The notes beneath the pieces were generated by a model that saw only the letters and a list, made by a program, of their open reading frames with translations, did no database searches and was not told the origin of the DNA. The position numbers and the translations under genes are program-made. Positions 1 through 64,000 of a stretch of DNA of 64,000 nt are shown here, piece by piece; positions within the stretch are counted from its first letter, which is position 1; each line of letters starts with the position of its first letter. Origin of the DNA: Auricularia sp. M13 (Eukaryota > Basidiomycota > Agaricomycetes > Auriculariales > Auriculariaceae); the NCBI GenBank assembly GCA_037042915.1, contig CM073202.1:744001-808000 (forward strand), in the 5' to 3' direction.

Positions 1-757
1 GTGGAAGCTCTCGCGCCGCTGATCGGCGCAGAAGAGGCCCTCGGGCGCGCGGTGCCACTTGACTGGGCATCATCCGCATCCGCCGAGCAGCTGGAGGAAT
101 GGCGCAAGGCGGGCGCGGCTCACCGCGACGCTGTGGAGCTGGAGATTCAGGACGTATTCATCGCCGAGTACAAGCGTCTTATGCGCAAGGTACGTTCTCT
201 GCTTTCAGCGCTGTAGGAAACGCACTCTGACCCGCCTGTAGCGGCTCGGCCTGAAGACCGCGCGGGACGACGACCTGCAGAAGGTGATCGACCCGCTGCT
301 GGACGTGATGCAGCGCCACGACCTCGACTTCCACGCGACTTTCCGCGCGCTGGCCGTCCACGCGGATGGGCTCGGCGACGGCTTCGACGTGGACACACTG
401 CTGATCAGCCCGACGCATGATGTCCCGAGCACGCTCGCGCGGGACGACATGCGCCGGTGGCTCGCAGTGTACACCGCGCGGCGCGAGGGTGATGCGGCGC
501 CCATGCTCGACGCGAACCCGCGCTTCGTGCTGCGCCAGTGGGTGCTCGAGGAGATCATCAAGCGCGTCGAGGACGATGCGCTCGGCGGGCGGCGCGCGCT
601 GGCTAAGGTGCTGCTCATGGCCGAGCGGCCGTTTGAGCCCTGGGGCGGCGAGGGAAAGGAGGAGGCTGCGCTGAGCGACGAGGAACGCGAGGAGCGCAGG
701 TTTTGCGGGCTTGGTGGGCGCGAGATGTTGGGCTTCCAGTGCAGCTGTAGCAGCTGA
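1..757 (+). CDS. SelO: SelO/YdiU family protein adenylyltransferase, C-terminal part (gene starts before the window)
   Basis: Exons 1-189 and 242-757; the 52 bp intron 190-241 (GTACGT...GTAG) keeps the frame. The product ends with NPRFVLRQWVLEE, then PFEPWGGE, then a Cys-rich tail CSCSS, the typical C-terminus of the SelO (UPF0061, yeast Fmp40) family. These are pseudokinase-fold enzymes that transfer AMP to proteins and are mitochondrial in yeast. Animal members have selenocysteine in this tail; here Cys is encoded. The catalytic N-terminal part lies outside the window, so activity cannot be judged. Family call from memory of the C-terminal motif; fairly sure. Confidence 0.85.
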
Positions 758-1235
758 GTTCCGGTGCGCGAGATTGTCTTTGGACAATAAACTTCCATTG
801 GAATGCTGCGAATGCGCGAGCTCATCGACAGCGAGATTTTCGGGGGCAGCGCGACTGTTATCACTGTCATGACCTTGCAGCTATACGCTATGGGTCGCTA
901 CCCAGTTGGAGTGGGCAGGGCACAGGCGACGGCAATACTCCTGCTGGCGCGGCCAGCAGCGTCACTTCTGGACCAAAACGGCCCTCCTCAAAGCTGCCTG
1001 GCGGTGTGCACTCCTGTTCTCCTGCTATGCGTGTCCTTATTCACTATGCTACGTTGAGTCCCATAGATTGATTCCATTCGGGGTAACTCTCTTCCCGAAG
1101 TGAGGCAAGGATGGTCACGCGCATGGGGCCGGGAAGTCTCTGGTGGCACTGGAGGAGTTCCCGAACGCGAAGCTTGCCAGCTATTACAGACGCCGGTATG
1201 GGTGTTTTGCGCGGCCGCCTTGCCCTCTCTCCAAC
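758..1235. other. Intergenic: SelO 3' end and MFS transporter upstream region
   Basis: No supported gene. Short open frames exist on both strands but have no recognisable product or coherent splice structure. A possible SelO 3' UTR (AATAAA-like TGGACAATAAAC near 781-792) and the transporter promoter would lie here. Confidence 0.5.
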
Positions 1236-3982
1236 ATGCCCTACGGTATTCTTGACGACAAGTACTTGGATCATGTACGTGCTCCTGCTGTGTTAGCGTG
1301 AACAGCCGAAGGCTCACTGCTCTTAAGGTCCCTGGTACCTCTCTGTTGGAGGACTTGCATGCAAAACCGGACGCTCGCGTCGCTGGTCTCAAGCATGGGA
1401 CTGGACGATCGGCACACATTGTCCTGGTCCCGCAGCCTTCGGACGACCCTCGGGTGAGTGGGCGGTCTCGGAGCCATCAACCCGTCTTTGCGTACTCAGC
1501 CCACGTTGGCGACAGGATCCCTTGAACTGGCCGACTGCGAAGAAGGAAGCATGCTTTTGGTCGTGAGTCGGTTTACCTGTTCCTTGCTATTTATATTGAC
1601 GCGCACACAGGATATGCTTCATGTCCGGCTTGGTGTACGCACGGACGTACCACTATGGACGTCGGCCCAACGTTGAACCTCGCGCAGTGGTGCTATAGGT
1701 CCCATCCTCACTCCAGGCTACAACCTCATCGCCGAGGAATGGAACGTCTCAGTGAACACCGTAGCCGCAGCGTACGTCCTCGTTCTTCGTTCCAGTCCGC
1801 TTTATCTTAGCTCTATGGATAGCAATGGATATGCCGTCGTTTCTCTCGCCGTCGCAATGATGATCATGGCCCCTTTCGCGGTCAAATATGGCCGGAGGCC
1901 GGTGTTCATTGTCTCCGCACTTATGCTCTTCCTCTGCTCGATATGGACTGCTACTGAGCATGGCCTCTCGTCTTTCATCGCGTCGAGGATATTTCATGGC
2001 GCTGGCATGGTGCGCACAGGTTTCACGTCCCTTACGACGATGGTTTGACCTGCGACAGGCGTCCTTCGAAGCGTTGATGACTGCGACGATTGCGGATATG
2101 TACTTTGTGGTAAGTGCATTTGCAAGTAACGCGCGAGACACTGCTGAGATACTGTCTTTACAGCATCAGCGAGGCGTACGCATTGCCATATGGGGTGCGT
2201 TCTCAGACTTCCAACACATATGGGTGCTCATCGCGTTGGCCCTCAAGGCTTTTCTATCATCGGAGGTGAGCGAGGCAATCCTTTGTATGGCCCAGCGAAG
2301 AATGACTTTGCTTTCAGGTATCAACGTCGGTAAGCTTGGGAGACCTGGTTATCCGATTTTCTTTGACGGACAATGTCGTGTCGATAAAGCTCCCATCGGT
2401 AGGAGCGAAGTGCCGTTTTTCGGAAGACAATGACTAACCCGCCATCGCAGTCAATGGCTTCGTCATCGCGTCGCACGCCCTAGGATGGCGTTGGGCCTTC
2501 TGGCTCATAAGCATTGCTTTTGGGGTTGCACTTGTGTTGATCATTCTCTTCGTGCCCGAGACTACGGTGCGTGCGGGCTACAATGTGATGTCACCTGCGA
2601 AAATCTTATCTCATGTGCAGTATGAACGTGATGCAATCTTCGAGACAGACCAAGCTATCTCGTCGCGCCGGTCCAACTTGCAGACGATTACAGCGAGTAG
2701 CAGACCCGCTGCAGGCGATACGGATGCCACCGTCGACGGCGAATCTACCAGCCGCGAGGAGTCTGAGAAGAAAGGCCTTGAAGCTGATTTTGAAGTCGCT
2801 GCAGCGTCGCAAGACTATCTACCACCTAAGACCTTCCTTCAAGAGCTGGCTCCGTGGTCGGGAGTACGCACTTAGCATGCCTAGTACATGGATATGCACT
2901 GACGATATTGCAGTATCTCAACCCCGTAGGCATATTTGAAGTCTTTTGGCGACCGTTCCCCTTCGCTGTGAGACACCGTGCTGCGTTCCAGCACGACAAT
3001 CACTCATCAGCATACAGCTCTCCCCAGCGATCATATTCGCAGAGTTTACCTACGGCCTCACGACTGTGTGGCTCGTAGTCCTCTCAACGGTCTCAAGGTA
3101 CCTCGTGTTCTCCCCCATTCGCATTCAATTCGTTTGATGACGATCCGCAGCTTTGTGTTTGGTGGGCCGCCATACTTCTTCGACCCGACTCAAGTTGGTC
3201 TCGTATCCATTGGCCCGCTCATTGCCACGATCATCTCTGTTATTATCGGGGGCCCCCTCTGCGACTGGTCTGCCACCGCGTTTGCCAAACGCAATGGAGG
3301 AATTTATGAGCCCGAGGCCAGACTGATGCTCATGATCCCCATGCTTGTTCTCCAAGTCATTGGCTACGCTGGTTGGGCGGTGATGCAAAGTCGAAATGTT
3401 CACTGGATCGGTGGGTTTTATCTGTCTAGTATCTTACTCGTCCGCCGAAAACGCGGTTGCAGGACCAGTGATCATGTACAGCATGATCAATGCTGGACAA
3501 AGCCTGGGCTCGACTGCCATCGTGGTATGTAGTCCGCTCGCTGGGCCTGCACGCGGATTGACAGAGTACTGTAGGCGTACGTGATCGATGTCCACCGCAA
3601 AAGCACACCAGAGTGCTTCGCGCTCGTTAACTTCGTAAAGGTGCACTTCATAGCACAGTCCTCTGTGTACAAGCGGGACTAATCGAAACAGAATATGATA
3701 CTCTTCGGCTTCACGCAATTCGCCGTCGAATGGGTGCAGGCGATGGGCATTCTCCATAGTAGGTCTTTCGGATTTACTCGATGCTCTGGGCTCACTCCGC
3801 CTTAGCCTTTGGCATCCTTGCAGGCCTGACAGCTCTGTGGTAAGTCTCTCCATATTTAAGAAAATTGCGAGAGGACGAAATGATTGCGATGCAGCATTCT
3901 GACTACCGTCCCAATGTATGTGTATGGGAAACGATGCCGGAGTTGGGTTGCACGACATCCAGCGCTCTTTCGGGTCTCGTGA
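1236..3982 (+). CDS. MFS transporter, DHA1-like, 20 exons
   Basis: Proposed exons: 1236-1274, 1328-1453, 1516-1562, 1611-1634, 1688-1771, 1823-2009, 2059-2109, 2164-2198, 2301-2329, 2390-2398, 2451-2566, 2621-2863, 2914-2967, 3018-3097, 3151-3410, 3463-3524, 3575-3640, 3692-3758, 3824-3839, 3895-3982. They sum to 561 codons (560 aa) with every phase consistent. Visible marks are PSDDPR/DPLNW before the first membrane segment, VGAIGPILTPGYNL, the loop motif KYGRRPVF, NGFVIASHALGWRWAFWL, a long cytosolic loop (about 250-330) and GGPPYFFDPTQVG. Membrane proton-coupled small-molecule exporters or importers have this layout; the substrate is unknown. Exon 10 is only 9 nt. The 2199-2300 intron has a weak donor and is the least certain junction. 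Confidence 0.85.
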
Positions 3983-4611
3983 TACGGTCGTTCACTTAGT
4001 AGAATTCTCAGCACGGTTACCAATCCACAAGATCGCTTGTCTCAGGTTGGTATCAGCCCATAAATACCATGGCTTATGGCAGGGCCAGGGGCTTATGCGC
4101 GCTCCGAGCCTGAGTTTCTCGACATCGTGAACATAATGTATCGTATTAGATGGGCTCGTGAAGACATGCAAGTTTGTTGAGAAATCATTCCTTCGAGTAT
4201 GAGTATCTACCAGTCGCCCTTACGACCGCAATGCTTGAGGCTTGACATCGCCGGACAGTCCTTTGTGCCAGAGATATACCTGCGCGGATCAGCATCTGGT
4301 ATCCTTTGGCTGGGAATTCCATACTGTCAGAATTATGAACTGTGTTTACTTCGAAGTGCACGTACATGGCGATTTACCGCCGGGTGAGAGTGTGGCTTTG
4401 TCACCTGCGACCAATGATTTGGATTGCGGGAATATACGTGGCGCCGAATCTTGTTGAGGTCCCTCCTCTAGACTGTGCGTAGTCTGACCACCAGAATATG
4501 CAGCGAGGATTGCATCCTCTCCCGGCACCCGTACATTGGGCGCCGCAGTCATCTCATGACAAGGATACATGTCATGAGCGCCTGCGGAGTAACAGTGAGC
4601 CAAGGGATACC
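3983..4611. other. Intergenic, nothing supported
   Basis: Lies between the converging transporter gene and the minus-strand gene at 4612-6031. The last exon of the latter may extend into it by a further splice near 4600; otherwise no coherent coding signal was seen. Confidence 0.4.
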
Positions 4612-6031
4612 TCAGGTCGCCAACGGAAAGGGGTAGCAAACCAACTGACAAGGTAATTGAGGTTCGGAGCGGCCAACATTCCTGGGCGGCTCATACCCCA
4701 AAACGGCCTGAATGGACGGAATTCGAGGGATCATATCGGACGGGGAAAACGGAGATAGAGAGAGTAGGGTAACACGCCGAGAGCTCTTGTCTACTTGCGC
4801 TGTGCAACCGTTAGCAGGAATTGACAAGAGACAACGGTCTGGACTAACCTCTTCCAAGGCAGTCGTCTAGTTCTTCCTCCTGCAACGCTGCATCGGAGTC
4901 TAGGTCTGATTCCGTGCGCTCGTCTACTGAGTCCTCAGGAAATAGCGCATTGTCGTCCAAGGCTGATTCCGAGTCCAGGCTGAACGGCTCACGCCTGCAG
5001 TGTGTTAGATGTGTTTAGCGAAGACATGCGATCCGCCTACTCTTTCTCAGAATCACCTCGAGCCGCCTCCACACCCGCAATCCAAGCATTCGTCGATGGT
5101 CGCTTTGCGAGAATATCTGCCATCACGCGCTCTTCCCAGGCCGTCCACAACCTCCGATGATCAGTACGTGCTACGACAGGAATCACGAGATCACTCACTC
5201 CTCGATGCGACGAACTGGTTCTTCCATTTGAAGAGGAGAACCCAAAGGGCCAGGGCAGGTAGCAGGATCCAGCGCTATTTCGGCGTAAATACGCACTTTG
5301 GCGAGCTTCCAGCCTATGTCCTCCCGCTCCTTGACGCCCGGGGAGTCGTTCTCCACATCAGATATAAAGGAGCCAGCGCTGCTGCCAGACGTAGTATCTA
5401 TCGATTCGCTGACTCCGGAGCCAACAGGCTCAACTTCGATCGGAGGTTTCGGGGTGGTGGCGGGGGGCAGCTGGTGCCAATCGCACCTGTCCTTGATTGC
5501 GCGGCGCGCGATAGCTCTGTACTCGTCCTTTCCCAGATTCACATTGAAAATATCTGGGCCGTAGTTAATCCGCGAGATGAATACGCTGCTGTTGCAGTTC
5601 GTGTGGAGATAAAGGTCCGGCCATGGCAATCGGGGATGGAACTCCAACGGAGGTCGATCATCGTACAGCTGCGGGGACGGAGCGACGGGTAGGGACGCAA
5701 TAGGCTTGAAGTCTGGAGGTCCCTGGCCGAAGAGGTCGATTTGCCGACTCATTTTCTCCTTGTCGTTGGGGTCGAGCATGCCACCCAGAGACTATGTCCA
5801 AGTCAGCGCAATTCGAGCACGCTTTCAAAGCCGCGGACGTACACTGACGACTAGTCCGAGCATCCATTCATGCCTGGGAAGCGCGGCCGCAGCACGAGTC
5901 GTCTCTTCGTCCTCGAGTGCGGCTACTGAAGCGACGGGATCGATCTTCACAAGGACCAAGTTGCCCTCCGGTCGTTCGCCAGGCGCGGACGCGGGCCAGC
6001 TATCCCAAGAGGGCGACTCGACGATGGGCAT
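4612..6031 (-). CDS. Unrecognised protein, acidic C-terminal half, at least 5 exons
   Basis: Proposed minus-strand exons: 6031-5843, 5791-5199, 5151-5041, 4994-4849, 4799-4612 (C-terminal end uncertain). The first four junctions keep frame with introns of about 46-54 bp. The product begins MPIVESPSWDSWP, continues HEWMLGLVVS/SLGGMLDPNDKEKM, has a conserved-looking core around YGPDIFNVNLGKDEYRAI, and then long Ser/Glu/Asp-rich stretches (EPFSLDSESALDDNALF). No signal peptide or membrane segment. I do not recognise the family. A TATA-like TTTATAAGG lies about 40 bp upstream of the start on the minus strand (near 6067-6075). Confidence 0.6.
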
Positions 6032-6232
6032 GGTACAGGTGGAAGGGGAAGTTGCAAACAGTTGACCTTATAAAACATCGAGGCTCAGAGTCCAATAGCG
6101 TGGTTGTTTGCGTCTGTTGCTGACTTGTTCTTACTATTCGCACCTTCGATAGCACGTGCTCTTGCGACCATTGTAATACCGACTGACCACTCTTTCAACG
6201 CGCTTCCAAGTTCATCGTGAAAGGTCCTTATA

Positions 6233-8926
6233 CAGTTGAAGTCCTCATAATTCATAAGCCCGGGGACTGCTAGAGCTGTATGAACTATGAGGTTTATGCA
6301 ATACGATATTCGGATGTATATTCTGGTTCCGAGATTCGGCAATCGCCGGACGATAAGCTGAGCGCGCGACAACCACCAGCGAGTCTCATCTACAACGATC
6401 TGGCTCTCGGACCGCCTCTACAACAATCTAATCAATGTCCATGACATCGGCTCCAGCTACCCTGCTGCTAGACTGGGAAAAAAAGCTCGTGATATCGACC
6501 TGCTTGGCCGTCTTCAGCTGAGTCTGTCGCAGCTCCCGCTTGACCTTGAGTAGCTCTGAGCGCAGCTGGAAAGCATTATCGACGCCTCTGGCAGTGCAGG
6601 CTGTCTCCAGCTTCGTGCAGAGGCTGATAATCTCGTCAATGGGCAGATGCACGGCCGGGTCATCGTCGTCGTCGTCCGATTCTTCATCCCCCAGCTCGTC
6701 TGGCATGCCCGCCACCCCCGCTTCCTTTGCTGCGTACTCAGCACGGACTGCAGCTATGATCTGCTCGTCGGTTTCCATCTCGTGGACACCCTCTCCAACC
6801 TGCTGCTCGTCTTTCGGATCCAGGAATTCGTCAACGGTGAGTGGGTTCCGCACAAGCTTGCGGTCGACCAGCTGCTTGATCTTCAGGCCCAGATCTCGCT
6901 CGACGACGATCTCCTCCGAGTGCTGCATCGAGGAGACCTCAGGGACGGAGGTTGCGGCACCATCGCGCTGTGAGGGTCTTGCGGTCTTGCGCAGCGCGTC
7001 CAAGCCTGTGCGCGCGGCAGTTTGAGCATCCTCGTCATCGGGCTCAACGTCGTTGGCGATTGCCAGGGCCTTCTGCCAAATAGGCCCTGCAGCGGCGTCA
7101 CCGAGCAGCTTGGTGAGCGCGGATTGAGCCTGCGGCAGTGTCATAGTGTCGTCGCTAACGAAGTTGCGAAGGAAAGCCCAGGCCGCCGAATCAGGATCAG
7201 AGGAAGAGTTCGGGGAAGATGCAGAAGCAGACATTGCGGTGTTGGCGACAGGAGCAAGTGGCGATAATGGCAGAATGCCGGTATGTGCCCAGCAATTCCG
7301 TATCGTCGTCTCTGAGATCTCGTTCCAGGCATCGCGCGCCATCACCATCGCTTCCCAGAGGTTCAGCTTCCAAATGTCCTCCTCACCGGCATCATCTGCG
7401 TTGAGGGCACGCATGCAGAAGGCCCTGCGGTAGTGTGCCTTGAACGCGCGGATGATCCCTGCATCGAGGGGCTGAATGCGGGATGTCATGTTGGGTGCAA
7501 GTGGTTCAATGCGGACATTGGTTGGCTCGTAGGCGATCGAGTGTCCGGAGAAGTTGTCCAGGAGTAAGAGAACCTTCCGTTTCTGTGCGCGCATCTTCCG
7601 GTCGAACTGTTTGATGTACCTGGGGTGACATGAGAGTGTAATCTCCAAACAGTGTGAACGACGTACTCTTCAAATAGAAGGGAGGTCATCCATGCCTTGG
7701 AGTTGTAGCGATAATAGAACTTGCTCTTTTGTTTCGCCGGGATGTGCTTGAAGCAGCGTGGCTTCCCGTATTTGCCAATGTACATGAGCGGCTCTTTCTC
7801 GGTGCCCGTCGAGTTGCAGACAAAGAGAAGCGTGATTCGAAACTTCTGAGCCTTCTTGCCACTCATTGCCTTGGTTGATAGGCCACGATCAGGTGGTGCA
7901 TAGGCAAACAGTGCAGCCTCGTCGCCGTTGAACCGATCCTCGGGCTTGTACTGAGCCAAAATTGGCCGGAGGCGCTCGCGTTCCTTGGTGGCCGCCTCAG
8001 GGTCAACTGAGCCAGCCTCGCCATGCCGCCGATGTTCCTTGATGCCGTATCTATTGAGAATCAGCTGTCTGCTCAGGAATTGACACAGTGTAACATACGC
8101 ATTTTTGAATGACTTGACCCATCCATCAGATGTTGTCCTCTGCTCCGGAGGGATGTTGAATTCCTTCTCAAAGCGTGCCCTCTTCTCGACAAGCATCCCA
8201 CCCGAAACCACCTCCCCACGAGCCTCCATTCCCTGAAACCAGAGAAGAAGGGCACGTTCAACCTCTGGACACTGAACAACACGTGGCCGCTTGGAAGAGA
8301 GGGCATTGGCAGTTGTCAAAGCCCGAGCACGAAGGCTGTCCTTTTCCTTCAGTTTCCGAGAGAGCATGGATTGCGTCAATTTGTAGCCCTTAGCCCGAAA
8401 ATGCGCCTCCACTTGCTTCTGGGTCATGGCTGGATGAGACTCGCAGAAGTCGAGGATTTCAAGCCATTGGCCGAGATTCAGGTTCTTGCCGGTGTCAATG
8501 GTGTCGGACGTCGTCTCGGGCTCCTTCCGCTTGCGCGGCCCCGAAGGACCGGGGTTTGCACGCGGCTTCCGACGCTTGTCGGATGGCCCGACTGCTGGCG
8601 GTGCTGCAGCAGGTGTTGCGACAGGGGATGCTTGGGCTTCGGACATGCAGGAGCAGAGAAAGGGGAAGAGGAAGAGACGATGCAGTGTTGAAACCACGTT
8701 GGAATGAACATATGGGAGTCCTTCCACCACGTGCGGAAGTAACCCGAACGTGGTCCCGGATGCATATCACCTGATGCCGTCATTCATAATGCTCTGCGAG
8801 GGCCAATGAATTATGAATTATGAATTTCGGAAGCAATAGTCAGCTTCCCTGCTTGGGGACAGCACCAAGTCAATGAATTATGAGACATATGAAGTTTGAG
8901 CTCATGAATTATGAGGACTTCAACTG
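6233..8926 (-). mobile_element. pogo/Fot-type (Tc1/mariner superfamily) DNA transposon, looks complete
   Basis: Bounded by TA dinucleotides (6231-6232 and 8927-8928) and by 26 bp terminal inverted repeats that start CAGTTGAAGTCCTCATAATT and differ at one base (6233-6258 against 8901-8926). It holds one transposase gene with an open reading frame. Subterminal copies of ATGAATTATGA occur at 8799-8825 and 8895-8913. CAG ends, the TA target and the CENP-B/DDE_1 domains fit the pogo clade. An intact frame and nearly perfect ends suggest a recent, possibly competent copy. Confidence 0.92.
6428..8646 (-). CDS. pogo-type transposase (CENP-B HTH + DDE_1), 707 aa
   Basis: Exons 8646-8099, 8050-7667 and 7619-6428 on the minus strand, with introns of 48 and 47 bp in correct phase. 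Start chosen at MSEAQASP (8646); an ATG in the same frame at 8730 would add 28 residues. Order: basic Pro-rich N-terminus, HTH around LNLGQWLEILDF...QMEAHF-like text, CENP-B-type HTH around 150-210 (NIPPEQRTTSDGWVKSF), then the DDE_1 core. The three acidic residues are visible in FNGDEAALF, LLLLDNFSGHS and RIQPLDAGIIRAF, a DDD triad. The C-terminal tail is acidic. It should cut and paste DNA at TA sites. Confidence 0.9.
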
Positions 8927-9114
8927 TACGAGGGGTCCAGTCTGGAGTAAGACGTCGCTTATTAATAATTCAAGCGGAAGGTACATGGTAGCGCGAGCCA
9001 AGCAATGAAGCCAGAACGCGGCATCCTCCAGCAGTCGAATTCGGGATCGCTACAACAGGATGAGCGTCCCGGCAGAAGATATCTAAGCAGAGTGCAATTG
9101 AAGATACCCACCAT
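8927..9114. other. Short spacer
   Basis: AT-rich spacer between the transposon and the small secreted-protein gene; no feature seen. Confidence 0.4.
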
Positions 9115-9249
9115 TTACTCGATAGCGCAGCCGCACGCGGGACGGCCAGTGCAGGGGCAGTCGACCGGGGCCGGGGCGGGCGCGGGCGTGGCGACCGCAG
9201 CGCCGGCGAAGAGCGCGAGGAGGGAGACAGTGAGGAACTTGAACTGCAT
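9115..9249 (-). CDS. Small secreted Cys-containing protein, 44 aa
   Basis: Single-exon minus-strand frame starting at 9249. Residues 1-20 (MQFKFLTVSLLALFAGAAVA) form a clear signal peptide with a hydrophobic core and an A-x-A cleavage site. The mature part is a Pro/Ala linker followed by DCPCTGRPACGCAIE with four Cys. Mushrooms encode many such peptides; the role is unknown. The stop is TAA at 9117-9115. A longer in-frame start at 9387 exists but would bury the signal peptide. Support: a well-placed TATA box upstream and the signal peptide. Confidence 0.6.
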   Translation of the reverse strand: MQFKFLTVSLLALFAGAAVATPAPAPAPVDCPCTGRPACGCAIE

Positions 9250-9313
9250 GTTGTCCGAAGTGCGGCTGACGAGGTGGCGGGAGGGAGAAAACTCGACGCG
9301 CCGCGCCTCGGGC

Positions 9314-9321
9314 TTTATATA
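9314..9321 (-). promoter_or_regulatory. TATA box of the small secreted-protein gene
   Basis: TATATAAA on the minus strand, 65-72 bp upstream of the ATG at 9249. The spacing fits a fungal core promoter. Confidence 0.5.
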
Positions 9322-9799
9322 GCGAACTGATAGTGATTCTGAACATGCCGTGCCGGCACTTGCTGCTGCGGTATTGATTAATATCACATCGCAAACATGA
9401 TGCCGTGCCTGAGATAATGCGGATAATGATTACGTCGACGTCAGCAGCGATCGGGGGTTTTTTGCTGCGGGAGGCATGGCGGAAACAGCGAGTGAGGTAT
9501 GCTGTCAGAGAAGCGAGGTGAGATGACAGGAAATGAGGATGCCTATCGTTAAAAATCGCGTTTGAGGATGGATTTCTTAGATTTGGCTGGCACGTGGAGG
9601 ATGGCTATCGTGTATGACTAAGCAGCCCGCGGGATGCAACGGTTGGGAGTAGCGATCGACTCCGGCCTTTCTAGTGAAACTGCTTCAACTGTGCTGGAGG
9701 CCTCCGTAGGACGAAGCAATGTCACATGCTGGCGCACGCTTCATAGAGCGCGAGCACCTGCGACACCGCTGCGCTGCGCTGCTGTAAACATACCTAGAG

Positions 9800-10093
9800 C
9801 TATCCAGGGGCAATCAGAATCTTGCTCCAGAGACAGGCCACGGAGCTGTATTCGCCCCTGGAATCGTCGACGGCGGTGGCATAGCCCTCAACGCAGTACA
9901 GGGTGCCGCCGTACCAGCAGTAGACGACGCAGAAGCCCAGGGCGCAGCCGTACTGACGGTCCGACACTGAACGAAGCAGCAGCCCAGGGCGCAGCGCGCG
10001 CAGCAGTGGCCGGCGACGACGTGCCGTTCCCCGTTCCGCGACTAAAACGCTGCATGCGCACGGGCGGCAGGATATTGGTGCTGGACCCCGCAC
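9800..10093 (-). other. Open frame with a Cys-rich C-terminal half, uncertain
   Basis: A 97-residue minus-strand frame whose second half (YGCALGFCVVYCWYGGTLYC) has regularly spaced Cys. The DNA holds a direct repeat AGCCCAGGGCGCAGC (about 9937-9951 and 9981-9995). It could be the remains of a small Cys-rich protein gene or chance. The surrounding stretch (9322-10041) has no other supported gene. Confidence 0.2.
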
Positions 10094-10697
10094 TGCGCGC
10101 GGAAAACGAGCGCGGCGTGCTCGTGATGAGCGGCGCGGCTGACTGGACCGGGAGGGTCTGCGCGATCCACATTGCGTAGGAAATTCACCAAGTGGGTCCA
10201 GTTCGCGATGGAAGCCGCCAACTTGGAAAGCAGCGCTTTATACTTGGCGTTCACTTTCAATGGTGGCAAGGTCAAGATGACACGGGTCGGATTGAACGTC
10301 TTCAGGGCTAAAGCTAGACCCCCAATGTCGTCGGAACTGCGTACGGACAGGGCCATGCAGAAGTCGGTCACGTTCGTCATCAAGATATACATGACCGCAG
10401 ATATTTTCCGTATGCGCCCTCGATCCGCAATTTCTTGACGAAGCGTGCAAATTCTGGGTTGCGAGACAGAGCCTCAGCTAGAGCTTGAGCCTGGGCAGTC
10501 GAACGAATGACCACGGTAGCGTAGAGCGCAGGTGTTGCCAAACGCATCCAGCTCTTGCAGACTAGCAGCACATCCGACGCCGAATATGTTGCCCTTGAGA
10601 ACGGTGAGACGAGGCCTGGGTCGGCAAAGAGCTCGTCAGGAACATGGAGAGGCGGCGCAAGAATCCAGTCTAAGAGCTCGTCCGAAAGCCTGGTCAT
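10042..10697 (-). pseudogene. Degenerate F-box-like protein gene
   Basis: The frame starting at 10697 reads MTRLSDELLDWILAPPLHV, then LLVCKSWMRLATPALYATV, the F-box-like start of the expanded agaricomycete F-box families that recruit substrates to SCF ubiquitin ligases. It breaks near 10395-10385, after KKLRIEGAYGKYLR. The next frame continues the expected sequence (NVTDFCMALSVRSSDD) to about 10190. The rest of the usual 400-500 residues, including the repeats, is missing. A single frameshift plus truncation indicates a pseudogene. Confidence 0.7.
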
Positions 10698-10977
10698 CGT
10701 CCTTGATATCAACCAGATGTGCAAGATGCAGCAGCGCACGCAGCTCGATTGCGGCAATGGCTAAGATATCCCAACTTTCGGAGGTTACCGAACGGGGATA
10801 TCACGAGGGCTTCCTGGGATTTCATACTACTATCATCTCGAGAGTCTGCAATCGAATAATATAGGCGAATTACGCACGACGAAGAATACAATACTGTAAG
10901 TCTAGGAGCACAAATACAAATACCCATACATACAGTACAACGAAGATACCCGAGAAAAGAGACACAGAAAAGGAAGC

Positions 10978-13900
10978 CTACAGCTGGGAAAGCTCGTCGA
11001 TCTTCTCCTGGCAGCGCTGCACAGCGCGGCCATCATTGCCCTTCTTGTACAGAGCGAGCGAACGCTCGTAGCGGACGCGGGCGCCGTCGCGGTATCCGAC
11101 GCCGAGGCAGACGTCGCCCACGCGCGAATGCACGTCGGCGGACAGTCGCCAGTCGGTCGGGCGGCGGCAGAGCGCACCTGACACGTGGTACGCCGCAAGA
11201 GCGGGCTTGGGCGCGCCCTCCGCAGAATAGTAGTCCCCGAGCCAGCGCAGCTCGGACGCGATGCCATGCTCTGAGCGCGTCTTGCGGTACAGCGCGAGCG
11301 CGGTGACATGGGACGCCAGACCCGCCGCGAGGTTGGTCTGCATCGCGTGATGGGCGTCCCCGATCTTGGCGAGCACATCCGCCTCGGAGCGCGGCGACGC
11401 CACGCGGCGGTAGGTCGAGCGCGCGGCCGAGTAGTGCGCGAGCGCGGCCTCGGGGTCGTTCATGCGGAAGCTGAGGTCGCCGAACGCGACGGCGCACGCG
11501 GCCTGGCCGAGCAGCTCGCCCTTGTGGTCGTTGAAGATGGCCTGGGCCTCCTCGAAGCGGCTGCGCGCGAGGTCGAGGTTGTCCATGGAGAGCGCGACGT
11601 TACCCAGCTCGAGCAGGGAATGCGCCTCGCGCGCGCGGTTCACCGCGCTGCCCGCCACGGCCACGGCGGCATGCGCGAAGGGCGGCGCAACGCGCGGTCC
11701 CCATGCCATGGGCCCGAAGCCACGGACCATCATCAGCACGTCCTCGTGCGTGGCGAGCGCGTCTGCGAAATCGCAGCGTGCGCGCGCGATCTCCGCAAGC
11801 CGCGCCAGGGCATCCGCCATCTCCGGCGCGCAACCCGCCTTCTTGAAGAGCCCGAGCGCAGACGAGAATTTGTTTGCCGCGGCGGCCAAGTTGCCGTTGC
11901 GCTGCGCGACGATGCCCATGACTTTCTGGCAGCGCGCCTGCCACGTCGTGTGGTTGTTCTTGCGGAAGATGCGCATCGCCTCCTCCGCGCGGGCCTGCGC
12001 CTGTACGAGGTTGTCGGCGGTGAGGTCACACTGAGCAAGATGCAGCAGGCATTCGCCCTCGCCCATCTTGTCGGCAGCCTCGCGATAGAGCAGTCGGGCC
12101 TCATCGAGCTTCTGCGCCGCCAGGACGTGCGCATCGGTGCCCGAGAGCGCGAGCGCCCACTGCTTGACGCAATGCGCCTGTCCGCGCACGTCGCGGACCA
12201 TGTTCATCGCGGCCTCGAATTGTGCAACAGCGCCCTCGACGTCGCCACGCTCGCGTGCAGCCTCGGCAGCACGGATCATCCACTCGCCCTTCAGGGAGTC
12301 GTCGCCAATGGCCTGGGCAGCCTTAATCGCGAGCTGGAAGCTCGAGCTGCGCAGGGAGCCGCGCAGGGTGTGACGCAGGAACTCGCCGAGGTCGGCCGCC
12401 GCCTGCACGGCGTCGAGCCGGTGGGGGTCCTTGGCGAGGATGCGCTCGATGATGCAGTGCATGTTGCCCACCTCGTGCCGCAGGACCTGGACGAGCGTCT
12501 CGCCGTCCTCCGCGGTGCCGATCTTGGCGGCGCGCGCGGCAAGCGAGATGTAGTGCGCCTCGAGGACGGCCAGATGGTCGTTCTTCGGCTTGCGGTTCGC
12601 GCAGAAGTACGCGCGGATGGGGCCGAGGACGCAGAGACGGCGGGTAGAGCGCGGGTCGGTCGATGCGGGCTTGTGCGCCTCCAGGAACTTCGCGGCGGGG
12701 GAGACGGCGAGCGCAGCGGCAGGGAGCGGCGCAGGACCGGGCAGCGGAATCACGTCGTCGTATGCGAGCGCAGTCTGGCGGAGCACGCTGGCGGCCTTGC
12801 CGACGTTGGGCAGCGCGCGGGTGATCTCGCCGAGGCACTCCTCGGAGAAGCCGTCGGGGACGAGACACAGCAGCGCCATGAGCTCGAGCGCGGGCTCGCC
12901 CTCAGCCCTCATGCGCGGCGCCGCGATGGTGATCTCGATGCAGATGTCGAAGTTGCAGTCGCGCGATTGCACGCCGCGGTCGAGCATGGACGTGCTCTCC
13001 TGCTCCCAGCGCGCCAGCAGCGCCGTCATGGAGTCGTACTGCGCGATGTTGGCGAGGAGCGTGATGGCGAGCGGGTGCCCGCCGCAGCGGTCCAGCAGCT
13101 TCGGCATCGTGGGCTCGTCCTCCGCGGCATCGGAGATGTCCATGAAGGTGTTGCGCGCGGCCTCAGTCTCCAGCGTGCCGAGCGCCGGGAGGAACGGGTG
13201 CGACCAGCCAGGCCCGAGCGGACGCTCGGCGCCGCGCAGGACGACGATGAGGGCGAGCGTGTCGATGCCCGCAATAGCGCTGAGGACCTTCTCGACGGCG
13301 TCCCGGCGTCCCTCGCTCGAGTCTTCCCACGGATCCTCAAAATGATCGAGCACCAGAATCGCGCGCTCGCCCTTGCACGCGAGGCGCGCGAGCACCATGT
13401 CCTGCACGCGCGTGTCGTCCATGCGCTCGGAGACGCGCAGCTCGAAGTGCTCCGCGAGCTTGCGCAGCAGCTCCGAGTCGCTCTTCGTGCCCTCGCAGGA
13501 GACGTAGTAGCGCCGGAGCGCATAGCGCTCCGTGGTCCGCGGGTGGTGCAGCGCGGAGAGGGCCAAGCTCGACTTCCCGATCCCCGGCGCGCCGAGGATC
13601 GCGAGACGTGCGGGGGGCGCGGGTGGCGCGTCCTCCAGGGGGGCGATGTGCTTGAGGATGTCGTCTATCATCGCCTTGCGCCCGTGGAAGATGCCCGGGC
13701 GCGGTTTCAGAAGCGGCTCCTCGAATCTGAGTGGGCGTGTTAGTCTATCTTTCCAGCGTCAGGAATTAATGAATGTACTGACTCAGGCGCGAGCGGCGTC
13801 TTGCTGCGCGCTGCTTCACTCTGCAGGCCATCTTCGTCCTGCGCCTCGCACTCGCCATTCTCCTGCGACGTTGCAGATGAGTATTTCGTCGACAGTGAAG

Positions 13901-16459
13901 GCCGATATGAAGCTCACATCTTCTGCTTCTTCCGCCACTTCCTCCTCGCCATCTTCGCCGCGGATGGCGCGCATGTACAACTTGTGGTTGCGCTGGACGG
14001 TCTGCAGGATTTTGTTGTCGTATTCCTGCGCGATGACAGTGGAGCGGTGCAACTGGTGCTGGATTATTATCGTCGAGCGCAGCTGAGGAAACATGTCAGT
14101 ACTCTAGGAAGAGCAAGGAGGTGAACAAACGCACGCCGAACAGATCGAGCGCATGGCGCAAGTCGTCGCTGTACTGCTTGATGACATCCACATCGTCCTG
14201 GCTCCGTATGAAGCGCGAGAAGTAGGTCCGCTTGGCCTGCTCCTGGACGAATTTGTGGATTTTCTGCAGCGTACTGTCCGCGCGTCAGAGAGTCGTTACA
14301 GTATATCCAGCGAAGAACGAAACGTACTCTGTGAGCTGCTGGATGTTGAACTTGAGTTGCGGCGAGATATTCTCCTTGCCATTCATCTGGTTGATGATGG
14401 CCACGACAACCTGGCAAACATGCTCGGCCAGGCGCTCGCACGCCTCTCGGTTCGTGGTTACGAGCTACAATATGAATTGTCAGCATTAAGCGGACATTTT
14501 GGATAGAAGTAAGCTCACCTGAACGCTATCCGTGATGAGCACGGCGAGGCCTGCGATACCTTTCGCGTAGGGGATGTTCAGCCCATCGGCAACTTCGCGC
14601 AAAGCACGGAAGGTGAGCGACGCAGCTGCGAGCGCGGTCTCCTTCGCGCCACCACTGGACGACCGCCGCGGCGGAGGCCTCAGAGGCATTGACGGGCCCA
14701 TCGAGGACGACGAAGTCGCAGTCGGCGACGCCGCCAGCGTGCTGGTCGCGGGCAGCGAGAACGACACGCGGTGCTTGGCGATGGAGCTCTTGCGCTTCAC
14801 GGCGAGCTCGGTGTCCTCGTCCTCCTGCTCGTCCTCCAAATCCGAGTCGGTCGCGCGCTCCTTGCCCTTGCGGCTGCGTCGGCGGCGCAGGCCCGCGGAC
14901 GGCGGGTAGACGTGCGCCTGGGCGGACGTCGATGCCGTCTGGAACGAGTCGGTGCGCGAGATGCTGGCGGTGGGGATGTCGAACGTGTACAGGTTCTCGG
15001 CCTTCTCGTCTGCGAAGCCCGACGACGTCGGCGTCGACGCCGCGCGCTGCTTGCCCTTCCATCTGCTGCTACGCATCGATGTACTTCCTACGACAGTCGA
15101 TGTGGCAGTCTCGAGCGAGTCGCCCGAGAGCCCGCGCGCGTGCTTGCGCCCGAACGAGCCGAACTTGAGCGGGCCGCGCCGCGTCGGCGTAGGTGCTGGA
15201 GCGGCGGCGGCGGCGGGCTCGCCCAGGTCGAACGTGTTTGCCGGCGAGAGCGAGAGCGGGCTGTCGACGAACAGCGCCGCGCCCGCGTCGCCTCCCTCGC
15301 TGTCTATGCTCTTTCCGGGCTTGGATGAGACTGGGGACAGCGGCGGGGAGGCGAGGCTCGCGGCGGCGGCGGCAAAGAGCCGCCTCCGCGGGCTGGGCGT
15401 CTGGTCCTCTGCGCTGTTAGCAGAGGGCGGCTGATCGTCCTTGTTCTTTCCGAGCTTGGATGAACCTGCGGACGATGTCGCATGACCAGAGGGCGAGGGC
15501 GAGGGCGGGAGGCTCTTGCGGGCAAACAGTCGCTTGCGAGGAGGGGAGGGCTCCTCCGGAGCTGGTGCGGCGTCTTTGTGCTTTCCGTTTTTGGATGCAA
15601 CTGGGGACGCGACCAGGGGATCGGAGCCAAAGTCGACTGAGGACGCGGGCGAGGGCAGCGTGGCACGTTTCTTGAGGATCCCGCGCTTGGGGGTGGGGGC
15701 GGGCGAGTCGAGGTCGAACGAGGAGACCGGGGAGAGCGTGGGCGGGCTGGGAGGCAGTTTCTCAGCGACGGAGGGCCCGGGCGAGGGCGAGCGGAGCGCC
15801 TCGACCGATTCGTTGGGCGTTGAGGATGCCGTGGACGACGACCGAGAGCTGCCGCGAGAGGACTTGCGTCTCAGCGGGAGCGACCAGTCGAAGCCGGAAA
15901 GGCTCCTGCGGTGCTTGGGAGCAGTCGACGTCTCGGAGCCAGATTTGTCCTTGGACGGGCGACGCGAGAGCGAAGCGAGCGACCAGCGGCTGGACGCTGG
16001 CTTGTCCTCGTTGCTGGCCGTGCTGGCCGAGCTGGAGTCCGACGACTGTCGGCTGGGCGTCGGCGACGCTGGTCGGTGCGGCTTGCGGAGGACCTTGAGC
16101 GGGACCGGCGGCGGCAGCTGGAGCGGGGGAAGAGCGGCGGCGGCGTTGCGCTTGGCCGCCGACGAGCTCGACGCGAACCATGTCTTCGGCGACAGGACCT
16201 TCTTCGTCGGGCTCAGCCTGGGCGACGTCGGCGGCGTCGGGAGCTCGGTGGGCGCCTGAGACGGCGCGGCGGGAGCGCTGGGCGCTGGCGGTGACGGGGA
16301 CCGCTTGCGGAAGCCAAAGCGCCGCCTGGCGGGCGTGGGCGACACGGGGGTCAACGGGCTCGGGGGACGAGCAGCTGTGCTCATCGTTGCGGCCGGCGTC
16401 GAGGGTGTCGTTGGAGTTGTGAGAGCAGAAGAGACAGGCAAATCGCACCGGGCAGACAT
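10978..16459 (-). CDS. NLR-type STAND protein: disordered N-terminus, MLKL-like helical domain, NB-ARC ATPase, TPR repeats
   Basis: Exons 16459-14519, 14464-14328, 14273-14135, 14082-13918, 13862-13783 and 13726-10978 join in phase to 1736 aa; a start at 16384 (MSTAARPPSP) would give 1711 aa. Residues 1-600 are Ser/Pro-rich and disordered. Then comes a helical region (ALREVADGLNIPYAKGIAGL, NREACERLAEHVCQVV, FVQEQAKRTYFSRFI, LDLFGLRSTIII) resembling the MLKL N-terminal/HeLo-like four-helix domains of fungal NLRs, whose known relatives permeabilise membranes in cell death. The ATPase follows: Walker A LGAPGIGKSSLA, Walker B AILVLDHFED, GLPL-like GGHPLAI. The last 550 residues are helical TPR-like repeats. 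A sensor role in self/non-self or stress recognition is inferred. No break seen. Confidence 0.85.
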
Positions 16460-17245
16460 CGCCGCAACGCACGGGCTGTGTGCCAGTCTGATCCGTCCGG
16501 CTGATGCCGACGTGCTTCTTGCGCGCCTCGCTCACCACCTCATCCTGTGTCTGCCCTTGCCCACCGTCTCGCTGCAACACTACCCCGACCAGACTACATG
16601 GAGACTGTGGTGTACTACAGCTCGTCCCAGGCAGGAGCACAGTTGCATGTTGTCCCACCACGACGGTGCTAGATGAAAGCGCGAGTCCGGCATTCACACG
16701 CTCGTGACAGTTCATTGTAACAACAGATCTGCCGACTCCACAACAGCTCTCAGCCAGCTCGTACCTGCGCTCGCTACCTACCTCTGCCTGCACTATCTTT
16801 CTTCGTTGTATGAAGTACTGTCGTCCGCGTTGCGCGGAGCTGATTCATTTGGCTGGTTCAGGCACAGCTTATCTCCGCACTGTCAATCCCCCGATCGGCG
16901 AATCGTGTGCACACCGCGGGCCGCTCTGCCGGTGCATGCAGCTGTAACTGTGACTTGAGAGCGCGCTGGTTCAGCTATTGTAACCACAGTGTAAGACATG
17001 AATCTCGAAGCACTATGTGCAATTGTAGTACTCGCCTTAGTTCAGAGCTTTCTGGCAAATGATCCGAGTCGTTGACGTGTGAAATCGTGCAGTGTTGTCC
17101 CATTTACTGTACCAGGCCACTACACTTAACGTTCATATGATTACATCCTATCGACAGACACCGGCATGAAAGAATACAGCCCCTGCTTCCTGCCGCGAGG
17201 AATAAGTTCTTGATCGTGCGAACGCGACCATCATGACACGGTGGT
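16460..17245. other. Intergenic: NLR upstream region and 3' side of the Tpt1-kinase gene
   Basis: Both neighbours are on the minus strand. Pyrimidine-rich stretches occur near 16540-16600; there are no conserved motifs and no supported gene. The NLR transcript probably starts here. Confidence 0.4.
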
Positions 17246-19856
17246 TTATGTTCTACCCCTCGGAGAATACTGACGAGCAACCTCGACAGCCTCAGCCATC
17301 CTTTCCTCGGTAGGCATGTCAAACCCCAGGATGGGAACTAGCGCTTCAACCACGCGCTTCAGGGCCCGTTCGAGCTTGTCGAGCCGTTCCATCTCGACGA
17401 TGGCATCTACCTCATCCTTGCGCAGCGGCTCGGCCTCCCGCAGGAACTGCCAAAGCACGGTATGCAGGGACTGTCCAGCGCGAGGAGTAAACCACTGCTG
17501 CCCATGACTCCAGGTGAAGATGCGCCTTGCGCATGCGTTTTTCATGCCGGCCATCGACGGATATCGGAGCGGCCAGCGGAGGGCGACGACTTTCACCTGC
17601 TGCGAGCCTGCGTTCACATCTTTGCAGGCTTCCTTCAAGCTCGCGCGGTGGCGGAGTAAATGGTTGTTCCTGATACAGATCAGCAACTTGAGCGCAGAAC
17701 TCATAGCTGTATGACACGCACCGGTCAGCAATCACAATCCGCCTTTCCTCGAACGATCCTTTGACAGCTTTTAGGTATTGAGTACGTCGCTTAGCGCCGT
17801 CGAACTCGCTCCAATGCACATGTTTACAGCTGAACAAATGCGCAAGGGCGGCGCATACTCCTGTTTTACCTTTAGGACAATATGGGTTAGGGCACGTTGC
17901 GCGAAATAGATGGAATATGCGGACCACATCCGGGTATAGAGACAGGCAAAATGAGCCACTTCTGTTTCGGATTGACGGGGCCGTGAGGCTCGTGTAATAA
18001 TTGTGGCTCAGCGCGGTCGGAAGCGTGTTCAACGATGGGTTCATCTGGACGGCACTCCGAAGGAACGAACTCCGGTGCGTGCGGCGACAGTGCTTTATAC
18101 ATAGGCATGACTGTACTGGCATGTCGGAGCAACACCCGTGCCTGGGTATGAGATGTCTTATCGAATGAAGGCACCTCTGGACTGCGCGCTGAAGGAATAA
18201 AGACCTGCGCATGAGGGGACAGCCCCTTCGTTCTCAAGTCGACGGGACTGGATGCTTGGAGCGACAATTCAGGCTGAAAGATGGACGAATGATTAAGCAA
18301 GTGTACGTCCGAAGAAGGAAGCAAGACCGGTGCGGGCGGGGATAGCCGCTTTGCTGGTACTTCGGAGCTCGTCGCAGAGGTGACAATTTCAACCTCATCC
18401 GACGAGACGCTGAGTCCCCAGTCGCTGACTAGATCGTCTCGAGAGGTACTGCCTGTTGACGCGGGGACGTATTCAAACCTCCCACAGTCTTGCGCACAGG
18501 CTGCATCGACAGCGAGGTGACCAGAATCTTGGATTCCGACAGAAGACGAAACCGACCGATGTGATACCCAATGCGAGCAGTCCAGCTCTCTGTCATGTAG
18601 GCCAGCCGAGAGCCGTCCAGTTGCCATCCAAAGACGGTCAGACGGAGATGTAAGCGTGGCGGGAGAACATTCGGAGGCAGAGTCAGAGATGTCCCATGGC
18701 ATGACCGGCTCGAAGGTACCGCATTCTCGTGAAGCGAGCCATTTCACGCGGGAAGAGGGAATTCTCGTGATGTCGTGTTGCCAGGCTGAGAGACGTGCCA
18801 GGGGATCGAGAGGGGGTGAACAAGGACCATTGGTGGCACGATTCAGGAACTGTCGTTGCGTATCAGGCTGCATATAAAATAACCGAAGCCATTTCTGAGC
18901 GTCCTTGGTGTTGGCGGACGAGGGAATCGTATCGCTGCCTAAGTTCGGACGCACATCTGCGTCCTGGCGTTTGCGACGAGGTCGCTTGGTCTGACTGCCT
19001 GCAAAATCGACACGAACACATAATTCAGGCAAAGCGGCAAGGCAGATAAGTGATAAAAATTCACCGTAAGTCGCGACTGGTTGAGAAAACAGCGTCAAAG
19101 GTAGAGCGCCATCAGAGTCTCCAGGAGAGACGACATTGCCTCTGGCGTTTCGGAAAAACTTGATTCCTGCCTGCACGGCTCGTCCAGAGTCGAGTGGAAG
19201 AAATATAGCTGGACACGTAAATAAGCCCACCTCCCCAGAGCTGTAGGTGGAGCATACAATTAGTGGCATATGTTCGGCCTGCAGGCTCTAAAATAATGAA
19301 AGGGCGGTCAAGTCGTTTGACAGCACCTGCCGCACCTGCAACGTCGATGAGCACATGATACGTCGGCATCCGAGCCAAAGCCTCACGTATCCGCTTCATC
19401 TTCGTGGGAGTGCTTCGGTAGACCAGTGTCTCGCGTTCAAGTTCGGCTGCACTGAGTTCGTTGAGGACATTATCCTGTACGTGCTATGCGTCGTCAGGCC
19501 GAACGGTTTGCAAGGAGAAACCACCTACTGACCTCTATGCTATGCCCTTCTCGAGCACGAATGCGCCATCCATCAGGTGGTACGGTCTGTTGGACGAGCT
19601 CGAAGTCTTCCGGGTACTCGGCCACCAACCCTTGCAGCTCCTTGAACTTGAGCTTCTGAAAGAGAGGCAGGGAAAGCTATTGATCGGGATAATTGTTAGT
19701 TCAGACGGCCCAGCGCAGTAAGTTCCTGTCACGAACAAGCGTTTCGACGTCCACAAAACCATCGTTTTGAACAAATAGTCCATAGAGGGGAGCGCTGTGA
19801 CGCAGAATCACCCGTAATTCGTGGGGATAGCACTGCTTGAGGTCGACGAGCGCCAT
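17246..19856 (-). CDS. Fusion of Tpt1-like RNA 2'-phosphotransferase and Trl1-like tRNA-ligase kinase (KIN) domain, about 772 aa
   Basis: Proposed exons: 19856-19707, 19655-19533, 19474-19355 (3' edge uncertain), 19278-17925, 17869-17722, 17669-17246; phases fit. Residues 1 to about 190 read as Tpt1/KptA: RVILRHSAPLYGL, DGFVDVETL, WRIRAREGHSIE, RMPTYH, AGIKFFRNARGNVVSPGD. A 370-residue Ser/Pro-rich linker has repeated phrases (LSPHAQVFIPS, LSPHAPEFVPS, LSPPAPVLLPS). The end is the GTP-dependent kinase part of fungal tRNA ligase: KWLILPVSIPGCG-KTGV P-loop, RRIVIADR-NNHLLRHR, FLREAEPLRKDEVDAIVEM. Trl1 heals and seals tRNA exon halves, leaving a 2'-phosphate that Tpt1 removes, so the fusion joins two steps of one pathway. 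No ligase (LIG) or CPD domain. I see no Arg at the usual fourth catalytic position of Tpt1 (near SSGEVGLF), so that activity is uncertain. The kinase motifs look intact. Confidence 0.8.
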
Positions 19857-20232
19857 GGTAGGTATTTGATGAGATTGTGCGTGTGGACGTGCGCGGACCG
19901 TATATATATTGTAGATTTGGAGTAACCCAATGGCATGGCAATCGAATTCGTGCGTACAACGCTGCAAGGAGAGCCACCTAGAACAATCGCAGCGCGAGAA
20001 CAACCGACCGATACAATGGCGCAGGTGTCGATAACCGTGCAGGAACAGCGGTCCGACAAGTTACAATAGCACCGGAACAGACGATAAGAACAACGGCGGG
20101 AAAAGAGTTGCAATGAGCGCTGGCGCAGGAAGAGCTGTCGTGCACAATGGCGCATGGAGATGCGGGACAGCATGGCGGCGCCGAAGCACACAAACTGATG
20201 ACCACCAGCGCAGCACCGGATAGTCAACATTC

Positions 20233-20731
20233 CAAGGGGGCACCGGGATCAAATTCCCGGAACCAAACCTAGGTAGGTAGGTCGCAGCCCGGAGGGCTGC
20301 GAACGTAACTGGTGTCCCATATACTCGGCTTGCCGAGCCACTCTGGAAAGATTTTTGCATCAAAATACAACTCTTCTGCATTATTCCCACTGAAATAAAG
20401 CATCAAAACAAGTCCACTATATGTCAGTCCGGGCTCTCTGCTCCACACCCCCCTTTCCAGGGGCTGGGGTCGGCACATTACACTGAAAAATGATCAAAGG
20501 CATTGAACAGCTACAATATACGTGATTAGAGCGCCTTTCAAGTGTTACAACCTCTCTTACATTGATCACAATAAGTTTCTTTACTTTGGCAGGAACCAGT
20601 TTGCTTCCGGATCCGCGGAAAGGCTTCCCGAAATGGCAATATCTTCCCACGGTAGGTAGGTAGGTCGGCCTCACCAGCTTCCCAGCATAAACCGACCCAG
20701 GTTCCGTCATTTTGCTTCCGGTGCCCCCTTG
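20233..20731. mobile_element. hAT-like MITE, CAAGGGG family, copy 1
   Basis: 499 bp with inverted ends CAAGGGGGCACCGG and an exact 8 bp target duplication CAACATTC (20225-20232 and 20732-20739). No coding capacity. The right end (inverted: CAAGGGGGCACCGGAAGCAA) is almost identical to the left end of copy 4 at 57691. 8 bp duplications and C-A-rich ends fit hAT elements. It lies about 0.4 kb upstream of the Tpt1-kinase gene. Confidence 0.9.
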
Positions 20732-20836
20732 CAACATTCATTACGGTAATGGCCGGGGCGCCGCTATTGTGTTGTCCGCTCTTGGCGCCACGAGGAAGCT
20801 CCAAGCCTGAGGAAGTTGACGATCGACTATGACTCT

Positions 20837-20869
20837 GTAGTAGTAGTAGTAGTAGTAGTAGTAGTATTC
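20837..20869. repeat. (GTA)n microsatellite, 11 units
   Basis: Perfect GTA repeat seen directly. A short CTTC/TTCC run follows at 21107-21127. Confidence 0.95.
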
Positions 20870-21619
20870 AGGCGCAAGGTCCTACATAGAACGGCCCGCT
20901 CCGGTCTCAACGGCAGGGCGCATCGTACCGGCTGTGAGCAATATTGCGCTCGAGCCTGAAGGCAGTGAAGCGGAAGAGTAATGGCCCCGGGCGGAGTGCG
21001 AACTTTGTGCCCGACGACGGGCCGACATCACCGCGCGGAATATGTACGTCTTCGAAGCGCGGTTGAGGCTGACACGGATAGTTCTGAACAGGACCACAAT
21101 GCCCGACTTCCTTCCTTCCTTCCTTCCGCGGTCACAGTGCCACTGACTTGAACATTATTCATGGCGTGCTCGCTGCAGGACGCTGTACCTCGTCTTGGCA
21201 TATTGCCAATACTTTTGGGCTACTAGTCGACATTCATACTCGCATTTGGTCTGGCAATTCGAGAGCCGTATTTACGCCGTCTCGCTCATATTAGTCGTCA
21301 TGGGCGCTGCTGCAGTTGGATACTATGCTTCGATGCAGATTGCAAATGAGGGTACCGTAGCTTCCGCATCGAGCATTCTCACCTCCTTTGAGCTTTGTTG
21401 ATAAGGCGAAACTGGTGTAGTACGATCCTCAACAAGGCTGGCATTAAGTCTCCACTTCCCGCTCTGCCATTGTGTCCTTCTCTGGTGCTGATAATGCTGC
21501 GACCGGCATGCACACCTCCGGCATCATCGGCATCATTCCCTTCACCTGCCCGCGCAGCCCCCAAGCTCAAATACCAAATCCAAGTTATCAGACCAACACG
21601 TCCAGCTCTATTCCCTCAA
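20870..21619. other. Intergenic, no supported gene
   Basis: A few open frames of 60-70 codons; none has a recognisable product. Confidence 0.4.
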
Positions 21620-22141
21620 CTACTCGAACAATGTTACAGCGCTCGATGTGTCACAATGCGGAGGACAGACGAACAGAAGAATGTGGGCAGCATACGCAAG
21701 ACGTATACATACGAGTAGAATGGGGCAACACAAAAATTCCCACTCCTGTGACGAAGCTCGAGCCGAAGTGACCGGGCGCTCGAGTCGAAGGTGATGTCTT
21801 CGGATAGACGACAGAGACGGCAGAAATGCTGGTATCTGTGAGTCTGCGCAAACCTCCGCGTGACGACGATATGGTGTCTCCAATGGCCAAAGGGTCCCGT
21901 CAGTATAAAACGACGGCGTTACTGGCTTGGTTGGCTTCGCAGTATCGCTGTTCGCGGGGGGAGAGGGCTGCGTGCTGCCCTGGACTGCGTTGACATTCTC
22001 GCTAGTAGGCGTGGTCTGCGAGGACGAGGATGTCGTACCCCACTGCTTGTTGCGGGGCGCAGTAGCGTGCGACGAAGACGTATTGGCCGTCTTCGTAGCC
22101 GCTGAGGACGAGGAAGACTCGGAGGAGGAATTCGCGTTCAT
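21620..22141 (-). CDS. Ser/Thr-rich hypothetical protein
   Basis: Minus-strand frame of 173 codons starting MNANSSSESSSSSAATKTAN; the first 90 residues are Ser/Thr/Pro/Gln-rich and disordered. The C-terminal part (after about SFYTDGTLWPLETPYRRH) is less convincing and may be spliced. A TATA-like CATAAATA lies about 50 bp upstream on the minus strand (near 22193-22202). No family recognised; could be spurious. Confidence 0.35.
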   Translation of the reverse strand: MNANSSSESSSSSAATKTANTSSSHATAPRNKQWGTTSSSSQTTPTSENVNAVQGSTQPSPPANSDTAKPTKPVTPSFYTDGTLWPLETPYRRHAEVCADSQIPAFLPSLSSIRRHHLRLERPVTSARASSQEWEFLCCPILLVCIRLAYAAHILLFVCPPHCDTSSAVTLFE

Positions 22142-22559
22142 AGTGCTTGCAAACGTGTGGGTTAATGCTCAGAGGATGGTCGAGCTGCCGCTATTTATGA
22201 AAACCATTCATTGTATTCAGGAATCACGTGTCGACGGCGGTGAACAATGGGGGACCGGTTCCTACGTATCCACGTTATCTATTGTCAACCCAGTCATGTG
22301 TCCACAAGCGGGACCGCGAGTCGATAATCCTTCCGCGATTCTTGGACGCGGCAGGCGACGAACTTGTCATGGCCAAAAATCCCGCGGCCATCTCGACGTC
22401 TTTGTGACAGTCGACTACTAGTGGTTATCACACCATTACTACCATTAAATATTCACGGGTGAAATGACGCGTCACCGAAATGAGAAGCGAGGGTATAATC
22501 ATAAATGACGATAGTTGAGGAAGCCCTGAAGCGACAAAATGCCACCATTCAAAACCTCC

Positions 22560-23979
22560 TCAGGCAGCCTCTTGGTGGATATAATTAATTACAGCGGGCA
22601 CACGCCATAGGACGCCTTCCCAGAGCAGCATAAGAACCTTCCGCAGTTCGTCATCTCTTCGCAGAAGCAATGCGGCGCGCCTGCGAGTCGATTGTGAGAA
22701 AGCGGGATGCACGAGTTCACGCTGCTGGAGCGCAATATCGATTACTGCTGCAAGGATGGAGGCGAGGATGGCCTCATCGACGGGCTTCGCCGTACTTTCG
22801 CGCAGTGGTGCGATCGCGGATTTGACTTGTTGGATCTGCTCTCCATCGAAGTCGAAAGTGTTTCGCATAGGATATTCGTAGTGAAACGATTGCAACTGCC
22901 AAACAATGAGACGCGTGAAATTATGCACAGAATGGTCTTCGTACCGTTTGCACTTCAAGGTACCATCGCAAGTTCGATTGCGCCTATCGTTTGTTGTGAG
23001 CACCACCAATGATAGTGTTGGTTTATCATACCGGGAGGTACTGGAGCGGAAGTCCGTTGGTCGCGGGCTGAATATGAATGCCTGTGAATACAGAGTTTCA
23101 ACACACCAAGGGAATTGCGAACCACTGCTTCGTCGTTTACGTGGGCGACGGCTCGTGCGTGTCTTTCGTAGGCTAAGTCAAGCTCACGCAACTGCATACA
23201 GGTGTCAGAGGAGATGCGTGGTTAAACGAAAGACAAGTACCTGAGAAGGCGTCACGCCGTCGCCCAGCAGAACAGCGCCTTCCAACTTGTTGATTACAGT
23301 AGCCAATGCGCGATGGGTCTGGGGATAGTGAGTATTCAAATATTAGGCACAGAACGGATTTACTAACCTGCCATGTCGCGTTGACCTTTTGCCTCATATC
23401 ATCCGACCAGTTATTCATGGTTTCCGTCCGCTCCGAAGACCATCGCAATAGGTGCTCTACATCGTCTCTGGACATTCGATAGGATATGACCGTACCATCA
23501 GTGCTGATCATCTGGAAAGGCTCGAGCGCGCGCTTTTCGGCGGTCTTCAGAACGATAGCCAGAACGTAGCCGTGGTCACTGTTCGGCCACAGAGATCTAG
23601 GCTGTATGTAGAATCGAGGGCATTGGGTCGTCGACGGCAGCGTGTAGTTCAATGGAGTGTCGTTCAGAGGGACAAGGTAATGCTGCGTCCTGCAGCACGC
23701 GATCGCAGGGTCAAAGCCCCCCAATGCAGTCAAAGCCGCAAGATGCAGTACTACCGCGCCACGGCGAGGCATGATCACGCACGGCCTTAGCCTCTTGTGG
23801 GCATTCGACCCAGACATACTCTCCATGCTCATGATACTGAGTTGCTGAGCGATGGATGCCGGGAGTTCAGACAACATAGTTGTCGAGAGAATGGATTGGT
23901 TGATGGAGACCTTCGACTGGACAATATCGCCCGGCTGGAAGTCCTGAGAGAGCCGGACGGTGCTGAGAGGCCGGAGCAT
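22560..23979 (-). CDS. Unrecognised multi-exon protein
   Basis: Exons 23979-23368, 23318-23241 and from 23191 are supported by splice sites that continue one protein: KVNATWQ / THRALATVINKLEGAVLLGDGVTPSQ (shown in part) / LRELDLAYERHARAV. A further exon on the same strand (about 22960-22562) encodes IVWQLQSFHYEYPM and a helical C-terminus ending INYIHQEAA; its junction near 23030-22960 is unresolved. An upstream exon with ATG at 24219 (MTLTGSGGQGRAYATSG) is possible, but its phase did not fit. Early text is DFQPGDIVQSKVSINQS; no known domain seen. Probably a real host gene. Confidence 0.5.
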
Positions 23980-24219
23980 GTGGTGGTACGAGTCTGTAAG
24001 AGGAAGAGCAGAGAGTATTCTCAGTGGTGGGTGGGTAGAAATGTGGAACCAGCGTCGGTCACTTCCAAGCCGAACAGTCAGCGACGGAGATCATCGATCC
24101 TTCCTTCCTTCGATCATCGATCATCGGCGGACCTGAGATCACAATACTTACACATCGACGGCAACGGGGCCGGACGTTGCGTAAGCTCGCCCCTGGCCTC
24201 CACTTCCTGTCAATGTCAT

Positions 24220-25401
24220 TTTTAGAGCAGTCACGCAGTTTCTGCGGCTACAAAGCATCGTGAGTGGCCGTATGATTGGAGCATATCTTGCGTATATCGC
24301 TCGCAAGTTGAATCGTGATCACGCAGTTATTCGACGAGATGAGCCAAATGGCCTTCCTGCGCAGGACTACTCAGTACAGGTTGAAACACCGAGCACAACA
24401 GCACAATGAAGCGGATTTGCTTGACAGTTCACGTTCAATTTCCGGCCCGGAGAAGCAAAGCAGTTGCCAGGAGCAACATACAGCACCTGAGTGATGGCCG
24501 CAGTGCTGATTCCTGTTGTACACCAAGTACAGTAGCAGTGAACTCGAGCACAGGCCGAGAGTTACGAGTATAGCTCTTCGTGGGCATGTGATTGTGCGCG
24601 GTGCGGCGGTGGCAGTTCAGCCTGAGCAGGTCGACACGCCGTTCTCGCTTGCTCACACGTGGCGCTGCAAGCAAACGGCTGATAGGACACTTCCAACGAT
24701 GCACGCGGAGGACCGTTGCTGATACACATTGAGGTCGTGGCGGCACGGGCGAGCAGCTTTACTTCGAACGATTATCTTCGAACGTCAAAGTCTGTGAAGG
24801 AGACTAGCGAGCAGCATGGATGACCTGCGGGCAGGGCACCTGGTTGCATGGCCTACAGCGCGCATGTCGGACAGCGCAGCGCATTCATTATTACAGGAAG
24901 GTACGCCAGCGTATGCGCACGGTCACATGCGTGTTGTTCGCGTGCACAATGGCGTGCACACACTCGTTGGTCGTCGTATACCCCCCCACCCTCCTCGCAG
25001 CGCACACACTACACACGCAGGCAGTACAGCATCATTTCCTTCCTAAAATCCATGTTCTCCTAAATAGCATCGACGTCGTGTGTCTTGAATAACACTATCG
25101 GTATCGTAATTCAAGTAACTTCAAGTATTCGGACATGACGCATGTAGCCTGCACTATCCATTCCCTAAGAATCCTTACAGTTCGTTAGAAATGCATTGGA
25201 ATACACTGAAGAAATGCAAGCTGGTAACGAGATGCCGCGAGGCGTGCCGAGCCACTGGCGCACCGTCTGCGGGGGGATGGGGTCGCCGTTGCTCGCGGCC
25301 GTTCCGTGCATGACGAACTGTCCGACAGGTCTTGCCCTTGCGCCAATCCGTGGCCCCAGAAACGTACATTTTCTACGCAAGGACTAGCAGCTACTTACAT
25401 C
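24220..25401. other. Intergenic, no supported gene
   Basis: Short overlapping frames only. A C-rich run occurs at 24979-24986. Nothing else seen. Confidence 0.4.
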
Positions 25402-27087
25402 TTATAGTCTGCTTGCAACGTCGCCGCGAGCGACGCCGACCACGCCCTCCCGGACCCACCTCTCAGCGCGCGCCGCGTCGACCCCAAGCTCGCGCAGCAC
25501 CTCGAGTGAGTGTAGCCCGGGCGCAAGCGGGGCAAAAGGCGGGGGCGCCCGCGTGGCCGGCGTGCGGCTGAGCGCTGGATGCGGCGCGACACTGGTCTTG
25601 TGTTGGCTCCCAGATTCGGAGCGCGCGGCCGCCTCGGCGGGCGTCAGCACGGGGAACACACACGCGTCTTTCTCTCCTGTGGATAATCATTATCGTCAGT
25701 CATTGATCTCAGGGGAAAAGCGAACGCAAAACTGCGAAACGTCGCACTCACGCGCAAAAATCGCCGCCCACTCGTCCCTAGTCTTACTCGCAAACCCCCT
25801 CCTCAAATACTCCCTAAACGCGGGCCAGCGCGGCACGTCCGTCTGCACATCCACCTCAAACTCTCCCGGAAAGTGGGAATGGAAGGTGCGCAAGAAGGCG
25901 GCGAAAAACTGCGGCTCGAGACACGCAACGCTGACGAAGCCTCCGTCCTGGCAGCGGTACACCGCGTAGTACGGCACGTCGCCGCCGAGCATGCTGCGCC
26001 CGCCGTGGAAGAGCGGCGAGGTGGGGTCGCGAGCGTGCGCGAGGACGTAGGATGAGAGGTAGCGCGCGCCGGAGACCTACCGAAATATGAATATCACGCA
26101 CTGGGAGACGGGGATGCGTAGTGAGGGACGCACCATGTTGGTCGCGACGACCTGCCCCCTGCCGCTGCGATCGCGCTCGCGCAGCGCGATGAGCACGCCT
26201 GTCGCGCACAGATGCCCGCCGCCCGCGAAGTCCGCGATGAGATTGAGCGGGAAGGACGGTGTGCCGTCTGCGCTGCGTGGGAGGAGCTGTAGTGTTTTCG
26301 AGTTGCGTTATCTCAGGACTCATGCGCATCATGAGTACGAGACAATGCACGTACGTGCAAGACGCCTGTTGCGGCGAGGTAGTTGAGGTCATGGCCTGCC
26401 GACGCTCAGTGTCAGGAGCGGAGTCCAGAGCAAGTTGGTCACGAGGGCTTGCCAGCGAATTCGCGTTGCGGTCCTACGGTTCACAGTGACGCTGTCAGCC
26501 TGCCCGCGCTCGTTCCAAAGCAATATTCGTACCGTCCGGTTCAAAGCTAAATTAACAGTCAAAAACCGCCACCCAAATTCAGCATCAAGCAAAGTCAGCA
26601 ACGCGATAACGCACCCAGACAGCCTAGCATAAACTAGCCTCGGATTCAGCCCCCCTTCACCGAGGAACACATCGGGTCCAAGCCCCATCTTCTCGAGCAC
26701 GCCGGGGCGGAACGTGTCGAGCAGCACATCGGCGGCGCTGATGAGCTGCTTGGCTACTGCGAGACCGTCCGGGCTACGCAAGTCCAGCGCGATCGAGCGT
26801 TTGCCGCGCGTGAGGAGGTCGCCCGCGGGCGCAGAACCGGCGCTATTTTTCGGACGGTCGATGCGTACGACGGACGCGCCCCAGTCTGCGAGCATCATGC
26901 CTGAGGTGCGGCATTGGTCACGGTAGCAGGGCGAATGTTGGCTGTGGCACTGAGAATTAGCGCACCTGCGAAGGGGACGGGTGCCATGCCAGCGAACTGT
27001 AATACGGACCCGGCTTCAGCGGTCTATTCAGCATCCCGTTGCCGCTGTCGCACTGACCTCGACGACCTTTATCCCGGAGAGCGCCAT
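25402..27087 (-). CDS. CoA-transferase family III protein, 2-methylacyl-CoA racemase (AMACR)-like
   Basis: Clear exons: 27087-27058 (MALSGIKVVE), 26996-26966 (FAGMAPVPFA), then from 26900 (GMMLADWGASVVRIDRP...LVYARLSG). Later exons carry GHDLNYLAATGVLH, NLIADFAGGGHLCATGVL, VSGARYLSSYV, GGDVPYYAVYRCQDGGFVSV and the C-terminal EKDACVFPVLTPAEA ending at 25402. The family (AMACR/Frc) moves or racemises acyl groups on CoA. In AMACR the catalytic pair is the His in GHD-NY and the Asp in N-L-ADF-GG, and both are present. AMACR converts (R)- to (S)-2-methylacyl-CoA for beta-oxidation, usually in peroxisomes or mitochondria. The exon edges between about 26610 and 26415 could not be resolved in frame, so an exon may be missed or the gene may be damaged there. 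Confidence 0.8.
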
Positions 27088-27410
27088 AGTAGTGGGAGTT
27101 GAGCGGCGAGGTGAGTATGGAACGAGGAAGAGTCGCGACCGGCGCCGGCAACGAAGCTCATCATGGCATCAACGAGAATCACAGCGACGCGCTTCGAACT
27201 CCGCCACTCATTCTCTTGCTTGACAGGCGCCTGACAGTTGGTTACGAACGCGCGGCCGCGGCCGCTGGCGACGAGTGCATTTCCCTGCAACTGGGCGAAA
27301 TAAAAATACACATCCGATACAGTCAAACCCAGCACAGCACACAGCAGCGACAGTCACAGTCCTCCTCACACACTAGCGTACATATCACTGAATTTAGTCC
27401 TCGTCAGCCA

Positions 27411-28790
27411 GCGACAGGTGTTGGGCACATGCTTCGAAAGGGAGCATATACCGGGATCGCTGCATCCTTGATTGGTGGAAGCACTCTCCATATGTTGACC
27501 AAGATCTCTCGCCGCAATGGTCGGATTCCCGAGCGCACACAACGTTGGCTGGCGGAACACTGGCGCCACGTGCAGTATCTCATTATTGACGAGATTTCGA
27601 TGATTTCGCGCGACTTCCTGGACATGCTGTCGCGCATTATATCGGAAGCTCGCAGTGGCGCGAGCGACTTGCCATTCGGCGGCTTGAACGTCATTATCTG
27701 TGGCGACTTCCATCAGGTCCCACCGGTGGTCAAGAAGGCGGCCAGCGCACTATTCTTTCCTAGCAATGCGTCCGCAGATACCACAAGCCAGATGACAGGG
27801 CGACAAATCTATGAGCAATTCCGAACTGTCGTTATATTGCGCAAGCAAATGCGTACCGGCGATCCCGTGTGGACGGCGTTCCTACGTAGACTCCGGCATG
27901 GCGCGTGTACGAAGGACGACATCGACATGCTGCGCGAGCTACAAGTTAGCGCAGACGACGACATCGCCAACGATCCAGTCTGGAACGACGCAGTTCCTGT
28001 GACCCCGCGACATGCAGTTCGACGCCGATGGAACGCCGCCGCACTGCGCAAACACTGTGCTCGATCCGGGCAGCAGTTATACCGCTGCCCTGCCGATGAC
28101 CGCATTGCGCAGAGACCACTCACACTCGCGGAGCAGTATTGTCTGCATGCTAGCAAGAGCAGGACGGAGGAACGGCGCCGGCTTGCAGACGAGGTCGAAT
28201 TGGCAGTGGGGATGAAGGTCATGGTGACGTTCAACATCCAGACTGAGCTGGATATTGCAAACGGGGCTCGTGGAACGGTTGTCGGTATCGCTCTTCATGC
28301 TGACGAACCGCACATCGATTTGTCGGCGCCTGAGGTGAAGCTTCGGTACCCGCCAGCCTATGTCTTGGTAAAGCTGGATAAGACGCGTGCGAAGCGTTTA
28401 GATGGCTTGGACGAAGGTGTCATACCGATTGTTCTGATGCAGCAGACATTTGCGCTGGAGACTGCTGCGGGACGGCATTCAGTCGAGCGTAGCCAGTTGC
28501 CAATAACTGGTGCTTATGCCTTTACGGATTACTGCGCGCAGGGCCAAACGCTGTGCCCGGTTGTGGTCGATATCGCAACACCGCCGGGAGGGAAACTGTC
28601 TGGCTTCAGCGTCTATGTGTCGTGTTCACGAGGACGAGGACGCGAATTTATTCGCCTACTGCGCGGCTTCGATTACAAGCTCTTCATGACGCACCCTAGT
28701 GAGCACTTGCGTGTGGAGGAACAGCGGCTGGAAAGATTGGACCAGGAAACAAAGGTACAGTATGAGCGGGAGCTGGAGCATTCGGCGATA
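27411..28790 (+). mobile_element. Helitron-type PIF1 helicase, 3' fragment (5' part and Rep domain absent)
   Basis: An open frame with PIF1 helicase motifs in order: GIAASLIGGSTLH, Walker B LIIDEISMI, ICGDFHQVPPV, LRKQMR, YCAQGQTL, YVSCSRGRGR. The first motif (P-loop) and the Helitron Rep nuclease are missing, so this is a 5'-truncated Helitron helicase. It is interrupted at 28790 by the TA-flanked element at 28791-33304; its frame ends just beyond that element (TAG at 33319-33321). Truncation start is approximate. The stretch 27088-27410 shows no gene and holds the AMACR upstream region. Confidence 0.8.
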
Positions 28791-29065
28791 CTGTACCTTT
28801 TCGACCGGTTGTTCGTGGACACATGTGTACTATTGTTAGTGATGGCGTGCAGAGTCGTTCATCGACTGCCGTTAGGCGTTACGATGTTCAAGTTGTTCAT
28901 CATCGGCAAATTCCGGATCCGCGGCGATCCCTTGTGCGCCGCACGCGTGGTGCGCTTTTCCAAATCCAACTCGTGGTTCACCTCTGGCTCATGGCCCCAC
29001 CACGTTGAAGCACACCATGGAACATTTTCAAGCACCGCTCGAGTTGCATCTTTTCCCCATCCACC

Positions 29066-30244
29066 ATGCAGAGCTCCTCGGTCGGAGAGCCTATCGACAC
29101 CGACACTTTACCTGATGTCGACAACAGCTTGCAGCGTCATTGGAACACCATCCCCCTCGACTTCCAGTCTCTTATCCCGCCAGTTTCGCTCCCAATTTAT
29201 GCTTTGCTCCACAACATGACTCTGCCACCCGTCCTGACCAAGGAACCATCAACGACACCGCAAATACTCTTCTCTGAGTCCGCTGCTGTCGAGCTGTCAC
29301 AAGAATGGCTGCTATCCATCCCTATCCCACCTATGGGTTACATCAGGACCCTCGCCAACATGGTCCTCGCTGCCAAGACTTGCCCACCATCAATCCGTCA
29401 CCCACAGCTCAATATCTGCCTACCAACATGGGTCCCGAGCTGGTGGCTGCTCATCCATGATGCGAGTGCTGCCCAACAGCTTTGGACCGCCTCCGAGTCA
29501 TGGTTTACTACAGTTCTCAGACGCAACCCACCGAATGACGACGAGTTGCAGGACTTGGTTCAGCGGGCTCAAACTTCCCTCAGGTCAATTCCTTGGGGAG
29601 AGAATGTCACTGTGGATCGTGCTAGCATTGTGGCATTCGAAGCCGGCCACTTGCTCGCAGACGGTCTGCTGGGGAACGATGTCCTTGACTGCCTCTTCAA
29701 TCTCCTTTCCCGACGTCTTGCCGCACTCAACACATCGGATATCCTGATCCTACATACGACCATGTCCCAGTATTTGATGAAGCTTTCGGCAAGCGCGGAG
29801 CAGCAGAGATATCCTACAGTGCATGGTTATCACGCACTGCGTCAGATCGGGCAGAAGTTCGTTGCACGACATACAGCAGTAGTGTTGATCCCATATTTTC
29901 TTCCACACGCGAAGCACTGGGCAGTGCTGCGGATCGAACATGGACGCGATGACCTGGTTTCCATCTCATATGGCGATTCTAGCCAGCTGAGAATGCCTGC
30001 CGCGGTCAAAGACGCCATCACCGCATGGATCAAACTTCTTGGTCTACGTTTGGAGGGTGTATTCAACGACTTACCACATGGGATACAGGACGACACATTC
30101 TCCTGTGGTATTGCGGCTTTGAACACTGTTGAAGTTGTAGCATTTGGTGCGCCAAAGTTCTCCCATAACAAGCGCGATATCTTTCGAGTTGCAAAATACC
30201 TCGAGCTCGTGGAATGGATTTTCAACCTGGTACGAGCGTCATGA
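29066..30244 (+). CDS. Ulp1/C48-type cysteine protease encoded by the transposon
   Basis: 392-codon frame starting at 29066. The C-terminal half carries the Ulp1 (SUMO/deubiquitinating-type) catalytic set: His in LPHAKHWAVL, Asp in SYGDSSQ, and Gln and Cys in GIQDDTFSCGIAALN. The N-terminal 200 residues are unrecognised. The downstream coiled-coil and transposase exons follow on the same strand, so the two may be spliced into one product (a donor GTACGA at 30235 is available), but I could not fix a phase-correct junction. Role inferred: transposon-encoded protease as in plant Ulp1-carrying MULEs; target unknown. Confidence 0.8.
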   Translation: MQSSSVGEPIDTDTLPDVDNSLQRHWNTIPLDFQSLIPPVSLPIYALLHNMTLPPVLTKEPSTTPQILFSESAAVELSQEWLLSIPIPPMGYIRTLANMVLAAKTCPPSIRHPQLNICLPTWVPSWWLLIHDASAAQQLWTASESWFTTVLRRNPPNDDELQDLVQRAQTSLRSIPWGENVTVDRASIVAFEAGHLLADGLLGNDVLDCLFNLLSRRLAALNTSDILILHTTMSQYLMKLSASAEQQRYPTVHGYHALRQIGQKFVARHTAVVLIPYFLPHAKHWAVLRIEHGRDDLVSISYGDSSQLRMPAAVKDAITAWIKLLGLRLEGVFNDLPHGIQDDTFSCGIAALNTVEVVAFGAPKFSHNKRDIFRVAKYLELVEWIFNLVRAS

Positions 30245-30309
30245 TTTGCTTCACCAAACAGCTTCTTACCGCAGTCCCAGGACTGTATGTCGCAGCTTCC
30301 ACTGTCATT

Positions 30310-32943
30310 ATGGGGGACATCGTTCTTGAAGCCTCCGATGAAGCACATCAGGACCCATCGCCTGTCGCAGCCACTGTGACCACAGCAAAACCAGTGCCAC
30401 CTGCTCCGTTGAGACGGCAACAGCCTGTGCGTCCACTAACGCAGTCTACACTCACATTCAAGAAGCTCTCTGCGGAAGAGAAGGCAGAAAAGCGGCAGGC
30501 AGCGAGCGAATCAGCCCTGGCTCGCAAGGAAGAGATTGCGCTCGAAAGGGAGGCCCGCGAAGTGCGAAATGAGCAGGCTCGTGCACAGCGTCGGGCAGAA
30601 GAGCAGGAACTCGGGCGCATGCGTGCAGCACGATTTCGCCAGCGTCAGGTTGCAAAGGGTATTGCAAATGGGACGCGAACCGAGGATGGTAAAGCTATCG
30701 TATGTCACTCTTGTCTACTGAATTGCCCGGACCAAACCTGACCAGCTGGCAGAGGAAACCACGAAAGCCAAAGCGTGCGGCCACCTGTGACACCGAGACG
30801 CCCGAGCCGCTAGCCAGCAGTAGCACACCGTCGACCACCGAACCACGCAACTCAGATGTTCTGCCAACGCCCGCAGCGCCCGTCACACCATTCCAACCAA
30901 TGCACGTTCTTTCACGTAACATTGCGGAGGACAGTCGGCCGTTCAGGGCGGCCAAGATCGTCTACAAGGGCAAGACAAAGCCACAGGGTCGTAAGCGCAA
31001 GCGCGAGCAGCGGCCGGCGAAGTACATACACTGGAAAAACCCCATGATCTGGCGGCAGATCGAGATGGCCGCTAGCCGCGCAGGCTTTGCGATGCGGCCT
31101 GCCGACATTGTGCGCGAGGCCCGGAAGCTTGACCCAGCACTCTTTTCGCAGCTGAAGGAGCAGACGGTCGGCCGGTGGATCGAGCGTCCCAAGTTTGGCC
31201 AGCCACACTGGAAGCCGAAGGTGCTCGGGCAGGTAGAACGTGGCAATAGATCGGGCGGCCAGTCTACACGCGTCGGTGTTCTGGTAAGCCAGGCACAGTC
31301 TTCATGAAAGCAAGAACTCACATCATTGCAGTCTTCCCATCCCGATGCGGTCCAGGTCATCAAGCGTCGCTTGCATGACCTCCGTGCCAGTGGAACTGCT
31401 TTGACGATGTCAACCATCCGTGGCATAATCCAAGGCATATTAACGCACCTTGCCCCGGAAGTCTTCGAGACCGTGTCGAAGTCAGGGCACAAGTTCACAT
31501 GCTCCGACGCATTTGTCTATGATCTTGTACACTCGCTGGGCTTCTCCCCTCGGCGCCCGACCCGAGCGGCGCAGAAGATGCCTGCGGATGCTGATGAACA
31601 AGGGTGGAAGATGCGCATGCGTGGTCTATACCTTTCGAACAAGCATTTCATCCCGGGGGCGCTGTGGGTCAACCAGGACCAAACACAGATGCGCTATGCG
31701 TTTGGTGCTGATTGCACTTGGTCGGAGACTGGCGCGAAGCAGGTCAGCGTTCTGGGCCAGGAAGAGAAGCGAGCATTCACCTTGAATGTCGGCATCTCGC
31801 TCAGCGGCGAGCTCCTACCCTTCCAGGCGATATTCTCTGGCAAAACAGACAGGTCGCTGCCCCGAAACGTTGCTCCGGGATACGAACGCTGCCAGGAGCT
31901 CGGCTTTCTTTTCCAACCAGCCAAGACGGATACGTACTGGTCGACACAGGAGACGATGCGCGACTATGTTGATAAGATCCTGGCGCCGTACTTTGAACGC
32001 CAGCGTGTCGCATTAAACCTCCCTCCACATCAGCGCGCGATCTGGATGCTCGATTGCTGGTCAGTGCATCGGTCACAGCCATTCCGGGCGTGGATGAAGG
32101 CAAATCACCCACGCATTTTCATGCTGTTCGTCCCCGCGGGCTGCACGTCAATCTACCAGCCGTGCGACGTTGGCATGCAGCGAGTGTTGAAGCACGCCAT
32201 GAAGCGCGCTTGTCACCTGGACGTTGTGAAGGAAACAACAGAGGCCCTGGAACGAGGTGTCGCACCTGAAGCTGTCACGGCGGACACAACGCTGGGGACC
32301 CTTCGCGATCGCTCGGTCAACTGGATGCTGAAGGCGTGGGATGTCTGCAACGACAAGGAACTCATAAAAAAGGTGCGCTAGTGCTTGCCATATGATATAA
32401 ATACTCACAGGCATCCAGGCCTGGGAGCGCACGGTTGTGCGAGGCAAAGGCTTCACCGCAGAGGACCTGACAAACCGATCGTCAATAGAAGAAATGCTCA
32501 ATATCGAGACGACGCACCCTGAATTCTGGGCTGAACTGACAGGCTCCACCGCGGCTGACGATGCTGAAGGTGCAGGCGAGCCCGATCCAACGGACGACGA
32601 CGAGGACGGAGACGATACCGCAGTGCCTTCTGCGGAGATTGCTGCACAGGTCATGGGCGAGAGCGTTAACGACGATTATTGGCGCGTTGAAGATGACGGT
32701 ACCTTGCAGCCAAACACGGTTATGGAGTGCATCGACTCCGAAGCACTGGCAGATGAAGAGGATGACGGCGATATTGATATGGAGGACGCGCCGAGCGACG
32801 GCGGCGACGGTGATGCAACCGACTCTGATTTCGAGCCGTCAGCCTCGGGTAGCAAAGCTAACAGCAACCCAGTGCGCCGCACCTCGTCCAGACTTGTCCA
32901 CCGCAAGGGCTGGTACAAAGACTTCCACCGCTGGGCACTGTAA
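30310..32943 (+). CDS. DDD transposase with N-terminal coiled coil (possibly fused to the Ulp1 part)
   Basis: Exons about 30310-30702, 30753-31281, 31330-32371 and 32419-32943; donors GTATGT, GTAAGC and GTGCGC. The N-terminus is a charged coiled coil (EEKAEKRQAASESALARKEE), then a basic segment (RKRKREQRPAKYIHWKNP), DNA-binding helices and a DDE_1-like core. Acidic residues: VNQDQTQMRY, WMLDCWSVHRS, SIYQPCDVGMQR. The tail is acidic (DPTDDDEDGDD). No frame break seen. It differs clearly from the pogo transposase at 6428-8646. Confidence 0.85.
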
Positions 32944-33306
32944 AGCCCGGCATTCCTTGTTATCTATCCAATTATCCGTATCATGCAATGGACTGTACAT
33001 ACCTCTATGAGCTGATGAATTGGCACAATCCGGGCTGCCCTTGAGGTAGGCAACTGGTGTGCGCAAATGCAGCAGTGGATGGGGCCTAGGAGAGCCGCGA
33101 TAAGGGCAAGGGTGGGCGGAGCGGAACAGCGACGGAAGCGGAGTTGATAAGATCGCCCGGTGTCATCTTATCGCCGCGAAGCGGCCCGAAAAATCAGTAA
33201 CGCACGAAGTTCAGACCCTCGCGTTATGCGTTATAAAAATGTATTTGTTCGGTTCATTGGCCAGCGTTATGCGTTACGCTGAACAATAGGTCGAAAAGGT
33301 ACAGTA

Positions 33307-33670
33307 CATTTGCAACTGTAGTACAGTAGGCAGCGTTGGATGGGGTCAGAATGTAATGAAGCGCTCTTGCAGCAGTTAGGTGCGCCTGATTAGATGGATG
33401 CAGCGCAAAAGTCCAGGTCTGGACCAGAAACGGCTGCAGTCTGTTGGGCGGTGCGGGCGCTTCGGAAGAGGTTCGGAGAAAATGGCACGCGTGCCTATAA
33501 TTTCCAGTAAGTGAGAGACCTTGGCGGGGCAAGGTGATGCACGTGAAATGACGCCGCAGGACCACGTCCAGCAGTGCGCTGCAGTCGCCGCCTGGCCGCC
33601 GGCAGGCAACTCGAAGTTGAAACTGTTACGGGCAAGCTATTCACCTCGTTGTGCTGCCTTGGACTAACTG
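33307..33670. other. Helitron remnant tail and spacer
   Basis: Starts with the last codons of the helicase frame (stop at 33319-33321). I looked for a CTRR end with hairpin and found no convincing one. No gene. Confidence 0.4.
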
Positions 33671-33675
33671 CCTAT

Positions 33676-33957
33676 TGTCAGAATGTGCGGATTTGGTATG
33701 TGGCAGTGCCGTTCATGCCAGAAAACACCGACCTTCAGTGATTTCTGGCACGAACAACACTGCCACCGGAACCTTTGGCAACCGCAGCCTCCGGCCCCTT
33801 TTTCCAGGCCTGGGCGGAGTTTGTACCTCAGACCGATACGCTATTTGCGCATACGGCTGAGGTACGTAGACTTGGACTATTTTTCCCTTCATTTCACCTG
33901 TACTTATTCTCTTTGTGTAGACGCGACTTGTGTCGCCTTACAGGCCGACTTTTGTCA
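33676..33957 (+). repeat. Left LTR of the copia element
   Basis: Begins TGTCAGAATG and ends TTTTGTCA. Nested inverted arms GTGGCAGTG/CACTGCCAC and GCCAGAAA/TTTCTGGC predict a hairpin. An intron-like stretch at 33862-33920 (GTACGTAG...TTTGTGTAG, 59 bp) follows CGGCTGAG. Confidence 0.93.
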
Positions 33958-34067
33958 GGTTATGAGCCCCGAGGGCGCTCACAATCCCCCTCGTTTGCCT
34001 GACTCAGCCAACTCACGGTCTTCTGCGCCATACTGCTTGCGCACAGTTTTTACTATACGTCCTGGCC

Positions 34068-37000
34068 ATGTCCGCTGCTGAAAATGCGTCATGCCCTGTC
34101 CTCACTGGTCCTGAAAACTGGACCATCTGGTCCATGCGCATGCGTGGCAAACTGCTCGAATCGCTTGTTTGGTCGATTGTCGATGGAACTGAGCCACCGT
34201 CTTCTCTGCCGCCGACGTCAACACCCGGACCGTACGCGCCAGCTGTAGCGCCATCACCCCGGGACACCTGGGCCACGCGCGATGGAAAGGCCAAAGGCAT
34301 CATCATGAACCACGTCTCGAACCGACTCCTCTACATCATTGATGACTGCGCGACGTCGAAGGACATGTGGACCAGGCTGACGGAGCTGCACACTTCGGTG
34401 AACACGGTTGCCAGCATCTTCGAGGCTCGCCGCGAACTCTACTCGCTGAAATGGGACGGCATCACGGATATAGCAGACCACCTCGCTCGCATTCGCAACT
34501 TGTCGAAGCGCCTGGCCTCTATGGGCAAGCCAGTGGACGACGACGACCTGGCTTACACGCTGCTCGCCTCACTGCCGCCCACACCAGCTTGGCAGAACTT
34601 CCTGACTGCGGTGCTCAACAGCGCCACTCCAGTTACCGGCAAGGACGGCCAGCACATTAAGGGCCCAATGGGTGCCATCCAGACGACGCTGACATTCGCA
34701 ACGGTCGAAGCCAGAGCCACGGCTGAAGCCACCCGACTTGCGCCCACTCCCGCCGAACCTGTGGAGGAGGCCACTGCGCTCAAGGCAGCTAAGCCTGTGC
34801 CCGCTCGTCCGTCAAAGCAACTCCCGGCGCACACCTGCGAGTACCATGGCCGCAACAACACGCACGACTCGGACAAGTGCTACCAATTGCACCCTGAGCT
34901 ACGACCGGAACGCACGAAGTCAAAGCGGAAGAAGAAGAGCAGGGCCAACGCAACCACGGAGTCTTCGATAGACAGTGACTCGGAGGACGATCGTGTACAC
35001 ACCGTATCCGTAGCGCTGAAGCAACGTGTTGAACAGTACGCTCTGGCCCACGACGGGCACGACCACGACTTTGCTCCCTTCCCTATCATTGCCGACTCGG
35101 GCTGCTCCAGCCACATGTTCTACTCGCGCTCAGTCTTTGACCCTAAGACGTTCAAGACTCTTGACCCACCGCAGGCCGTGCGTTTTGGCGACGACTCGAC
35201 GGTTGAGGCAGTTGGTACTGGCGACGTCCTGCTCTACTGCGCGCGCCGGAAAGCTATCATACGCTTCAACAAGGCCCTACTCGTTCCCAGCTTCACAATC
35301 AACCTCGTCTCTGTCGGCCGCCTGGACAAGGCTGGCTATGCGTCCACGTTTGCCAATGGCAGACTTGTCATCAGCGACGCCAAGACGAAGAAGGAGCTGT
35401 GTGATGGCCAGCTGCACCGCAGTCTGTATGACCTGAACCTTGAACGCGTGCGTGATGGGCCATTTGCTGGCACTGCCATGGACATCAACGTCCTCCACCG
35501 GCGACTTGGACACATAGGCTATGACCGGCTCAAGACCATGGTGCGCAACGGCCAGCTTCGAGGCGTAGACAGCCTTACTGGTACCCCGGAGTTCTGCGAA
35601 CCTTGCGTACTAGGCAAGATGAAGAAGCAGCCTTTCGACACCGAAGGTCGCCAGCGTGCATCTCGTCCTCTCCAGCTCGTCCATGGCGACATTGGTGGGC
35701 TGGTGACGCCCGCATCACGCGAGGGCTACCGTTACTGGCTTATCCTGGTCGACGACTATACGGAGCAGCCTTGGGTCTACTTTATGAAGCTCAAGTCAGA
35801 AACGGGTACCATCCTGAAGCGCTGGAAGGCTGACGTCGAGGCCTACTTCCGTCAACGTGTAGGCGTGCTGTCGCTATCCAATGAATGGCTCGAGTTCTTC
35901 CGTTCAGACAACGGCACCGAGTTCATCAACGGAGGCGTCAGCGAGTGGCTCCGAACGCTGGGCATCGCGCACGAGACGTCTGCTCCATATACACCAGAGC
36001 AAAATGGAGTTGCTGAACGCATGAACCAGACTACCGTCAACCTTGCTGCCAGTATGCTCGCCGAATCTGGTCTGCCCGGGATGTTCTGGGCTGATGCCAT
36101 GTCTACCGCCGTCTACGTTACCGCGCGCACGCCATCGTCCAGTATTGGAGGACGTATTCCGCACACCATGCTCACAGGCCGTCGTGTCAACGCAAGTCAC
36201 TTCAGGCCATTTGGTTGCCCAGCCTACCCACATGTCGACAAGAAGCATCGAACTGGGAAGTTTGGCTGGAAGGCTCGACGCTGCGTCATGATTGGGTATC
36301 AACCCGGAGTCAAGGGATGGAAGCTCTGGGACGTGGATCGACACAAGATCGTGATCTCGCGACATGTCAAGTTCGACGAGTCAGGCAAGACGCGTGCAGA
36401 CCTCATGGCTGCCGACCGCTTGGCCGACCCTGTACCTGACGACATCTTCCACCGCCGTCGACCCGACGATGCCACTTCCGAAGCAGCTGCACCTGGAAAT
36501 GCACCCCCAGCTGCAGCTCCCAGCGTTGCTGACTCAGACAGTGACGGCTTCGATGAACTACTGGACGATGTGCCGCCACCCGGCCCTCCACCAGAGGATG
36601 ATCAAGGGGCGGTCGTAGGTGATCCACCACCTCCTGCAGCGCCAGTGGGGGCACCTGAGGAACCAGACCAGAAGCCTGCTCCCAGAGCTTCCCGCTTGCC
36701 TGTTCCTACGCCACGCAAAGCTGAAGGCCCTACTCCACCAGCATCAGCGCGTCCACAGGCACCACGTCAAGGTGCTCAACGCGTGCCTGCTGCACAGCAA
36801 CCTGCTACGCCTGCACCACGGCGACCACCACCAGAGCCATCAGGCAGCCGACCTACACCAGTGCGTGCACCACCGCAGCCACCGCCAGTGCCGCCTGCTG
36901 GGCGTCCTCCACGAGCGCGTGTCCCAAATGACCGCAACCGTGACTACATGCGGACGGTCAATGAGCATAACGCTCGACTTGAGGCTCGTCGCAAGGAACG

Positions 37001-38669
37001 AGCAGCAAGGGGTGGTTTTGCCTGGGCTGACGAGGACGATGAAGACACCATCTTCTTCGCTGGTGCTGCCGCGACTGGACCAAGCGACCGCGCTGTTCCA
37101 CAGACTGTGCAGGAGATGCGTGAAGGCCCTGATGCCCACCTCTGGGTTCCAGCACTCAACGAGGAGCTGGAGAGCTTACGCGCTAATGATGTCTACGAAG
37201 TCGTGCCGATTCCTGAAGGTGTGCGCCCCATTACTTCCAAGGTCGTCAATCGGGTCAAGTTCGATGCCAACGGTCGCGTTGAGCGACACAAGAGTCGCAT
37301 TGTTGCTCGGGGCTTTACGCAGAAGAAGGGCGTCGACTACGAAGAAACCTTCGCGCCTGTTGCCAGCCTTGCAGCAGTTCGACTTATTGTCAACCTGGCC
37401 GCCCAGCACAATCTGGAGCTTGACCAAATGGACGTGTCAACTGCCTATCTGAACGGCGTCCTTGAGGAGGAGATCTACATGCTACCACCTGAAGGGATCG
37501 AGATACCTGAGGGGTGCTGCTGGCGGCTGAAACGCTCGATTTATGGTCTGAAGCAGGCCGGTCGCACGTGGAACACGACGTTTGACAAGGAGCTGGGAAA
37601 GCTTGGCTTCACAAGACTCGACGCCGAGACCTGCCTCTACGTCTTCCGCGACAACGACGGCGAGTACTGTTTTCTTGTTGTCTACGTCGACGACCTCCTC
37701 CTAGCCGCAACCTCGCGCACGTTCATGAACAAGGTGAAGAGCATGCTGGCTACCACCTACAAGATGCGCGACCTTGGCGAGGCTTCCTACATGCTTGGGC
37801 TGAAGATCACTCGCGACCGCTCGAAGGGCACCATCTCGCTCTCGCAGACGCAGTACATCGACACTGTCCTCAGACGCTGCGGTATGTCGACCTGCAAGCC
37901 GTCGTACACCCCGATGGCGCACAACTACAAGCTGTCAAAGGACGACCCTTCCGACGATGGAACAATGCCTGTCGCTGTCATTGACGGTGTTGAGGTATCG
38001 TATGCATCGGTTGTTGGCTCACTGATGTACGCCATGCTGGGGACCAGGCCCGATATTGCCTACGTCGTTGGGATACTGGGGCGCTTCACGGCCGCACCTA
38101 GAGCTTGTCACTGGGAGGTGGCCAAGCATACACTGCGATACCTCCAGTGCACGCGCACGATGCAGTTGCGCTACAGGCAGCGTACTGGCCCGATGCGCTT
38201 CATGTGCTATTCTGACTCGGACTGGTCTGGCGACGAAGATACTTCGCGCTCAACCTCTGGCTACGTTTTCATGTGCAACCACGGTGCTATTACCTGGAGC
38301 AGCAAGCGTCAGAAGCTTGTTGCCCTCTCTTCCACCGAGGCCGAGTACATCGCGCTCAGCAACGTTGGTCAAGAGCTGATCTGGCTTCGCCGGTTCTTCA
38401 CTGAGCTTGGCCAGAAGCAGCACGGTCCCACGGTCGTCAAAAGCGACAATGCTGGTGCTATCACCCTGTCCCAGGAACCGCAGTTCCGAGCCAGGACAAA
38501 GCACATCTGCCGCAAGTACCACCACTTCCGCGACGACATCGTTCGACGCCGTCGCGCTCGTGTGGAGTTCTGCCCTACCGAGGAGATGGTGGCAGACATT
38601 TTCACTAAGCCGCTCACCCGTGACAAGCACTGGCGCTTTGTCAAGGCATTGGGCCTCCGTCTGGCTTGA
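34068..38669 (+). CDS. Copia Gag-Pol polyprotein, 1533 codons
   Basis: Domain order by approximate residue: Gag (1-330, with a zinc-knuckle-like CEYHGRNNTHDSDKC near 256), protease (IADSGCSSHMF, near 342), pre-integrase (LHRRLGHIGYDRL, near 476), integrase core (near 540-700, SDNGTEF), a Pro-rich linker (about 790-970), copia reverse transcriptase (about 1035-1290, VYVDDLLLA) and RNase H (1380-1520, SDSDWSGD, STEAEYIAL). This order (integrase before reverse transcriptase) defines Ty1/copia. Confidence 0.95.
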   Translation: MSAAENASCPVLTGPENWTIWSMRMRGKLLESLVWSIVDGTEPPSSLPPTSTPGPYAPAVAPSPRDTWATRDGKAKGIIMNHVSNRLLYIIDDCATSKDMWTRLTELHTSVNTVASIFEARRELYSLKWDGITDIADHLARIRNLSKRLASMGKPVDDDDLAYTLLASLPPTPAWQNFLTAVLNSATPVTGKDGQHIKGPMGAIQTTLTFATVEARATAEATRLAPTPAEPVEEATALKAAKPVPARPSKQLPAHTCEYHGRNNTHDSDKCYQLHPELRPERTKSKRKKKSRANATTESSIDSDSEDDRVHTVSVALKQRVEQYALAHDGHDHDFAPFPIIADSGCSSHMFYSRSVFDPKTFKTLDPPQAVRFGDDSTVEAVGTGDVLLYCARRKAIIRFNKALLVPSFTINLVSVGRLDKAGYASTFANGRLVISDAKTKKELCDGQLHRSLYDLNLERVRDGPFAGTAMDINVLHRRLGHIGYDRLKTMVRNGQLRGVDSLTGTPEFCEPCVLGKMKKQPFDTEGRQRASRPLQLVHGDIGGLVTPASREGYRYWLILVDDYTEQPWVYFMKLKSETGTILKRWKADVEAYFRQRVGVLSLSNEWLEFFRSDNGTEFINGGVSEWLRTLGIAHETSAPYTPEQNGVAERMNQTTVNLAASMLAESGLPGMFWADAMSTAVYVTARTPSSSIGGRIPHTMLTGRRVNASHFRPFGCPAYPHVDKKHRTGKFGWKARRCVMIGYQPGVKGWKLWDVDRHKIVISRHVKFDESGKTRADLMAADRLADPVPDDIFHRRRPDDATSEAAAPGNAPPAAAPSVADSDSDGFDELLDDVPPPGPPPEDDQGAVVGDPPPPAAPVGAPEEPDQKPAPRASRLPVPTPRKAEGPTPPASARPQAPRQGAQRVPAAQQPATPAPRRPPPEPSGSRPTPVRAPPQPPPVPPAGRPPRARVPNDRNRDYMRTVNEHNARLEARRKERAARGGFAWADEDDEDTIFFAGAAATGPSDRAVPQTVQEMREGPDAHLWVPALNEELESLRANDVYEVVPIPEGVRPITSKVVNRVKFDANGRVERHKSRIVARGFTQKKGVDYEETFAPVASLAAVRLIVNLAAQHNLELDQMDVSTAYLNGVLEEEIYMLPPEGIEIPEGCCWRLKRSIYGLKQAGRTWNTTFDKELGKLGFTRLDAETCLYVFRDNDGEYCFLVVYVDDLLLAATSRTFMNKVKSMLATTYKMRDLGEASYMLGLKITRDRSKGTISLSQTQYIDTVLRRCGMSTCKPSYTPMAHNYKLSKDDPSDDGTMPVAVIDGVEVSYASVVGSLMYAMLGTRPDIAYVVGILGRFTAAPRACHWEVAKHTLRYLQCTRTMQLRYRQRTGPMRFMCYSDSDWSGDEDTSRSTSGYVFMCNHGAITWSSKRQKLVALSSTEAEYIALSNVGQELIWLRRFFTELGQKQHGPTVVKSDNAGAITLSQEPQFRARTKHICRKYHHFRDDIVRRRRARVEFCPTEEMVADIFTKPLTRDKHWRFVKALGLRLA

Positions 38670-38676
38670 GTGGGGG

Positions 38677-39021
38677 TGTCAGAATGTGCGGATTTGGTAT
38701 GTGGCAGTGCCGTTCATGCCAGAAAACACCGACCTTCAGTGATTTCTGGCACGAACAACACTGCCACCGGAACCTTTGGCAACCGCAGCCTCCGGCCCCT
38801 TTTTCCAGGCCTGGGCGGAGTTTGTACCTCAGACCGATACGCTATTTGCGCATACGGCTGAGGTACGTAGACTTGGACTATTTTTCCCTTCATTTCACCT
38901 GTACTTATTCTCTTTGTGTAGACGCGACTTGTGTCGCCTTACAGGTGAATACAGACCGATACGCTATTTGCGCATACGGCTGAGACGCGACTTGTGTCGC
39001 CTTACAGGCCGACTTTTGTCA
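38677..39021 (+). repeat. Right LTR of the copia element, with a 63 bp internal duplication lacking the intron-like stretch
   Basis: Same sequence as the left LTR plus 38945-39007. The extra piece repeats the stretch before and after the 59 bp intron-like segment (38863-38921) but joins them directly at 38984/38985, as spliced RNA would. Seven bases (GTGAATA) at its left edge have no obvious source. Confidence 0.9.
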
Positions 39022-39112
39022 CCTATCATGGCAAACAACAGATAGCCATGGCAACGCTTGTACTGCAGCGAACAAGCAGCGAGCACAATAGCCATTGTAA
39101 GTTTAACGTCCT

Positions 39113-39123
39113 GCATATATAAG
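39113..39123 (+). promoter_or_regulatory. TATA-like element upstream of the tRNA-ligase-like gene
   Basis: CATATATAAGC about 105 bp upstream of the proposed ATG at 39227 and 92 bp downstream of the copia right LTR. Confidence 0.35.
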
Positions 39124-40868
39124 CAGACCTGATGGTATGCGGGCTGCTGCCTTCGCTCGGACCTTCCTCACGTTTCTCACGGATCCAAGCTCCGGCTGCA
39201 AGGCCACACGCAAAGCCCGATACAACATGCCCGATAGTATAGCCATACTTGTACGTCGCCACCCCGTAAATATGGCCCTCTCTAAGTTCGTTGTAGCAAC
39301 CCACCGAAGATAAATGGATTATTCTTCCCGTCGCAATTCCTGGATGTGGTACAGTACAGAGCACCACCATAGAAAGAAACTTTGGTTAACGCTATACACC
39401 TTAGGAAAGGGCTTGGTTACATATGCTCTCAAGTTCCTGTTCGGCTTCGGCTGCGTCAGCCCAGTTATGAATGGCGAAAGTGGACCCTTGTCATCACCAA
39501 ACGACTCGTCGGATGACGCGTCAGACGACTCGTCAGACGAAACATACATATCGCGCTTGGCCGAAGCGCTGGAGGAGAGGAATGTTGTTATTGCAGATAG
39601 GTGACTGATAAAATTGAGTATTAGTACGGGTTTATTGACACCTTGCTACTACCCTGGGATAGGTATCATCACCGCACAGTCGACCGGAAGGAACTAGATG
39701 CCATACGCGCACAAATGCAGCCTCGCGCAAAGCTTCTGGCTCTCAACTGGGATCTTTCGTCACTGCCAGCATCCGATATTCACGCCGTCTGTTTGACTCG
39801 CATCCAACCCTCTCCTGACGCTAGTCCGGTCATCTGGCGCTTCATAGACAAACATGCGCCGCTCGTCCCTACTGAAGTCGACGCAGGCATCCACCTTGTC
39901 GTTGGAGAGGACATAATCTGTACTATAGCCCGCATTGTTGCTGGTATCGGCAAGCTCTTGCGCGTAAAACCGCTTCATGCCGACTTTGTAGCTCGCGCTC
40001 GTGGACTCTGCCAGGTCTTGCTCGAGATGCAGGCTGGTGGGGAAAAGCTTCGAGCCCGCCCGAGGCGACAGCCCGTTATCGACTTTCGTCTGTTTTTCTT
40101 GAGGGATGACTTTGATTTGGCCGACACGCAGGACCCTCTGCGTGCTGGCTTGCTCGAAGTGTCAGCGCTCGTCACTCGGATGACTGAGATATCTCGTCTT
40201 CCCAACCCAACCATTATACCTCGGCAATTTCACAGCCCCGACGGTCTTGTCCTCACAAGCTGGAAAATCCAAAAGGCGGCATTCTATCGTCGTCCCCCGA
40301 GTCTGCCTGTAACGACGCAGGGGCTCTGGACATGCGCTGTTGCGGCCCGGAACGAAGGAGACGTGCTCAGCGACGAAACATCGCACAAGATTGCGGCAAG
40401 AGGCTACAACAAGTTCTACGATATTAACGAAGTGCCATGGTCAATGGTGCGATGCATGTCGCATGTGTGATTCTGTGAATGCTGACGTAGCACGACAGTG
40501 GACGTCGCTGAGAAAGTATACGGCCGGACCCTTTCATGTTACGGCCATGCTCGGCGGAAGCTTGATCATAATCTCAGCACTTTCTCTGACAACGCTGCTT
40601 GTGACGTCCAAGCATTCGTTCGACCCTCAATCGCACCGCGTGTCCCATGCCGAAATAGGCGAGAAATGGCTTTACAAGCAGCTTGATACCAAGTCGATGG
40701 CCGCCCTGGCCAAGCAACTTTGGCGAGCCGATTGGACTTTGATGTGCCAGGTAAGACGGTCAGTTTAACGTATGTAGTCAACTTGCTCATCTTGCAGCTT
40801 CTGGACGACGTGTTTGAGGAAAACATCATCGAAACCCCTGATGGACTCTCAGGCCTTCACGGCATAAA

Positions 40869-43274
40869 GGGTCATGAGAAAAACGTGCGCACGTGCGCAA
40901 GGTGCGTGCGCAACATTAATTCAACCATAGAAGCCCATTTAGATAAAATATTGTCATTGTTGAAGGTGATTGTGGTAGCTATGATACCATTGCATGCGAT
41001 TATCCAACAACGGTCATCAAACCTTAAAAATCCACAGAGATATTGTTGATATACATATTTCAACTTTCGTGCGCACGTGCGCACGTGCGCAAAACCAGTG
41101 TGCGCCTGCGCACGCATGTTGCAGGTATGCGCACGCAAGTTGAAAACATGCGCACGCAGTTGAAATGCGTGCGCAAAGGTGCTCACGCCCTGCGCACGCA
41201 AGTTGGAACCCTGCGCACGCACTCTTGGAACATGCGCACGCAGTCTTAATTGTTGCGCACGCTCACTTGGACTTTGCGCACGCTGTTGAAAAAATGTACA
41301 CAAGCACTCCTTAAGCATACATACACCCCTTATAAATGGGTCTGCAATTACTGGGCAGGGACCACATGTTCCAAGTTCACGTTTTGTTCATTATTAAGAA
41401 AATTACATTCTGACAGATAGGTCTGGTTTACCCAATTCATAGTTGATTGACTGGCTTCACGTATTGATCTCCAACGAAGCAATATCTGATTCTTCTGAAA
41501 GCTTAGGGCATGTTTTAACCGATTAATTCCTATTTGGGACAAACTTTTCCAACTCAGACATTTGGAATATACCTTTATATACATCTTTATATACATCTAA
41601 CATTTTTCTGATTTTTTGTCTGTTTATTTGAATTCAGATACACATCTCACTGGGAGCAAGGACGAGGATCACTTGAATATCTCCTGAGTATCCTGCCATG
41701 ACATTCAGATAAATGGCACGAGTATCCCAGGAGTATGATATTCTGAACCACTCTGGTGATACACTTTACACAAGGTAATATATTGGATGAGTATCCCTTG
41801 AGGCACAAATGTTCTCATGAGATACTCATTCAATATATTACAGTGGAGGACATGGACATTTGAACACCCCAATTTTTTACTCCTGTAAATTTACAATGTG
41901 TTTCACAGTTGTCGTAGCTCTGAGCCATGAAGCAGTCTGCAAATGAGATTCCTTGAGTGTATTTATGTAGTGTACCTTCTCATCTACCAATGCACAACAG
42001 GTCTCAGTGCTACCTGGCTTGGATGAAATTTGGCAGGCTGTGCAATCCCCATATAGTCATATCAGTCTTGCTGCTGCACCTCATCACAGAGTAATGCAAT
42101 TGACATGAATCCACCACCAAGTTAAAGCTTGGATACTTGTCATCAACACATATCATTGGTGGGAGGAAGGTACTACCCAATGTTGTGGAATTGTAAATTT
42201 ACAGGAGTAAAAAATTGGGGTGTTCAAATGTCCATATCCTCCACTGTACCTTGTGCATAGAGTATCTCCAGAGTAGTTCAGGCTGTGATACTCTTAGGAA
42301 ACTCATGCAATTCACCTGAATGTCAAGTTGGAATACTCAATAGATACTCTATGGAGTCTCTACTCTGCTCCCAGTGTCTGCAACTTCAAGTGTGCATCGA
42401 CTTTTGAGCGTTGTGCAACTTCTAATTCATTACACCTGCTCATGGGGCATCCATCGGCAAAATCCAGTAAAATAAGGATGAGGGAGGGAGTGGACTGATG
42501 AGGATTTTTTTTTTCTTTTTTTCATTGCTCTGATAGTCGTCTGGAAGCTGTATAGAAGGGCCTGAGGCTTATTCAGCATCCTGAAATTAGGTCTGAACCT
42601 TCTTTGAATCCAGCAGAGACTGTGCAAGTCTGAATGCTGAGACTTCAATTCAACAACTGTAAAATGGCAAAACACCCTGGGATTATCCTGGTGAACCCAG
42701 AGTTAGCAGTTTTGGATATACAGAAGCAAATGTGTGGGAATTTATTACTAAATCAGGCAGGAGGAAGTGAGGGAGGCCCACTGGAGGGCGGTTTCTAATC
42801 CACTACGCTTGCAATGACTAATGAACATCAAATCTTTGAGTCTAAGGCAATCTCTAATTGATCACATGGGTATGAATTACAAACTCTCTAATCTACTATG
42901 CTCAAATATGTGCTAGCCCTCGACAGTATTGCAGTTTCTTGTTTATTATGCTACACTTGGGTATGACACAAGCTTGATTAAATCACTGATTTCAAAAAAA
43001 ATTATCCATCAAGTATAATACAATACACTAGCAACCTCGTTGTCTGACTTGCGCACGCATACTTGTGACTTGCGCACACATACTTCTGACCTGCGCACGC
43101 ACACCCATGACCTGCGCACGCATGAGGAAAAGCGTGTGTCCAGAGTTTTGGATCCTGCGCACGCAAGTCAAAACCATGCGCACGCATTTTGAAAACTGCG
43201 CACGCAAGTTGTGCGCACGCAAAATTCTGCGCACGTGTGCGCACGCACCCTGCGCACGTTTTTCTAGGGGTCCC
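40869..43274. mobile_element. Non-autonomous DNA element with TGCGCACGCA subterminal arrays
   Basis: 2406 bp flanked by GGCATAAA (40861-40868 and 43275-43282; a 9 bp duplication CGGCATAAA is equally possible). Imperfect inverted ends share AGAAAAACGTGCGCA. About ten copies of TGCGCACGCA-like words, 17-25 bp apart and mostly in the same direction, sit at 41060-41285, and about eight at 43049-43260. The middle is AT-rich with no coding capacity and holds a smaller MITE (41841-42246). The 8-9 bp duplication suggests hAT or MULE. Confidence 0.75.
41841..42246. mobile_element. pogo-like MITE nested in the TGCGCACGCA element
   Basis: 406 bp with inverted ends of about 57 bp starting CAGTGGAGGA (41841-41897 against 42190-42246), flanked by TA. 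No coding capacity. Ends differ at one or two bases. Confidence 0.88.
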
Positions 43275-43326
43275 GGCATAAACCACCGTACCGTTCACTT
43301 CAAAACCGAGGGTCCAGCCGTCGTTG

Positions 43327-44497
43327 CAAGGGGTATGCACTTTTTAAGCGCCCGGAAGCAACCGGGAGGGGGAGGGTCCCCCGAAGATGCCGTTAAGGAA
43401 TTTTCTTATTATCTTGAATTATTTTTCAGGGATGGTGCAGAGACTTGATTAGGATGCTGTGGAAAAGGCTAAAGTTAAAAACATTGTTTTTAACAGGCAG
43501 TTAAAAACACGTTTAAAACACCCGGCGGCCGCCCAAAACCTGTTTTTAACTCAGTATATGCCTATTGTGCAACTGAGATTCTGCATGAGAACACTCACTG
43601 GGTGGCCTATACATGTTGCCCCACTTATTTTGACTTCATTCAGTCATCCAATGCACTCTATGATTACTCAGCAGCTGAGATACCACTGAGACACTGTGTG
43701 AGAGGTGAGATTGAGCCACATAAGCTGAGACAGGCATTTCAAGGAGTTAACTATCACTCTCAACACACGGTGTGCTCGCAATATATCAGTCTCAGCGTCT
43801 AGCAGCTGCTCATATAGTCTATATATAGCATATATGTTTTTAACACTGTTTTTAACGGCCTGTTTTAAACACATTGTGTTTTAAACTTGTTGAAAAGTCC
43901 TGGCGACTTTTTAACAGCATCCTAGACTTGATTGAGATTTTAGGAGGTCATATTACCTACCTCAAAGCATCCCATGTGGGTAAAGCAGCTGGATTCACAG
44001 AATAGCACTGAGCAGTCCGTTTTGGGCACATTGCCTCTGATGCCGGAATCAGACCGGACAGCCGTGTACCATGGACTCCAAAGTTAATCAATCATCTTAC
44101 AGAGTGGCTGGGGTAATCTCAGTAAGAGTATTTGATGATCAGGTCGGTATTGGAGAGAGATACCACTGGCTTGGTGACATACAGCAGGCCAGGGGCAGTA
44201 CAAATCCTCTTCAAACGCTCTCAGCAGGTCTGCTGAGTAAAGTCACGCCTAAACAATAGTACTTATCCGTCTCAGCTCTCGCATGAATGGTCTCATTAAT
44301 ATCGCAGTCAATAAGTGGTGCCAATTCCCTGGTATTACGGTGTGTACAACCTCACAGGTGAGCCTCAGGATCAATAAGGCTTCCCAAATAGGGAACTGTC
44401 ATCTGTCAGGTCGCGTGACAGGGGGGAGGGGGTCACTCAAGAGGCATTATGGAGTTTTTCGGGACGGTGCAGGAATTTTTTTTTTGCCACCCCCTTG
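43327..44497. mobile_element. hAT-like MITE, CAAGGGG family, copy 2, carrying a nested MITE
   Basis: Ends CAAGGGGTATGCA and TGCCACCCCCTTG, exact 8 bp duplication CGTCGTTG (43319-43326 and 44498-44505). 1171 bp, of which 483 bp are the nested element and its duplicated target. No coding capacity. Confidence 0.85.
43451..43923. mobile_element. Small MITE with 10 bp target duplication
   Basis: 473 bp with ends AGGATGCTGT/ACAGCATCCT and flanks AGACTTGATT on both sides (43441-43450 and 43924-43933). Internal palindromic TTTAAAACAC and TTTTTAACA words. A 9-10 bp duplication points to a MULE-like source; family not settled. Confidence 0.82.
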
Positions 44498-44534
44498 CGT
44501 CGTTGTCAGTTTCGCCAAGGAATGGGGCTTCATT

Positions 44535-45029
44535 CAAGGGGCAGGCATCGGCAAACTCCGGTACACGGACCGGGTGGGGGTGGGTCCAGGCAAACGCTTA
44601 TAACTTTTTTTTGGCTTCCGACAGGGGTCCGGGAGGCCCATTTGAACATTGTCTGTGTCTCCCACAGCATATCCCTTTCTTAAATTGCTCCAAGAGCTTT
44701 AGCAAGCCTTTATGAAGCAATTTGGCCACCTGGCAGGAGCACGCCACGAGGGGCGATGTCTGAGGGCTTATGTCAGCAATTTCCTCTTCCAGAATTTACC
44801 TCTGCCAGGAGCACGGCTACGCTTGCGCTGCGTCTATTGAGCTGCTGGATGCTTTGAAAGTCGACATTTAAACATTTAACGGGAGTTGACCCAGTTTCAG
44901 TTCCAAATACGGCATCCGTGGGGGTCAAATTTGCTTCCGAGGGGGGGGGGGGGGGAGGGGGGGCTCAGCAACCCGCTTACGACTTATTTTCGGGTGCGTG
45001 TCCACTATTTTTCCCTTGCCTGCCCCTTG
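44535..45029. mobile_element. hAT-like MITE, CAAGGGG family, copy 3
   Basis: 495 bp with ends CAAGGGGCAGGCA and TGCCTGCCCCTTG and an exact 8 bp duplication GCTTCATT (44527-44534 and 45030-45037). It contains a G-run interrupted by one A at 44940-44963. No coding capacity. Confidence 0.9.
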
Positions 45030-45124
45030 GCTTCATTCTGATGGCACATACGATATGCAGAACTATGTCTGATGTCGAGGTATTTCAACGCAAGTGCTCG
45101 AAGGCGAAAGGTTGCTGGAACGAC

Positions 45125-45848
45125 TGTTAAGCCTGCTGTGCCTTGGGGGTTTGGTTGCAAGGATAGTCGAACGTCCGGGCGCAGAGAACACTCGAACGAA
45201 CAACTAGAGCCTTTGGTGCGTTATTGAGCACACCGGCTACGTCGAGTAGCACGACCGAAGGGACCATGAGCAACAGAGGACTCAGACGAGTAAGTCGGGC
45301 GAGGGAAGAACCCAGAGGCGAAGTCGAGAGAGAGAGATAGAGTGTGCGAGGGGCACGACTATGTCGATTTCGTAACTGGGGAGCTAGATACAAAGTCGAG
45401 GGTCTTTTATACCTGGGGAGGTGATCCGATGTAATCTGAGTGTATCCTAGAGACGAAGGAGAGGGGGCCTCAGATCAATAGAGATCGTCGTCATCGGCCG
45501 ATAGGATGAGTAAGAGCGAGTGGGTAAGGTATCGGGGGATCGGACGAATGACGAGAGGCGAATGACTAAGACGAGTGGAGCGAACCGGATATGAACACTA
45601 TCGATACAGTAGGGACAAGGCTAGTTAGGTGGATGTATGCGAGTAAGGAGAGAAGCTAGAGATGAGAGGGAGAGGTCTAGAGGTAGAGGACGATGAGGAG
45701 AACATATCCCGAGCATATGAACACGAGGGGAGATAAGCCGGGTATTCGGGAGCTTGACCGAGTTGACCGAGTTGGCCGAGTGACGTAGAATGATGCCGAG
45801 TGATGCCGAGCGCACGTGGGGTCCGCGGACCGGGGCACGGGCGTAACA
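45125..45848 (-). repeat. Gypsy LTR (3' LTR in coding orientation)
   Basis: 724 bp, TGTTAAGC...GCGTAACA. Confidence 0.95.
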
Positions 45849-46044
45849 GTATCCCCCCTTTACGTCCTGAGCCCACGAAGGACTGCAGCAACGCAAGGTG
45901 AATACGAAAAATGAGATAGCACGCACTCGAGTCCGAATGGAGCCAAAAATCGGGTCGGGTCGGAACGGGTCGGACGCAGATTAAAAGTGGTTGGGTCGGG
46001 AGTTGAATCGTCGAACCAGTCTTGTCTTCTGCCCGTCGCCCAAC

Positions 46045-47293
46045 ATGCCCCGCTACGAATCGCTCGAGGACGTCGCCGCCGCGTACAACCGCAAGACCGT
46101 CGGCGCCGTTATGAGGTCGCTCGAGGACGACCCAACGATGGAGGCGCTGATCGCGGCGCACGAGAACGCGAAGTGGACGCTCGGCGGCCTGCAGCAAGAG
46201 GCCGTCGACGAGGAGGACCTCAACGCGATCGAGGCGTTCAGCGCGCGCAGGCGCCAGGCGAAGGCCGAGCTGCGCCTGGCGGCGCAGCGACGCTTCGGGA
46301 TGCTGGCCGAACGCATGGCCAAGGTCGCGGCAGACGCAGGCGCTAAGGCGGCGAAGAGCCAGGCATCGCCGGCGAAAGCGCTGACAACGAGCACGAAGGC
46401 GCCGACGACGAGCACGAAGGCGCCGGCAAAGGACGCGAGGGAGACTGAGTCGCCGCCGAAGAAGAAGTGGGCGTTGGAGGTATGGGTCGAGCTTCCGTGG
46501 TTGCGGGATGTCGCTAAGGTGCGCTTATTTTGCAGGTCGAGAGCCCGAAGACGACTCAGGCGCCGCGCAAGGTCGTGCCGAAACCCGCGCCGGTCGCGGT
46601 CGCTCGCTCGCCGTCGCTCGGGGCGGGCGAGACGCTCGAGGACGACGACGAGGTCGAGGAGATCGCGAGCCCGGTGGCGCCGGCCGCGAAGCCCAAGCCG
46701 CGCGCCGGCAGCAAGTTCACGGACAGGTGGCCGGAGGTGCCGTACGGGACGCGGTTCCCGAGTAAGGTGAGTTTTTTGTCCTTCGCGTTTTGCTCGCCGG
46801 GACTGACGTCGAGAAGTGCGAGGCTTGCGCCAAGCGCGGCGGCCAGTGCATTCGGCAGCACCAGTCGAACACTTGCACCGCGTGTCATCAGACCCGGGGC
46901 AAGTGTACGCACTCGGGCAAGCCGTTTGTGCCGCGCGGCGAGAAGAGGGCGGCGTCGCCGAGTGCGTCGCCCGAGCGCCCCAAGAAGGTGCGCATCGTCG
47001 AGGGGACGACGCTGGGGATGAGGGCGGCCGAGGATCGCGCGAAGACGGCCGAGCACCGCCGGGTCGTGGAGAACCACGCCCTGTGGACGAACAACTTGGT
47101 GCACAACATCGAGCGGATGTTGTACTGGATGCTGCAGTGGCAAGCGCAGCAGTTCGGCCAGTCGATCGACGAGTCGATTGACGATCCGTTCATGAGCGAG
47201 GAGGAAGAGGAGGCCGAGGAGGAGGTCGAGGAGGAGACCGAGGAGGAGGACGAGGAAGCGGTCGAGGAAGCGACCGAGGACGCGGACGAGTAG
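46045..47293 (+). CDS. Accessory gene antisense to the gypsy pol, 381 aa, Cys-rich and acidic
   Basis: Exons 46045-46479, 46536-46766 and 46814-47293 with introns of 56 and 47 bp in phase 0. The start MPRYESLEDVAAAYN follows a short leader. N-terminal part helical (residues 1-120), middle Lys/Pro/Ala-rich, then a Cys cluster KCEACAKRGGQC / CTACHQTRGKC (about 222-255) that could bind zinc, a helical stretch (VENHALWTNNLVHNIERML) and a Glu/Asp tail. Encoded opposite to Gag-Pol, between integrase and the LTR. No known retroelement enzyme is recognised. Antisense extra genes in this position are known from some plant LTR elements; function unknown. Confidence 0.75.
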
Positions 47294-47413
47294 GCGATCG
47301 GATAGAGTAGTAGCGGGTGCGACCAAAGTCGCCCAAAATGTAATAAATGACTGTTTCTTGGAATTGGGTGAAAAGCGAGTGAGCGAAGAGATAGCGAGTG
47401 AAAAAACGAGTGC

Positions 47414-48991
47414 TTAGATGTTTTCAAATTTCTTGAGGATCTGCTGGAACTCTTGATAACTGCCGGGAGCGCTGGGATTTGCAGCATAGAAGTCTTGAAC
47501 TGCTTCTTGCGCATGTTCGAGATTTTCGGAGCCCATCTCGGTGGTCTCGGGGTCGTCGGGAGTGCCGATGTGACCGATCCAGCGAATGCGAAAACGAAGG
47601 CACGAGTGACGATGGCGATTGTCGATGCGTACGCTGAGTACTTCGAGCTCGTACTCCTGCTCGCCGTCAACAACGACAGGCAGAGGAGGTTCTTGACGTT
47701 GACCGGGGAACGCTTCTCGAGGGTGGGGTTCGAGTTGTGAGACATGAAAGACCGGGTGTACGCGAGCGAGGTAGTCGGGTAGGCTGAGAGTGAACGATTG
47801 CGAGCTAGGTTGATCGACGATCAGGAACGGGCCTAGGTAGCAATCGGCGAGTTTGCGAGTGGGCTGTGTCGTCTTGATGTGCTCCGAGAGGACGTAGGCC
47901 ATGTCGCCGACCTTGAAGTCAGGCGGGGGAGTGCGTCGAGCATTCGCAGATGCAGTGTAACGTTTCTGAGCGGCAGCGATCTGCTCCTTCAGGACGTCCT
48001 GCAGTTCGTGGATGTCGACAGCGAAGTCGCGGGCGCGAGCAGAGGCAACGTCGCGCTCGGGGTAGACGGAGATGTTCGGGTGAAAACCCTTGTTGGCGAA
48101 GAAAGGCGAGACACCAGTCGAGTCGTTCGGGGTGTTGTTGTACGTGAACTCGGCGAGAGGGAGTAGCTCGGACCAGTTGTCCTGCTCGTAGTTGCAGTAG
48201 AGACGGAGGTACTGCTCAAGCGTCTGGTTCGTGCGTTCGACTTGACCGTTCGCCTCCGGGTGGTGACCTGAGGTGAAGTGCATGGTCATGTTGAGGAGCG
48301 AGCCGAGTGCGCGAAAGAAGCGGGAGACGAATTCAAAGCCGCGGTCGGTAGAGACGTGCGAGGGAGCGCCATGTTTGGCGAAGACGTGGATGAGGAAGAG
48401 ACGCGCGAGTTCTTCGGAGGTGATCTTGCCCTTGGTCAGGACGAAGATACCCTGCTTCGAGAGGCGATCAATAATGACGAGGATCGCAGTGTAACCGTTG
48501 GACTCAGGGAGTTGTTCGATGAAGTCCATCGAGATCGAGTCCCAGTTGCGAAGCGGAATCGGGAGCGGTTGAAGTCGACCGTACGGCTTGTGTCGTCGAG
48601 GTTTGCTGCGCCCACAGGTGACGCAGGCCTGGACGTAGGTACGAATCGAGTCGTGCAGGTCGGGCCAGTAGTACTCGCGGGCGACCATCTTGAGTGTCTT
48701 GTTCTGACCCGGATGGCCAGCGAGCGGGTGATCATGCTTTTCGCGAAGGATATGAAGGCGACAATCGAGAGCGTTCGGTACGTAGATCCTGCCCTTGAAC
48801 AGCAAGAATCCATCGTCCGAGGCCGACCAGTTGATCGCGTCATCGGTGCCGAGTTTCGAGCGAATGTCGAGAGCGAGTTCGTCCGAGTCGTACGAGGCGC
48901 GAATGTCATCCCGAATGGACTGAGTGTCCATGATCGTGGCTGCGCGAAGGAAAGTCTCTTCAGCACACCTGTACCTTACCCTAAAACCCAT
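47414..48991 (-). CDS. Gypsy integrase with chromodomain (element fossil part)
   Basis: HHCC zinc-binding start (HPLAGHPGQNKTL ... CVTCGRSKP), core marks ISMDFIEQLPES and STDRGFEFVSR, C-terminal text YELEVLSVRIDNR ... AQEAVQDFY typical of a chromodomain. The frame's beginning lies in the edge of the nested element. Confidence 0.9.
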   Translation of the reverse strand: MGFRVRYRCAEETFLRAATIMDTQSIRDDIRASYDSDELALDIRSKLGTDDAINWSASDDGFLLFKGRIYVPNALDCRLHILREKHDHPLAGHPGQNKTLKMVAREYYWPDLHDSIRTYVQACVTCGRSKPRRHKPYGRLQPLPIPLRNWDSISMDFIEQLPESNGYTAILVIIDRLSKQGIFVLTKGKITSEELARLFLIHVFAKHGAPSHVSTDRGFEFVSRFFRALGSLLNMTMHFTSGHHPEANGQVERTNQTLEQYLRLYCNYEQDNWSELLPLAEFTYNNTPNDSTGVSPFFANKGFHPNISVYPERDVASARARDFAVDIHELQDVLKEQIAAAQKRYTASANARRTPPPDFKVGDMAYVLSEHIKTTQPTRKLADCYLGPFLIVDQPSSQSFTLSLPDYLARVHPVFHVSQLEPHPREAFPGQRQEPPLPVVVDGEQEYELEVLSVRIDNRHRHSCLRFRIRWIGHIGTPDDPETTEMGSENLEHAQEAVQDFYAANPSAPGSYQEFQQILKKFENI

Positions 48992-51900
48992 TAAGTAATG
49001 GACGGATCTGAGTGAGATCCGTCCATTACTTGAAGGCTTTTCGAGCTATTGCCATTAACAGCTGTATTTCCTCAATAAATACAGCTGAACTAGCTAAGTC
49101 CTGGAGCAGTGGTTAAGGTGCTTGACCTTCGGAGGTCAAGGCCGGTGTGTCCGCTGCCGGCGCCGCATCAAACACTCGGCACATCACCGTCGGCGATCTG
49201 CACACTGTTTGGTGTGCCCGCCGTCGCCGTCGTCGCCGTCGTCGACGCAGACACCGCAGAAATAAACCCTTTTGCTCCGGAAAAAAAGGTGCATATAGCA
49301 AGATTGACTGCCTTCCGGTTTTATACACGCTTTATCGCCGTGTTTGATCACTGCCGCTGCCAACAGCTGTGGCCGCTGCCGCTGCTGGTGAGCACAACCC
49401 CGGCCCTTCTGAGGTAGATATGGATATAGACATATATATAATTTGGATCGCATTTTTGAGCTCTATTCAATGGTGAAGCATTTGAAGGGGGGTGCATGTA
49501 TATAATGTGTTCTACAGATCGGGGTGACCAGCCCCGGGCCAAATATCGATGTCGAGGCTACGGATAATGGTTACCATATGATAGAACTCGGAAGGGCGCT
49601 CCAAGCGCTCCATAGAGCTTGCGAAACGGACAGGAATTGAGAGAGCTATGGTCAACGTTAGTCGGAGGTTCGGATCGAATGGTTTCTGGACACACACGCA
49701 CCTCGAGGTCAAGCGGTATGAATAGCGTCTAGGAGTCCTATAGAATGCGCATCTAACGCTCCAATAATCTCGCAAAACGGGCAGGAATTGGTGGAGCTAG
49801 AGTCGAAGGTGGTATGAAGATCTGAGCGGCGAATAAGGGTACGCATACACACCTTACTGCCGCGCGTATTGTGCGCTAACTGGTAGTTACAGTCAAGGCG
49901 CATATATCGCTCCAAGGATCTCGCGAAACGGCTGGGAACTGGTGAAGATATGAGCGATGTCAGAATGGTGTTCTGAACGTCCAGTACTGGGACACACACG
50001 CACCTCGTTGTCGCACATATTGTATACCATTAGGTAGCCCTTAGCGATGCGCACCTAACGCTCCAAGGATATCGTGAAACGGGTAAGAAATGACAAAGCT
50101 ATAGACGAAGTCAGGACAACGCTGGGTCGGCGGTTACCAGGACAGACACACACCTTGCAGTCGCAATCTATGAGTATGTGTGGATGGGCCCAGTCGAGAC
50201 GCATCTAAAGCGGCAAAAATCGTGCAAAAAGAGCGAGATTTGAGGGAGTAACGGGCTAAGTTCGTTCCTGATGGTCCCCAACGGCTGAGCCGCATCGCCC
50301 ATCACGCAGCCTGTAGGTATCCCCGCGGCCCACGGTCTTCTAAAAACACTGTATACGCTCTATTTTACCATTATGCACGGTTTCTAAACGAAAATACTCG
50401 CCTTTGATGCTTGCACGACAGATAGGATGCTCTACAGCACCACCTGCCCACCATCTCGTGCACCATGAGCTGTAGACCCCTTGGATACGCGCCAAAACCG
50501 CACGAATAACTGGTTGCATTGGCCTATGACCAAAATGTGGCAATGGAACCTGCATTTACGCATTAGTATCGAGTACATCGCGGTGAGTGAGCTGACTGAC
50601 CGTCCAGAGACATTGAGCCGTTTTTTGGAACAACCACAAGCATCAGTGTGAAGAGAAGAGTGGGCTTCGTGTTGGAATTTGGATATGTAGTGGTATGTCG
50701 AGTATCGAGGTGGAGCAAGCAGAACTGATATCTGGAGTAGAGCGCCATGGTGGCCAAGAACAAGAGTGACCAAACTCTCCGAAACATGCATCCCAACCGT
50801 TCTACTTCATCTCCCTCTACCATACTTGAGAATAAAGTTAATTAACTACTCATACAGTGGTTGTGCACTCGTCAGTGGTTAATAGAGGCATTTGCATTGT
50901 GAGTGAAGCACAAGCTCTAAAAGTCGGAAGGCTGCATATCAAATAAGTATAAATGAGCCTAACCATGTTACAGTAGTTAGAATAAGGGGTGTGCACCCGA
51001 TGGGTGATTGAAAGTAGTCCAAGTGACTGAGGTGAAATCGAGCTTACATTGCATGAAAGCGCCAATATCCCAGTCTAATAACATATGAAACAGGTGTATA
51101 GTGCCTATCCACAGCTTTATTTGTATTTTTTGAAGATGGATCAAGCCTACAGGGCTGCATGCCCTGTGTTCAAGTATAGAAGTGGATCCCTTTAGGACAG
51201 GCTGTGTAGTTATTTATTCGAAAAGAGACTCAGTGAGTATATCCATTTATTGAAGCGGTAACACGGTGTATAATGGCAAGGCTCGCTGAGGCGTGCACCT
51301 GTGAGAAGTGTTGTAGCGGAGAAGAACAACGCGAAATCAAACTCCGCTTTGCACCTCGTGACCGAATGTCGTTCACTCATTTCTTACCCGTTTCACGAGC
51401 TCTTTGGAGCGTTAGGTGCGCATTGATGAAGGCTACTTAATGGTATACAATATGTGCGACCACGAGGTGCGTGTGTGTCCCAGTACTGGACGTTCAGAAC
51501 ACCATTCTGACATCGCTCATATCTTCACCAGTTCCCAGCCGTTTCGCGAGATCCTTGGAGCGATATATGCGCCTTGACTGTAACTACCAGTTCGCGCACA
51601 ATACGCGCGGCAGTAAGGTGTGTATGCGTACCCTTATTCGCCGCTCAGATCTTCATACCACCTTCGACTCTAGCTCCACCAATTCCTGCCCGTTTTGCGA
51701 GATTATTGGAGCGTTAGATGCGCATTCTATAGGACTCCTAGACGCTATTCATACCGCTTGACCTCGAGGTGCGTGTGTGTCCAGAAACCATTCGATCCGA
51801 ACCTCCGACTAACGTTGACCATAGCTCTCTCAATTCCTGTCCGTTTCGCAAGCTCTATGGAGCGCTTGGAGCGCCCTTCCGAGTTCTATCATATGGTAAC

Positions 51901-52504
51901 CATTATCCGTAGCCTCGACATCGATATTTGGCCCGGGGCTGGTCACCCCGATCTGTAGAACACATTATATACATGCACCCCCCTTCAAATGCTTCACCAT
52001 TGAATAGAGCTCAAAAATGCGATCCAAATTATATATATGTCTATATCCATATCTACCTCAGAAGGGCCGGGGTTGTGCTCACCGGCAGCGGCAGCGGCCA
52101 CAGCTGTTGGCAGCGGCAGTGATCAAACACGGCGATAAAGCGTGTATAAAACCGGAAGGCAGTCAATCTTGCTATATGCACCTTTTTTTCCGGAGCAAAA
52201 GGGTTTATTTCTGCGGTGTCTGCGTCGACGACGGCGACGACGGCGACGGCGGGCACACCAAACAGTGTGCAGATCGCCGACGGTGATGTGCCGAGTGTTT
52301 GATGCGGCGCTGGCAGCGGACACACCGGCCTTGACCTCCGAAGGTCAAGCACCTTAACCACTGCTCCAGGACTTAGCTAGTTCAGCTGTATTTATTGAGG
52401 AAATACAGCTGTTAATGGCAATAGCTCGAAAAGCCTTCAAGTAATGGACGGATCTCACTCAGATCCGTCCATTACTTAATGGGTTTTAGGGTAAGGTACA
52501 GGTG
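48966..52504. mobile_element. Foldback element with inverted arms of about 1.1 kb, nested in the gypsy element
   Basis: 3539 bp flanked by an exact 8 bp duplication CTTCAGCA (48958-48965 and 52505-52512). Arms 48966 to about 50090 and about 51380-52504 mirror each other without length change and differ at about three bases until near 50030, then more. Ends CACCTGTACCTTACCC. Each arm has hairpins (a 17 bp stem at 48993-49031), a tRNA-like A box (TGGTTAAGGTG, 49110-49120) with stem CTTGACCT/AGGTCAAG, and four to five degenerate units of about 150-190 bp sharing GCTCCAAGGATCTCG-like text. The centre (about 50090-51380) has no recognised gene. Confidence 0.9.
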
Positions 52505-52506
52505 CT

Positions 52507-54675
52507 TCAGCATACGTCGCGCGAAGGGAAGCGGCGAACTGTTCCGAAGTAAAAACGGGTCGGAAGTTCTGCGGGTTTGCGCTGGCGTAGCCACCATCCC
52601 CCCCTTTTGAGATAGACGTCGTGGCGGCAAGTGAGAGCATCGGGTTTGCCGCCGAGTCGACCGGGTCGAAAGCGAATGAGGAGGTTGAAGGAAGAAAGGT
52701 ACTCAGACCAGCGAGCTTGCTGACGAGTGAGCATCTTCGTGGTAGAGAAATACTCGAGGTTCTTGTGGTCCGTGACGACGTCTATTGGGGTCTTGGCCCC
52801 TTCGAGGTAGTGTCGCCATAGTTCGAACGCCTCGAATATCGCGAGTAGCTCCTTGTCGTGCGTGTCGTAGTTGAGCTCGTTGGGAGTGAGCGTGCGCGAA
52901 TGGAAAGCGACGGGGTGAACAGAGCCGTCCGGGAGGACGTGCGAGAAGATTGCCGCGATCGCGTAGTCGGAAGCGTCAGTCTTGACGACGCGAGGGAGAG
53001 CGGGATCGAAGTGGTGAAGGACGAGAGCGCAAGTGAACGCCTTCTTGAGCTCGTTGAACGCAGCAAGGCATTGCGGAGTGAAGTTCCACGTTGCGGTCTT
53101 TCGAGTGAGACGAGTGAGCGGGACGACGATATCGGAGTAATCGTAGATGAATCGTCGATAGAAATTCGCGAAGCTGAGGAACGACTGGATGTCGCGAACG
53201 TTGCGAGGAACGGGCCACTCGAGGAGGGTGGCAATCTTCTTCGGGTCCATGCTGATGCCCTCGGGGCTGATGATGTACCCGAGGTACTCAATGGTGTCAG
53301 CATGGAACTCGCACTTCTCGGGCTTACAGAAGAGGTCATTCTCCCGCAGCCGTCGAAGGACCTCTCGAACGTGTTCCTCATGCTTCGAGGGATCGTCCGA
53401 GTAGATGAGGATGTCGTCGAGGTAGACGGTGACCGTGACGTCAAGGAGGTCGGAGAAGATGTCGTTCATGAAGCGCTGGAAAGCGGCTGGAGTGTTCGTG
53501 AGACCGAAAGGCATGACGAGATACTCGTAGGTGCCGTAGCGCGTTCGAAAGGCAGTCTTACACTCGTCGCCGGCCGCGATGCGAACGTTGCTGTATCCGA
53601 CACGGAGATCGAGCTTGGTGAACTTCTTGGCAGTGCGAAGGCAGTCGAGCGTAGACGAGATGAGCGGGAGCGGGTACTTGTCCTTCCGAGTGATCTTGTT
53701 GAGCCCACGATAATCGACGCATAGGCGAAGAGAACCGTCGGCCTTCTTGACGAAGAGAACCGGGGCGCCACCCGGGGACGACGAAGAGCGAATGTGTCCT
53801 TTGCTGAGGTTATCCTGAATGTACTCCCGAAGCGCGAGTTGCTCAGGCTCAGAGAGCGAGTAGATCGGACCGGATGGGAGAGGCTTGCCTTCTTCCATGT
53901 TGATCTTGAGATCGTACGGCCGATGTTCAGGGAGTCGATTTGAGGCCTCCTTTGAGAAGACGTCGAGGAACTCGTGATAACACTCGGGGATGCCTTCGCC
54001 GGTTTCCGAGGCCGGGTTGGCAGACGCAGAGCGAGCGGGCACCGATGGATCTCGAATGTAGATGGCCGAGACCATCGAGCCGCGAAGTCGACAAGAGGTG
54101 TCGAAGGCTGCGGCGCCGATGATCTTGATGTCGACGCAAGCAGCGGCCGCGCGAAGGGCGGTTTCGTCCATCGGCGGTTCGGGAGGCAGAGTACGTGGCG
54201 CGGGAGGAGGTGACGACGGAGTCGGAGGATCCGAGTTGAGCGAGAACCCAGGGACAAAACCTGAGGGATCCGAGGGCGAGACACGAGTGGGGAAAGAGAT
54301 GCGGTGATGGAACCAGTCAATCCTAGGATTGTAGCGGGCCAACCAGCGGTATCCCAGCACTGCAGAGCAAGTCGGATCTAGAGTGGTGAGGAGGAAGTTG
54401 ATGATCATCGAAGTTCCGCAAGGGAAGCGGACGGGAAGCGACACATATTTGGAGATAACACCGCGGTAGGAGCTGTCGAAAAGCCGAAGGCGGAGCGGTT
54501 GATCGAGAGACTTTTGAGGGAGTCGAAGACTCTCGGCGAACTGAGTATCGAGGAACTGATCTTCGGAGCCGGAGTCGACGAGTGTGCGAAAGGATGGGAC
54601 AGCGTCGGAGGAGAGGACGACGATGAGAGCGTCTTGATCGGTGAGCGCGGCAGCGTTCAACCGAGTGTAAGGCAT
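52507..54675 (-). CDS. Gypsy protease, reverse transcriptase and RNase H (element fossil part)
   Basis: Protease TLVDSGSEDQFLD; reverse transcriptase LCVDYRGLNKITRKDKYPLP, VMPFGLTNTPAAFQRF, VYLDDILIYSDD; RNase H VKTDASDYAIAAIF. The frame ends next to the nested foldback element. Confidence 0.92.
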   Translation of the reverse strand: MPYTRLNAAALTDQDALIVVLSSDAVPSFRTLVDSGSEDQFLDTQFAESLRLPQKSLDQPLRLRLFDSSYRGVISKYVSLPVRFPCGTSMIINFLLTTLDPTCSAVLGYRWLARYNPRIDWFHHRISFPTRVSPSDPSGFVPGFSLNSDPPTPSSPPPAPRTLPPEPPMDETALRAAAACVDIKIIGAAAFDTSCRLRGSMVSAIYIRDPSVPARSASANPASETGEGIPECYHEFLDVFSKEASNRLPEHRPYDLKINMEEGKPLPSGPIYSLSEPEQLALREYIQDNLSKGHIRSSSSPGGAPVLFVKKADGSLRLCVDYRGLNKITRKDKYPLPLISSTLDCLRTAKKFTKLDLRVGYSNVRIAAGDECKTAFRTRYGTYEYLVMPFGLTNTPAAFQRFMNDIFSDLLDVTVTVYLDDILIYSDDPSKHEEHVREVLRRLRENDLFCKPEKCEFHADTIEYLGYIISPEGISMDPKKIATLLEWPVPRNVRDIQSFLSFANFYRRFIYDYSDIVVPLTRLTRKTATWNFTPQCLAAFNELKKAFTCALVLHHFDPALPRVVKTDASDYAIAAIFSHVLPDGSVHPVAFHSRTLTPNELNYDTHDKELLAIFEAFELWRHYLEGAKTPIDVVTDHKNLEYFSTTKMLTRQQARWSEYLSSFNLLIRFRPGRLGGKPDALTCRHDVYLKRGGWWLRQRKPAELPTRFYFGTVRRFPSRDVC

Positions 54676-54722
54676 CTTGGGCTTGACGCAGTTGGCCCTA
54701 GATGCCCGTGGGGAACTGCCTG

Positions 54723-56522
54723 TTAGTTTTTCGCTTCCGCCGGGGCAGAAGCGGCGGCGCCCGAGGGAGCGGGAGCTGGCGTCGAGGAAGTCGCGGGTTG
54801 AGCCTTAGCGGCGCGACCCTTCGACTCGCGATTGTGAGCGGCCTTGCGGCACTCGGACGCGGTGTGGCCGGCATGGCCACAGTAGAGGCAGAGGTTGTTA
54901 TCGAGGCGACGGCGTCGTTCGGCGTCGTTGAGCTTGCCGTTCGAGTTGAGGTTCTTCGCGACGTTGTCCTTCGACTTGGTCGTGGTCTTCGAAGACGAGC
55001 GGGCCGAGGTCGAGGACTGACCCCTCGAGTTCGAGTGGTTGTTCGAGTTGCCGTGGTTGCCGTTGTTGCCGTTGTTGGAGCGCGCGTTGGACTTGGTGTT
55101 CGATCGGGAGCCCGATTGAGGCGTCGCGGTCGAGGTGGTCTTCTGCGTTTTGCGGGGTTCGTTCGCGTGCTCGAGAGCTTGCTCGTCCTTATCGATCCAG
55201 TAGTTGGTGTTGATGCTAAGGGCGAGCGCAGCGAGTGGCGTCAGAGAAGCCGGGCGTTGAGCTACCTGAGCAGCGAAGACAGATTTGATGCGTCGAGGGA
55301 GTCCACGATAGAATTGCGAGGCGAGTGCAGCGTCATCCCAGACGAGCAGTTTGGCGTATTCGTCGAACTGGAGCTTGTAGCGGGCGACCTTGCTGTTGTC
55401 GGCCATTTGCAGTCGTCGAATCTTGACTTCGGCGCGTTCGCGTTCGTTCGTGACGCCGAAGGTGATCGTGAGTTCGTTCTTGAATTCGTTCCAATCTTCG
55501 AGGAACTCGTAGCCGGGAGGCGGATTCGGGACGAGAGGAACGTAGCCGCCCCACCATTCCTTCGCCCGACCCGAGAGATAGGTCGCGGTGAAGAGAATCT
55601 TCTCGCGGGACGTCTGGTACTTCCGAGGGTTGGCGAGGAAGTAGGTTTTGCAGTCGATGAGGAATCCGCGAAGTTTGTTGGCGTTTTCGCCGTCGAATTT
55701 GTCGGGTTTAGTGGCGTCGATGCGAGAGCCGCTGTCGCGGTCGACGAAGTAGACACGAGGGACGTTGTCGTGTTGATCGTGGAATTGTCGTTCGCGATCG
55801 ACGTCCGAGTCGTAGCCGTCCGACGGAGGGTCAAAGGGAGGTCCTGGGGGACCAGGAGGATCGTTACCGCCACCACCTCCCCCACCGCCGCCACCTCCGG
55901 GAGGAGGGTTCGGAGGGTGCGAGCCGTGCGAGCCGTGCGAGTGGTGCGAGTGGTGCGACGAGGGCGAGGGAGCACCTCGATGACCACCACCGCCACCGCC
56001 GCCTCCGCCTCCTCCTCCGCCACCCCCGCCGCCACGCCGAGGCGTGTTAGGGGTGCCGGATGGGAAGAAGCCGCGGAACGACGAGGAGTGCTGCGAAAGA
56101 CGAGGAGTCGAGCGAGAGCCGGTGTACGGGACGAGCGCGAGAGGGTGTCGAGAGCCGAGCGAGTGAGTCGAGGGATGCGAAGGCGATCGCGTCGTGTGAC
56201 TTGAGGGAGGGTAGGAACCGCTCGGGTCCGCGCGTAGTGTGGACTGGGCCGGCGAGAAACGCGAGGTGTGAAGCAAGCCGGAGAGAGTATGTTGCGAGAG
56301 GATTTCCTCATCATCGTTCGGCGGTTGCGAGTGCCGAGATGATCCGAAGCTGCTAGTGCCCGACATCGAGGCTGATGGCGAAGGCGTAGCCGGCTGAGGA
56401 GGTTGTTGGTCGCGAAGACGAGCCTGACGACGAGCTTCGCGAAGGATAGCGTCAGGGGAGTCGAGTAGAGGATGAGGTTCTTCCTGGTTTCTTCTGAGAT
56501 TCTGTCGAGTCCCAAAGGCCAT
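54723..56522 (-). CDS. Gypsy Gag, 599 codons (element fossil part)
   Basis: Ser/Pro/Gly-rich N-terminus with long Gly runs, a capsid-like region (AKEWWGGYVPLVPNPPPG, FKNELTITFGVTN, SQFYRGLPRRIK) and a zinc knuckle CLYCGHAGHTASEC near the C-terminus. Confidence 0.9.
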   Translation of the reverse strand: MAFGTRQNLRRNQEEPHPLLDSPDAILREARRQARLRDQQPPQPATPSPSASMSGTSSFGSSRHSQPPNDDEEILSQHTLSGLLHTSRFSPAQSTLRADPSGSYPPSSHTTRSPSHPSTHSLGSRHPLALVPYTGSRSTPRLSQHSSSFRGFFPSGTPNTPRRGGGGGGGGGGGGGGGGGHRGAPSPSSHHSHHSHGSHGSHPPNPPPGGGGGGGGGGGNDPPGPPGPPFDPPSDGYDSDVDRERQFHDQHDNVPRVYFVDRDSGSRIDATKPDKFDGENANKLRGFLIDCKTYFLANPRKYQTSREKILFTATYLSGRAKEWWGGYVPLVPNPPPGYEFLEDWNEFKNELTITFGVTNERERAEVKIRRLQMADNSKVARYKLQFDEYAKLLVWDDAALASQFYRGLPRRIKSVFAAQVAQRPASLTPLAALALSINTNYWIDKDEQALEHANEPRKTQKTTSTATPQSGSRSNTKSNARSNNGNNGNHGNSNNHSNSRGQSSTSARSSSKTTTKSKDNVAKNLNSNGKLNDAERRRRLDNNLCLYCGHAGHTASECRKAAHNRESKGRAAKAQPATSSTPAPAPSGAAASAPAEAKN

Positions 56523-56554
56523 ACAACTCGAGCGGAGCTCGAGTTACGAAATAC

Positions 56555-57278
56555 TGTTAAGCCTGCTGTGCCTTGGGGGTTTGGTTGCAAGGATAGTCGA
56601 ACGTCCGGGCGCAGAGAACACTCGAACGAACAACTAGAGCCTTCGGTGTGTTATTGAGCACACCGGCTACGTCGAGTAGCACGACCGAAGGGACCACGAG
56701 CAACAGAGGACTCAGACGAGTAAGTCGGGCGAGGGAAGAACCCAGAGGCAAAGTCGAGAGAGAGAGATAGAGTGTGCGAGGGGCACGACTATGTCGATTT
56801 CGTAACTGGGGAGCTAGATACAAAGTCGAGGGCCTTTTATACCTGGGGAGGTGATCCGATGTAATCGGAGTGTATCCTAGAGACGAAGGAGAGGGGGCCT
56901 CAGATCAATAGAGATCGTCGTCATCGGCCGATAGGATGAGTAAGAGCGAGTGGGTAAGGTATCGGGGGATCGGACGAATGACGAGAGGCGAATGACTAAG
57001 ACGAGTGGAGCGAACCGGATATGAACACTATCGATACAGTAGGGACAAGGCTAGTTAGGTGGATGTATGCGAGTAAGGAGAGAAGCTAGAGATGAGAGGG
57101 AGAGGTCTAGAGGTAGAGGACGATGAGGAGAACATATCCCGAGCATATGAACACGAGGGGAGATAAGCCGGGTATTCGGGAGCTTGACCGAGTTGACCGA
57201 GTTGGCCGAGTGACGTAGAATGATGCCGAGTGATGCCGAGCGCATGTGGGGTCCGCGGACCGGGGCACGAGCGTAACA
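56555..57278 (-). repeat. Gypsy LTR (5' LTR in coding orientation)
   Basis: 724 bp partner of 45125-45848. Confidence 0.95.
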
Positions 57279-57690
57279 ACGACATAGTTCTGCAAGCTTT
57301 GGTCGTTCGAGCTACTGTTCGCGAAGACCTTGCTAAAGTCATCGCTGAGAGCCCAGCAATCTCGCCCTGTCCGCCTCCGGCTGCACCAGGCGATCCCTTC
57401 TTCTTTAAGGTGTCGTTTAACAAGGATTATGAGCTTTGGAGCCAATTTCGTAAGATCACGTGTGCGGCTTTGGCAAGTAAAAGTAAGTATGAGCAGCGTC
57501 CGAGATTATTACAGGTCACTCACTATTCGTTCCACATGTACATCCGACATCGTTTCTTCAATCCAACGTCCCCTCACCCGCAACAAGGGAATTATTTGCC
57601 TATCAGATCTGGTTAAAGGATGAGCTGTTGGCCGAAAAAACTATTGCTGACGGACTCAAGAATGGCCGCGGGTTCATAGCACTCCGAAAG

Positions 57691-58192
57691 CAAGGGGACA
57701 CCGGAAGCAAACTGACGGCACCGGGTTGGTAACCTCTGCAACCCCCTGAGGCACGACCCATCCATCCTATTTCCGCGGATATACCTCCGGATTGCCTCTG
57801 GATATCCGCGACAGGCTAAGATTCAGGCTGTCCAAATGCTTTCTGCCTTGGAAATTTGTAATAATGCTTCCGGAACATGTGCTCATCCAGCAGCTTGCCT
57901 AAAAGTCCCAGCAGCTTACACAGAAGTCGCATCTCAGAACAATGATGCATTATGTCAGCACGCAATATGCATCCGAGGGACCCGGGATCAATGACCCTAC
58001 AGCAATGTAAAAAAACTTAAGTGGACTTGAAGTGCTCGGAAGAAGTTTATTAATTCATTTTCAAGCAAAATTGAGCCTTCTGAGGGCTCTCCGGGGCCAA
58101 TTTGGCTGGTGTCCCGAACCTCTGCAGCGCAAGGTCGGCGGACCCATCCATCCTAACCTGATGCTCCGGATTTTGCCGGCTGGGTCCCCTTG
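57691..58192. mobile_element. hAT-like MITE, CAAGGGG family, copy 4
   Basis: 502 bp, ends CAAGGGGACACCGG and GCTGGGTCCCCTTG, exact 8 bp duplication TCCGAAAG (57683-57690 and 58193-58200). Shares its first 28 bases almost exactly with the inverted right end of copy 1. Confidence 0.9.
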
Positions 58193-58342
58193 TCCGAAAG
58201 TGCTTCCTTCTCTGGTCTGAGACTCCCGAAGGCGTCTCCGGTCTGCGCGCTGCGCAAGATCGTGTAACACCAACTCTTATGCCAGCCTTTAACGCCCCTT
58301 TGAGCAAGCCTGCTTATGGCACCCTATACAAGTCGCTTGTCT

Positions 58343-59808
58343 TAGCGCTCAGTTAGTTATCTCCTGGCAGGTAACTAACATGTTACTAACATTGTGTGTT
58401 ACTAACACCGTGTTAGTAACATTGTTAATAACAACACTGCTTATATAATGTAATAGATGAGTAGAACAGGAGCTAGACATTCAGAAGGACCCCTAGACAT
58501 ATTGGATAACATCTGGGAGGAGTGGTGATGGACCTATTTGACCGTTGCTGGCGTGAGGTGGGGTGCTGGTGCTTGATTCAGCCATGAGACAGCCCCACAC
58601 AAACAGCCTTAACACTGGATCATCCTGCAGTGTTGAGGCAGGGTGATATGCATATTAAGGATGAATTAAGGAGTGATTCTCACCTCTGAATTCCTCGTGG
58701 GCCCAGTTGGAACCACTTCCCTGAAAGTTACTAACACGACCTCAAGCCCGAGGTCATGTTAATAACATGTTAGTAACTAACAAGTTAGTAATTACTAACA
58801 TGTTAGTTACTAACATTTAGTTACTAACATGGTTAGCATGTTAGTAACTAACAAGTTACAGCGGCTCTTCTTTTTCTTGGCCGCATCAACTTTTTGTGAA
58901 ACGCGAAAAGAGTCGTCCCAATTGGGACGCCAAACACCGGCGATGCAAACTGGAGCCCGGCCGATGCACCGGCAGACCGTCCAGCAGCGTCCAGATGTAG
59001 TTTCGATGGTCCTGCGCGTCCATGTACATGCCAAGCATGTGAGATGTTCATATTTCAGCATTATAAGTAATCCTCACCAAAAATTGCGAGTGAGACGCGA
59101 GCAAAGTGAGCGGAATGCACTGGACACTGAGCGGGCCTGGTTGAATCCCATGTCGAGACAACGGGCAGAATCTGAGCGTTCGGGATACGTCCTTCGGTCA
59201 TATTGAGACGTTCCACGGACTTAGGGTCACCCAAAGGTGTGTTCTGAGCCTCCGCCAGGAAAACCTGGCTTAGGAGCTATTCTTGGCGTGTTTGACGGTG
59301 CAAAACGGTGTTTGGCGTCCCAATTGGGACGACTCTTTTCGCGTTTCACAAAAAGTTGATGCGGCCAAGAAAAAGAAGAGCCGCTGTAGTAATTACTAAC
59401 ATGTTAGGGTAACTAACAAGTTAGCAACTAACATGTTAGTAATTACTAACATGTTAGGGTAACTAACATGTTAGTAATTACTAACTAACAAGTTAGTAAT
59501 TACTAACTAACAAGTTAGTAATTACTAACATGTTACTAACTTGTTAGTTAGTAATTACTAACATGTTAGTTGTTAGTTAGTAATTACTAACTTGTTACTA
59601 ACATGTTAGGGTAATGGTAATAACTAACATGTTAGTAATTACTAACTTGTTAGTTGCTAACATGTTAGTTAGTAATTACTAACTTGTTAGTTACCCTAAC
59701 ATGTTAGTAATTACTAACATGTTAGTTACTAACATGTAATTACTAACTTGTTAGTTACTAACATGTTAGTAACATTGTTACTAACTTTCAGTAACTAACT
59801 GAGCGCTA
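58343..59808. mobile_element. hAT-like element built from palindromic TAACATGTTAGTAATTA repeats
   Basis: 1466 bp with ends TAGCGCTCAGTTAGTTA and TAACTAACTGAGCGCTA and an exact 8 bp duplication GCTTGTCT (58335-58342 and 59809-59816). Both sides are packed with short palindromic words (ACATGTTAGT, AGTAATTACT, ACTAACTTGTTAG). It carries a pogo-like MITE (58859-59386). No coding capacity. Confidence 0.85.
58859..59386. mobile_element. pogo-like MITE nested in the palindromic repeat element
   Basis: 528 bp with inverted ends of about 85 bp starting CAGCGGCTCTTCTTTTTCTT (58859-58943 against 59302-59386), flanked by TA. No coding capacity. Confidence 0.92.
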
Positions 59809-60337
59809 GCTTGTCTTCTTAGTTGGGTTGTACCGCATCCTGGCCCAGGATGCGGTAGGCAATAATACTGCCAACACCCCTGTTTGCTGATTAATTAATC
59901 AGGCAAGACATTCATTTTGCGAGGTTTATCGCTTTTGTTCGGATTTAATCACGTGGAATTCCCAACCGCGAAGACGCGGACCGCGAAAACATCAACTTCA
60001 CGACTTTTGGAGACGGTCAAGGCAGCGCATGATTCCCACAAGGTGGTCATTGCCGATGGGTATGTGCACACAGTTTTGAGGGTTTTTTTATTTAGGGTAC
60101 CGCCGCGCTTTCGCACGGAGTCCTGAACCCTCGCCGCCTTCTGTGCACGTCGTCTGTGTCTACCGAATCACTCATAATTTCCACTCACACGGTCTTTACG
60201 CTGCGTGACTTTACCGTACAACCTTATTGCAGTGTCAAACACAGTTGGTGGGTTGTCATGTGATCTTATTGTGTAATGTCTCACGCACGCGTCCATAAAG
60301 CCCACGCACCCTTGTCCCTCGAGCCTACTGCACAGAC

Positions 60338-60945
60338 ATGTCCTTGCCATCATCCCCTGCAGACCTTCGCGACATTTTCACGTTTTCGACGGTTCCGACG
60401 ACTGTGGAATGGGGAGAATCGACCCAAGCCACCAGCCATCGTCTGCGCGTCTTGGGAGGCAGTCGTCCCCTCGTCGTCGTATTCGAGGGGACAGTTTCGA
60501 CCATTTTGGCCATTCCAGGTTCGACCTTGTACAGTTTCGCTGTGGATCTGGACAACAACGACGAAGCACGTGCTGCCCATGCCCTGTTGCGCAGGTTCTC
60601 AACCGAAACCACCGGTGAGCTGCATTTTGTGCTGCTTGGCATGTTCCTGCTTACAATCACATAGGAACTGAATTCAATCCTGCTGGCCGCATCAACGTCA
60701 CGCATCAGTCAGACCATCAGCCAGATACCGTGAGTTGTTGCCAGAATATGTCGTTCTCGATTAACACTTCCAAGAATCGCGAATGCGAATGCGCTGCGAA
60801 GCTCAAAGTGGGCATGAAGTGCACCTTTTACTGTGAAATCATCAGATGTTCTCCGATGTTACCGCTAATGGCCGTGACGGCGGGGCTACGTTTTACACGC
60901 CAGACGCCGTCATGGGCTTTTTTCTCTGCCGTATTTGTAGTCTAA
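60338..60945 (+). CDS. Unrecognised protein, about 170 aa
   Basis: Exons 60338-60614, 60665-60729 and 60775-60945 join in phase (introns 50 and 45 bp). Starts MSLPSSPADLRDIFTFSTV; middle text SRPLVVVFEGTVSTILAIPG. The last exon is Cys-containing (NRECECAAKLKVGMKCTFYC) and its end is uncertain. No family recognised. Confidence 0.45.
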
Positions 60946-61467
60946 TTCGTATATGCAAGCGTTGTCCATCCTCTTACAACAGGCATGTTTCATTCGCAAA
61001 GTTGCACTGCGGATACAGGTGGCAAGCAGGCATTACTTCGCGCCACGTGAGATAAGACTCTCACATGGTATGGTAGACGCGACAAGATAGCTGATTACAG
61101 ATTCGCGCGTACCTTCGAGAGTTACAGATCTCAGAGCAATAGTCTGTGGCTGCAGGAGGAATGGAATCTATGTTGATGCGTCTGTCTGAGAAAACAGCAA
61201 TTCACGGGTACTCAGATGGTTGTTGCATTCCTAATCCGTCTCGGCCATAATTCGGTGGGACTTTGACCGCCCTTGGACCAATCATGTCTCACGCATGGAC
61301 CCATTATATGCAATGCGTACAATATAGAGGCAATACGGCTACGCAGGTTGTTCACGTTGAAATAGTCAGAATGTTGAAAATGAAGATCGTAATGCTATGT
61401 ACAATCGTAGCAAGTTGTAAAAACCCAAGTGGGAAAAAATTCACCGGCTACGTAACGGAAACTGTAC
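60946..61467. other. Intergenic, no supported gene
   Basis: Lies between converging unnamed genes. No coherent signal. Confidence 0.4.
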
Positions 61468-62889
61468 TCAGAAAGAAACCTCAAAGCCGTCTTCTGTCGA
61501 CTCCTCCCTCTTGGCATCTGTGTCCACGTCGTGTAGGAGCGCGATAAAGCTGATGGTGTAGTTTGCCATCCATTCGGTGTAAACGGGCTTATTGTTTTCC
61601 TTGTGCTTGTGGTAACGCTGAACGGTTGCCTCCACCAGTACAAGGTCACCGGACTTGAGGTCTTCCGCTGGGTAGTAAGACATCTTGTTACGCGGCAACT
61701 CGAGCCCACATCTTGCATCGTAGAGTTCGGAGAAGATTTCAGACTAGTAGCGGTCAATAGATGCGAGAGTTGCGCAAGAGTTGCTCACGGTGACCCTCGT
61801 CTCTCCGGGGCGACGGATGGTCATCCATTTGGAGAATCGCACGTCGTCGTAGTTGGTTGGCTCTGTCGTGCACGGCATCGCTATGAGCAGGAGACGGTCC
61901 GAAGTGGGGACACGTACTTTCGCGATCCTTCGTATACCGGCGAATGAGGTTGTTCGCGGCGTTGGTATCGACGTCTGTTAGCATATTGACGTTGACAGTA
62001 ACCTGTGCGCGGAGGTCGCCGTTGTTTTCGAAGAACCAAGTGGAGACGACGGTCCTGATAAACCACAGCTTCACCGGGGTCTTCGAACCTTTGACGGCAA
62101 GGGAATAAAACTTGCTTTTCCCTGGCGACGAGACTGTGGTCCACTCCAAGACTGGCGGAGCGCAGGACACGTAGAAAGTATCCGCAACTGCATTGGCAAC
62201 AGCACGGATGGCATTGATACGCCTGGCAGTGTTGATTAGTCAAGAAGGCGCCCAGTTGTAGCAGTTCGTACTTGTTGAGTTCATTGCCGTATCCCCAATC
62301 AGTCTTGGCAACCTGCTTCATGACGTTCTGTTAACGTGACGGTAAGTTCAACAGACGTGAATTCGACCGGAACCGTACCTTCTTGGATTTGGTGTCTTTG
62401 GCAGACTCGTCGGTATTGCCGGGTTGTTCTCCTGTTGGCTTGGCCGCGGTGACGGGTTTGTCTGCGACGCCCGTGCTGCTTTCAGCGACCGCTTTGGCAG
62501 CCGCAATGGAATGGCCGGAATGGCCGGAAGCGTCCGAGCTGCTTTCCTCGCCGTCCACTTCTTCGGTGTCGCCCGCCACCACTGTTTCGGCTGGGATCGC
62601 AGACATGTCCGTCGAAGGACCACGTGGGACCTCAGAGGACACTGTTTCCGAGCCGGTAACGTCGTCTCCTGCATCGTTTTCACCGCCATCGTCGACATCT
62701 TCGACCTCGTCGCCATGTTCACCGTCCGACTTGACACCGCCGGTCCCCTTGCGGGACTTATCTCTGCAAATTTAAGAATCAGTCGAGGTCAGTGAAATAA
62801 TCCAACACTCACGAAGCGTGGCGCTTAGGGGGGCGGCTGCCGTCAAGGGGGGTTTGATTTCCTCGTTTCTTCTGAGACTTTCCGGACAT
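61468..62889 (-). CDS. Unrecognised protein with acidic disordered N-terminus; one apparent frameshift
   Basis: Proposed exons 62889-62813, 62763-62379, 62327-61918, 61862-61789, 61743-61468. N-terminus basic (MSGKSQKKRG) then acidic Ser/Asp/Glu/Thr-rich; then TDWGYGNELNKYELLQLGAF, ADTFYVSCAPPVLEWTTVSS, LVLVEATVQRYHKHKENNK, YTEWMANYTISFIALLHDVD. Splice sites and phases fit except near 62240-62235, where LGAFLTN must change frame by one base to reach RRINAIRAVANAV. This may be a true lesion or a sequencing error. A conserved domain is likely in the C-terminal 200 residues, but I do not recognise it. Confidence 0.6.
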
Positions 62890-64000
62890 AGCGAAGGGGC
62901 GGAGAAATATGCAGATTGGGAGTTGGGAGCTTTATAGAAGGAAGGAACAATAGATGCGGAAGGAGGGATTGTATGTCTGAGGGTGATGAGTACGCACTGC
63001 TCGCGCTTGGACCCCCATTGTTTGGGGCTCATTGAGACTGCCATGGCGCAGGTCATAGCCGGATATGGTTTCAGTTCAATTCGGGACAGTCGCGTGCCTG
63101 ACAGCGTGCCTCTCGCCTGGGACAGTAGCTCAGGATATGCTCAGAACAGTGCGCAGGCCGAGTTTTTTTCAGGCGCGGCCGCTCTGTGGGTCAAAAAATG
63201 GCGTGATGAGTGAGAGACGAATAGAAACGGTAGTTATATATTTGGAGAATGTATCATTTGGGCCCTACTAGCGTTGGCAAATACTAAATCTCCCAGCTGG
63301 CACTCGATTTAGTAGAAAACAAAATACTGTTTGGAGCTGGCATTGTTACGGTGCGCGGCGATCTTGCCCATACGCCGCTTCCGTTGGATCTCTTTCGCCG
63401 CTTCACCCGCTCCGTCGGACCGATATACCCGTTCCGCATGCCTCTCCGGACCTCTGGCACCTCGGCTACCTTCTCTCGGCGTCGCCGGACCCCTGTCAAC
63501 CTCGGTCCTTGGATGCAACGCGCTATTGCCATTGTTGTCGATCACCGCTGCGCTGGTTTCCAACCAGCATGTAGCCGTTCGTCGGTCCGTCTCCTCGGTG
63601 TCACGTTACGGCCTACACCTTCGGAGATGCCGCACACCACACCTCGGGTATTGCCCTGCATGGCCGGTGTGCGCTGGGAGTACAGGTGAAGCTGCAACGA
63701 TCATGCCGACGTACATCCTTCACCCTCTGTCCCCTGGATGCTCGACCGCTCCGGCACCTCGGACCTCGGCCGCCACACTCTCCTCGGTCCGCGCGCAGCA
63801 TGGTCCATGGTCCGGAGGCTGTCCGGATGGAGTGGGAGTGTTGATTGTTGGGTGGTGCGCCCGTACCTCGCTCGCCAACGCGTTGCGCTCGCTGCTGCGC
63901 TCGCCATTGCGTCGGCGCCTTTCGCCCTCGGTGTCGGTGCGTGCATACATGCAAGGACACCTCGGTATGTCTCGGATACCCGCCCGATACCCTCCATAGG
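62890..64000. other. Unassigned end of window
   Basis: A plus-strand frame 63331-63999 stays open to the window edge, but its composition is not convincingly coding and overlapping frames are equally open. Short CCGGACCTCGGCACCTC-like phrases recur between 63440 and 63790. No gene call made. Confidence 0.3.

Follow-up and report, generated by a model that had tools for sequence, protein, structure and literature searches.

How does a gene whose uninterrupted paralogue covers 3.6 kb come to span ~67.8 kb, and was it still under selection when the DNA that now divides it arrived? The locus lies in a 64,000-nucleotide stretch of contig C10 of Auricularia sp. M13 (CM073202.1, positions 744,001 to 808,000; hereafter the window). 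An earlier note described it as a second tRNA-ligase-like gene of kinase-ligase-kinase type, split by six insertions and ending at 60126. We prefer to read it, with a probability of about 0.86, as a duplicate, recently dead and riddled with transposons, of a Trl1-like gene specific to the lineage. As such it would provide a clean record of the death of a duplicate gene in a fungus: a frame long kept open, followed by at least eight varied elements, with little base decay.

The host gene and its uninterrupted paralogue

The paralogue, L014, is located 78 kb upstream (C10:702001–712000), codes for 1,057 residues and lacks the inserts, so that it serves as a base-exact control. With the inserts removed, the seven host pieces match L014 in order, both base by base and as seven BLASTN blocks of 74–92% identity, bearing out the claim that coding pieces of Trl1 type run on from one side of each insertion to the other; the expansion of the gene is due to at least eight transposon insertions. 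Neither Rfam, scanned at gathering scores, nor ARAGORN with the bacterial code gave a match in the window.

All host pieces lie on the plus strand. Exons 1 and 2 (39227–39250 and 39297–39348) contain the start codon and the P-loop of an N-terminal kinase-like domain, and their GT-AG introns match those of L014. Open frames and the L014 alignment place the remainder of this domain, a linker and the start of the ligase in exons 3 and 4 (39405–40446). Exon 5 (40499–40750) carries the ligase motif I region, which reads MLGG against KSNG in canonical Trl1, and a PF09511 match (E 4.7e-16; C10:784490–784747). Exon 6 is fragmented: its first piece (40798–40868) ends in the target site duplication (TSD) GGCATAAA at 40861–40868, and its second (43275–43326) is flanked by copies of GGCATAAA and CGTCGTTG. 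From this second piece onward the pieces are assigned by alignment to L014: exon 6 continues at 44498–44534 and 45030–45124, and its end, intron 6 (about 57483–57514, with an acceptor shifted relative to L014) and the start of exon 7 lie at 57279–57690. Exon 7 continues at 58193–58342, and its end, intron 7 and exon 8, where the C-terminal kinase begins, occupy 59809–60059. The left half of intron 8 (60060–60090) follows, up to an A^T dinucleotide at which a Helitron has entered. In piecewise translation each host piece is open in one frame, save for the introns and a 14-nt inverted duplication that shifts the frame of the C-terminal kinase P-loop.

The domain order is kinase-ligase-kinase-CPD (cyclic phosphodiesterase-like), the N-terminal domain being a degenerate copy of the Trl1 kinase. 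The kinase-ligase-kinase part of this order had been recognized correctly, and the CPD-like domain had been missed. The ligase is identified by PF09511, and the N-terminal kinase through L014, whose corresponding domain aligns with the canonical Trl1 kinase (35%, E 1e-33; for a further paralogue, L015, 29%, E 4e-27). The proposed check against Trl1 profiles thus succeeded for the ligase; in the one window exon scanned for the N-terminal kinase, Pfam reported no kinase and only a below-cut-off ligase match.

Position 60126 is not the end of the gene. Its missing 3’ part lies 45 kb further on, beyond the window, at C10:849364–851011; the remaining kinase sequence and the CPD correspond to extended window coordinates 105,381–107,011. 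A 3’ deletion near 60.1 kb was rejected once this tail was located. Downstream of the tail is a tail-to-tail F-box neighbor, which is also found next to L014.

Insertions, nested elements and the 45-kb interval

All six TSD pairs reported earlier are present at the insert boundaries: GGCATAAA at 40861/43275, CGTCGTTG at 43319/44498, GCTTCATT at 44527/45030, ACGAC at 45120/57279, TCCGAAAG at 57683/58193 and GCTTGTCT at 58335/59809. The inserts, E1–E6, measure 2,406, 1,171, 495, 12,154, 502 and 1,466 bp, a sum of 18.2 kb that agrees with the ~18 kb of mobile DNA first estimated. Of 200,000 boundary pairs drawn at random from the region, 6 had an exact 8-mer in common and 228 an exact 5-mer. A third copy of CGTCGTTG occurs at 54923, and ACGAC is frequent by itself (37 places in 38.5–60.5 kb); the ACGAC pair considered here flanks a two-LTR element. 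Long near-identical repeats, including two identical 1,972-bp LTRs, could have led an assembler to join several loci; since the TSDs match at all six sites and the pieces make up one host gene in the right order, F-box neighbor included, such an artefact is scarcely credible.

E1 (40869–43274) is a DNA transposon with an 8-bp TSD and imperfect inverted ends; 75% inverted arms within it (41648–42376) mark a probable inner element, for which the TSD script found no clean TSD. E2 (43327–44497; CAAGGGG ends, TSD CGTCGTTG) contains an inner element at about 43450–43924 that is lacking from 8 genomic copies of E2. E3 (44535–45029; CAAGGGGCAGGCA ends, TSD GCTTCATT) and E5 (57691–58192; CAAGGGGAC ends, TSD TCCGAAAG) resemble hAT-type MITEs, with 11 other genomic matches of full or nearly full coverage and 15 other near-full-length matches, respectively. 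E6 (58343–59808; TAGCGCTCAGTTAGTTA ends, TSD GCTTGTCT) contains a 533-bp inner repeat (58856–59388), recognized by its genomic copies, for which no clean TSD was found; like E2, E3 and E5, it is multi-copy in the genome. E2, E3 and E5 share with hAT-type MITEs an 8-bp TSD, short terminal inverted repeats and CAAGGGG ends, which we take to be the hAT end motif. They are accordingly termed hAT-like by TSD length and end motif, no transposase having been seen in them.

E4 (45125–57278, minus strand, TSD ACGAC) is a Ty3/Gypsy element encoding gag, protease, RT, RNase H and integrase domains on that strand, with LTRs at 45125–45848 and 56555–57278 that show 8 differences in 724 positions (distance 0.011). 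A 3.5-kb element (48966–52504) with 1,128-bp inverted arms and the 8-bp TSD CTTCAGCA separates its RNase H domain from its integrase domain. The proposal that four of the six insertions carry a further element is therefore sustained for E2 and E6 by genomic copies and for E4 by the 8-bp TSD, and is probable for E1. Together with the Helitron described below, five of eight elements were hit again if E1 is included. The order of insertion, said to be readable throughout, can be read for nested pairs, whereas events at separate sites are unordered except by rough LTR ages.

The six insertions are independent events, but the count was too low: a seventh (a Helitron), an eighth beyond the end then assigned to the gene and a ninth (a copia element) upstream had been overlooked. 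The Helitron, E7, occupies ~45 kb of intron 8, which begins after 60,059; it extends from 60091 to the window end at 64000 and on to extended coordinate ~105361 (C10:849361), and consists of a 26-kb backbone and two nested LTR elements. Its minus strand encodes Rep (PF14214, Helitron_like_N, E 4e-33) and a PIF1 helicase (PF05970, E 6e-20). Both ends match one locus on contig C2, and in this relative the stretch matching the Rep/helicase region is a single 2,060-aa frame. At C10 and C2 alike, the junctions show A before and T after the element and no TSD, with one base ambiguous. The 3’ end has CCCTAAA and a GC-rich hairpin and the 5’ end TTCCTGAAC and a hairpin, the exact end base being ambiguous with respect to the TC/CTRR pattern. 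Two candidate TSDs for this insert, CACACAG and CCTGAAC, were dropped because the C2 relative puts the boundaries elsewhere.

Besides Rep and helicase, the interval contains several small orphan gene families, as might be expected if it were a chromosomal rearrangement of host genes and not a mobile element. A rearrangement is nevertheless very improbable, since similarity to C2 begins and ends at both host junctions, Rep and PIF1 domains lie within the interval, and the rejoined intron 8 measures 50 nt against 55 in L014. As a Helitron, E7 resembles Pleurotus HELPO1 as portrayed in excerpts of its description (PMC4289320) in having Rep and helicase, cargo genes, an AT target and a terminal hairpin; in these excerpts HELPO1 carries Rep and helicase in one frame, and one copy has a Gypsy element in its RepHel frame. 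E7 is longer, with a backbone of ~26 kb that grows to 45 kb when the nested elements are counted, HELPO1 measuring 1.5–13.7 kb, and the inverted repeat near both its ends brings it closer to the Helitron2 type, as outlined in excerpts of PMC5148889, than to HELPO1.

The eighth insertion is a 679-bp element that splits the CPD exon beyond the window. The ninth is a copia retrotransposon (33676–39021, plus strand; RVT_2, copia gag and rve domains) ~200 bp upstream of the start codon, with L014 homology resuming on either side; its ends and its TSD, CCTAT (33671–33675 and 39022–39026), were read by eye, the TSD script having missed them. The LTR distance of R63 is 0.008, and no TSD was found for R84.

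A gene of this length might still work if the inserts were spliced out as introns, and it is true that the host pieces are open save for one shift and that the Helitron sits within a natural intron. However, E1–E6 and the eighth insertion are exonic and have duplicated target bases, the second P-loop is disrupted by the 14-nt shift, and splicing would need to remove 12 kb from within an exon as well as an intron of 45 kb, in a gene whose L014 counterpart has introns of 46–61 nt. A functional spliced product is thus extremely improbable.

Selection, decay and the order of events

Between the window copy and L014, dN/dS is 0.27 over 724 codons (bootstrap 0.21–0.34) and 0.30 over 1,044 codons, both values being averages over the two lineages. 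The 1,044 host codons of the window copy contain 0 stops, as counted with an aligner that penalizes stops and misassigns a few codons at piece ends, including some around codons 734–740 that are counted from both sides. In 200 runs of a neutral drift simulation, zero stops were obtained in 5.5% at 0.03 substitutions per site and in 0.5% at 0.05. The possibility that the gene was never functional was rejected by the dN/dS values and the absence of stops. The small divergence of the E4 LTRs (8/724) against a dS of 0.51 for the duplication, together with the open codons, indicates that the gene died late. Constraint on the window copy may have weakened before the insertions, because it has more private amino acid changes than L014 (54 vs 31, with 168 assigned to neither) and its tail has a higher dN/dS (0.38 over 320 codons).

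It could be argued that heterochromatin came first, and that a silenced, insertion-prone region was targeted before the gene died, not merely left unprotected. Nine insertions in or just upstream of one gene, five probably hit again, would be consistent with such targeting, as would the other transposon-type frames in the window (6–9 kb and 27–32 kb) and the CpG observed/expected ratios of 0.49–0.76 in the short DNA elements E1, E2, E3, E5 and E6. This CpG loss may, however, stem from the earlier genomic life of the elements. The host pieces have ratios of 1.07 and 1.09, near those of L014 (1.17) and L015 (1.04), so no long methylation history is visible in them, and the open frames and dN/dS near 0.3 argue for selection until late. 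Prior silencing is therefore unlikely, and death of a dispensable duplicate remains the preferred reading.

Under this reading the window copy would have become dispensable recently, and the suggestion of a non-essential locus is supported because L014 and canonical Trl1 are uninterrupted elsewhere. At least eight elements then entered. Judging by element type, the hAT-like MITEs and the other elements with 8-bp TSDs would have arrived by cut-and-paste, E4 by reverse transcription and E7 by rolling-circle transposition into intron 8, with the 679-bp element landing in the CPD exon; these insertions of several kinds appear to have come within a short time. Once the first hit had broken the gene, selection against further hits would have been gone. 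The pile-up of transposons is then the ordinary decay of a dispensable duplicate; the family itself is less ordinary.

The Trl1-like family

Calling the locus a second ligase-like gene was right as to type and understated the number: the genome contains four PF09511 loci, canonical Trl1 and three paralogues that share contig C10. Canonical Trl1 occupies one locus (C7:526 kb) and comprises ligase, kinase and CPD domains; no kinase domain was found ahead of its ligase. The idea that all four loci are canonical Trl1 was rejected by a six-frame search in which only the C7 locus passed both PF08303 and PF08302. As spliced models, L014 and L015 do pass PF08303 (1e-10 and 3e-9) but fall short of PF08302, which is not listed for L014 and reaches only E 0.055, below cut-off, for L015. 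The L014 ligase domain matches PF09511 at E 4e-56, and each of its 5 PDB matches is named tRNA ligase (e.g. 6n0t, 6n0v, 9r3w). Relative to fungal Trl1 (PF09511, PF08303 and PF08302), the ligase, C-terminal kinase and CPD are collinear (34.7% over 798 aa). Unlike fungal Trl1, there is an extra N-terminal kinase-like domain, the motif I Lys, retained in L015 and canonical Trl1, is Met in the window copy and L014, and the window copy itself is broken. In the C-terminal kinases of L014 and L015 the Walker A motif GCGKT is kept, whereas the Asp found in canonical QSDD, a residue with a catalytic role, is missing. The CPD of Trl1 has two HxT motifs; canonical Trl1 here has HVT twice, whereas the paralogues, although collinear, have RVT and HVV (window copy and L014) or HIT and HVV (L015).

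The ancestral protein, KLKC (N-kinase-like, RNA ligase, kinase and cyclic phosphodiesterase-like), probably arose from Trl1-type parts and a duplicated kinase domain, diverging from canonical Trl1. Most simply, the common ancestor of the window copy and L014 lost the adenylated Lys, because both have Met at that site; after duplication the two diverged under purifying selection on average, as the dN/dS and open frames show. Loss of ligase catalysis is predicted from the alignment, and because the copies diverged under purifying selection despite the loss of Lys, the ancestral-type protein was probably a non-ligating RNA-end-binding or regulatory paralogue. It would parallel catalytically dead paralogues such as prozyme, as described in excerpts of PMC5201418, in being retained without a catalytic residue, here as judged from sequence. 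A bolder and rather doubtful possibility is that three KLKC paralogues and two Tpt1-lobe/kinase genes make up a rebuilt tRNA-repair set on one contig, a parallel system of RNA-end sensing or regulation in which dead ligases hold broken RNA instead of sealing it, and from which the window gene is being lost.

No kinase-ligase-kinase protein is described in the excerpts of the literature searched on Trl1 paralogues and inactive fungal tRNA ligases, nor in the passages of PMC12730594, PMC5148889, PMC4289320 and PMC3400036. A two-kinase Trl1 relative whose catalytic Lys was apparently lost under purifying selection has no match in those excerpts. Such a family would bear on the regulation of tRNA repair and the unfolded protein response, or on defense against tRNA-cutting toxins. 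Two genes near the paralogues are fusions of a Tpt1 RNA-binding lobe with a kinase of Trl1 type, and one of them has a PAM2 motif.

Architecture of the gene and an internal empty site

The genome examined (52.1 Mb in 14 contigs, with the window at C10:744001-808000) contains four PF09511 loci, identified by a profile search in which 10 of 10 candidates were scored. The canonical Trl1 at C7:526 kb is the only one that passes both PF08303 and PF08302 in a six-frame search. The others are the transposon-split window gene at C10:784 kb and its two uninterrupted paralogues, L014 (C10:706 kb) and L015 (C10:1018 kb, minus strand). The nine exons of L014 are separated by GT-AG introns and form a frame of 1,057 aa, with Pfam matches to RNA_lig_T4_1 at residues 308-564 (4e-56) and to tRNA_lig_kinase, best at 681-751 (1e-10). 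By BLASTP, its first ~200 residues resemble the canonical Trl1 kinase (35%, 1e-33) and the C-terminal kinases of L014 itself (26.8%, E 5e-17) and L015 (28.5%, E 2e-17); this N-terminal kinase-like domain is never the best Pfam stretch in any protein scanned, and its assignment rests on BLASTP. In L014 and L015 an intron, which the canonical gene lacks, interrupts the P-loop at the identical place in both kinase copies. Because of these Pfam matches, the BLASTP similarity and the common intron, the kinase-ligase-kinase architecture proposed in the earlier note is borne out. A cyclic phosphodiesterase-like domain (CPD) is additional: the Pfam scan of L014 listed no CPD family, and the canonical Trl1 CPD aligns collinearly with its C-terminal part.

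Used as a DNA query against the genome, the first host piece of the window gene has a sole other match, in L014 (C10:706199, 78% identity). By BLASTN, the seven host pieces are collinear with L014 and follow its order without the inserts, and the six insertions (E1-E6, 18,194 bp in total) are all absent from it. The joined flanks of all six align with L014 base by base, and L014 is an internal empty-site control. The six intact target duplications originally described were all found where the note places them, bounding E1 (40869-43274), the Ty3/Gypsy element E4 (45125-57278) and E6 (58343-59808), and, as 8-bp target site duplications (TSDs), E2 (43327-44497), E3 (44535-45029) and E5 (57691-58192). 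An exact 8-mer is shared by chance at 6 of 200,000 random boundary pairs. The order of insertion, thought to be readable, can be read for nested pairs and for no others. The earlier interpretation is partly right; the observation itself holds, though what its author could see was not the whole of the feature.

Identity and extent of the insertions

E2, E3 and E5 have CAAGGGG ends in addition to their 8-bp TSDs. Copy counts cover E2, E3, E5 and E6 and are lower bounds from 40 of 47 and 40 of 116 scored candidates: at least 11 other nearly full-length genomic matches for E3 and at least 15 for E5, and at least 8 places where E2 occurs free of its inner element. At least 8 full-length copies exist of the repeat inside E6, and the E6 ends are paired ~0.5 kb apart at at least 9 places (one 4 bp short). 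Inside E4, an element (48966-52504) separates the RNase H domain of the Gypsy from its integrase domain; it has near-perfect 1,128-bp inverted arms (98.9%) and the TSD CTTCAGCA, and fully encloses no stop-to-stop frame as long as 150 aa. A copia element in the 5' flank (33,676-39,021) ends about 200 bp upstream of the start codon, with the TSD CCTAT recognized by eye.

BLASTN homology to L014 ends at 60,064, and the exon at 60,059. With the L014 C-terminal protein as query, the missing counterpart was located at C10:849367-849681 (68%) and 850268-851011 (65%). In extended coordinates (C10 position minus 744,000), the gene tail restarts at 105,381 and continues to 107,011, followed by the F-box gene that L014 likewise has as its tail-to-tail neighbor. 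From start codon to CPD end, the gene spans 67.8 kb.

The 45 kb between exon end and tail contains a Helitron, E7 (about 60,091-105,361; window 60091-64000 plus L033-L037), inserted between A and T in intron 8, of which 50 nt remain versus 55 in L014. Both ends of the interval match one other locus, C2:2014494-2040810 (minus strand), and collinear blocks of 66-92% identity extend from one end to the other. Minus-strand frames of E7 match Helitron_like_N (4e-33) and PIF1 (6e-20), and the corresponding C2 stretch is a single 2,060-aa frame. The E7 backbone measures 26 kb; several small orphan gene families are internally duplicated (pairs 60338/69933, 69078/74677, 68138/73662, 78455/102884 and 79083/104432) and largely recur in the C2 relative. 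Two elements are nested in E7. First, R63 (63,344-67,709) has the TSD GGCAT. Second, R84 (84,374-98,998), with Ty3-type gag-pol domains and two identical 1,972-bp LTRs, lies between the Rep and helicase parts; a target duplication was looked for at R84 and not found. An eighth insert (105,677-106,355, 679 bp, TSD GTGCTG) interrupts the CPD exon.

Selection, catalytic residues and timing

Against L014, the window pieces (724 codons) give dS 0.54, dN 0.145 and a ratio of 0.27 (bootstrap 0.21-0.34), with 0.20 in the ligase region; including the tail (1,044 codons), the values are 0.51, 0.15 and 0.30, and the tail alone gives 0.38 over 320 codons. None of the 1,044 host codons is a stop, by a codon aligner that penalizes stops and assigns some codons wrongly where pieces end (about 734-740); piece-by-piece translation is consistent with this count. 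In 200 simulations of neutral drift, zero-stop runs made up 5.5% at 0.03 substitutions per site and 0.5% at 0.05. LTR divergence is low: 8 of 724 sites in E4 (K 0.011), 8 of 1,024 in R63, and none over the aligned stretches of the copia element (269 bp) and R84 (1,972 bp). Therefore, gene death and the pile-up are late relative to the duplication. Private amino-acid changes number 54 in the window copy versus 31 in L014 (168 are unresolved against L015), and thus constraint on the window copy may have been somewhat weaker. The window copy also has a displaced intron 6 acceptor and a 14-nt inverted duplication that shifts the frame in its second P-loop. By eye, this insertion (59831-59857) repeats the adjoining P-loop bases in inverted orientation, forming with them a palindrome whose arms are 13 bp long; it has the look of a footprint left by a hairpin or a template switch.

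The motif I KxxG lysine is essential (PMC3400036). In an alignment including solved tRNA ligases, motif I reads KSNG in canonical Trl1, KENG in 6n0v, KLNG in L015 and MLGG in both L014 and the window copy. PDB chain 6n0t, which we take to be an engineered dead mutant, likewise has Met at the lysine position. L014 and the window tail share RVT/HVV as their CPD motifs, where L015 has HIT/HVV and canonical Trl1 has HVT/HVT; both L014 and the window copy have GCGKG as their N-terminal P-loop. Apart from the KxxG lysine, the residues judged here are taken as essential from general background. Read from the sequences, catalytic residues appear to have been lost in both genes, and because purifying selection accompanies this loss, we infer for the intact protein a non-sealing RNA-end-binding or regulatory role.

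The locus was duplicated, remained under selection on average, and was disrupted late by unrelated elements. Judging from element type, three modes of transposition would have delivered the inserts; the first exon hit would have lifted selection against insertions, allowing later ones to pile up. A silenced locus had been among the earlier suggestions. Long silencing is disfavored because CpG observed/expected in the host pieces (1.07, 1.09) is near that of the uninterrupted paralogues (1.17, 1.04) and it is the short DNA elements that show depletion (0.49-0.76). Striking as it is, the pile-up is what ordinarily befalls a dispensable duplicate; the part worth following is the kinase-duplicated, partly dead Trl1 lineage.

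RNA-repair families and other neighbors on C10

RNA-repair families cluster on C10, perhaps by no more than local duplication. By genome search, C10:706-1494 kb, on one contig of 14, holds 3 of 4 PF09511, 2 of 3 PF01885 and 1 of 2 PF09414 loci. Tpt1-family matches occur at C10:763.5 kb (8.6e-6), C10:1030.5 kb (2e-9) and the canonical C4 locus. The first belongs to a window gene (17249-20060, minus strand), probably the "first" gene of the earlier note, that combines a Tpt1 N-lobe (above the family cut-off in the genome search; as a single exon, E 0.0014, below it), a PAM2 motif (1e-7) and a Trl1-type kinase (39.6% to canonical, 1e-43); its P-loop carries the intron seen in the paralogues. The gene at 1030.5 kb, near L015, also joins a Tpt1 lobe to a Trl1-type kinase. 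Two loci, C10:1494 kb and C11:491 kb, have Rnl2-type ligases (PF09414). An ORF with KLHGTNA adjoining the L015 paralogue (L015:7296-7760, plus strand) matches the Rnl2-type RNA_ligase family weakly, its 1.6e-5 falling below the cut-off.

Elsewhere in the window, frames for a PIF1-like helicase, DDE_1 and an Ulp1-type protease (the last a weak match below cut-off) lie close together at 27093-32378 (plus strand), another mobile cluster just upstream. A 926-aa frame at 10981-13758 (minus strand) has an NB-ARC/STAND-type ATPase and tetratricopeptide repeats.
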